Of a DNA stretch of 29,775 nt, positions 1 through 29,775 are shown piece after piece. How positions within the stretch are numbered: position 1 is the stretch's first letter; each line of letters opens with the position of its first letter. Source of the stretch: a virus. Below the pieces are notes generated by a model. The model was not told where the DNA came from, searched no databases, and saw only the letters and a list, made by a program, of their open reading frames with translations. Made by a program: the position numbers and the translations under genes. The DNA is taken from IMG/VR virus record IMGVR_UViG_3300031951_000874, positions 1 through 29,775 of that record; one strand, written 5' to 3'.

Positions 1-632
1 CGATGGAATGGTGAAACTTGACCCAGAGCAAACATCTTCTCTCTGTTTAAACTAGCACTAATTGAGATATTGCTAAGTCTTGCTGTTTTATTAATCACAT
101 CGCCAAGCTCAGTTGGAAATACGCAATTAGCAAGATGCAGATTCTGTCTGCGCAACACGTGAGGGTTTGGATCAGCATTAGGATTCGCCACAGCGCCATT
201 AAGTTCCTTATGACTACCGACTAATACTACCTCTTCTATCATATTACCTTCTACTGGGATGGTATAATTGATACTAGAAATAAAGCATCCAGTCATGGTG
301 ATAGAACTTACCAAAGCCTGATCATTAAGAGCTTCATTTGTGTCCTCACCAACAGCAACAATTACTGTGGTTGTATCATTAGCATTTTCAACAATTGCGC
401 CACCACCAGTTGTGGCTAAATTATAAACAGTATTATAACCATCTAACGCTTTGGTAATAGTAATTTCAACGTCAGGATCCACACTAATAAGCTCATAAGC
501 AGACAATCTACCAAGCTGGAAGATATTTTCAAGATTAAAATTAGTATTTACTGCTACGCTTTGTGCGCCATTTACTGTCGCATTACCAACTTTAACAGCG
601 TGACTTGCATAGAAAATTCTTTTATTGGCCAT
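1..632 (-). CDS. Tail tube-like structural protein, 3' end outside the window
   Basis: An open frame begins with ATG at 632 and runs off the left edge without a stop (about 210 codons seen; N-terminus MANKRIFYASHAVKVGNA). An SD-like GGAG lies 8-11 bases upstream. The visible protein is rich in beta-forming residues, with no membrane segment or signal peptide. It ends in the window with a stretch (SASLNREKMFALGQVSPFHR) of the kind found in phage tail tube/major tail proteins. It is the last gene of the leftward structural block and lies after the connector and tail-completion-like genes, where a tail tube gene is expected. A late-type promoter box lies 43 bp upstream at 675-683. Tail tube is an inference from position and resemblance; another virion protein is possible. 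Confidence 0.55.
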   Translation of the reverse strand, partial: MANKRIFYASHAVKVGNATVNGAQSVAVNTNFNLENIFQLGRLSAYELISVDPDVEITITKALDGYNTVYNLATTGGGAIVENANDTTTVIVAVGEDTNEALNDQALVSSITMTGCFISSINYTIPVEGNMIEEVVLVGSHKELNGAVANPNADPNPHVLRRQNLHLANCVFPTELGDVINKTARLSNISISASLNREKMFALGQVSPFH

Positions 633-669
633 CTTGGATTCTCCATTGAAGAAGTGTTATGTTATCTAT

Positions 670-683
670 AAAATATACACCAT
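670..683 (-). promoter_or_regulatory. Putative late promoter box
   Basis: On the minus strand this reads ATGGTGTATATTTTATAG, 43 bp before the start at 632. It shares the TGGTGTAT core with boxes at 4730, 5730, 8774 and 11015, and has no TTGACA-like element 16-18 bp upstream. Confidence 0.5.
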
Positions 684-1685
684 TTAGTTATCAACACCAA
701 AAATAATCTCTACGGTAAGCTTAACATTACTTTCTGATAAAAATGGGCTAAATGACTGAACATCACTAGCAAAAATATCAATAAGTCTTGCTGTTTTCCA
801 ATAATAATCTTCGTCATTAATTAATTCATCATATTGAAGTCTATTATTGTTTAATGATCCATCAATATTAAAAGGATATACACCATTTTTAAGAACAACA
901 TTAGTATCATATAATTTAATAAATTTATCTTGTTGCAGTCTTAATATATCTATCATCATATTACGATCATGCATAGTTTCGGCCACAATATGCAGTAATA
1001 ATTCTTGTTTTACAATTAAGGACTTGTCTCCTAACTGGTATGGCTCTGACATTCCTCGTGAAATAGTTTCCACAATAATGGCCGGTAATTGCACTCTATT
1101 ATTACTAAGTATACTAAAATCACCCTCGGCTAATTGATTAAAATGGTTAATATTTTGATCAGTTTTATACTGTAATTGCTGCCACCATCTTGCATTATCA
1201 TAGGTATAAACCTGAACCCATCTATATGAATATTCCATACCAACTTCAGCTGAAGTAGAAATAGGACTATTAAATATGATTCTACTATTAATATAGTCAA
1301 CTTTATATGAGTATTGACCAACTGTATTTAATGGATAAAAAACATTATTAACATAAATACCAGTGATTAGAGTTGGGGTGCTTTGTAATAATGGATTATA
1401 TTTATCAACAAAAACTATGTCTTGCTCCCAAACCCAATCTTTTCTCATGGTTTGCCAAACTTGACCTGTGGTAAAATTTGGATCCTCTGTTGGTTTTAGT
1501 TTATAGATAGGATTACCAAAAATATTATTTTGTGGTCTTAGAACATTAATAAAACCACCAATATTGAGCAAACCCCAGTCTAAAAAAGATTTGATATTAT
1601 TTTCAATTTGGGACATTAGTAGATGTTCGCCAATGCTTGTAACACCACTAAAATTAAAATTATTATATGTAAATGCTGGACTCAT
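684..1685 (-). CDS. Putative tail completion/terminator-type virion protein
   Basis: A 333-residue protein whose ATG overlaps the stop of the preceding gene (ATGA), so it is translationally coupled. It has no signal peptide or transmembrane segment and no catalytic motif that I recognise. Tryptophan and tyrosine are frequent (for example RWVQVYTYDNARWWQQLQYK near residues 155-174), and the C-terminus (LTVEIIFGV) looks like a beta strand. It lies between a connector-type protein and the tail tube-like gene. By analogy with other tailed phages, that slot usually holds the tail completion or terminator protein that caps the tail tube. The role is inferred from position only. Confidence 0.4.
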   Translation of the reverse strand: MSPAFTYNNFNFSGVTSIGEHLLMSQIENNIKSFLDWGLLNIGGFINVLRPQNNIFGNPIYKLKPTEDPNFTTGQVWQTMRKDWVWEQDIVFVDKYNPLLQSTPTLITGIYVNNVFYPLNTVGQYSYKVDYINSRIIFNSPISTSAEVGMEYSYRWVQVYTYDNARWWQQLQYKTDQNINHFNQLAEGDFSILSNNRVQLPAIIVETISRGMSEPYQLGDKSLIVKQELLLHIVAETMHDRNMMIDILRLQQDKFIKLYDTNVVLKNGVYPFNIDGSLNNNRLQYDELINDEDYYWKTARLIDIFASDVQSFSPFLSESNVKLTVEIIFGVDN

Positions 1686-2323
1686 AATGTAATTGATTCC
1701 TGTATAAGTTGTTTAATATCCTGTTCAACACTATCTATACTTCTAGTTATCCAATTATTATTAATTGTACCAGAGAATGCTGATGGTACTTGCCACTTAC
1801 CAGATTTAACTCCACGCATCACAGCCATACCTGTACGAGATCTTGGATTTGGTCCAATATCTACTACATAGTCTTTAATAATAGTTTTATTACCAAGTAA
1901 TAGAAGCCACTCTAACCAATCCAATTGTGTGCCCTTTTCAGTTGTAAATGTTGCTGCTGGGGATGATAAAGCGCTCTTAAAATCAGATTCTATCATGGTT
2001 AATATAAAACTACCACTTAAATTATATCCAGTATGTTTGATTGGTTTAAATTCAAAACCAATTTTAGTAATTAAAGCTATGATAGCATCAGCCCTGGACT
2101 GACCATCTGGTAAACCAAACTCTGCTCTTAATTCTCCAGAAACCAGTGATTGATATTCTGGTGCTAATCTGAGTGCATTTTGTACAATATCTTTGAGTGA
2201 TTTTTTAATTTTGTTAAAGCTTTTTTTAAGAATTTTTTCAACTTCTGGTTTTAATGCATTAACTATTAAATTTGCAATTTGAGCGTCTGTTTCTTTGATA
2301 TTGAATGTAACTTCAAGTGACAT
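1682..2323 (-). CDS. Virion protein, possible head-tail/tail completion component
   Basis: I start this 213-residue protein at ATG 2323 (MSLEVTFNIK) rather than at an upstream in-frame codon. AGGGG lies 8 bases before it, and the start shares the A of the upstream stop (TAATG). The N-terminal 70 residues are lysine-rich and helical (KPEVEKILKKSFNKIKKSLK). The C-terminal half carries LEWLLLLGNKTIIKDYVVDI followed by GPNPRSRTGMAVM, a signature I associate with structural proteins of environmental phages. No enzymatic motif is present. Its place between the zinc-ribbon connector candidate and the tail terminator candidate suggests a neck or tail-completion role, which is inference. Confidence 0.45.
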   Translation of the reverse strand: MSLEVTFNIKETDAQIANLIVNALKPEVEKILKKSFNKIKKSLKDIVQNALRLAPEYQSLVSGELRAEFGLPDGQSRADAIIALITKIGFEFKPIKHTGYNLSGSFILTMIESDFKSALSSPAATFTTEKGTQLDWLEWLLLLGNKTIIKDYVVDIGPNPRSRTGMAVMRGVKSGKWQVPSAFSGTINNNWITRSIDSVEQDIKQLIQESITL

Positions 2324-2856
2324 TACTGCACCCCTTGCCAAGTTGTAATAATAAATGAATTATTACCAAAACCAACTGGTACTGGATCTTTGTATCTTAT
2401 ATATTTACTATTAGTAAGATTTATAATATTTGTATCTACAATAACCGAAGATGCATTCTTAAGTTTTGCATATAGGTCTATGTTTGATAGCGATTGAATC
2501 TTACCATCAACAAAATTTACGCTCTCAAGATCCAGATTACTACCACCAAAGAATACAGGTTTAATAATACCAAGATAAACCTGTTCTTCACTACTAAAGC
2601 TTAGACTGCCTATACCATTACAGTATGGACAAATTTGACCGGTGATAAATGGGATAGGACCACCAACTTCATAAATATTACTAGATTTTCTACTAATACT
2701 ATCATAAATACAGTTTGGACAATCTTGCAGTTTAGTGTTATCAAAAATAAGCGTACATGGTACGGTAAGAGCTGTGTTTTCTAATAATGCATTAATAGCA
2801 TCATCAAATATTTGTTTAAATTCTGCGGTTATAATACCAGTGAAAGGATTAGCCAT
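2323..2856 (-). CDS. Zinc-ribbon virion-associated protein
   Basis: A 177-residue protein with two CxxC knuckles, C46-P-N-C49 and C76-P-Y-C79, separated by 26 residues. This would be a typical zinc ribbon. A further cysteine is at 34. The N-terminal 30 residues are helical (MANPFTGIITAEFKQIFDDA). The C-terminal half appears beta-rich, with no membrane segment. It is coupled to the next gene by TAATG, and a weaker late-type box lies 38 bp upstream (2894-2902). In this block it is most likely a head-tail connector or neck component whose fold is held by zinc. The zinc site is visible; the role is inferred. Confidence 0.5.
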   Translation of the reverse strand: MANPFTGIITAEFKQIFDDAINALLENTALTVPCTLIFDNTKLQDCPNCIYDSISRKSSNIYEVGGPIPFITGQICPYCNGIGSLSFSSEEQVYLGIIKPVFFGGSNLDLESVNFVDGKIQSLSNIDLYAKLKNASSVIVDTNIINLTNSKYIRYKDPVPVGFGNNSFIITTWQGVQ

Positions 2857-2888
2857 TTTAAATCCCTAATTTGAGAGAAAGGTCTAAA

Positions 2889-2902
2889 ATTAATTACACT
2901 AT
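2889..2902 (-). promoter_or_regulatory. Putative late promoter box (divergent copy)
   Basis: The minus strand reads ATAGTGTAATTAATTTTAG, 38 bp before the start at 2856. It matches the late box core at GTGTA but lacks GG and the final T, so it is a weaker candidate. Confidence 0.3.
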
Positions 2903-3153
2903 ACGTTATTTAATTCGTCTAAAGAGAAAATGGTCTTGAGTTGATCAATATCCTTAACTTTATTAAAACGGCTATCATTGGTGGCATTTCGTAAAATCTC
3001 TTTACGTTTACCAATGCTTTGAATTTTTTTAATATCAGTAGATTCTAACGCTTTAAAAAACTCTATATCTAATTTATCAAAAATTGATAATCTATTAATT
3101 CTAATAATATCCTTCCAAATATTTTTAGCTTGTTCTAAATTAATATTAATCAT
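2899..3153 (-). CDS. Small protein resembling tail fibre-associated/assembly proteins
   Basis: An 84-residue charged, mostly helical protein (MININLEQAKNIWKDIIRIN). Its centre (IGKRKEILRNATNDSRFNKV) resembles the Q/K-x-LRD segment of phage tail fibre assembly proteins. Its ATG overlaps the stop of the preceding gene (3150-3153), so the two are probably made together. It follows a fibre-like gene and a small companion, which supports a role in fibre assembly or attachment. Resemblance is weak and the function is inferred. Confidence 0.4.
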   Translation of the reverse strand: MININLEQAKNIWKDIIRINRLSIFDKLDIEFFKALESTDIKKIQSIGKRKEILRNATNDSRFNKVKDIDQLKTIFSLDELNNV

Positions 3154-3365
3154 GTAGCACCGCCGTATCCGTCTGGATTACTGAAATCGAATGTCCAAGC
3201 GTTTCTAAAAATTCTATCTGATGGTATATCTTCACTATTAATAATTTTGTAAGGTAATCCTTTAGGCACGGTTTGTGTAGCAATTTCTGATAATGATAGA
3301 ACATTGTCTGATGATGGCACTACTATACTAATAGTAATATTATTTGGATATATTATATATTGCAT
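3150..3365 (-). CDS. Small tail fibre-region protein with a DIPSDR..FRNAW motif
   Basis: A 71-residue protein with a beta-rich N-terminus (MQYIIYPNNITISIVVP) and a C-terminal segment DIPSDRIFRNAWTFDFSNPD. That C-terminal motif recurs in short proteins next to tail fibre genes in many phages. It starts 3 bases after the stop of the fibre-like gene and overlaps the following small ORF by 4 bases, forming a three-gene fibre cluster. No enzymatic or membrane features are seen. Confidence 0.5.
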   Translation of the reverse strand: MQYIIYPNNITISIVVPSSDNVLSLSEIATQTVPKGLPYKIINSEDIPSDRIFRNAWTFDFSNPDGYGGAT

Positions 3366-3367
3366 AA

Positions 3368-4147
3368 TTAAGTTCCAAAAATTAATACATTATATTCTGG
3401 AGAATCCACATATGCTCCGGTACGATTATAATTACTAACTATAGATACGCTATTAATAGTTTTTGATGATGTAGAGTTCATAGCTGCCAAATTCATAGCA
3501 TAGATATCACTATTATAATCTCTAGCTGTAATTAAAACAGCATAATTTGTATTAGCCATTGGACTACTAAAATTAACAGTATAAGAACCGACGCTATTAT
3601 CAGTTATACTAGCTACATTATAGCTACTGTTAATTGTAATTGGAGTAGTGGTACCATTAAAACTTACCCAAGCTTTAGCTACAGTTTGTTGCAGGCTGAC
3701 AACTTGTGTTTTCCATTGGCCAGAAAGACCAACCGCCCCATAAACCCTAAATAGTAAAGTGCCACTACTACTATAAACTGTACCACCAATATTAATTAAT
3801 GGTCCACCTTCATGATAAATAACATAAAAATCACCAATACTTGGACTTAATGGATCCAATACGGAAAATACTGTGGGAGTTATGCCTACTTGACTTTTTA
3901 TAATATAATGTTTGCCTTTTTGTGCAGTAAATTGATTAGATACAAATATAGGGCTTTCCCAAGCATTTTGAGCACCAATGTCTTCTGGTGTCAGTGGATC
4001 ATCTCCACTAGTAAAATGTGTAAAATTATGATGATTAGGTAACGCTGGCAGAATAACCGCTGTACTTTGGATTGTTATATCACAATCATTATTAGTAAGC
4101 TCTACTACATTATTTTTAGTATCTGGAATAATACAATAATTTCCCAT
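3368..4147 (-). CDS. Tail fibre-like protein
   Basis: A 259-residue protein rich in Ser, Thr, Asn and Gly. It contains HFTSGDDPLTPEDIGA (residues about 44-59), a segment typical of phage fibre shafts where trimer repeats begin. Its C-terminal third (AKAWVSFNGTTTPITINSSY then TVNFSSPMANTNYAVLITAR) resembles the distal domain of many tail fibres that contact the host. It is short for a full fibre, so it may be a side fibre or receptor-binding tip. The two small downstream genes are probably its assembly partners. Fibre identity is well supported by composition and motifs; the receptor is unknown. Confidence 0.65.
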   Translation of the reverse strand: MGNYCIIPDTKNNVVELTNNDCDITIQSTAVILPALPNHHNFTHFTSGDDPLTPEDIGAQNAWESPIFVSNQFTAQKGKHYIIKSQVGITPTVFSVLDPLSPSIGDFYVIYHEGGPLINIGGTVYSSSGTLLFRVYGAVGLSGQWKTQVVSLQQTVAKAWVSFNGTTTPITINSSYNVASITDNSVGSYTVNFSSPMANTNYAVLITARDYNSDIYAMNLAAMNSTSSKTINSVSIVSNYNRTGAYVDSPEYNVLIFGT

Positions 4148-4157
4148 TTATACTATC

Positions 4158-4691
4158 CTAGTAGTACTGATTGCCCTGATATCTTGAATAATCAAAATTT
4201 GGATTACGAAGATTTTGAGGATCAAATTTATTACCAACGAATGGACTAAAGATAGCTCTAACAGCACTAGCATTGGAAACATCCCAATGTTCTGTAAATT
4301 CAGAATATGCCGCACAAGCCCCATGTTCCAATATGGCCTTCCAACCGGCAAGACTGCCACCAACACTAAGACTAGCTGGACCAAGAGCGGCCCTAATACC
4401 TTCTAAACCAGCTTTGGTTCTGTAATTGCTTTGATCAATTAAGCATGCTGCTTTTAAACAAGTAAGGCTGATAAAAACCTGATTATCTACATCATTAATA
4501 GTTGGATCTGGTGTTATGGTTAAGTTCGTTACATCAATACTGAATTCTGGCTCTATTACAACATCAAATTGTACATATTTAGCCGCCACCACTATTGATT
4601 GTTTGATTCTTAAGTCGCTATATGTATAATTAGGACCAAGATCATTTATTAATGTTCTAACAATAGTAATCATTTCAGATTGCCAAGCCAT
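4158..4691 (-). CDS. Head-tail connector-like (neck) protein
   Basis: A 177-residue protein starting MAWQSEMITIVRTLINDLGP. Helical segments and the motif VFISLTCLKAACLIDQSNYRTKAGLEGIRA (about residues 76-105, two adjacent helices) resemble head-completion/connector proteins of environmental tailed phages. It has no membrane segment. A late-type promoter box lies 39 bp upstream at 4730-4738, so it may begin its own late transcript. It sits between capsid-surface-type genes and the fibre gene. The assignment is by resemblance and position. Confidence 0.55.
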   Translation of the reverse strand: MAWQSEMITIVRTLINDLGPNYTYSDLRIKQSIVVAAKYVQFDVVIEPEFSIDVTNLTITPDPTINDVDNQVFISLTCLKAACLIDQSNYRTKAGLEGIRAALGPASLSVGGSLAGWKAILEHGACAAYSEFTEHWDVSNASAVRAIFSPFVGNKFDPQNLRNPNFDYSRYQGNQYY

Positions 4692-4724
4692 AATTTGACC
4701 CTTTAATTAAAGAGGTGGTGCATA

Positions 4725-4738
4725 ATATGATACACCAT
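4725..4738 (-). promoter_or_regulatory. Putative late promoter box
   Basis: The minus strand reads ATGGTGTATCATATTATG, 39 bp upstream of the connector gene start at 4691. The match to the shared TGGTGTATnAT core is full; no good -35 is seen. Confidence 0.5.
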
Positions 4739-4749
4739 ATGCTAATTTT

Positions 4750-5292
4750 TCAAGTTGTGGCCGTCAATACCCATCTAGACTGGGAGCCGACACTATCAAT
4801 AGTTAATCCAGTTAAGTAAACAAGAGTTGCGGTTTGATTAATGCCAATAATTTTATTAGAAACACCCAACACAAATCGATTAGATGCTGATGAAGACAAA
4901 GACTCTTCGTGTAGAGTTTGGTCCTGATTGGTATTATTAACAATAATTATATATCTACCAGAAACACCATTAGCTATACCAGTAATATTAGATGCTATTG
5001 TTCCGCTGATTTTAAATAAAGCACCGTTATCTATTGAATAATTATTAATAGTATTAGCAGATGGTATATTGGAACCTTCTGTAAGAAGAATAGATCCAGT
5101 TAAGCAGCTATTGGTCTCTTGACAAGAATAGTCGCTGTTGATTATAACTTGTGTAGAATAGTCGTATGCTTCGAGTACAATATTTTTATCTTCTAATTCT
5201 ATTACTTCAATAAGTTTAGTATTTTCAATATTACTTTGAATAATAAACTCTTTAACATCACCACACTCTATATTTGCTACAAAATATGACAT
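4750..5292 (-). CDS. Beta-rich virion surface protein, possible head fibre
   Basis: A 180-residue protein starting MSYFVANIECGDVKEFIIQS. The C-terminal 100 residues (SNITGIANGVSGRYIIIVNN, then HEESLSSSASNRF, ending SRWVLTAT) match the pattern of a beta-sandwich domain found in phage head fibre and receptor-type proteins. There an N-T-x-D/Q-Q-T-L segment is followed by a SSAxNRF turn and a final RW. No SD is evident; it starts 5 bases after the preceding stop, so translation is probably coupled. It is likely exposed on the capsid or tail; the exact place is inferred. Confidence 0.5.
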   Translation of the reverse strand: MSYFVANIECGDVKEFIIQSNIENTKLIEVIELEDKNIVLEAYDYSTQVIINSDYSCQETNSCLTGSILLTEGSNIPSANTINNYSIDNGALFKISGTIASNITGIANGVSGRYIIIVNNTNQDQTLHEESLSSSASNRFVLGVSNKIIGINQTATLVYLTGLTIDSVGSQSRWVLTATT

Positions 5293-5296
5293 ATGA

Positions 5297-5695
5297 TTAG
5301 CACGCTAGAGTTGTTGTTGTATCACTATTACGTCTAATTATATTAATTGTACCGTATATAATTCTATTAACTTCTTTACCTCCTCCAGTATACAGATCAA
5401 TATTTGAATGTAACTCTAAGTCATATCGAGCATTATCAAAAGCGAAGGTTTCTGTTTTAGACGCTGGAATTAAAAGAGTAATTTTACCGGTTGGACCATC
5501 AATTGTAAAACTATATTCACTCAAATCAACGTTATCTGTTGTGAAGGTGGTCGTTACTCCTGTGTCTGTACTCCAAGTTAATCTAGCGCAATAACCAGTA
5601 ATATCAATTATATTACCATTATTATCTTTATATACTAAGGATAATTTAAAAGAACTACCCTTCTCGATTGGAAAATCATATTGGCTAGCTGACAT
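5297..5695 (-). CDS. Conserved-type phage virion protein (beta-rich)
   Basis: A 132-residue protein with signature segments FPIEKGSSFKLSLVYKDNNG, ITGYCARLTW and DGPTGKITLLIPAS. It resembles small beta-sandwich proteins found just downstream of capsid genes in many environmental phages. It begins a transcript: AAGGATA lies before the ATG and a late-type box lies 35 bp upstream, immediately after the capsid gene terminator. The role may be head decoration or connector-associated; no specific function can be read from the sequence. Confidence 0.5.
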   Translation of the reverse strand: MSASQYDFPIEKGSSFKLSLVYKDNNGNIIDITGYCARLTWSTDTGVTTTFTTDNVDLSEYSFTIDGPTGKITLLIPASKTETFAFDNARYDLELHSNIDLYTGGGKEVNRIIYGTINIIRRNSDTTTTLAC

Positions 5696-5724
5696 AAATA
5701 GTATCCTTATATGGTGACGATACT

Positions 5725-5738
5725 ATATAATACACCAG
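5725..5738 (-). promoter_or_regulatory. Putative late promoter box restarting transcription after the capsid gene
   Basis: The minus strand reads CTGGTGTATTATATAG, 35 bp before the start at 5695 and 19 bp after the end of the capsid terminator T-tract. Its place fits a fresh late transcript for the connector and tail genes. Confidence 0.5.
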
Positions 5739-5751
5739 TAGGTTATATAAC

Positions 5752-5776
5752 AAAAAAGGCTGGCGCGAGCCAGCCT
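5752..5776 (-). terminator. Rho-independent terminator after the major capsid gene
   Basis: A perfect 8-bp stem (AGGCTGGC with GCCAGCCT) has a 4-base loop and is followed on the minus strand by six T. It lies 31 bp beyond the capsid gene stop and should limit read-through into the tail genes, giving a high capsid transcript level. Confidence 0.9.
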
Positions 5777-5807
5777 AGTTTGCCACAGTTTATTGTGATT
5801 TTTAATC

Positions 5808-6827
5808 TTAGAGAGCGCCGAGTAGTACTCTACGATTATCGAGTACAGCAAAACCCTGCTCGGCCCAGCCGTAGAAGCCTGCTCTCTTCTGACGATGTAG
5901 TGTATCGTCCTCGAAGATTTGAACTTCTTGGCGAACTGGCATAATGAAACTATCGCTCTTGCGAAGATCAAGGCCAACTACTAGCTCAACCTTCGATTCT
6001 TCGTCAACACTTGGTAGTGTGCCACTTAGTGGGCCGTCGAAGAATAATTGATATTCTTGACCTTCACCTAGCTCATCACGATCATGGAGGTTAACGCCGA
6101 ATACACGGTTTAGAGTGCCATCAGCAGCAACATAGATCTCACGACGAGTAATTTCGTCAACTTGATCTAGGCCCCAATTGCGGATATCTTCCATAGCCTC
6201 TGGACTAACATAGAGGTCGGTTAGCATACCACGATTGTTACTAGCACTGTTACCACCGCCGTTACGACGCATTACTGTCTTCATAAGAGAAACTAGTCTC
6301 TTACTGAAAAGACCAGCATTAGCATCACTATCATAAACGATGATGTTACGATCAACACCAGCGGCTAGAATTGTGTGCCAACCATCATCATTCATCTTCT
6401 TGACGAATTGGGCTTCCATTACTTCCATAGCACGACCAACAACGTCCCAACGGGCATCGCGGGCATACTTTAGAAGATAATCGATACTAGCGCCAATGTC
6501 ATAGGTTGGAACCATGACGTAATCGCCTTCAACGTGACGCTCTGGAATATAACCGTGATTTGGAATTGTGTAGGCCACAAAATCCTTCTCGGTACCAGGA
6601 GCGATGAAATCTAATGGAAATTCTGGAGTGGCACTTTGGGCTAATACGATTGGCTCAAAGATGTTGTCCAAAATGTTACCATTTAGGATACCCTGACGAA
6701 GAGGTAGTTCTAGAGCCTTAGCAAACTGTGAATTTGCGGCTAGAGCCTCTTCCTTATTTAATGAACCAGAACGAACTAGAAGATCTGTAAGTTCTGGAGT
6801 TGGTTGAAACGAATTAGTATTAGCCAT
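5808..6827 (-). CDS. Major capsid protein
   Basis: A 339-residue protein with GGGAG before the ATG. It follows the portal, protease/scaffold and decoration genes and is closed by a strong terminator, all normal for an abundant capsid protein. The C-terminal part (ELVVGLDLRKSDSFIMPVRQ, then DDTLHRQKRAGFYGWAEQGF and VLDNRRVLLGAL) is a signature I recognise from HK97-fold major capsid proteins of environmental tailed phages. An N-terminal region of about 60 residues is Leu/Ala-rich and could be removed by the upstream protease. No late box is visible directly upstream, so it is probably transcribed from promoters before the protease or portal genes. Confidence 0.85.
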   Translation of the reverse strand: MANTNSFQPTPELTDLLVRSGSLNKEEALAANSQFAKALELPLRQGILNGNILDNIFEPIVLAQSATPEFPLDFIAPGTEKDFVAYTIPNHGYIPERHVEGDYVMVPTYDIGASIDYLLKYARDARWDVVGRAMEVMEAQFVKKMNDDGWHTILAAGVDRNIIVYDSDANAGLFSKRLVSLMKTVMRRNGGGNSASNNRGMLTDLYVSPEAMEDIRNWGLDQVDEITRREIYVAADGTLNRVFGVNLHDRDELGEGQEYQLFFDGPLSGTLPSVDEESKVELVVGLDLRKSDSFIMPVRQEVQIFEDDTLHRQKRAGFYGWAEQGFAVLDNRRVLLGAL

Positions 6828-6850
6828 TTTTATTTACTCCCTGTTTTTAA

Positions 6851-7303
6851 TTACTGAATGTTTACTGCGACTTTTGCGTAACCGTCTGCGTCTGCCTCGC
6901 TCAAGAATGAACCAATTCTAGCAACGCCAGTTGCTGTTGCTGTTGTGATAACACCATTAGCACCAACATAAGCTGGGGCACCGGCTGTTGGACTACCAGC
7001 AATCTGGTTAGTTGTTACTTGACCAACTCTTAGTAGAGTGACCTTGCCACCAACTTGCATCTCATCTTTGTGCCAGTTAATGTGCTGTCTTGTTAGGTCA
7101 TAATCTACAACATCATTGAGTAGAACGCCAACTGGAAGAGCGCCAGAAGCTAGAGTAGCATATTCTACTACAGCGCCAGCATCATCCATTGATACGCCTG
7201 CTCCAGTTGAAACTACGGAAGCAACGCCGCCTCTCTCTTCAGTTGTATTCATGAAGAAAGAGATATCTGTTAGAAGTTCGATACGATCTGGTTTTAGAGC
7301 CAT
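6851..7303 (-). CDS. Capsid decoration/stabilisation protein
   Basis: A 150-residue protein between the scaffold/protease and capsid genes, with AAGGGAG before its start. Small Gly/Ala/Val-rich beta segments are followed by SPTAGAPAYVGANGVITT and a C-terminus IGSFLSEADADGYAKVAVNI. These are typical of decoration proteins that bind the outer surface of HK97-type shells after expansion. No membrane or catalytic features are seen. Position and pattern agree; the name follows the family role and was not tested. Confidence 0.7.
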   Translation of the reverse strand: MALKPDRIELLTDISFFMNTTEERGGVASVVSTGAGVSMDDAGAVVEYATLASGALPVGVLLNDVVDYDLTRQHINWHKDEMQVGGKVTLLRVGQVTTNQIAGSPTAGAPAYVGANGVITTATATGVARIGSFLSEADADGYAKVAVNIQ

Positions 7304-7305
7304 TT

Positions 7306-7914
7306 TTATTCTCCCTTATTAAGTTTTTTACCTAGTCTAGCATAAACAAAATCTACTAAAGCTGCACGAGTGTTTTCAACAGCACTATCGTCCTCACCGC
7401 CAACAGTAATTGCTACGTCGGAAGTGGTTTCGACATTCTCAAGAACTTCAGTGATATCGGCTTCTGCAACCTCTTCGGCTGTTGTTACCTTATCATTCTT
7501 CTTGATTTTCTTAGCCATATCTAACCAAGTTTCTGTCATAGCAGCAAATGTTTCATCATTGAGAGAATCAAACTTCTCTACAATTGATTCAGCATCAGTG
7601 CTATCAACACCATTGTTTACAAGGCTAGCCTTACGAATCATTTTCTTTTCTTTCATCATATAGCCAGCAATTGTCTCATTGGCAGCGGCGAGTTCAGCCT
7701 TTAGAGCATCAAGCTCGTCTGACTTAGTCTTCATGTTTTCATTATGTTTCTTAGCTTCTTCTTCTTGTTTCTTTGTATGCATAGTGGCTTGTTCAAACTC
7801 AGCTCTTAGGGTATCAAGTTGAGTATTTAGTTCTGCAATCGTAGTTTGTGCTGCTTGGGTTGCTTCGGCGCAATCTGCAACAACAGTTTCAACTACTTCT
7901 GTATTTTCATTCAT
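7306..7914 (-). CDS. Nested scaffold protein (internal start in the protease-scaffold gene)
   Basis: In-frame ATG at 7914 (residue 279 of the long product, MNENTEVVETVVADC) is preceded by CGGAG with 9 bases between GGAG and ATG. This is a good ribosome-binding site inside a gene. It would make a 202-residue protein of coiled coil plus acidic tail without the protease. This is the arrangement of lambda C/Nu3, where free scaffold is made in excess from an internal start. The signal is visible; use of the start is inferred. Confidence 0.55.
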   Translation of the reverse strand: MNENTEVVETVVADCAEATQAAQTTIAELNTQLDTLRAEFEQATMHTKKQEEEAKKHNENMKTKSDELDALKAELAAANETIAGYMMKEKKMIRKASLVNNGVDSTDAESIVEKFDSLNDETFAAMTETWLDMAKKIKKNDKVTTAEEVAEADITEVLENVETTSDVAITVGGEDDSAVENTRAALVDFVYARLGKKLNKGE

Positions 7915-8748
7915 AGTTTGTTTCTCCGAATTAATGCTTGACTTAGAAAGTACTACACCTGATTTTGAATTATCATCATTTTTTGGTGAATTATTTATAA
8001 ACTTAAAACCATCCCTGCTGAATATTATACTATCTGGATTTGCTGGTCTGTCCACATATCCCTTGCCAGAAAAAGTAATATTTCTTAAAACTCTACCAAT
8101 TTTATAGTTCTCGTGCTCGCCTAATCCACCATATGCTCTTAAATGTTTTGTTAAAAATGCTGTGCTTTCATCTCGTGGTAATACTGTATATTCACCAGAA
8201 ATTTTATTAATTAAACCATAATCAAAACCCTTAAAAAAGCACTCCATGCTAACATATTTTGATCCATTTTCAATTTCGTTAATAAGAGCTTCTGTGCGAT
8301 CTTTTAATTCTGGTTGAGTATATGCTTTATAAATTACAGAACCAGTTAATATATGAAATTTATCTGGTAGATTTTCTACTGATGTATTTTCATCAATAAG
8401 TTCACCATCTTCTGTGATTGGCCAATTTGATACAATATGACCGATTATTACAGATTCGTCGTGCTCTAAATTAGTTGGTTTGTGTTCGGGTGAATTTTTA
8501 GCGGCCCATACTTCGGCCTTATCAAAAATATCATCATTCTTATTCCATGATGAACTAACTAGTACCGATTGAGTATAATATAAATCTGAATCATCCACAC
8601 TAGCTAATGTTTTATTGAAAACGGTTTTAGGCTTATTTATAGTATCAGAAACAGGCAGCGGTTGTACAACTGAGGCATAAGAGATGTGGGCTTTTGCAGA
8701 TAGGAGGTCGCTCAAGCCATCATTAATTTCATCTTGAAAAATTTGCAT
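7306..8748 (-). CDS. Capsid maturation protease fused to scaffold
   Basis: A 480-residue protein. Residues about 50-235 resemble prohead proteases. They include LEHDESVIIGHI with candidate catalytic His96, YVSMECFF with candidate Ser167, and TFSGKGYVDRPANPDSII near the end of the domain. Residues about 285-375 form a long, strongly charged coiled coil (TQAAQTTIAELNTQLDTLRA and following), as in scaffolding proteins, then an acidic tail. An internal SD and ATG at 7914 would yield scaffold alone (separate entry). It acts inside the prohead: scaffold guides shell assembly and the protease then removes scaffold and capsid N-termini. GAGG precedes the start and a late-type box lies 26 bp upstream. 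The active-site residues are my reading by family pattern. Confidence 0.75.
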   Translation of the reverse strand: MQIFQDEINDGLSDLLSAKAHISYASVVQPLPVSDTINKPKTVFNKTLASVDDSDLYYTQSVLVSSSWNKNDDIFDKAEVWAAKNSPEHKPTNLEHDESVIIGHIVSNWPITEDGELIDENTSVENLPDKFHILTGSVIYKAYTQPELKDRTEALINEIENGSKYVSMECFFKGFDYGLINKISGEYTVLPRDESTAFLTKHLRAYGGLGEHENYKIGRVLRNITFSGKGYVDRPANPDSIIFSRDGFKFINNSPKNDDNSKSGVVLSKSSINSEKQTMNENTEVVETVVADCAEATQAAQTTIAELNTQLDTLRAEFEQATMHTKKQEEEAKKHNENMKTKSDELDALKAELAAANETIAGYMMKEKKMIRKASLVNNGVDSTDAESIVEKFDSLNDETFAAMTETWLDMAKKIKKNDKVTTAEEVAEADITEVLENVETTSDVAITVGGEDDSAVENTRAALVDFVYARLGKKLNKGE

Positions 8749-8758
8749 GATTTACCTC

Positions 8759-10969
8759 TTAGTTATTTTTATCATACACCGTGGCATAAAAAGATGCTTT
8801 AATAAGCTTATTTTCTTCAAATGTGAGTGGACGATTTAATTCGTGACCAATTTGTTTTAGCCAATATTGATATGCATGATACATATCTTTAATATTATTA
8901 TCTTTTTCAATTGAAGCTAACGAATTCAATAAAGATTCCTCATTAACACTTGACATTGGCTCAACACTAAAAAATAGTTTAGTCTTAATAGTTTCAATAT
9001 CTTTACTTTCAGAAGCTGATAGTTTGCGTAAATTATCTTTATTATAGAATGCTAATAAATGAGGATTCATAATCTCACTAATCTGATCCTCAATTTGATT
9101 TGCCCAAATAGCTAAAGATGCTCCTGTGCGTGGTTTAAAATCTTTTGTTTTCCTGATTTTGGTATCTTTACTATTTTTAGGTCTACCCTGTCCTGGAGCG
9201 CCCTTTGGTGCTGACTCTTGAAGAGGATTGCCCGCACCACCACCAAATGGAGATTTTGGTATCGCAAACTGTGACTTTAATTCCACAGCATTCATTTCTC
9301 CACGTTTCTTCGGTTCTAATTCTAAACCAACTTGACTTGGTGTGGCTAAACCTAATTGTAGTGCTATCTTCTTAAGAGTACTTTCAGTATTAGCATCATA
9401 ATATGGGCCAGATTTTTGTACCATTCTATCTGATTTCCTATCTCTATCTTCTCTATTAATTCTAACCTTCTCCATACTTGGATCAATACCAAATCTCATC
9501 TGTAATAATTCATCACTAATTACATTTCTATCAGCTAGTTGAATTAATAATGCTTTCTCTGCATCCTCATTAGATAGATCCATTCTATCAAATTCAATTT
9601 TTGCAGGATATTTAAATCCCATAGCTTTCTGAACAACCTCAATTTCTTTTTCCCAAAAACTTACTAGCACATCACGACCATATTGTAGTCTTTGTGTTAG
9701 TGTTTTAAGACTAATAAAATTATTAGTTGTACCAGACGCTCCAAATGTGCCCGTTAGTGTTGGAGGAATACCTAATCCAGCATAAACACTATTCAAGTGA
9801 GGAATATATTTACCCTCGCCTAAAAAGTTATGAACATTTGTATTACTCTCTAAGAGTTCGATATCTGGACCCCACACAAGATCCATTGTGCCACCACCCA
9901 CATTATTACCTAGGATAGCAGATAGTTTACTGGCTGCTGCTTTGGTTGGAGCAATTCTATGCTCTAAACTACCAAGTTTAAAAATACGAATATTAGATAC
10001 TGCGCCATCAAGAGCGCACATATCTGCTAATTTAAGCTTTTCAATAATGGTAATATCATCCATGATAGCATATATCATTGGATATGCCCAAATCTGCCAG
10101 TCATCTTTCTTATAGTGAAATACTGATGTCTTTTCAGGATTGAGAATATATGGTCTTCTGGTCTTTGCTGCTTCTAAAATATCGATTGGTAATTGAGATA
10201 CTATATTTCTTTCAGCATCATTCTTTGGACTATTAATAATTTTTCTTAAAGTTCCTGGTAATACAACCCCATAAATTTTATTTGTAGCAAATGAAGCGAG
10301 GGAGCCTCCCAGTACATCCACATAAACTGGATCAATAAAAGTGTACTTCCAAGGGATTTCTTTTTTGACTGGTTCTATATCTTCAAGGGTTGGATCAGCA
10401 ATGTCTGTTGATGCTGTTGCTCTATACATCTTATCAATAATCTTATTATTTAATTTAGCATATTGTTTATTAATTACAATATTACCAGTTCTATAAAGAT
10501 TATTTAAGAAACGCTCACTTCTATCTTTACCAGCAATTTTCTTAAACCATGCTCTATAAAATCTTTCAACCCTTTTATTTGGATGAACAATAGTAATACC
10601 CTGACTTGCAAAGTCACCCATAAGATCAATAATATTTTTTACTAAACCAACTCGCTGATAAATATCTTCAGCCTTTCTTATAATTAATTTAACTTGAGTT
10701 GGTATTGCTTCGTCTGGTCTGAAAGAATAATAGTCGCTTTTTGTCAAACCGGGGCGACCACTAACATTCGTATCAAGATTAGAAAAATCCAATCTGGTTC
10801 TTCGTGCTGTGGATCTTTCAATACCATTAAATTCGGTAAGAGATTCTGATGAAGATTTTAATGCTTCTTTTTTACTGTTAAGATCATCACCCCATGTTAC
10901 GTAAGCTTCTTGACCATCATATTGGGCGTTTTCTATAGCTTCACTCTTGGGATATTTTTGATTAGCCAT
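8759..10969 (-). CDS. Portal protein
   Basis: A 736-residue protein between the large terminase and the protease/scaffold gene, the usual portal position. It has no signal peptide and is rich in charged helices. The central region (KYIPHLNSVYAGLGIPPTLT, then LKTLTQRLQYGRDVLVSFWE) has the proline-containing turn and long helix typical of portal stem and clip regions. The C-terminal 200 residues include a low-complexity linker (GGGAGNPLQESAPKGAPGQG) and a Lys-rich segment. It would form the dodecameric ring through which DNA enters. The leader has no clear SD and is AT-rich; a late-type box lies 46 bp upstream. Assignment rests on order, size and pattern. Confidence 0.8.
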   Translation of the reverse strand: MANQKYPKSEAIENAQYDGQEAYVTWGDDLNSKKEALKSSSESLTEFNGIERSTARRTRLDFSNLDTNVSGRPGLTKSDYYSFRPDEAIPTQVKLIIRKAEDIYQRVGLVKNIIDLMGDFASQGITIVHPNKRVERFYRAWFKKIAGKDRSERFLNNLYRTGNIVINKQYAKLNNKIIDKMYRATASTDIADPTLEDIEPVKKEIPWKYTFIDPVYVDVLGGSLASFATNKIYGVVLPGTLRKIINSPKNDAERNIVSQLPIDILEAAKTRRPYILNPEKTSVFHYKKDDWQIWAYPMIYAIMDDITIIEKLKLADMCALDGAVSNIRIFKLGSLEHRIAPTKAAASKLSAILGNNVGGGTMDLVWGPDIELLESNTNVHNFLGEGKYIPHLNSVYAGLGIPPTLTGTFGASGTTNNFISLKTLTQRLQYGRDVLVSFWEKEIEVVQKAMGFKYPAKIEFDRMDLSNEDAEKALLIQLADRNVISDELLQMRFGIDPSMEKVRINREDRDRKSDRMVQKSGPYYDANTESTLKKIALQLGLATPSQVGLELEPKKRGEMNAVELKSQFAIPKSPFGGGAGNPLQESAPKGAPGQGRPKNSKDTKIRKTKDFKPRTGASLAIWANQIEDQISEIMNPHLLAFYNKDNLRKLSASESKDIETIKTKLFFSVEPMSSVNEESLLNSLASIEKDNNIKDMYHAYQYWLKQIGHELNRPLTFEENKLIKASFYATVYDKNN
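8769..8782 (-). promoter_or_regulatory. Putative late promoter box inside the portal gene 3' end
   Basis: The minus strand reads ACGGTGTATGATAAAAAT, 26 bp before the protease-scaffold start at 8748 and within the last codons of the portal gene. It has the GGTGTAT core and no -35. Confidence 0.45.
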
Positions 10970-11009
10970 AATTTAATATTATTATAATACTATTGTGATT
11001 GGATTAAGA

Positions 11010-11023
11010 ATCTTATACACCAT
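11010..11023 (-). promoter_or_regulatory. Putative late promoter box upstream of portal
   Basis: The minus strand reads ATGGTGTATAAGATTC, 46 bp before the portal start and overlapping the terminase stop region. It has the full TGGTGTAT core; no TTGACA-like sequence lies at the right distance. Confidence 0.5.
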
Positions 11024-13056
11024 TATTGTCTATAAACAGCACCATAAAAATCATCATTAGCACCACTTGTAAACCATTCTGGTCCTTTATAAAATTGACC
11101 TTTTTGTTTAGGGTCTAAATTTCTAACATTACCACCAATAATATTATATTCTGGTGTGGCAAAGCTTCTAAGCATTTGTCTAGCTAACATATTAGCTATT
11201 ACTAATGCGCTATATCGGTCTTTGCGCAATCTGCCTTTTCTACCATTAGCTGTTTTAATTTCTGGAGTATCCCATCTATCTCTAGCATTTGCTCCACCAC
11301 TAGTATGAGTCATAACAATAGTGGTCAATTCGTTTTTTAATTCTTCAATTTCCATAATACATTCACTTAATGTATCATACATAGGAGTTAAATCAGTACT
11401 AAGAATATCCTGACCCTCATCCGCTAAAGTGAGTCCTAATGTAAGATTATCAAATCGTGGGAATAAAAGAACTTTATCTTCTAGATCTTTTCTTAATCCA
11501 TGATTAGCCTGTGCTGTCCAATCGGCTCTTGCAAATTGCACTAATTCTAAAATATGATATCCTTGTTGACTATCTGTTTCTTTTGGTTTTTCATAATCAA
11601 TAATAGGCCATACAAGTTTTTCGCCTGGTTTTAAATTTTGTGGATCGTGTAATGCTTCTTCAATAGCAACACCACCACCCTGAGCATCCATACCAATTCT
11701 GGCTGGAGGAAAAACTGTCATTAGACTACGAATTTTTCTAGCACAATAACTATAGAAATCGTGCTCATCGACTAAACCAGTTTTTTGACGATCTTTAAAA
11801 TTAGTTCTATTAGTAGTCCAACAATATACAACTCTGGTATGATCCTTATGCAGTTCTAGTACGACTATAGAAAAATTATCTTGTTCTGATGCCGGGTCAA
11901 CTCCATAGATATATTGCTTATCTGGATTACCTTTAATCACAGCATCAAATGCTACTTTGCCACACGATGGGAAGGATATATCTTTCTCATCATTAACTAC
12001 ACAGCTTTCAATAAGGCTTCTTCTAAAGAATCCATCACTATCTTCTGTAAAGCATGCTGCATATTCCATATTATAAATACCAGTATGAATTGTAGCTTTG
12101 GCTCTGGATACTTGTTTATCATCCATGAAACCCTTCGGAATTAATTCATATGGCATACGTACTATGCTATAGTCTCTCCAATTAAAACTATCTGGTACTT
12201 CACCCTTAAAAATTTCTTCTAGTTTAGTCTTATCTCCACGACTATTAATAATATCTTTATATCTATTCCAATATTGTGCGAAGTGCTTGAAACTATAGTC
12301 TGCTGTTCCGGCTATTATAGCTTGGTTTCCTTTCTTTAATTGAACTGCTTCTAATTCTTCATTCCATAGTCCAGCCTCTCTCATTGCTTGTTTTTTGGCT
12401 TCTTCTTTAACATTTTGAATTGGATTTGCACTTACGGCAGCGAAACCTGATACTACGGTTTCATAAATATCTGGAGATATTGATGCAAATTCGTCAGCGA
12501 TAATAATATGTGCTCTTAAACCTCTAATTTTACTACCATCACCCATAGGAATAGCCACAGCCCAACTATCACCTAATCTCATTGTGCATCTATCCACATC
12601 TCGTCTAGGACCATCATCATTACCATTAAATATACTACGTAAAATAGCACTAGTTCTCCAAATAGTTTCCATATATTCAAATATAATTTTACTTTGTCTA
12701 AATGCGGCACCAACAATAACTATCTTAGTTCCTGGTATAAAAATACATTTAAGAACACAGTATAGTGCAAGAATGAATGATTTACCAAAACCACGACTAG
12801 CAATAAACATAGGAAATGGACGAATCCAAAACTCTTGCAGAATGGATATTTGTATTGGGTGGAGTTCTATACCAAATAATAGTTTACATGCTGTACCAAA
12901 ATATAGTGGATTGGTAAATAGTCTTAATAGGTGAAGATCTGGATTTTCAATATCTTCCTTGGTTCTACCAATAAGATGATTTTTAGGAATTTGTAATGCA
13001 GAAAGGTCGCCTAGATTTAACCAGGCGTCTTCAAATGTTGTTAGTTTGTTGCTCAT
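11023..13056 (-). CDS. terL: Terminase large subunit
   Basis: A 677-residue protein with all main terminase motifs. Walker A is ASRGFGKS (residues 86-93) and Walker B is IIIADE (184-189). RNase H-type nuclease acidic residues are D387 in YGVDPASEQD and D457 in IGMDAQGGG, and a third acid is likely in the Lys/Arg-rich stretch before SALVIAN near 635. It powers DNA packaging into the prohead through the portal and cuts the genome. Its start lies inside the 3' end of the ERCC4-type nuclease gene (26-base overlap), so the two are coupled. Size and motif order are normal for the family. Confidence 0.95.
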   Translation of the reverse strand: MSNKLTTFEDAWLNLGDLSALQIPKNHLIGRTKEDIENPDLHLLRLFTNPLYFGTACKLLFGIELHPIQISILQEFWIRPFPMFIASRGFGKSFILALYCVLKCIFIPGTKIVIVGAAFRQSKIIFEYMETIWRTSAILRSIFNGNDDGPRRDVDRCTMRLGDSWAVAIPMGDGSKIRGLRAHIIIADEFASISPDIYETVVSGFAAVSANPIQNVKEEAKKQAMREAGLWNEELEAVQLKKGNQAIIAGTADYSFKHFAQYWNRYKDIINSRGDKTKLEEIFKGEVPDSFNWRDYSIVRMPYELIPKGFMDDKQVSRAKATIHTGIYNMEYAACFTEDSDGFFRRSLIESCVVNDEKDISFPSCGKVAFDAVIKGNPDKQYIYGVDPASEQDNFSIVVLELHKDHTRVVYCWTTNRTNFKDRQKTGLVDEHDFYSYCARKIRSLMTVFPPARIGMDAQGGGVAIEEALHDPQNLKPGEKLVWPIIDYEKPKETDSQQGYHILELVQFARADWTAQANHGLRKDLEDKVLLFPRFDNLTLGLTLADEGQDILSTDLTPMYDTLSECIMEIEELKNELTTIVMTHTSGGANARDRWDTPEIKTANGRKGRLRKDRYSALVIANMLARQMLRSFATPEYNIIGGNVRNLDPKQKGQFYKGPEWFTSGANDDFYGAVYRQ

Positions 13057-13498
13057 ACACTCTCTTCATTATGGAGACTGCTGTTCTTCTGGCATTTTCT
13101 ATAGATCCACAAAGCATGATATGTATTCCATATTGCATCTGTATTTCTACTAATCTTTTTAGGATATAATTACCAGACACTCTGAGCTTGCTCCATAATT
13201 TTTTAGGAATATCAGAATTATTTGGGTACTCCAAAACATCATTAAGCTCAAACTCTAAAAGGATAAAGGAGTATCTTATTTTACTCATTCTATCTAATAC
13301 ATCTAAAAATCTACTTTCACTAAGATTATTAGCTATTTCGCTCACACTTCGTTTACGCTCAATAGCTAGAACATCCTCAAAGCCAGCAATACTATAATCA
13401 CCGGTGTCCAGTTTTTGATGTGATGTAGAGTGATATCCGAATTCCCACGGAAGTTGTTCTCTGGTATCTATTATGATTGTAAAAGGATCTTTATTCAT
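13031..13498 (-). CDS. ERCC4/XPF-type nuclease
   Basis: A 155-residue single-domain protein with the ERCC4 nuclease signature. It has IIDTREQLPW (D11), LDTGDYSI (residues 31-38) and the catalytic IERK (46-49), which coordinates the metal. It lacks the helicase and HhH domains of cellular XPF. In phages, such stand-alone domains cut branched or flap DNA. Placed between HNH and terminase, it may resolve replicated DNA before packaging. The family call is firm; the packaging link is inferred from the 26-base overlap with the large terminase gene. Confidence 0.85.
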   Translation of the reverse strand: MNKDPFTIIIDTREQLPWEFGYHSTSHQKLDTGDYSIAGFEDVLAIERKRSVSEIANNLSESRFLDVLDRMSKIRYSFILLEFELNDVLEYPNNSDIPKKLWSKLRVSGNYILKRLVEIQMQYGIHIMLCGSIENARRTAVSIMKRVYEQQTNNI

Positions 13499-13500
13499 AA

Positions 13501-13770
13501 TTACTTTCGTAATTTATTTAAAATAATTGAATTAAAAAATGCACAATAATTTTCTTCATTATCTTTAATACGTTGATGACAATCTCTGCAAAGTGTTATT
13601 CCATTATTAATATGATACCTTAATCCTGGAAAATCTGCCCATCTTTGAATATGATGAGCATTTAATTTTTTAGTTTTGCCACAATGTGGCCACTGACAAG
13701 TAAAATTATCTCTTTTATATATTTGCTGTCTCCATTTTTTATATAGTGGATCTTGATAGTTTCTACTCAT
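13501..13770 (-). CDS. HNH endonuclease
   Basis: An 89-residue protein with C25-x4-C30, A-H39-H40 (the first HNH His pair), N in the HINNGITL segment near residue 55, and C61-x2-C64-H65. This is the complete HNH fold with a structural zinc site. Small HNH proteins next to the terminase are common in phages and are needed for DNA cutting during packaging in some cos-type phages. It overlaps the putative small terminase by 8 bases and is followed by the ERCC4-type nuclease. A homing function cannot be excluded but the neighbourhood favours packaging. Confidence 0.88.
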   Translation of the reverse strand: MSRNYQDPLYKKWRQQIYKRDNFTCQWPHCGKTKKLNAHHIQRWADFPGLRYHINNGITLCRDCHQRIKDNEENYCAFFNSIILNKLRK

Positions 13771-14575
13771 TATCTATCACACTTTGATCATTTAATATTG
13801 GTCGATCCACCTTATTATCTGCATAACTATGATATTCATATAATTTTTGCTTTGCTTTTTCTGTTGCCATAGCCAAGATTTCCATCTCACGACCCTCTTT
13901 TTCACGAATAGCCTCATCTTCAAGCATACGAATCAAACCAACCCAACTACTTTTACCATCTTCGATACGCTTGATTCTTTGCTCTCTGGTGGCTTTTAAA
14001 TCTTTGCTAATCTTTTGCTGCTCATTTAATAGTTTGGTATATTCATTAGTATAACTAGCAATACTATTTCTTGCAAAACTTAGTTGAGTTTCTAAACTAG
14101 CTAACTTGGGAATATCTCTTTCTGTTTCTGGTTTTTCATATTCTTTATCAACTTGTTTTTGTAGTTTTTCTGTTTCAGCGATATGACGCTTACGCTCTTT
14201 CATACTACGATTAATTAAAATATCTATTGTAATAAATTGTTTAATCTGTAATTCTTCTGCTGGTAAAACATCTTCTCGAAACTGACGTATCAAACCAACC
14301 CAAGTATCCTCAAAGTATTCAAGTTCACCGCTGTTTTCATCAAACTGTCGTTCAATTTCAGTCCAGAATGTTTTACTGTGCAATTTACGTTTTAAATAAT
14401 CGCTATCATTTTTTTCATCATCACTAATTAATAGTCGTTGCTCATTAATATAACGATTAACTGGATCAACATTACGATTCAACTGATCTGCAATTTGATC
14501 AACTGTGAGTTTACCTATATTGTCTCGGATGAATTGTTCTTCATCTAAACTTAATTGGCCTCGTTTTTTAGCCAT
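13763..14575 (-). CDS. Putative terminase small subunit (HTH plus coiled coil)
   Basis: A 270-residue protein. The N-terminal 45 residues (LSLDEEQFIRDNIGKLTVDQ, then IADQLNRNVDPVNRYI) look like a helix-turn-helix. The rest is long charged helix. The motif WVGLIR occurs twice, at W92 and W211, suggesting an internal duplication or two equivalent contact sites. An N-terminal HTH, oligomerising helices and location upstream of HNH and the large terminase fit a small terminase that recognises the packaging site. The assignment is by architecture and position, not by a sequence signature. Confidence 0.55.
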   Translation of the reverse strand: MAKKRGQLSLDEEQFIRDNIGKLTVDQIADQLNRNVDPVNRYINEQRLLISDDEKNDSDYLKRKLHSKTFWTEIERQFDENSGELEYFEDTWVGLIRQFREDVLPAEELQIKQFITIDILINRSMKERKRHIAETEKLQKQVDKEYEKPETERDIPKLASLETQLSFARNSIASYTNEYTKLLNEQQKISKDLKATREQRIKRIEDGKSSWVGLIRMLEDEAIREKEGREMEILAMATEKAKQKLYEYHSYADNKVDRPILNDQSVIDNE

Positions 14576-15215
14576 GACTATCCCTCGATAAATTATGTTT
14601 ATCTAAAATTTCTTTAATATGTTTTTGTAGTTTGATCAGATCTTGTTTGTGAACCTTTGCTCCGCCCTTAAGTCTAATATATGTTTCTCTATATTTAGTA
14701 GAAATATTATCTTCAATAATTTTAATTAATTCATTATTACCTATAGTATCTACCAAATCGCTTTTGCTTTGTAAATTAGCACCAGTTTCATGCTCTATGT
14801 TGGTGGGAAGCATCAGATTTTTTTTAGTTGTATTTCTTTCCGACCACTGAGTAAAAATCTCACAATCATTTTTATTAGTAAACTTTGAACATTGATTGGA
14901 ACTTAATTTATTCTTAGGATCGAAAAATGGACAGGTAGCGCAAACATTGTCTGGCCTAAAATAGTTATCTCTTTTAAAGTTGAAAAGACGATTTCTCACA
15001 TGAGTCCATAAGAAATTTTCAAGAGGTCTTTTGTAGTCGTATTGTTCCAAGCCCTCTATTGCGAATATGGCAGCCTGCTGCTTCATATCCTCTATCTCAT
15101 GATAGCCAAACTTAAATTTATATATTAATTTTTTACTTATGGTATCAAGCGCTGCTAAAAAATCACTCTCTTTTACTTTTTTTCTAGTAAATATATCATT
15201 CTTTTTTTTCGCCAT
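14568..15215 (-). CDS. Sigma70-region-2-like factor with cysteine cluster, putative late sigma
   Basis: A 215-residue protein. Residues about 30-85 match sigma region 2: FGYHEIEDMKQQAAIFAIEG, then EQYDYKRPLENFLWTHVRNRL ending in FNFKRDNYFR. The segment EIEDMKQQ corresponds to the core RNA polymerase contact and the aromatic/basic tail to -10 recognition. A cluster follows (C92, C95, C109, C118) that could bind zinc. The C-terminal 50 residues are helical and basic. Such a short sigma, lacking a clear region 4, recalls T4 gp55, which reads late promoters that have only a -10 box. This fits the -35-less boxes found before structural genes here. It is near the start of the leftward block, overlapping the small ORF at 15199. 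Confidence 0.7.
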   Translation of the reverse strand: MAKKKNDIFTRKKVKESDFLAALDTISKKLIYKFKFGYHEIEDMKQQAAIFAIEGLEQYDYKRPLENFLWTHVRNRLFNFKRDNYFRPDNVCATCPFFDPKNKLSSNQCSKFTNKNDCEIFTQWSERNTTKKNLMLPTNIEHETGANLQSKSDLVDTIGNNELIKIIEDNISTKYRETYIRLKGGAKVHKQDLIKLQKHIKEILDKHNLSRDSHG

Positions 15216-15354
15216 TTGATTCTTCTAATAATTCCTCGATTGTTTTATTAGTATTATTTTCTGCTGCTAATTCCTTTGATACATCAATATCTGTGCTAGC
15301 GGTAACTTTTAGTATGGATTCAACAAAAACTGGTTCGTTTTCAGAATTTATCAT
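15199..15354 (-). CDS. Small acidic protein at the start of the leftward operon
   Basis: A 51-residue ORF (MINSENEPVFVESILKVTAS, ending ESNGEKKE). It has AAGGTG 4-9 bases before the ATG and overlaps the sigma-like gene by 17 bases, so it is probably translated with it. It is acidic with no recognised domain. It is the first gene of the minus-strand block, directly after the divergent promoter region. Confidence 0.6.
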
Positions 15355-15437
15355 TTTGCACCTTGCTCGTTTTAAATTACGGCTTACTATACTATAGTAG
15401 TTTAATTTTACACTAAGTAAAGGATAATGGTGAATTT
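15355..15437. promoter_or_regulatory. Divergent intergenic region between late and rightward genes
   Basis: An AT-rich gap between two divergent starts (15354 and 15438). It holds a near-palindrome around TACTATAGTA (15390s) and, on the minus strand, TTAGTGTAAAATTAAAC (15403-15416 core). That is a weak version of the late box, 54 bp before the first leftward gene. On the plus strand TATACT near 15389 could serve as a -10, but no good -35 is present. Confidence 0.4.
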
Positions 15438-15656
15438 ATGAGCAAAAGCTATAGAAAGTGGACAGACGCTGATATTCAGTTTATCAATGATAATAAGGGT
15501 CTTTTGGATAAGGAAGTGGCCGCTAAGTTGAGTGAGGCTACTGGTCAACTTATTAGTCCTAGTATGATTCGTCGCCAGCGTCGTAAGAGTGGTATCACAA
15601 AGAGTCGTGGACGTCCAGCAAAGAATAGGCAGGCAATCCAAGAAGGAGTTAACTGA
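15438..15656 (+). CDS. Small HTH/DNA-binding-like protein
   Basis: A 72-residue basic protein. The N-terminal half WTDADIQFINDNKGLLDKEV then AAKLSEATG has a helix-turn-helix look similar to the N-terminus of the putative small terminase (FIRDNIGKLTVDQIADQL). The C-terminal half is strongly basic (SMIRRQRRKSGITKSRGRPA), with an AT-hook-like RGRP. It is the first rightward gene and is coupled to the next by TGATG. It is a candidate transcription regulator acting at the divergent region. The target is unknown. Confidence 0.55.
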   Translation: MSKSYRKWTDADIQFINDNKGLLDKEVAAKLSEATGQLISPSMIRRQRRKSGITKSRGRPAKNRQAIQEGVN

Positions 15657-16048
15657 TGGAAAAGAAACCTTTCGGATATAGTTATTTTCTAGATATGTAT
15701 AATACTGCTGAAGGCACAGCAGATAATCTAGAATTAGTCTACAGATTTTTGGAAAAGCTAGTGGATGAAATTGGTATGACACGAATGACACCACCCATTG
15801 TGATTCATGGTCCAACAGATCATGGACGCGAATTGTATCCTGATAAGTATGGTGTTAGTGGATGGGTTGGCCTAATTGAGAGTGGAATTCAGATTCATGC
15901 TATTGAGGCTGTGCATTTTATTAGTTTGGATGTTTATTCTTGCTCAGAATTTAAACCTGAAACTGTTCTAGAATTTGCTAAAAAGCATTTTGGATTTGAT
16001 AAATATGAAGAACACTTTGTAAAACGTGGATTAGAATATCATTCTTAA
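15656..16048 (+). CDS. AdoMet decarboxylase (SpeD) family, pyruvoyl enzyme
   Basis: A 130-residue protein with the SpeD fold signature GWVGLIESGIQIHAIEAVHF followed by ISLDVYSC. The self-cleavage site is E75-S76, whose Ser would become the pyruvoyl cofactor. H81 and C96 match the processing His and the catalytic Cys. The ends YRFLEKLVDEIGM and FVKRGLEYHS also fit. Family members decarboxylate S-adenosylmethionine for spermidine synthesis; some phage and bacterial relatives act on arginine or ornithine instead. Its substrate cannot be told from sequence alone. It is an auxiliary metabolic gene in a two-gene unit closed by a terminator. Confidence 0.8.
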   Translation: MEKKPFGYSYFLDMYNTAEGTADNLELVYRFLEKLVDEIGMTRMTPPIVIHGPTDHGRELYPDKYGVSGWVGLIESGIQIHAIEAVHFISLDVYSCSEFKPETVLEFAKKHFGFDKYEEHFVKRGLEYHS

Positions 16049-16075
16049 TTAGAGTTATAATTTATAATTCTAGGA

Positions 16076-16116
16076 ATCGGCGGCTACTATAACTGGTGGC
16101 CGTCGATTTCTTTTTT
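16076..16116 (+). terminator. Rho-independent terminator after the SpeD-like gene
   Basis: A nine-bp stem (ATCGGCGGC with GCCGTCGAT, one G-T pair) is followed by TTTCTTTTTT. It ends the HTH-SpeD unit; the next gene starts 13 bases later. Confidence 0.75.
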
Positions 16117-16128
16117 ATGGAGATACTG

Positions 16129-16422
16129 ATGAGAAATTTACTTTTTATGTTTTTTGTGCTGCTGCTATCAAATGAGTTGATGGCTCAGAATATTGTGATA
16201 TTAAATGGTCAACCAGTTGTAATTCCACCAAATACTCCTCATATGGTATTTGTGGAACAACCGCCCTATTACCCCTATCCTGTTATAAGACAACAAATTG
16301 TGGTCAATCCCCCGATTTATATTCAACCAATTCCATATCCTTATGTTATTGAAAAGCAGTATTTGTTCCGAAAGGAACGAATTGTAGTTTATCCTCAATA
16401 TATTACTAGATTTTATGAATAG
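16129..16422 (+). CDS. Small secreted Pro/Tyr-rich protein
   Basis: I choose ATG 16129 because GGAG ends 6 bases before it; upstream in-frame starts fall in the terminator. The 97-residue product begins with a typical signal peptide: MRNLL, hydrophobic FMFFVLLL, then SNELMA before Q20. The mature part is rich in Pro, Tyr, Val and Ile (PPYYPYPVIRQQIVVNPPIY) with no cysteines. It would be exported by the host Sec system. The role is unknown; envelope modification or superinfection exclusion are possibilities only. It overlaps the glycosyltransferase gene by 8 bases. Confidence 0.6.
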   Translation: MRNLLFMFFVLLLSNELMAQNIVILNGQPVVIPPNTPHMVFVEQPPYYPYPVIRQQIVVNPPIYIQPIPYPYVIEKQYLFRKERIVVYPQYITRFYE

Positions 16423-17671
16423 TATTTTTGTGCAGATAGCGTCGTATAGGGATTTAGAGTTATATCCCACCCTAAAAGATTTGTACGCTAAAAGTAGTGG
16501 AGAAAATAAAATAACGGTAGGATTGGTGTGGCAGAAGGGTGAGGGTGAATCTATAGAGGAATTTTCAAATGATAATAATGTGAGAATAATAAGTGTGCCC
16601 TGGAATGAGAGTAAAGGATTGGGGTGGGCGCGCAGTTTAACTCAAAGTTTATATCAAGATGAAGATTTTACCCTACAAATAGATAGCCATCACCGATTTT
16701 CAAAAAATTGGGATAGTGATTTGATTAAAATGCATAATGATTTATTAAAACAATCGCCCAAGCCCCTATTAACATCCTATGCTGCTGGCTATGATCCGTT
16801 AAATGACAATCAATTGGCCCCTAATCCTTGTAAAATATTGCCCCATGATTTTAAAAGTAGTGGCACCATATGGTTTAATCCTGTTAGTATTCAAGATTGG
16901 CAAAAACTAGAAGCTCCGTTACGAGGACTATTGGTTAGTGGTCACTATTTTTTTACCTCTGGGGATCACTGTAAAGAATATAAATATGATCCTGAAGTTT
17001 ATTTTGCAGGAGATGAGATAGCTCTTAGTGTGAGAAGTTATACTCTGGGTTATGATATTTATCATCCTCATAAATGTTTTGTGTGGCATCACTATGGGCG
17101 AAATGATCGAATTAAACACTGGGGCGATCATAGTGAAAAGTCTAAACAACAGGGAATTGTGGAAAAGAGTTGGGGCGAGAGAGATGTTTATAGCAAAAAG
17201 AGGATTCGTATGTTATTGGGTGAGGAAAACAATGGGGTTGATTTGGGAATTTATGGATTGGGGGAAAAACGGTCATTAGACGATTATATGAGATATAGTG
17301 GAATTGATTTTAAAAATAAGAGAATCAATACTAGTATTATAAATGGGAGAGAACCTCCTGTGACGGATAATAGTGAGGAGTCTTATAAGAAAACAACCAC
17401 CATCAGATTAGATAAGTGGCCGATTATGGATTATTTGAATTTGGGGCGAGCATTACAGTATGTGACAATAGAATATGTTAACTTACAAAGACAGGTTATA
17501 CAGAGTGAGATGCTATTAAGATCTCAAATAAATAGTTTAGAGAATGTGTTGTATCAAAGTGTGGTAAGGGGCGATCACTATCCTATGAGGGTGATATTCA
17601 CGGGTTTTGGTGAGAATGGACCAATTCACAAGTGGGAACGAGACTTGAAGCCTAATATTCATTGGGGCTGA
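16415..17671 (+). CDS. GT60-like GlcNAc-type glycosyltransferase
   Basis: A 418-residue protein. The N-terminal 270 residues carry IFVQIASYRDLELYPTLKDL, GLGWARSLTQSLY, and DFTLQIDSHHRFSKNWD, where DSHH takes the place of the DxD metal site. It also has SGHYFFTSGD and YFAGDEIALSVRSYTLGYDI. This is the pattern of the GlcNAc-transferase family typified by Skp1 hydroxyproline GlcNAc-transferase. The C-terminal 130 residues are a separate, less typical region. It may glycosylate virion proteins or host surface molecules. No SD is visible; the 8-base overlap with the secreted protein gene suggests coupled translation. The family is well supported; the acceptor is unknown. Confidence 0.8.
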   Translation: MNSIFVQIASYRDLELYPTLKDLYAKSSGENKITVGLVWQKGEGESIEEFSNDNNVRIISVPWNESKGLGWARSLTQSLYQDEDFTLQIDSHHRFSKNWDSDLIKMHNDLLKQSPKPLLTSYAAGYDPLNDNQLAPNPCKILPHDFKSSGTIWFNPVSIQDWQKLEAPLRGLLVSGHYFFTSGDHCKEYKYDPEVYFAGDEIALSVRSYTLGYDIYHPHKCFVWHHYGRNDRIKHWGDHSEKSKQQGIVEKSWGERDVYSKKRIRMLLGEENNGVDLGIYGLGEKRSLDDYMRYSGIDFKNKRINTSIINGREPPVTDNSEESYKKTTTIRLDKWPIMDYLNLGRALQYVTIEYVNLQRQVIQSEMLLRSQINSLENVLYQSVVRGDHYPMRVIFTGFGENGPIHKWERDLKPNIHWG

Positions 17672-17931
17672 GAATCTAGTTATCTATATTAAAAAGACTA
17701 TGGGAAAAACGGCCAATTAGTTTAGGGGTTGCTTATTTTTTCTATACCACCCGCCGCCGCCGTGGGATAATTCCCCCATTCGGGGGGAAACGAATAAACC
17801 CCCCTATGGTGGGGGATAGCATCATACCCCCCAATTGAGGGATGCCAGCATAGCAAGCCGCGTGCCATTTGAAATAGAATCCGCGGAGCAAACCGTGTGC
17901 CATTCGACAAAAATTCCGAACAAAAAAGTTT

Positions 17932-17946
17932 TGGCACGATATTTGC
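17932..17946 (+). promoter_or_regulatory. Sigma54-type promoter consensus match
   Basis: TGGCACGATATTTGC matches the -24/-12 consensus, with GG and GC separated by exactly 10 bases. A second copy with the same spacing is at 19018-19032. It also forms the right arm of an inverted repeat with GTGCCA at 17897-17902. Use as a promoter is unproven. Confidence 0.35.
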
Positions 17947-17963
17947 TATTAGCCCCCTAATAA

Positions 17964-17994
17964 AATCCTAACATAATCCTAACACAATCCTAAC
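17964..17994 (+). repeat. Three tandem 11-bp repeats of AATCCTAAC
   Basis: AATCCTAAC begins at 17964, 17975 and 17986, an exact 11-bp period, and abuts the -35 of the downstream promoter. A shorter two-copy version precedes the promoter at 19070. One-turn spacing on one DNA face suggests activator or polymerase contacts. Confidence 0.6.
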
Positions 17995-18029
17995 TTGCAA
18001 CCTAAAGTATGGAGGGTATAATGCCGATA
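17995..18029 (+). promoter_or_regulatory. Sigma70-like promoter with downstream CCGATA
   Basis: TTGCAA, 16 bp, TATAAT (18017-18022), with CCGATA at 18024-18029. It drives the gene at 18067. Confidence 0.75.
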
Positions 18030-18066
18030 GAGTTAGCAGGAACGATTAAGCCTTGGAGATTAGAAA

Positions 18067-18297
18067 ATGAGAAGGAAAGATATTAAGACGATCCAGAAAA
18101 ACGATACTTTCTATTGCCGTCGTGAAAATGGTCACGAGTATATGGGCAGTGTGGTCAAGGTGAGTGTCCACAATCGGGAAACTATGGTTACGATCTACTT
18201 GGGTGTCGATGAAGATGATCGCCCACAGTATCGGGCAATTTACCCTTGCGATTGTGTGGAGTGGAGTGCCGAAACGCCGGAAGCAGTATACGGGTGA
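18067..18297 (+). CDS. Small unknown phage protein
   Basis: A 76-residue protein (MRRKDIKTIQKNDTFYCRRE) that looks like a small beta barrel (GSVVKVSVHNRETMVTIYLG, VDEDDRPQYRAIYPCDCVEW). It is preceded by GGAG 10 bases before the ATG and by a clear promoter. Two cysteines near the end (C61, C63) are the only notable residues. I do not recognise the family. Confidence 0.65.
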   Translation: MRRKDIKTIQKNDTFYCRRENGHEYMGSVVKVSVHNRETMVTIYLGVDEDDRPQYRAIYPCDCVEWSAETPEAVYG

Positions 18298-18364
18298 GGG
18301 ATAGTAGACTGGACGATATGCGGGTCTTTAGGGTACGATTACACTAGAACAAAGGATAGAGAAA

Positions 18365-18532
18365 ATGGAAAAGAAAATTTATATGGTTTCGTCATGCTGC
18401 GGGGTTGAGGTTGTGGACGATATTGCGGGTTGGGAATTGTGTCCGTCATGCTGGGAGCATTGTGACGTAGTATATGATGATTCGATGGAGTCGGACTATA
18501 TTCCGGGCTTTGACGATGGGGAAGCCTGCTAA
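18365..18532 (+). CDS. Small zinc-ribbon protein, paralogue of the gene at 19140
   Basis: A 55-residue ORF (MEKKIYMVSSCCGVEVVDDI) with a CC pair, then CPSC-WEHC, and the C-terminal YIPGFDDGEAC. AAAGGA precedes the start. The C-x2-C-x3-C pattern suggests zinc binding. Its second half matches the protein at 19140-19295 (ICSACGEHC and YIPGYDDGEAC), so the two arose by duplication. Function is unknown; small zinc ribbons often bind nucleic acid or protein. Confidence 0.65.
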   Translation: MEKKIYMVSSCCGVEVVDDIAGWELCPSCWEHCDVVYDDSMESDYIPGFDDGEAC

Positions 18533-18593
18533 CCCATAGACTAGACGTTTCGCGGTTACTTTACATTCTCATTACACTATAAAGGGTTATAAC

Positions 18594-18785
18594 ATGGTAA
18601 GTAGCACAATCCAACTTCTCGCACAGCGTCACAATCTTACCGTCGATGCACGTTGGACAGGATACTGTCGGGAATGGACGGTCAAGGATAGCGACGGCGT
18701 TCAACTATTCAGGACTACCGATTATGATAGTCTGATCGAGAGGCTACAAAGTGGCCGAGGGTTGAGGGTTGGACAAGCCTACTAG
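18594..18785 (+). CDS. Small unknown protein
   Basis: A 63-residue protein (MVSSTIQLLAQRHNLTVDAR) with AAAGGG before the ATG. The middle part TGYCREWTVKDSDGVQLFRT looks like a small alpha/beta domain. The leader resembles the leader of the gene at 18365 (TAGACTGG/TAGACTAG, then ATTACACTA before the SD), so these genes may share a regulatory ancestry. No family is recognised. Confidence 0.55.
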   Translation: MVSSTIQLLAQRHNLTVDARWTGYCREWTVKDSDGVQLFRTTDYDSLIERLQSGRGLRVGQAY

Positions 18786-18811
18786 ACTGGCCTTGACGCG
18801 GGGTGATAGTC

Positions 18812-18855
18812 CCCCCACTAAGTAGGGGCAAACGTCTACCCCCCGCAATGGGGGT
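18812..18855 (+). repeat. Pair of GC-rich mini-hairpins
   Basis: CCCC...TAGGGG (18814-18828) and CCCCC-GCAAT-GGGGG (18840-18854) follow the gene at 18594. They resemble those at 17773-17815, lack a T-tract and are followed by a TGTAC cluster and hairpin element copy 1. Confidence 0.5.
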
Positions 18856-18857
18856 GA

Positions 18858-18882
18858 GTGTACGCCTGTACACTACTGTACA
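18858..18882 (+). promoter_or_regulatory. Cluster of three GTAC sites (TGTACA type)
   Basis: GTGTAC, TGTACAC and TGTACA with GTAC cores at 18860, 18868 and 18878 (spacing 8, 10). The same spacing recurs at 19943. Likely an operator for an unknown regulator. Confidence 0.45.
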
Positions 18883-18890
18883 AAACCTCG

Positions 18891-18974
18891 ACGTAAACCC
18901 TTACAGCATAAGGACTTACAGCAAAATCGCGGCCGCAAAATCGACCTAAGTGCTTACGCTGCAACGACTTACGA
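18891..18974 (+). repeat. 3' hairpin element, copy 1
   Basis: The TAAGGACTTA / GCGGCCGC (18929-18936) / TAAGTGCTTA / GACTTAC architecture with the invariant 38- and 15-base spacings. Stem CAGCATAAG (18904-18912) pairs with CTTACGCTG (18953-18961) with one mismatch. It is followed by a sigma54-like site and a promoter. Confidence 0.85.
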
Positions 18975-19017
18975 CAAATCGCCGTAGCAAATCGCGTGCC
19001 ACAAATAAATATTTTTT

Positions 19018-19032
19018 CGGCATGATATTTGC
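19018..19032 (+). promoter_or_regulatory. Sigma54-type consensus match, second copy
   Basis: CGGCATGATATTTGC has GG and GC 10 bases apart. It lies after hairpin copy 1 and before the promoter at 19070. Later cassettes keep GGCATG but lose the GC. Confidence 0.3.
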
Positions 19033-19069
19033 ACACTCAAAAAAATCTTTTTCCTAACATAATCCTAAC

Positions 19070-19104
19070 TTGAACCCTCAAGTGTGGCGTGTATAATGCC
19101 GATA
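19070..19104 (+). promoter_or_regulatory. Sigma70-like promoter with downstream CCGATA
   Basis: TTGAAC, 16 bp, TATAAT (19092-19097), then CCGATA at 19099-19104. It is preceded by two CCTAAC repeats 11 bp apart. It drives the genes at 19140 and 19298. Confidence 0.75.
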
Positions 19105-19139
19105 TAACAAGTAAGAGAGAAAGAAAGAGAGAGAAAGTT

Positions 19140-19295
19140 ATGAGAGAGATGGTTTTTTTCGTTTCCGATTGCTGCAATGTTGAGAGTGATGAAAATCATG
19201 CAATTTGCTCGGCTTGTGGTGAGCATTGTGAGATTATCACTGAAGTTTACGAAAACGATTACATTCCCGGTTATGATGATGGGGAGGCTTGCTGA
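19140..19295 (+). CDS. Small zinc-ribbon protein, paralogue of the gene at 18365
   Basis: I start at ATG 19140 because an earlier in-frame ATG lies in the promoter -10. The 51-residue product (MREMVFFVSDCCNVESDENH) has the CC pair, then ICSACGEHC, and ends YIPGYDDGEAC. Five cysteines can form a zinc ribbon. Its leader is a GAGA-rich purine tract and not a classic SD. It is followed 2 bases later by the gene at 19298. Function is unknown. Confidence 0.7.
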   Translation: MREMVFFVSDCCNVESDENHAICSACGEHCEIITEVYENDYIPGYDDGEAC

Positions 19296-19297
19296 AC

Positions 19298-19531
19298 ATG
19301 AAAACGCTTTTGAAGAATGTTGGTTTCTCTAACCCCACCAAAGGGTGGAATGTGCAAGTAAACCTGTTTAGGTTCGATGGTGAAAAGCGTATACGTTGGG
19401 TTTATTCGAATTCGGAAATTATGCGTAGGGTGTGGGATAGGGTGAACCCTTCCGACCTTGAATCTTTCTACGCTTGGGTGCATGATAGCGTAAGCGATTT
19501 TGTGGCCCATGTTGAGAAGCGACCCACCTGA
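19298..19531 (+). CDS. Small unknown protein
   Basis: A 77-residue protein (MKTLLKNVGFSNPTKGWNVQ) read from ATG 19298, with GGGGAGG 10 bases upstream inside the preceding gene; an upstream TTG is too close to that SD. It is rich in aromatic residues (RIRWVYSNSEIMRRVWDRVN, FYAWVHDSVSDF) and has no membrane segment. It is transcribed with the zinc-ribbon gene. The family is not recognised. Confidence 0.6.
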   Translation: MKTLLKNVGFSNPTKGWNVQVNLFRFDGEKRIRWVYSNSEIMRRVWDRVNPSDLESFYAWVHDSVSDFVAHVEKRPT

Positions 19532-19601
19532 TAGGGGGGTTGTGGATCACAAAAAAAGTTTGGTACAATCCATCAGTTCAATCAACCATAAGGAATAAAA
19601 A

Positions 19602-19922
19602 ATGAAGTCTGCTATCCTGTCTGATTTTCGTCGCAGCATCCTCGCTCATTTTGAGGGTATCGCTATCGTTCACCAGCCCTCCCTCGCGGAAGGGGTATAT
19701 GGCCCCATCCATAGCGAGAAGGTTTTGAAGTTCAATCGCAAGGCGTTGCGGAATATCGGAAAGCGTAAGGTTGAGAAGGTTGACCCCCGCGTTGTGGGGG
19801 GTGAGGATACGATGATCCTGCCCGTGGGCAAGCCGGGTTCGCGTGAGAGGGTCGAAGCGTTGGCCGCTCAATATGCAGCAGCAGCAGGGGAGGAAATATC
19901 CCCCTTTGGGTGGGAGGGCTAA
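19602..19922 (+). CDS. Small basic unknown protein
   Basis: A 106-residue protein (MKSAILSDFRRSILAHFEGI) with AAGGA before the ATG. The centre is basic (KFNRKALRNIGKRKVEKVDP) and the end is Ala/Gly-rich (RVEALAAQYAAAAGEEISPF). It is GC-richer than the left-half genes. GC mini-hairpin sequences (CCCCCGCGTTGTGGGGGG near 19785) lie inside the coding sequence, so part of the C-terminus may derive from such repeats. A weak promoter (TACAAT near 19563) precedes it. No function is assigned. Confidence 0.55.
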   Translation: MKSAILSDFRRSILAHFEGIAIVHQPSLAEGVYGPIHSEKVLKFNRKALRNIGKRKVEKVDPRVVGGEDTMILPVGKPGSRERVEALAAQYAAAAGEEISPFGWEG

Positions 19923-19940
19923 TATCCCCCATTTGGGGTG

Positions 19941-19973
19941 GTGTACAAGTGTACAGTAGTGTACGCATGTACA
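19941..19973 (+). promoter_or_regulatory. Cluster of four GTAC sites
   Basis: GTAC cores at 19943, 19951, 19961 and 19969 (spacing 8, 10, 8) lie just before hairpin copy 2, as at 18858 before copy 1. Confidence 0.45.
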
Positions 19974-19990
19974 GTGAAACACAAAACTTG

Positions 19991-20074
19991 ACGCAAACCC
20001 TTATGGCATAAGGACTTACGACGGTTTCGCGGCCGCGGATTCGACGTAAGTGCTTGCTACATAACGACTTACAT
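19991..20074 (+). repeat. 3' hairpin element, copy 2
   Basis: Same ungapped core; GCGGCCGC at 20029-20036. ACTTACG and CGTAAGT form a perfect 7-bp stem around the GC palindrome. An inverted pair GTGCCA/TGGCAT and a promoter follow. Confidence 0.85.
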
Positions 20075-20144
20075 CAAACTCTAACGCAAACGCTGTGCCA
20101 AAGATTTTTTTTGTTTGGCATGAAATTATATTTGAAAAATTCGC

Positions 20145-20179
20145 TTGCAATCTAAAGATCGGCCTGTAAAATACCGATA
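20145..20179 (+). promoter_or_regulatory. Sigma70-like promoter with downstream CCGATA
   Basis: TTGCAA, 16 bp, TAAAAT (20167-20172), CCGATA at 20174-20179; GGAGG and the start at 20200 follow. Confidence 0.7.
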
Positions 20180-20199
20180 TAATCACAACGGAGGAAACG

Positions 20200-20394
20200 A
20201 TGAACGAGATGCTGATTCTGGAAAGCCTGAACGATTGCAAAACCCGAAACGATGTTGAGAATCTGTGGACTGCCACCTATCTTCAATACCGCGACGAGGC
20301 TTGGAAGGTATGGCAGAAGTTTGAAGATCGACGCGGCAAGGTGCTGCCATCGCCCAACAATTTCAGCCCAACATATACGGGGTCGTGGGACTGA
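20200..20394 (+). CDS. Small unknown helical protein
   Basis: A 64-residue protein (MNEMLILESLNDCKTRNDVE) with GGAGG 6 bases before the ATG and its own promoter. The first 45 residues are helical with several Trp (ENLWTATYLQYRDEAWKVWQ); the tail is Pro/Ser-rich. It is followed by the 41-nt RNA motif. No family is recognised. Confidence 0.65.
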   Translation: MNEMLILESLNDCKTRNDVENLWTATYLQYRDEAWKVWQKFEDRRGKVLPSPNNFSPTYTGSWD

Positions 20395-20402
20395 CTGTTC
20401 CA

Positions 20403-20443
20403 CCTAACCCTTCGGGTTTGGCTGGGGTGGCTGTAGTCAGCGA
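20403..20443 (+). ncRNA. 41-nt double-hairpin RNA motif, copy A
   Basis: AACCC-TTC-GGGTT hairpin, then GCTG-TAGT-CAGC hairpin. It matches the copy at 24880, where the first stem changes to AATCC/GGATT by compensatory exchange. It lies between a stop codon and the next promoter. Confidence 0.6.
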
Positions 20444-20450
20444 AAAGCGT

Positions 20451-20485
20451 TTGACTTTTAAAGTTTAGCCTGTAGAATACCGATA
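20451..20485 (+). promoter_or_regulatory. Sigma70-like promoter with downstream CCGATA
   Basis: TTGACT, 16 bp, TAGAAT (20473-20478), CCGATA at 20480-20485. It drives the gene at 20503. Confidence 0.75.
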
Positions 20486-20502
20486 ACACTAGGGAGAAGA
20501 AA

Positions 20503-20811
20503 ATGACTCATGCAGAAGCGGTTGTGATGGTGCAAGGTAAGCGTAATAAGACTAGCCGAAAGATTGGCAACAATACCTACGCTGAAATTCTACATGATAA
20601 TACTGTGGCAATTAAGTTGCATAGTACCTATGTGGTAAAGATTAATAGTAATGGTACGTATACCCTTAATAGTGGGGGTTGGCAGACTGTGACCACGAAG
20701 GATAGAATTAATCAGTATAGCCCGGTGAGAGTTTACCAGCGGGATTTTACTTGGTATGTTAAGATTAACGGTAAAGAATATCCGTTTATGGATGGTATGG
20801 TGGTTTCATAA
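20503..20811 (+). CDS. Conserved-type phage protein of unknown function
   Basis: A 102-residue protein with GGGAG before the ATG. The segments NTYAEILHDNTVAIKLHSTY, TLNSGGWQTVTTKDRINQY and WYVKINGKEYPFMDGM belong to a small protein type seen in many unrelated phages, whose function I do not know. It is beta-rich with no membrane segment. It heads a unit with two membrane mini-proteins. Confidence 0.7.
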   Translation: MTHAEAVVMVQGKRNKTSRKIGNNTYAEILHDNTVAIKLHSTYVVKINSNGTYTLNSGGWQTVTTKDRINQYSPVRVYQRDFTWYVKINGKEYPFMDGMVVS

Positions 20812-20828
20812 TAAAAAGGAGTCCATGG

Positions 20829-20948
20829 ATGGATCTTTTCGAGCCTTATAGTTTAGTATTTGGTATTATTGTGGGTGTAACAGCGTGTTATGCCTTGAGC
20901 GATTTAGTTTTTCCAAAGGAATCGGAAAATGAATCTGACGATATTTGA
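20829..20948 (+). CDS. One-pass membrane mini-protein
   Basis: A 39-residue ORF (MDLFEPYSLVFGIIVGVTAC) with GGAG 7 bases before the chosen ATG. Residues about 8-28 form one transmembrane helix and the tail is acidic (PKESENESDDI). It overlaps the next mini-ORF. Function is unknown. Confidence 0.55.
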   Translation: MDLFEPYSLVFGIIVGVTACYALSDLVFPKESENESDDI

Positions 20949-21012
20949 AGGAATTACACTATTCTGCACGTTTATAGTGGGGTGCATCACGGCCTGGATT
21001 GTTAATACTTGA
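20929..21012 (+). CDS. 27-residue membrane peptide
   Basis: MNLTIFEGITLFCTFIVGCI followed by TAWIVNT, preceded by AGGA 8 bases before the ATG. Nearly the whole peptide is one hydrophobic helix. Its stop codon touches hairpin element copy 3. The short length lowers certainty. Confidence 0.45.
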   Translation: MNLTIFEGITLFCTFIVGCITAWIVNT

Positions 21013-21095
21013 CGCAAAGCCTTGCCTCGTAAGAACTTACGACAAGGCCGCGGCCGCGAAATCGACATAAGTGCTTACGGGACAACGGTTTACGA
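21011..21095 (+). repeat. 3' hairpin element, copy 3
   Basis: GCGGCCGC at 21050-21057 with invariant spacings. Stem CTCGTAAG (21026-21033) pairs with CTTACGGG (21074-21081) through 8 bp, including one G-U, with a different sequence from copies 1 and 4. Confidence 0.85.
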
Positions 21096-21178
21096 TCTAT
21101 AGCCACAGCAAACGGTATGCCGCAAAAATTTTTGTGGTTTGGCATGGAATTATTTTTCAAAAAATCCAAAGATTTTGC

Positions 21179-21206
21179 TTGCGTTGGCCGATAATTATGG
21201 TATCCT
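21179..21206 (+). promoter_or_regulatory. Sigma70-like promoter with CCGATA in spacer
   Basis: TTGCGT, 16 bp containing CCGATA (21188-21193), TATCCT (21201-21206). It drives the gene at 21236. Confidence 0.65.
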
Positions 21207-21235
21207 AAGCGTATCACCCCAACGGAGAAACGAAG

Positions 21236-21412
21236 ATGAGCCTTGATGAAATCAACGATATTCTGGCCTGCATGCGGGATGATGGTATGATCGAGCCGAT
21301 TGACGAGATTGACGTTCACCCTCTGGAGTTTGCTGACGTTACGGGTACTTTCGATGAAATGTATCCTGAGCCGATGGTTGACGATAACGGTATCTTCTGG
21401 TACACCCACTAA
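21236..21412 (+). CDS. Small acidic protein
   Basis: A 58-residue ORF (MSLDEINDILACMRDDGMIE) with GGAG before the start and a good promoter. It is acidic throughout (DEIDVHPLEFADVTGTFDEM). It is followed 12 bases later by a far more acidic gene. Both could be nucleic-acid mimics or bind basic partners, but no motif proves this. Confidence 0.6.
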   Translation: MSLDEINDILACMRDDGMIEPIDEIDVHPLEFADVTGTFDEMYPEPMVDDNGIFWYTH

Positions 21413-21424
21413 AAAGGAAAAGTC

Positions 21425-21682
21425 ATGAGTCACCCCGATCCCTTGTTCGATCCCGATAACTCTTATGAGGATGATATGAATTACGATGACCACAATGATT
21501 TTTGGGGTTTGCCGGAAAACGAGCTGGATGAAATCCGTGATCAAATGAATGAAGATGAAGGTTATGATGATGATGACTATGATGACAGTATGGATGGCGA
21601 CCATGATTCCGCGATGGAGTCAGCGGGTTGGGGAACCGATGAGGATTACGGTTATTTTGGCGACTACGGGGAGGATTACTAA
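21425..21682 (+). CDS. Extremely acidic protein, possible DNA mimic
   Basis: An 85-residue protein in which Asp and Glu make up close to 40 percent, with runs such as DEGYDDDDYDDSMDGDHD, and many Tyr and Gly. It has no lysine and very few arginines. AAAAGGAAAAG precedes the start; it is coupled to the next gene by TAATG. Phage proteins of this composition often mimic DNA to block restriction or nucleoid proteins. That role is only suggested by composition. Confidence 0.65.
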   Translation: MSHPDPLFDPDNSYEDDMNYDDHNDFWGLPENELDEIRDQMNEDEGYDDDDYDDSMDGDHDSAMESAGWGTDEDYGYFGDYGEDY

Positions 21683-21849
21683 TGGAAAGTTATAGTCAGC
21701 GATTAGAAGCGGCTTATAAGGCTTATTTGGATGCTGTGGAGGATATTAGTCAGCCGTATTCTGAAGTCAGTCGGCTTCGATCTGAATATGAACAATTGTG
21801 GTGGGAAACGGAAATTATTCCCAAAGTACATGTTGACAGCAACCGATAA
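21682..21849 (+). CDS. Small helical protein
   Basis: A 55-residue ORF (MESYSQRLEAAYKAYLDAVE) coupled by TAATG to the acidic gene, with GGGGAGG upstream. It is helical and could form a coiled coil over residues 5-45. The downstream promoter starts within its last codons. Function is unknown. Confidence 0.6.
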   Translation: MESYSQRLEAAYKAYLDAVEDISQPYSEVSRLRSEYEQLWWETEIIPKVHVDSNR

Positions 21850-21861
21850 GTATGGTATGCT
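21833..21861 (+). promoter_or_regulatory. Sigma70-like promoter with CCGATA in spacer
   Basis: TTGACA, 17 bp containing CCGATA, TATGCT (21856-21861). It overlaps the end of the preceding gene and drives the two membrane-type genes downstream. Confidence 0.7.
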
Positions 21862-21885
21862 TGGTTTATCACTTGGAGAATGAAA

Positions 21886-21975
21886 ATGTTTTGGATGTGG
21901 ATGATTAGTACGATTGTGACGGTTTTTACTTGTGGTGTTTTGTTTACTGATATTTGTTGTAACTGCGATTTCTAA
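21886..21975 (+). CDS. 29-residue membrane peptide with cysteine tail
   Basis: MFWMWMISTIVTVFTCGVLF then TDICCNCDF. I use ATG 21886 because GGAG lies 7 bases before it. One transmembrane helix ends in a CC-x-C tail that could bind a metal or form disulfides. Function is unknown. Confidence 0.45.
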   Translation: MFWMWMISTIVTVFTCGVLFTDICCNCDF

Positions 21976-21988
21976 AAAAGGAAAAAAT

Positions 21989-22396
21989 ATGAACGATGCG
22001 TTTATTGTTGGTAGTGTTTTTGCGGTTGTGACTTGTGGTCTTCTGGCTTTTGCCGCTTTCCACGTTTATGCTGGTGTGCGTGATAATCTGATTACTGCTA
22101 GGGTTGGTGGTGTTTACAATTTTGTATATCATCAGCCGCTGCATGGTGAGCCTGAGCGTTACATGGCAAGGGTACTGGAAGTTCATCGGCTGTCGGATGA
22201 AAGTATCCGCCGACTGAATAGACAAAGTCGCTATCGTAGGTATGATGATAACTTTCAGCGTACTACTCACCTTGTAACTGCACAAACTCCCGATGGTAAG
22301 ATTCGCAACTTTTACGCTGAACGTACCACGAATGTGCGTCGTCCCCTCCTTGGTGGGGTAGCGTTTAAGACGGGATTGGCATCGTTTCTCTGCTGA
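21989..22396 (+). CDS. Membrane-anchored phage protein of unknown function
   Basis: A 135-residue protein from ATG 21989 (AAGGA 6 bases upstream; longer in-frame starts overlap the previous ORF). Residues 4-27 form a transmembrane helix (AFIVGSVFAVVTCGLLAFAA). A soluble basic domain follows: LITARVGGVYNFVYHQPLHG, SIRRLNRQSRYRRYDDNF and RNFYAERTTNVRRPLLGGV. I recall similar proteins in other phages without known function. The domain side is likely cytoplasmic because of its positive charge. Confidence 0.6.
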   Translation: MNDAFIVGSVFAVVTCGLLAFAAFHVYAGVRDNLITARVGGVYNFVYHQPLHGEPERYMARVLEVHRLSDESIRRLNRQSRYRRYDDNFQRTTHLVTAQTPDGKIRNFYAERTTNVRRPLLGGVAFKTGLASFLC

Positions 22397-22410
22397 TCGT
22401 GGCAGTCGCT

Positions 22411-22492
22411 CTAAGTCTTTGCCAGCCAAGGACTTAGGGCGAGGCCGCGGCCGCGAAATCATCGTAAGTGCTTACTGGCTAAGACTTTACAA
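22411..22492 (+). repeat. 3' hairpin element, copy 4
   Basis: GCGGCCGC at 22447-22454. It has the strongest outer stem: GTCTTTGCCAG (22415-22425) against CTGGCTAAGAC (22475-22485), 10 of 11 paired. It starts 15 bases after a stop codon. Confidence 0.9.
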
Positions 22493-22519
22493 CAAACTAA
22501 ATTTGATCAAGAAATTTGG

Positions 22520-22547
22520 TTGACAAACCGATTATGTTCTGTAGACT
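22520..22547 (+). promoter_or_regulatory. Sigma70-like promoter of a probably leaderless gene
   Basis: TTGACA, 16 bp with CCGATT, TAGACT (22542-22547). The expected start site is at or next to the ATG at 22554. Confidence 0.7.
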
Positions 22548-22553
22548 CACACT

Positions 22554-23030
22554 ATGTTTACCACAAAAAATCTTGATCGTGTGCTGAATGAAGTTCGTGG
22601 ACTTCATAACAAATCTATCTTCTCTCCCAAGAAAAGCATTTTGGCCTATCGACTCTCCAAGATGAGTAGCCAGTATAGGGGTAATGCTATTGAGCGTATG
22701 ATTAGAGACTATTATAAGAGTACTGGTAAGATTGTTTCCTATATTGGTGGTAGTGCATCATTTGATATGATGGTGAATGGTCGCAAGGTAGAAGTAAAAT
22801 CTGCTTTGGCTCGCGTTGGTGTGGTGGGTGGTGTGGTAAAATATAGTTATAAGTTTCAACATATTTGCCCAAATAATTTTCACAAATTGGTTTTAGTATT
22901 TGTATCTCCGGAGGGATTGAGTGTTAGGGTGATGGATAGCCGAACTGCGGCCAAGTATCTTGGCTCCAAACGTGCCCACAGGAATCTTTATGTGGGAAAA
23001 CGGATTGTGGGTAAAGTTTTGGCCGCTTGA
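22554..23030 (+). CDS. PD-(D/E)XK-like nuclease
   Basis: A 158-residue basic protein. YRGNAIERMIRDYYKSTGKI (with E47), then GGSASFDMMVNGRKVEVKSA, gives a D71...E80-V-K82 active site in the usual beta-strand setting of restriction-enzyme-fold nucleases. The single domain has no recognition domain. The start codon sits about 7 bases after the -10, so the mRNA is probably leaderless; no SD exists. Candidate roles are host DNA degradation, recombination or exclusion of competitors. The fold assignment is by motif; the substrate is unknown. Confidence 0.65.
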   Translation: MFTTKNLDRVLNEVRGLHNKSIFSPKKSILAYRLSKMSSQYRGNAIERMIRDYYKSTGKIVSYIGGSASFDMMVNGRKVEVKSALARVGVVGGVVKYSYKFQHICPNNFHKLVLVFVSPEGLSVRVMDSRTAAKYLGSKRAHRNLYVGKRIVGKVLAA

Positions 23031-23054
23031 CAACCGATAAACATAGTGTACAAT
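23027..23054 (+). promoter_or_regulatory. Sigma70-like promoter of the long non-coding transcript
   Basis: TTGACA, 16 bp with CCGATA, TACAAT (23049-23054). It overlaps the stop of the nuclease gene; transcription should begin near 23061. Confidence 0.8.
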
Positions 23055-23060
23055 GATTGA

Positions 23061-23476
23061 AGAACAAGCAAACGCTTGTTGGCTATGTCGGGCCGAGCAG
23101 CCGGTAAAAACGGTAGTTGATGTCCTAGGAAACGTCTTCTACAATCGGTCCTAACAATACAAACTTCCGTGGGTCCATGCTCAAGGGACTAGATAGGGAT
23201 AAGCCATTACGATAAACCTACGGCTGTTATGCAGCGTGGGGTTGACAGCGGGCTTATACGCTGTATAGTAGTGCCTATCTATGTGGGATTGCGTCCAGAC
23301 CACGGCCAATACAACCAGTAACCGCTTGAATAGCAAGGTGATGAAATACTGATCATATTTCTAGGGACCAATGTCGTGGGCGGTTTCCACTAGTTTTTAC
23401 CTGGCCCAAGGGTTAAAAATATCGGGTACTAGATTGGATTATAGAATCGGGGCGTAAAAGATTCGCTGGTTTTTTC
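23061..23476 (+). ncRNA. Structured non-coding RNA of about 415 nt, unknown class
   Basis: This gap between two strong promoters has no credible ORF on the plus strand and many helices. Examples: AACAAGC-AAAC-GCTTGTT (23063-23080), an 11-position stem (23113-23123 with 23132-23142, two U-U), TAGATAGG (23190-23197) with CCTATCTA (23274-23281), ATGCAGCGT (23229-23237) with ACGCTGTAT (23258-23266), GAAATA/TATTTC (23343-23361), and TTTTTACC (23394-23401) with GGTTAAAAA (23411-23419). ATAAGCC (23199-23205) can pair with GGCTTAT (23251-23257) inside a loop, making a pseudoknot. T6 at 23470-23475 may mark the 3' end, although its hairpin is weak. It matches neither tmRNA nor RNase P RNA signatures as I know them. 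Confidence 0.65.
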
Positions 23477-23479
23477 TTA

Positions 23480-23507
23480 TTGACTTACCGATAAAGAATG
23501 GTATAAT
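23480..23507 (+). promoter_or_regulatory. Sigma70-like promoter with CCGATA in spacer
   Basis: TTGACT, 16 bp with CCGATA, TATAAT (23502-23507). It drives the five-gene unit from 23526. Confidence 0.8.
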
Positions 23508-23525
23508 GGTGGAAAGGGAGAGAAA

Positions 23526-23753
23526 ATGACAGTTAACGAACTGATTGAGCAGTTGAAGAGTTATCCGGCTGATATGCGGGTTCTTACTCTTGGTTATGAG
23601 GGTGGGTATAATGATACCGGTCTGAAAACTGAAGAGGTTGTGTTTAATTTTTCCAAGAATGACGCTTGGTATTATGGGCCTCATGAGAGTGTGAAATTGA
23701 CCGATAGTGATAGTGGTACGAAGTGTTTGATCGTTACGAGGGCTAAATCATGA
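23526..23753 (+). CDS. Small conserved-type protein
   Basis: A 75-residue protein with GGGAG before the ATG. MTVNELIEQLKSYPADMRVL then TLGYEGGYNDTG matches a small protein type common in phages and bacteria: an N-terminal helix, P-x-D, then a strand with GYEGG. Its function is unknown. It overlaps the next gene by ATGA. Confidence 0.65.
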   Translation: MTVNELIEQLKSYPADMRVLTLGYEGGYNDTGLKTEEVVFNFSKNDAWYYGPHESVKLTDSDSGTKCLIVTRAKS

Positions 23754-23956
23754 AGTGGAATTATGGCAATCCTATCACTGATGGACCGTATTTGTGTGCT
23801 GTTAAAGGTTGTAGTTATCCACTATTGTTATATTGGCAAACCAGTTTAACAACTTCTTATTGGTCAGATAATACTAATCCTTGGACTTATCCTAAGAAAT
23901 ATGATGTTATCTATTATATGAATCTTAATGATATTCCTATGCCAGAGAGTTGGTAG
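23750..23956 (+). CDS. DUF551-like small protein
   Basis: A 68-residue protein (MKWNYGNPITDGPYLCAVKG) ending YYMNLNDIPMPESW. The W/N/G/P start, the spaced tryptophans and the terminal IP-x-PE/W are the pattern of DUF551-type phage proteins. No catalytic motif is seen. It is coupled to the gene before it (ATGA). Confidence 0.55.
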   Translation: MKWNYGNPITDGPYLCAVKGCSYPLLLYWQTSLTTSYWSDNTNPWTYPKKYDVIYYMNLNDIPMPESW

Positions 23957-23963
23957 AGATTTA

Positions 23964-24155
23964 ATGAATAAATTACCCGATATTGATTGGGAACCATGGT
24001 TTAAATATGAACCACCCCTATTGCAATTACCACCGTTTGTGTTAATATCACCAGACGGCATCACTATTGTGCCAGAGCCAAGTGTATTGTATGGTTTAAT
24101 TTTTGTGATTGGATTATTCTTTCTGTATAAGAGATATAATAATGGAATGGAATAA
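23964..24155 (+). CDS. Small membrane protein
   Basis: A 63-residue protein (MNKLPDIDWEPWFKYEPPLL) read from ATG 23964. A Pro-rich N-terminus precedes a transmembrane helix (VLYGLIFVIGLFFLYKRY). The positive charge after the helix suggests the C-terminus is in the cytoplasm. The SD is weak. It overlaps the next gene by 14 bases. Confidence 0.5.
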   Translation: MNKLPDIDWEPWFKYEPPLLQLPPFVLISPDGITIVPEPSVLYGLIFVIGLFFLYKRYNNGME

Positions 24156-24453
24156 CTCTCATAAGAATCCGCCAGAGGTTGGGCAGAAGGTTTACTACTT
24201 CGGTCCTAATATAGGAATAGGGATTGGTCACTATTCTTATGAGGAACGTAAAGTGAAAACTCACGGATATGATGAGAGCAACGAAAAGTTCTACGGTAAA
24301 GAAATGGAACTATGCCCCCATGTATTCTATAATAGCCAATGGGGCGTTGTGGATGCTTGTGATGCTCCATTCTGGTATCCATATGATAGAGAGAGAGCAG
24401 AAGGTTGGTGTCCTATTATTCCAGAAGAATATACTAAGGGGTTGTACGACTAA
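24142..24453 (+). CDS. Small unknown protein
   Basis: A 103-residue protein (MEWNNSHKNPPEVGQKVYYF) from ATG 24142, overlapping the previous gene. PPEVGQKVYYFGPNIGIGIG resembles an SH3-like beta barrel start, and the end has WGVVDACDAPFWYPYDRERA. The W-x-x-P...P pattern recalls DUF551-type small phage proteins. No enzymatic motif. Coupled to the next gene by TAATG. Confidence 0.6.
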   Translation: MEWNNSHKNPPEVGQKVYYFGPNIGIGIGHYSYEERKVKTHGYDESNEKFYGKEMELCPHVFYNSQWGVVDACDAPFWYPYDRERAEGWCPIIPEEYTKGLYD

Positions 24454-24665
24454 TGGCTAAAAACTTTAAAGATTTGCATACCGTGGATGCTAAGGATATG
24501 AATCGTGATCAGGCCATGATTTATATTATTAACTTTTTTAACTCTCGTATGAGTGCTATTAACAATCATAATGTGAGTAAGACTAAAGAGTTGATATCTA
24601 CTCATGAGATTGCTGTAAGTGAACTTGTGGATAAGTATGTTCAATTAGTACTCGCTAACTCCTGA
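24453..24665 (+). CDS. Small helical unknown protein
   Basis: A 70-residue protein (MAKNFKDLHTVDAKDMNRDQ) predicted to be helical along its length. It is the last gene of a five-gene unit; hairpin element copy 5 begins right after its stop. No family is recognised. Confidence 0.6.
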   Translation: MAKNFKDLHTVDAKDMNRDQAMIYIINFFNSRMSAINNHNVSKTKELISTHEIAVSELVDKYVQLVLANS

Positions 24666-24666
24666 T

Positions 24667-24737
24667 AGGGTAAGGACTTAGGAAGAGTTCGCGGCCGCGA
24701 ATTTGATCTAAGTGCTTATCCAACAACGACTTAGGAT
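24667..24737 (+). repeat. 3' hairpin element, copy 5
   Basis: It has a perfect 14-bp palindrome TTCGCGGCCGCGAA (core 24691-24698). Stem GGGTAAG (24668-24674) pairs with CTTATCC (24715-24721). ACTTAG/CTAAGT also pair, replacing ACTTAC/GTAAGT of other copies. Confidence 0.9.
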
Positions 24738-24753
24738 TTTTTAAAGAATCCTC

Positions 24754-24781
24754 TTGACTATCCCGATAATAGATGTATACT
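24754..24781 (+). promoter_or_regulatory. Sigma70-like promoter with CCGATA in spacer
   Basis: TTGACT, 16 bp with CCGATA, TATACT (24776-24781). Only a doubtful 28-codon ORF and the 41-nt RNA motif lie before the next promoter, so its product may be a small RNA. Confidence 0.7.
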
Positions 24782-24797
24782 TAGGGGGCAAGTAGAT

Positions 24798-24884
24798 TTG
24801 GGCCGTTGGCAGAATGATATCAAAGAAGCCGCGGTTAAATGCAAAGCCGAGTATGGCATAACCCAATCTATTTGTCTCTCCTAA
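24798..24884 (+). CDS. Possible 28-residue ORF with TTG start
   Basis: GGGGG lies about 9 bases before TTG, then GRWQNDIKEAAVKCKAEYGI and TQSICLS. The stop falls within the 41-nt RNA motif. It may be a leader peptide or not translated at all. Confidence 0.25.
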   Translation: MGRWQNDIKEAAVKCKAEYGITQSICLS

Positions 24885-24920
24885 TCCTACGGATTTGGCT
24901 AGAGTGGCTGTAGTCAGCGA
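24880..24920 (+). ncRNA. 41-nt double-hairpin RNA motif, copy B
   Basis: AATCC-TAC-GGATT then GCTG-TAGT-CAGC. Paired changes relative to copy A at 20403 keep the first stem. It lies 11 bases before the next -35. Confidence 0.6.
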
Positions 24921-24931
24921 GATTAAAGGTA

Positions 24932-24960
24932 TTGACAACGATTGATCGATAAGGTATAGT
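24932..24960 (+). promoter_or_regulatory. Sigma70-like promoter of a probably leaderless gene
   Basis: TTGACA, 17 bp with TCGATA, TATAGT (24955-24960). The ATG at 24967 coincides with the expected +1. Confidence 0.7.
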
Positions 24961-24966
24961 ACAAAT

Positions 24967-25374
24967 ATGAAACGCACACACTACGAAATACGATTTCATC
25001 TTGGTGCTGGTTCTAACTATATGCACTGGCAAGTAAAGGCCATGTGTGGCAGTGAGAAGTTGGATGTTTATTATTATGATCCGGCATATTATCAGTTGGA
25101 AATGATTAAGTGCCGATTGGTGAATAAAATAAATAAGGCTAAACAGGTATACGAGGCTGGTGTGCATGATGTGAGTGGATGGGTAAAGTGTGACGAGGTT
25201 ATGATCAATAATGAAATAGGGGTTGACAACCTAGAAAAGTTATACTATAATCCTATTCGTGATCCGCACTGGCGACGAGAAAGTGACTACAACGAATTCG
25301 TTTGGGATGATAGCGAATACGCTACTTTACTAACTAACGGCAAACAAGTTTACGTTTTGGAAGAAAGGGTTTGA
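24967..25374 (+). CDS. Phage protein of unknown function
   Basis: A 135-residue protein starting MKRTHYEIRFHLGAGSNYMH and continuing WQVKAMCGSEKLDVYYYDPA. I have seen this N-terminal pattern in other phage proteins without a known role. A helical middle (QLEMIKCRLVNKINKAKQVY) and a Trp-rich region follow (DVSGWVKCDEVMINNE). The start lies at the predicted transcription start, with no SD, so it is likely a leaderless mRNA. It shares a transcript with the L7/L12-like gene that begins 2 bases later. Confidence 0.6.
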   Translation: MKRTHYEIRFHLGAGSNYMHWQVKAMCGSEKLDVYYYDPAYYQLEMIKCRLVNKINKAKQVYEAGVHDVSGWVKCDEVMINNEIGVDNLEKLYYNPIRDPHWRRESDYNEFVWDDSEYATLLTNGKQVYVLEERV

Positions 25375-25376
25375 AT

Positions 25377-25745
25377 ATGATCAATCTGCAACTGAGTGTT
25401 CGTGAGGCTATGAATCTGGCTACGAACTGCAATCTGGAAATCTATGAGCGGATCGTGACCGCTTTTGAGGTTGCGTTGGGCGTGAACCAGCGTCGTATGG
25501 TTACGATCACCAAGGGTATGGATTGCAACAATCGTATCTCTTGCATCAGGGCTGTTCGACAGCACACCGGCTGGGGATTGAAGGAAGCGAAGGATTGGAC
25601 CGATGGTATGGTTGGTCGCTACGATGAGAGCGGATTCTGGCGTGGTGGTGGCAACCCCATCACTCTCACCGCTAAAACTCCCGAGGCGGCTGAACAGTTG
25701 CTGCGTGACCTGACCTCTTTGGGTTGTGAGGGTTATCTCTCTTGA
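25377..25745 (+). CDS. Protein with ribosomal L7/L12 C-terminal-like domain
   Basis: A 122-residue protein read from ATG 25377 (AAAGGG 6 bases upstream). Residues about 52-120 follow the L7/L12 C-terminal domain: RISCIRAVRQHTGWGLKEAK, then a strand-helix-strand ending EAAEQLLRDLTSLGCEGYLS. The G-x-GLKEAK loop is the part that contacts translation factors in the ribosomal protein. The N-terminal 50 residues differ from the L7/L12 dimer domain. It may recruit or block elongation factors or be a general protein-binding module; the function is inferred. Its stop codon is fused to hairpin copy 6. Confidence 0.65.
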   Translation: MINLQLSVREAMNLATNCNLEIYERIVTAFEVALGVNQRRMVTITKGMDCNNRISCIRAVRQHTGWGLKEAKDWTDGMVGRYDESGFWRGGGNPITLTAKTPEAAEQLLRDLTSLGCEGYLS

Positions 25746-25828
25746 CCTAAAGCCTTGCTACCAAAGAACTTGGGGCAAGGCCGCGGCCGCGAACTCGACG
25801 TAAGTGCTTATGCCACAACGACTTAGGC
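25746..25828 (+). repeat. 3' hairpin element, copy 6
   Basis: GCGGCCGC at 25783-25790, invariant spacings. It starts directly at the preceding stop codon. Outer CCTAAAG can pair with the final CTTAGG. Confidence 0.85.
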
Positions 25829-25856
25829 AAAAGTGAAAAACGATTCAAGTACGCTG

Positions 25857-25885
25857 TTGACATTAGACGATACACACTGTAGAAT
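25857..25885 (+). promoter_or_regulatory. Sigma70-like promoter with CGATA in spacer
   Basis: TTGACA, 17 bp with ACGATA, TAGAAT (25880-25885), serving the gene at 25931. Confidence 0.75.
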
Positions 25886-25930
25886 GATAGCATGATGGTT
25901 GAGACTAACACTAACTTGAAAGGGTCTGAT

Positions 25931-26185
25931 ATGAAGAAGTTTTCGTTTGTTGTTGATGTGGTTGCTGATGAACTGGATCGTGATGCTGTTGTCGATTCGA
26001 TCTCGTCTTGTCTGACCGATGCTCTGCCCGGTGATGTTCATGCGAATGTCAAGGCTGGAGAGGTCAAGGCTTTCAGCGAGCAGGGTTATAAGGTGTGGCG
26101 TGCTCGTGTTACTGGTGTGACAGCGAAGCAGGCCGGTGATGCTCACAATGGTAAGGTGGAGGCCGAAGCCGAAGCAGTTGCCTGA
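25931..26185 (+). CDS. Small unknown protein
   Basis: An 84-residue protein. I prefer ATG 25931, which has GAAAGGG upstream, over ATG 25892, which coincides with the predicted transcription start. MKKFSFVVDVVADELDRDAV, then SISSCLTDALPGDVHANVKA, suggests an alpha/beta fold resembling small ferredoxin-like domains. The tail is Ala/Glu-rich (GKVEAEAEAVA). GC content is higher than in the structural genes. A hairpin terminator follows. Function is unknown. Confidence 0.6.
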   Translation: MKKFSFVVDVVADELDRDAVVDSISSCLTDALPGDVHANVKAGEVKAFSEQGYKVWRARVTGVTAKQAGDAHNGKVEAEAEAVA

Positions 26186-26213
26186 ATATAATCTATCTGT
26201 TATAATTCCGATA
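26178..26213 (+). promoter_or_regulatory. Candidate promoter of the tRNA-Arg/Asp pair
   Basis: TTGCCT, 17 bp, TATAAT (26201-26206), then CCGATA at 26208. The CCGATA is also the first arm of the terminator that follows, so promoter and terminator overlap. Confidence 0.5.
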
Positions 26214-26247
26214 GACCGCTGGTGCAAACTGGCGGCTATCGGTTTTT
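26208..26247 (+). terminator. Rho-independent terminator
   Basis: CCGATAG-A-CCGC pairs with GCGG-CTATCGG (11 bp, one bulge), 12-base loop, then TTTTT. It should end transcripts from the gene at 25931, directly before tRNA-Arg. Confidence 0.8.
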
Positions 26248-26319
26248 GGCCCCATAGTTAAATGGATATAACAGTTGCCTTCTAAGCAATTATTAGAGGT
26301 TCGATTCCTCTTGGGGCTA
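26248..26319 (+). tRNA. tRNA-Arg (TCT)
   Basis: Acceptor GGCCCCA/TGGGGCT, anticodon loop CTTCTAA, T-arm AGAGG-TTCGATT-CCTCT. CCA is not encoded. It reads AGA codons, common in the AT-rich structural genes. Confidence 0.88.
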
Positions 26320-26323
26320 TTTA

Positions 26324-26397
26324 GGGAGCGTAGATCAATCGGTTAGATCGCTAGCCTGTCACGCTAGAGGTTGCGGGTTCGAGTCCCGTCGCTCTCG
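26324..26397 (+). tRNA. tRNA-Asp (GTC)
   Basis: Acceptor GGGAGCG/CGCTCTC (one G-U), anticodon stem CTAGC with loop CTGTCAC, T-loop TTCGAGT. CCA is not encoded. Confidence 0.9.
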
Positions 26398-26400
26398 CTA

Positions 26401-26478
26401 AATCATTGCAGCGTAAGGACTTACGACAGATTCGCGGCGGCGAGTTTGATGTAAGTTGTTGTGCCACAACGGTTTAGA
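26401..26478 (+). repeat. 3' hairpin element, copy 7 (altered centre)
   Basis: Same 38/15 spacing but the centre is GCGGCGGC (26434-26441), so the NotI palindrome is lost. It is the only copy following a tRNA instead of a protein gene. Confidence 0.8.
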
Positions 26479-26506
26479 ACAAAAATATTTTTGCCAAAGT
26501 TTTCGC

Positions 26507-26535
26507 TTGATTGTGACGATACCATAGTGTAGAAT
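26507..26535 (+). promoter_or_regulatory. Sigma70-like promoter with CGATA in spacer
   Basis: TTGATT, 17 bp with ACGATA, TAGAAT (26530-26535), serving the GP88-like gene. Confidence 0.75.
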
Positions 26536-26557
26536 CAGTAGACACAGGGAGACAATC

Positions 26558-27262
26558 ATGAAAACTGCTGACGGTAATGACAAGTTGGGTAAGGGTTGCA
26601 TTGTGGTTTCGCGTCCAGTGGGCGATACTTGCCCGAGTGACTGCGACTATCTCAACAATGGATGCTATGCAGAAGCAACCGAGAATCAGTATAAAAATGC
26701 CCGCGTTGCAGGCTTTGCTAATATTGTTACAGAAAAGCATAAGATTCGCTCTATGATTCTTGACGCTAAAAAGCGTAAGAAAAGTATTCGGTGGCATGAG
26801 CGTGGTGACTGGTTTCTCAACGGCGAACTTGACCTTGACTATGTTGCCAACGTGACGTGGGCTTGTGAGAGTATTCTTGCCGATGGTGATACGCTGCCCG
26901 ATATGTGGTTTTATACTCATATTTATGATAGTCGGCTTGTTAGTCTGGAAAAGTATATGAATGTCTATGCTAGTGTCCATGATAATAAAGATATGGGCGA
27001 GGCTATGGCACAAGGTTTCAAGTTGTTCGCGTGGTGTGATAGTGATATGAAAATCGCTCCCAAGCGTCCTAAGAGCAAGGCTAAGGCGGAAGCATGGCGT
27101 AAAGCGTTGCCGAAACTGGTTGTGCTGAACGGTACAAAGTTTGTAACTTGTCCCGAGATTCGTCGTGGTCGGTCTGTTATTACTTGCACTGGTACTAAGG
27201 ATAGTATTAGTTGTGATATGTGCGTCAAGGGTCTGGCTAACGTGTTGTTTCCTGCTCACTAA
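26558..27262 (+). CDS. GP88-like phage protein
   Basis: A 234-residue protein with GGGAG before the ATG. The start GKGCIVVSRPVGDTCPSDCD then YLNNGCYAEATEN has cysteines at 14, 25, 29 and 36, and it continues with IRWHERGDWFLNGELDLDYV. This matches the mycobacteriophage Gp88-type family (PF17338 as I recall it). The family shares the C-x3-C-x6-CYA pattern of phage proteins distantly like radical-SAM enzymes. More cysteines near the end (TCPEI, SCDMC) may bind a cluster or zinc. The biochemical role is unknown to me. Confidence 0.7.
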   Translation: MKTADGNDKLGKGCIVVSRPVGDTCPSDCDYLNNGCYAEATENQYKNARVAGFANIVTEKHKIRSMILDAKKRKKSIRWHERGDWFLNGELDLDYVANVTWACESILADGDTLPDMWFYTHIYDSRLVSLEKYMNVYASVHDNKDMGEAMAQGFKLFAWCDSDMKIAPKRPKSKAKAEAWRKALPKLVVLNGTKFVTCPEIRRGRSVITCTGTKDSISCDMCVKGLANVLFPAH

Positions 27263-27272
27263 GGAATAAATT

Positions 27273-27440
27273 ATGTGGGATATTATTGATAATAGGAAAG
27301 TTAGAGCGGTATGGGAGTGTCCAGATTGTGAGGATGAAGTTAATATAAATCCTAACTGGTATCAAGATAATGGTACTCCCGTTTGTGAAGAATGTGGTTG
27401 TGATATGAAATATATGCACACGGAGATTAACAATGGCTAA
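27273..27440 (+). CDS. Small zinc-ribbon protein
   Basis: A 55-residue ORF (MWDIIDNRKVRAVWECPDCE) with two knuckles, CPDC and CEECGC, about 22 residues apart, a classic zinc ribbon. AAGGA precedes the start. It overlaps the next gene by 8 bases. It is unrelated in detail to the zinc-ribbon pair at 18365 and 19140. Function is unknown. Confidence 0.65.
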   Translation: MWDIIDNRKVRAVWECPDCEDEVNINPNWYQDNGTPVCEECGCDMKYMHTEINNG

Positions 27441-27669
27441 ATATTATGTAAAAAGTGGTTCACTAGAAATGATTTTTGCAAGCGATAAGAATCCTTTCGA
27501 GGCTGCACAACAAAGTGTGTGGGAATTAAATGATAATGATACTATTGACGAATATTTCTATATAGATGAGCGTGGTTTTAGGGATTATATAACTGCTGAT
27601 GGTCACACTTGCGTATTCAAGAGTATGGCGGTATTAGATGCTGCGGGCTGGAATATGGATGATATGTAA
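27433..27669 (+). CDS. Small acidic phage protein
   Basis: A 78-residue protein (MAKYYVKSGSLEMIFASDKN) with GGAG 8 bases before the ATG. It has an alpha/beta pattern: FEAAQQSVWELND helix, then DEYFYIDERGFRD strands, ending in LDAAGWNMDD. Short proteins of this look are frequent in phage early regions. Function is unknown. Hairpin copy 8 follows its stop. Confidence 0.6.
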   Translation: MAKYYVKSGSLEMIFASDKNPFEAAQQSVWELNDNDTIDEYFYIDERGFRDYITADGHTCVFKSMAVLDAAGWNMDDM

Positions 27670-27676
27670 TCGCTAG

Positions 27677-27761
27677 CCGTAAACCCTTTGTGCATAAGCA
27701 CTTAGGGAACGGCCGCGGCCGCGAATTCTTCGTAAGTTGTTTGCTATCAACCACTTAGGAA
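27677..27761 (+). repeat. 3' hairpin element, copy 8
   Basis: GCGGCCGC at 27715-27722, spacings kept. The right arm is degenerate (TAAGTTGTTT in place of TAAGTGCTTA). Confidence 0.85.
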
Positions 27762-27786
27762 AAACTAAAGGTTCGCTAGAGAATGG

Positions 27787-27805
27787 CCGATAAATGGTGT
27801 ATAAA
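27787..27805 (+). promoter_or_regulatory. Late-type box on the plus strand with CCGATA
   Basis: CCGATA (27787-27792) precedes ATGGTGTATAAA (27794-27805). It has the GGTGTAT core of the minus-strand late boxes and no good -35, unlike other promoters here. It drives the gene at 27818. Confidence 0.45.
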
Positions 27806-27817
27806 GGGAGTTGACAA

Positions 27818-28171
27818 GTGAAACAGACTGTGGTACAACTAATCGTAGCACTACTGGGATTGGTAGTGTTAGTTTGGGGAGAGATGAAACATTATACTGA
27901 TTCTCACCCCGAGATAGTGGATACGTTTAGACTTGAAAGAAAACAGGCTCAACCGCTACAATACTTCATGTATCAAGTAGCATACGATCCTAACAATAAT
28001 AAAACGTGGTATCTTCACAACGATGGGTTATGGTATGACAAGCCGCCGCAAATACGAAAACGTGAAAATCAAGGTCAAGCAACGCTGGGAACTGGCAACG
28101 GGTCACAGGGAGCATCGGGACACGGTAATGGACAACCGGCCCAAGCGGGAGCGTACCCGATCCGCCGTTGA
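27818..28171 (+). CDS. Membrane-anchored protein with Gly-rich tail
   Basis: A 117-residue protein with GTG start and GGGAG 7 bases upstream. Residues 5-21 are a transmembrane helix or uncleaved signal anchor (VVQLIVALLGLVVLVWG). A soluble part follows (PLQYFMYQVAYDPNNNKTWY), then a low-complexity Gly/Gln/Asn tail. Its promoter resembles the late type, so it may act late, for example at the envelope during lysis. This is speculative; no spanin or holin signature is certain. Confidence 0.55.
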   Translation: MKQTVVQLIVALLGLVVLVWGEMKHYTDSHPEIVDTFRLERKQAQPLQYFMYQVAYDPNNNKTWYLHNDGLWYDKPPQIRKRENQGQATLGTGNGSQGASGHGNGQPAQAGAYPIRR

Positions 28172-28196
28172 CAAGACTTGGCGTAATGAGTATGAT
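28168..28196 (+). promoter_or_regulatory. Sigma70-like promoter of the tRNA-Thr/Gln/Glu array
   Basis: TTGACA, 17 bp, TATGAT (28191-28196), overlapping the stop of the preceding gene; no CCGATA is present. Confidence 0.7.
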
Positions 28197-28206
28197 ATGT
28201 AGTCTT

Positions 28207-28278
28207 GCCAGCGTAACTCAGTGGTAGAGTAGTTGTTTTGTAAACAACCTGTCGGGGGTTCGATTCCCTCTGCTGGCT
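28207..28278 (+). tRNA. tRNA-Thr (TGT)
   Basis: Acceptor GCCAGCG/TGCTGGC, anticodon arm GTTGT-TTTGTAA-ACAAC, T-loop TTCGATT. It ends directly at the next tRNA. CCA is not encoded. Confidence 0.9.
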
Positions 28279-28349
28279 TCCGGGGTGGTGTAACGGTAGC
28301 ACTAGTGACTTTGGATCACTTTGTCTGGGTTCGAATCCTAGCCCCGGAA
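28279..28349 (+). tRNA. tRNA-Gln (TTG)
   Basis: Acceptor TCCGGGG/CCCCGGA, anticodon arm AGTGA-CTTTGGA-TCACT, T-loop TTCGAAT. There is zero spacing from tRNA-Thr, so processing must separate them. Confidence 0.9.
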
Positions 28350-28378
28350 TCGGAGGCTGACGTTTGAGTTGCGAGTGT

Positions 28379-28450
28379 GGCCCCATCGTATAACGGCTAG
28401 TACGTATCCCTTTCACGGATAAAATCAGGGTTCGATTCCCTGTGGGGTCA
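28379..28450 (+). tRNA. tRNA-Glu (TTC)
   Basis: Acceptor GGCCCCA/TGGGGTC, anticodon arm TATCC-CTTTCAC-GGATA, T-loop TTCGATT. CCA is not encoded. Confidence 0.9.
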
Positions 28451-28465
28451 CTAAAGTTTTTGGGG

Positions 28466-28493
28466 TTGACAAGACGATAACATAGTGTATAAT
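28466..28493 (+). promoter_or_regulatory. Sigma70-like promoter of tRNA-Lys
   Basis: TTGACA, 16 bp with ACGATA, TATAAT (28488-28493), 10 bases before the tRNA. Confidence 0.8.
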
Positions 28494-28503
28494 GCTAGAA
28501 TAA

Positions 28504-28576
28504 GGGCCATTAGCTCAATTGGCAGAGCAGCATCCTTTTAAGTTGTAGGTTGAAGGTTCGAGTCCTTCATGGCCCA
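28504..28576 (+). tRNA. tRNA-Lys (TTT)
   Basis: Acceptor GGGCCAT/ATGGCCC, anticodon loop CTTTTAA, T-arm GAAGG-TTCGAGT-CCTTC. The anticodon stem has G-U and one U-U. Confidence 0.88.
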
Positions 28577-28605
28577 TTGACAGTTTGACCGGTTTGGTGT
28601 ATAGT
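28577..28605 (+). promoter_or_regulatory. Sigma70-like promoter abutting tRNA-Lys
   Basis: TTGACA starts right after the tRNA; 17 bp; TATAGT (28600-28605) preceded by TTTGGTG. It serves the acidic gene at 28627. Confidence 0.7.
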
Positions 28606-28626
28606 GGTAGAAAAGGAGAAAGGCTT

Positions 28627-28812
28627 ATGAGATATGATAACGAAGATTATTACGGTGACGATAGCGATACTTTTGATTACGATAGCCTTGCTAGAGACTG
28701 TGATGACTTGTATTCATGCGATGAGGAATATGATGAGCATGATGAGGAAACTGTTAGCCACTCGGACTGGGAAAACTATTACCACAATCTAACTGAGGAA
28801 ATTGACGATTAG
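28627..28812 (+). CDS. Extremely acidic protein, possible DNA mimic
   Basis: A 61-residue protein (MRYDNEDYYGDDSDTFDYDS) from ATG 28627 with GGAGAAAGG upstream. Asp and Glu make up roughly 40 percent, and it has no lysine. Together with the protein at 21425 it is one of two unusually acidic, Tyr-rich products of the early region. Composition suggests a DNA mimic or a partner for basic proteins; no fold can be named. Confidence 0.6.
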   Translation: MRYDNEDYYGDDSDTFDYDSLARDCDDLYSCDEEYDEHDEETVSHSDWENYYHNLTEEIDD

Positions 28813-28825
28813 CCTTCTCTTCTGA

Positions 28826-28914
28826 ACGGATGCTGCTGGTGGGACAGCAATCTATCATAAGGAATCATCCTTTCTTATTCTTCTCTTTAGTTGGTTCGAA
28901 TCCAACCATCCGTT
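28826..28914 (+). tRNA. tRNA-like structure with long variable region, anticodon uncertain (CAT?)
   Basis: A perfect 7-bp acceptor (ACGGATG/CATCCGT) and a perfect T-arm (GTTGG-TTCGAAT-CCAAC) are present. The D-arm GCTG-GTGGGA-CAGC is short and lacks A14. The best anticodon loop is ATCATAA (CAT) in a mismatched stem, with about 24 bases before the T-arm. It may be a divergent or decaying tRNA or a tRNA mimic. Confidence 0.45.
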
Positions 28915-28917
28915 TTT

Positions 28918-29412
28918 ATGATTACTACAAACGTTAATCGCACCGAAGAAGGCAAGTATATCCAGGCTGCTAGCCACACTTGCCATGTTTTGAATCACAA
29001 GGTTCGAAATAAGATTATTATTAGGGCCGTTTGTGATCTGCGTAAAATTAGTGATAGTTTTGATAGCATAGCCTGTTGTGGTGCTAGTGGCATGATGGTA
29101 GTTCCACAGATTGCAGAATTGCTCAATAAAAATATTGTTTTGGTGCGTAAGGGTGAGAAGTGTTATAGTGAGCATATGGTAGAAGGTGTTGCTCCTTTTA
29201 GATACATTATTGTGGATGATCTAATTTGCTCTGGCAGTACAATTAAAGATATTAAGAATAAAATTAAGAAAGAATATTCCCGAGCAATTTGTATGGGAGT
29301 TTATTGTTATCTGCCTCACGAAACAGCATATAAGGATGACGAGGCTGGATCTAAACTTTGCCAACGTGATCTTGGTGTGCCTCTCCTAAATCTATGCCCT
29401 GTAAGGACTTAG
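28918..29412 (+). CDS. Phosphoribosyltransferase-like protein
   Basis: A 164-residue protein. YIIVDDLICSGSTIKDIKNK (residues 96-115) is the PRPP-binding loop of type I phosphoribosyltransferases: hydrophobic strand, D100-D101, then a G-S-T turn. The upstream strand FDSIACCGASGMMVVPQIAE matches the preceding PRTase core. It could act in nucleotide salvage or in a modified base pathway; the base is unknown. ATG 28918 lies 4 bases after the tRNA-like structure and has no SD, so the start is uncertain. The stop codon lies inside hairpin copy 9. Confidence 0.7.
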   Translation: MITTNVNRTEEGKYIQAASHTCHVLNHKVRNKIIIRAVCDLRKISDSFDSIACCGASGMMVVPQIAELLNKNIVLVRKGEKCYSEHMVEGVAPFRYIIVDDLICSGSTIKDIKNKIKKEYSRAICMGVYCYLPHETAYKDDEAGSKLCQRDLGVPLLNLCPVRT

Positions 29413-29469
29413 GGCGAGTTCGCGGCCGCGGGTTTGATGTAAGTTGTTACGAGCCAACGACTTACGACG
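29392..29469 (+). repeat. 3' hairpin element, copy 9
   Basis: GCGGCCGC at 29422-29429, spacings kept. The last codons and stop of the phosphoribosyltransferase gene lie in the left arm (GTAAGGACTTAG). Confidence 0.85.
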
Positions 29470-29494
29470 CGAAATTTTTTCTCAAAGTTTCTGC

Positions 29495-29523
29495 TTGACT
29501 TGGCCGATATCATACTGTAGAAT
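29495..29523 (+). promoter_or_regulatory. Sigma70-like promoter with CCGATA in spacer
   Basis: TTGACT, 17 bp with CCGATA, TAGAAT (29518-29523), serving the DUF932 gene. Confidence 0.8.
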
Positions 29524-29566
29524 CAGCGTATCGGAACGAAGAACTAGTAACACGAAAGGGATGATA

Positions 29567-29775
29567 ATGGCTCATGCTGTTGAACAAATGATGTTTGTTG
29601 GTGAGACTCCTTGGCACGGACTCGGGAATCAACTGGACGAGGCTCCCACTGTTTCGGAGGCAATTACTGCCGCTGGTCTGGATTGGGAAGTGGGTCTGAA
29701 AGACCTGTTCACTCAAGAGGGGACGCCTGTTCCAGCCCGTGCTACATATCGTAAAACCGATAATAGCATCTTGGG
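29567..29775 (+). CDS. DUF932 family phage/plasmid-like protein, N-terminus only
   Basis: An open frame from ATG 29567 (GAAAGGG 6 bases upstream) to the right edge, 69 codons seen. MAHAVEQMMFVGETPWHGLG then NQLDEAPTVSEAITAAGLDW is the characteristic start of the DUF932 phage/plasmid-like protein family (the PWHGLG motif followed by a helix and DWEV). The family is large and its function is unclear. Codon use is GC-richer than in the left half, like several neighbours. The 3' end lies outside the window. Confidence 0.8.
   Translation, partial: MAHAVEQMMFVGETPWHGLGNQLDEAPTVSEAITAAGLDWEVGLKDLFTQEGTPVPARATYRKTDNSIL

Follow-up and report, generated by a model that had tools for sequence, protein, structure and literature searches.

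The question raised by this locus is whether an element repeated between the early transcription units of a phage acts as an RNA hairpin closing one unit, or as a DNA site placed in front of the next. The window, which is the whole 29,775-nucleotide stretch analysed (positions 1 to 29,775 of IMG/VR virus record IMGVR_UViG_3300031951_000874), contains nine plus-strand copies, as the initial annotation had reported. A search with the core pattern, allowing up to 3 mismatches, gave 18 matches (the nine sites on both strands) against 0.02 expected from shuffled sequence. The alignment of the nine copies is gapless, and in each of them the CTTA-like boxes start at intervals of 38 and then 15 bases. 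The shared sequences are less uniform than first described: GCGGCCGC is present in eight copies (copy 7 carries GCGGCGGC), TAAGTGCTT in six (copies 7-9 carry TAAGTTGTT), and five have GACTTA at the end of their last box, the other four differing. The three boxes noted earlier were seen, and a fourth box and a two-fold symmetry had been overlooked. The unit is 78 bp long and consists of four 10-bp boxes, roughly TAANNNCTTA (TAAnnnCTTA-like within the element), grouped as two pairs with a box spacing of 15 bp within each pair, and symmetric about an 8-bp core that is mostly G/C and has no fixed sequence. The copies, located by pattern match and alignment, and the promoters predicted after them are as follows, class A promoters having CGAT inside the spacer and class B promoters having it just after the -10 box.

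18894..18971, plus strand, element copy 1 (four boxes, G/C core at 18929-18936)
19070..19097, plus strand, predicted promoter after copy 1, class B
19994..20071, plus strand, element copy 2
20145..20172, plus strand, predicted promoter after copy 2, class B
21015..21092, plus strand, element copy 3
21175..21201, plus strand, predicted promoter after copy 3 (exact boxes uncertain)
22412..22489, plus strand, element copy 4
22520..22547, plus strand, predicted promoter after copy 4, class A
24656..24733, plus strand, element copy 5
24754..24781, plus strand, predicted promoter after copy 5, class A
25748..25825, plus strand, element copy 6
25857..25885, plus strand, predicted promoter after copy 6, class A
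26399..26476, plus strand, element copy 7 (core GCGGCGGC)
26507..26535, plus strand, predicted promoter after copy 7, class A
27680..27757, plus strand, element copy 8 (no promoter recognised downstream)
29387..29464, plus strand, element copy 9
29495..29523, plus strand, predicted promoter after copy 9, class A

The same build was found in the loci collected from other records, where the window's own duplicates (L006-L009, L011-L018) were excluded from all counts and the duplicate locus L126 from all except that of box spacing. With both strands counted, the boxes of the left pair had the same offset in 331 of 332 pairings and those of the right pair in 310 of 365; 53 of the remaining right pairings were at offset 6, probably a box matching itself. 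The two halves were 38 bp apart in 242 pairings, 37 bp in 40 and another distance in 6. The element is a four-box, two-fold symmetric structure with nearly rigid spacing.

Occurrence outside this genome, on which the earlier proposal had been made to depend, was confirmed by hundreds of copies in related uncultured large phages, in records of up to 244 kb and with up to 18 copies per mapped genome stretch. One pattern was found in at least 119 stretches of viral contigs versus 6 in 257 Gb of genomes. No BLAST match to an 87-base element consensus was obtained in cultured phages and plasmids, the same query recovering 137 of the collected element loci at E ≤0.01 (E-value scaled to the phage collection) as a control. 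Cultured phages likewise gave no near match to window positions 5000-29000, and the terminase shares about 24% identity with those of Bacillus phage Stahl and others. In the open-licence literature no paper naming this element was found, and unpublished status is not claimed.

Most copies had been placed within 0-15 bases of a stop codon, which held for part of the set: by our reading of the gene map, a stop codon lies 2-15 bases upstream of four copies and inside the element in two, a tRNA ends directly before one, and the stop is 71 and 108 bases away in two. A promoter within about 100 bases had also been proposed, and a CGAT-type promoter follows eight of the nine copies, some farther away, with a distance from element centre to -10 centre of 84-96 bp in five and of about 137-162 bp in three. 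Among 392 distinct elements lying more than 230 bases from the ends of their loci, 303 have a predicted CGAT-type promoter within 210 bp downstream, compared with 224 of 1,637 control points, a placement expected of a site for a polymerase-contacting regulator; for 80, no promoter was recognised on the downstream or the other side. In a compact genome, a position directly in front of the following promoter accounts equally well for the elements being found at gene ends.

The distance between the element centre and the -10 box shows peaks at 84-85, 95, 105 and 116 bp, with a period of about 10.8 bp. For the 64 class A promoters of the first set, R was 0.63 at 10.75 bp (jitter null 0/2000), and the 39 remaining after removal of the 92-98 bp peak gave a jitter null of 6/2000. 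A second set from other contigs, from which 13 loci on contigs already seen and one class A promoter less than 70 bp away were excluded, gave R 0.52 at 10.8 bp for 169 promoters (null 0/2000), and 105 promoters without the peak again gave a null of 0/2000. Contexts sharing at least a quarter of their 12-mers were removed; despite this, the periodicity may be inflated by shared ancestry of element-promoter units. The 16 class B promoters of the first set are not clearly phased, their value being reached by 300 of 2000 jitters; the second set has a further 32. In nine cases the only promoter lies on the element's other side, at distances of 90.5, 94.5, 94.5, 95.5, 115.5, 116.5, 128.5, 139.5 and 182.5 bp, several of which coincide with the phasing peaks. 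Half-elements are also found, and five class A promoters in locus L128 lie 80-84 bp after box 2, which places box 2 near -90. For class A promoters, dependence on the helix face is thus seen statistically.

Since the distances to early promoters track helix turns, the element is most likely a protein site and not an RNA hairpin. We consider it probable that it is a double-stranded DNA binding site upstream of early promoters, read by a regulator that contacts the polymerase; a protein site was among the options first listed, and the initial interpretation as a whole is borne out in part. Several regulator dimers would probably occupy the four boxes and, from one helix face, contact RNA polymerase at the next promoter, most likely through the alpha C-terminal domain, so that many early operons could be under joint control. 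With the -10 centre set at -9.5, the centre of box 4 falls at about -60, -70.5, -80.5 or -91.5 from the start. These values are close to the stand-alone positions of CRP at class I promoters, which according to PMC5352689 are allowed about one helical turn apart, at -61.5, -72.5, -82.5 and -92.5, and the likeness lies in these helical-turn steps relative to the start.

Among class A promoters, those that have an element match the consensus better than the rest, a group that includes chance matches, so that a plain activator is not needed, and class B promoters have boxes no different with or without an element; the strength comparison decides neither activation nor repression. The positions would suit an activator, and the strong class A promoters would suit a regulator that holds or slows the polymerase, as phi29 p4 does at a strong early promoter; we lean to neither sign.

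The alternatives were weighed against the same evidence. An element-bound protein and a CGAT-bound protein might repress or time early genes by looping, or in a nucleoid complex, with no direct polymerase contact. Such loops would likewise produce helical phasing, and CGAT has a fixed place in promoters of class A, preceding the -10 box by 13-14 bp in 53 of 64, but phasing in the first set is no better to CGAT (R 0.62) than to the -10 (0.63) or -35 box (0.65), and element-rich loci contain 533 CGAT promoters, of which 325 lack an element. Looping is considered unlikely.

A roadblock, in which a protein bound at the element halts elongation from the upstream operon as in cluster A mycobacteriophages, appears quite unlikely. 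It would fit the many copies between gene groups, which within a genome are mostly in one orientation with the downstream promoters on the same strand. Phasing to a downstream promoter is unexpected of a roadblock, however, and we know of none for L5-type stoperators. According to PMC9283540, L5-type stoperators are likewise numerous, lie in promoters and short intergenic spaces and have an orientation linked to transcription, but are 13-bp asymmetric, monomer-bound sites, whereas the present element is 78 bp and symmetric.

Very unlikely is a site-specific recombination site aiding the exchange of gene modules, although a variable 8-bp core flanked by inverted arms recalls lox, and one relative, by our reading of sequence matches, is seemingly without one element-plus-operon unit. 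Phage_integrase (PF00589) matches were found in 0 of 22 records versus 14 of 14 control genomes, so that no phage-encoded tyrosine recombinase was detected for a lox-like site; the core is mostly G/C, and promoter phasing would be left unexplained.

The hairpin at transcription-unit ends that was first proposed, as a terminator, processing or stability signal, can draw on the folding of every copy (seven of nine beat shuffles, with z below -2) and on its frequent position close behind a stop codon, but folding is expected of any symmetric DNA site. Arm matches were present in single copies, as had been noticed, and were not kept across 321 non-redundant copies (<80% alike, the 37-bp form left out), in which observed and expected pairs were 419 vs 464 in the spacers, 1393 vs 1396 in the arms and 714 vs 702 in the core (z 0.8). 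No group showed an excess, G-U was not preferred over A-C mismatches, and the covariation in related phages that had been proposed as a check was absent, positions that would pair being no commoner as pairs than expected, except marginally in the core. Smaller sets were mixed. The nine window copies had an excess only in the 5-base spacers (26 vs 17.5 expected from other copies, G-U included, p ~0.02; 19 vs 13.6 for Watson-Crick pairs, p ~0.12), which was gone in the 321 copies; 85 copies gave 2056 vs 2012 total pairs (z 2.3), mainly in core columns; and the five covariation measures applied to 64 copies were split, three lying above nearly all shuffles and the two least prone to relatedness showing no departure from chance (246 and 98 of 500 shuffles). 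No Rfam family other than tRNAs was found above the curated cut-off, and in agreement with the remark that this is not a classic terminator, an intrinsic terminator (by our own rule, a G/C stem with an immediate T run) spans the element in only 1 of 392 cases. With its freely varying G/C core, the lack of pair excess in the largest set and a phasing to the next promoter that would be unexpected if the element were an RNA signal belonging to the unit before it, the hairpin is rejected as the least credible of these readings.

A search for the protein that would bind the element, by presence or absence across element-bearing and element-poor genomes, gave no fitting candidate among the proteins of genome G011. 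Two G011 frames of at least 60 aa were matched in G014, G018 and G034 and in neither of the element-poor genomes G020 and G021: one of 78 aa does not look like a regulator, and one of 160 aa is HNH-like by eye, without a Pfam HNH match, and not regulator-like. A relaxed list (two of three genomes) had 10 members, comprising small proteins and probable shadow frames. A D5-like protein near the element cluster (window 13763-14575) was rejected: its profile phrog_323 matches 39 of 39 records at E 0.01, some matches being short or weak, and also 13 of 14 control genomes, and is therefore not specific. This protein and its sigma-like neighbour are present in the element-poor G017, G020 and G021 (72-78% and 48-54% identity, respectively, by tblastn), so that neither explains the occurrence of the element. 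No clear regulator was seen among the proteins that are also present in the divergent phage G006, which include the sigma-like pair, an HNH enzyme and a GDP-mannose dehydratase, nor among the best 25 families when 110 conserved proteins were scanned with Pfam and PHROGs.

Several known systems resemble the element in part. CRP is a host factor with a single 22-bp site, and its sequence is unrelated to the element. The cluster K SAS/ESAS of mycobacteriophages are repeated intergenic elements near gene starts that differ in length, sequence and place, a distinction made from their description. Phage phi29 p4, according to PMC3100819, binds imperfect inverted repeats (consensus CTTTTT-15 bp-AAAATG, four sites in the A2c-A3 region), represses early A2b and A2c and activates late A3; it shares with the present case an inverted-repeat phage site tied to promoters, whereas here TAAnnnCTTA-like boxes surround a G/C core, with up to 18 copies in the genome stretches mapped. 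SPBRE, a repeated intergenic element of the large phage SPbeta, was found first as sequence and later shown to be bound by the master regulator MrpR, and is according to PMC10516654 a 15-bp motif of a temperate phage, in contrast to a 78-bp element in phages without a PF00589 match in the 22 records searched. An MrpR-like tyrosine-recombinase fold was not detected by PF00589 in these records, several of which are fragments, and a strongly diverged fold could escape a sequence search.

More tentatively, the element may belong to an undescribed regulatory code, in which a regulator of a new class, encoded by phage or host, reads paired boxes around a sequence-free G/C core and times as many as about 18 early operons in a genome from fixed helical faces by holding or recruiting the host polymerase. 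The copies also provide a caution, as a symmetric DNA site can mimic a conserved RNA hairpin when copies are few. What is known of large uncultured phages comes almost entirely from their genes, and here several hundred natural copies reveal the geometry of a regulatory site, its spacing, helical phase and half-elements being readable without experiment. The elements mark the early operons of these phages, and raise the defined question of which protein binds them and whether the early genes are thereby switched on or off.

The core pattern of the element matches nine sites in the window, each legible on either strand (shuffled sequences are expected to give 0.02 matches), and these align without gaps, in agreement with the nine ungapped copies of the initial annotation. 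The window is a virus record of 29,775 bases with no larger genome for it, and a 39,868-base IMG/VR contig is the same virus (pieces 99.96-100% identical). A weight matrix built on the nine copies with three refinement rounds recovered 113 further copies in other loci, giving 106 distinct sequences with the window's nine included. Column counts from 85 copies less than 85% alike, and from 321 copies less than 80% alike taken from 500, show four boxes, approximately TAAACCCTTG, TAAGGACTTA, TAAGTNCTTA and CAACGACTTA, and the right half, when reverse-complemented, closely resembles the left. Among box pairings, counted on both strands and with one duplicate locus, box starts are offset by 15 bp in 331 of 332 left pairs and 310 of 365 right pairs, 53 of the remainder lying at offset 6 and probably being box self-matches; the distance between the halves is 38 bp for 242 pairings, 37 bp for 40 and some other value for 6. 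The 5-base spacers show hardly any preference for particular bases, and the core has G or C at 85-98% in each of its eight columns, being entirely G/C in 215 and palindromic in 35 of the 321 copies.

The predicted promoters of these phages carry CGAT either between the -35 and -10 boxes (class A) or directly after -10 (class B). Around 149 elements of a first set, promoter-like sites cluster downstream on the same strand: 72 fall 50-100 bp away and 31 fall 100-150 bp away, where the opposite strand has 8 and 4. A CGAT-type predicted promoter lies within 210 bp downstream of 303 of 392 distinct elements, compared with 224 of 1,637 control points. Element-rich loci contain 533 promoters of this type, and 208 of them are accompanied by an element. 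Predicted early promoters of the window (17995 to 29523) carry a CGATA-like motif between -35 and -10 or directly after -10, with or without an element; the motif, itself part of the search, is a possible operator or factor site.

Distances from element centre to -10 centre were analysed in the first set, with 117 contexts (a class A promoter in 64, class B in 16, neither in 37), and in a second set, with 276 contexts not in the first (169 class A promoters used; class B in 32, neither in 74). Class A distances in the first set peak at 95, with groups at 83-85, 104-107, 126-129 and 145-150 and a few between; peaks in the second set are at 84-86, 94-97, 103-107 and 116. The best-fitting periods are 10.75 and 10.8 bp, respectively. 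Jitter of up to 8 bp reached the observed periodicity in 0 of 2000 trials in each set and, with the 92-98 peak removed, in 6 of 2000 (first set, 39 promoters) and 0 of 2000 (second, 105), although element-promoter units may still share ancestry after removal of similar contexts. Distances outside that peak keep the phase of 95 (at 10.5 bp the V-test u is 3.5 for the first set and 4.9 for the second). Class B promoters of the first set showed no clear phasing.

Box 4 lies 34 bp past the element centre and therefore falls at about -60, -70.5, -80.5 and -91.5 at the main peaks, with the -10 centre set at -9.5. CRP is described in PMC5352689 as acting by itself at positions near -61.5, -72.5, -82.5 and -92.5, which lie on the helix face of the polymerase. 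Some relatives have half-elements, consisting of two boxes and the G/C core only. Locus L128 of a relative has eight partial matches, five with a class A promoter 80-84 bp past box 2 (placing box 2 near -90); for one more a class B promoter stands at 70, and the last two have none. Partial matches total 89, right halves of full elements counted in, and 22 have a class A promoter at 80-208 bp. Given the helical phase and the positions of box 4 and of the half-elements, the simplest reading is that the element is the predicted site of a polymerase-contacting regulator. Several half-elements (L050 3932, L137 7768, L310 12583 and others) are trailed by a G run and a T run (GGGGGGTTTTTT).

The initial annotation had favoured a kept RNA hairpin. 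If RNA pairing were important, variable positions would be expected to covary, and in the 321 copies they do not: Watson-Crick matches, observed and expected, numbered 419 and 464 for the five spacer pairs, 1393 and 1396 for the ten arm pairs, 2052 and 2075 for boxes 1/4, 2441 and 2450 for boxes 2/3, and 714 and 702 for the core, and G-U had no advantage over A-C. Rfam returned tRNAs and no other match. A mild spacer excess in the window's nine copies (26 vs 17.5 with G-U counted, p about 0.02) is lost in 85 copies (129 vs 133) and in the 321. The total over all pairs in the 85 copies is slightly above expectation (2056 vs 2012, z 2.3); two core column pairs stand above it (z 4.2 and 3.3) and a third below (z -3.3). 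Three of five covariation measures in 64 copies exceeded nearly all shuffles: paired cells (68.7% vs 67.2%; reached in 5 of 500), both-side-changed cells (172 vs 138; 3 of 500) and covariation score (0.167 vs 0.144; 1 of 500); those counting pairs and types were at chance (246 and 98 of 500). Kinship can raise such measures without structure, and copies from the same phage are related; because the signal is missing from the larger, less redundant set, it is read as relatedness. Seven of the nine window copies fold at z below -2, a result that a DNA site with two-fold symmetry would also give. The missing covariation in 321 copies makes RNA structure very unlikely for the element.

About 400 bases of the plus strand (window 23040-23460) contain no recognised gene, include stretches kept in the related locus L001 (78 and 95% identical), and are a possible structured RNA, with no Rfam match. 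A repeated hairpin-like sequence, CCTAACCCTTCGGGTTTGGCT...CTGTAGTCAGCG, occurs at window 20396-20445 and 24872-24925 and in several relatives. Clusters of the GTGTAC/GTACAC palindrome lie upstream of copies 1 and 2 (window 18856-18883 and 19942-19978). A second repeated motif, GCAAANNNYRTGCCAAA with its mirror TTTGGCAYRNNNTTTGC, frequently forms an inverted pair:
Window 17930, 20086-20122 and 21138, and many relatives: second repeated motif
It lies mostly within long element-to-promoter spacers and occupies the right-half place in several half-elements; it resembles the sigma-54 -24/-12 consensus.

With the terminase as query, IMG/VR yields at least 599 relatives on contigs up to 230 kb, the best 80 of which were used. 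R1, a model of the element built on sequence alone, has matches in 24 of 26 records at E 0.001, two of which are the window and its duplicate; the matches are weak in some (G005, G017, G020), and there is none in G009 or G021; G017, G020 and G021 have the same terminase and no convincing element. Among 36 further records, picked for holding the pattern, 34 match at E 1e-6 and the two misses are genome bins; one site is often entered for both strands in the R1 match tables. Among the matches listed, elements in long records are confined to one stretch of roughly 10-20 kb. One exact pattern occurs in at least 119 stretches of viral contigs and in 6 stretches of 84,980 species genomes of bacteria and archaea; these six are on 3.6-35 kb contigs in metagenome bins, with R1 matches in four of the six genomes, and we infer that they are phage DNA binned together with the host. 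BLAST with one consensus gave no match among 50,697 phage and 72,556 plasmid records.

No convincing binder was found among the phage proteins compared by profile searches and presence/absence. Sigma-like genes lie beside the cluster:
Window 13763-14575 and 14568-15215, minus strand: overlapping sigma-like gene pair
L124 (another locus) 3033-3824 and 3817-4350: overlapping sigma-like gene pair
One gene of the pair matches sigma-70 region 2 at E 7.7e-4 in the window, below the curated cut-off, and at E 7.7e-6 in L124, above it; its neighbour has a weak match to region 4 in L124 (E 0.016). Judged from sequence, the two adjacent genes look like parts of a split sigma factor. The pair is conserved next to the terminase and perhaps serves late genes; because element-poor relatives carry it too, it is unfit as the specific binder, unless its specificity has changed. 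The binder is possibly a host protein, but host genomes should then carry comparable four-box sites; the search pattern, whose variable-gap form recovers 30 of the 113 known copies, was found only on the same six contigs in the bacterial and archaeal species genomes, a collection outside which the host may lie. A protein at window 20503-20811 matches Kyanoviridae Gp96, a cyanophage family (Pfam E 1.3e-10), which hints weakly at the host, and one at 25371-25745 contains a stretch resembling the C-terminal part of ribosomal L7/L12 (Pfam E 1.4e-6, above cut-off).

The 214 class A promoters with an element are richer in upstream A/T than the 320 without one, and their -35 and -10 boxes are better; class B promoters with (39) and without (100) differ in A/T and show no difference in the boxes. 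The groups without an element contain chance matches. Neither activation nor repression is favoured for the putative regulator. A regulator, putative here, placed upstream of a strong promoter is reminiscent of phi29, whose p4 activates A3 but is a repressor at the early promoters A2b and A2c (PMC3100819). The element differs, or may differ, from SPBRE with MrpR, the stoperators and the p4 sites in a defining feature tested for each; in its predicted effect, it would work like these multi-copy phage control sites.
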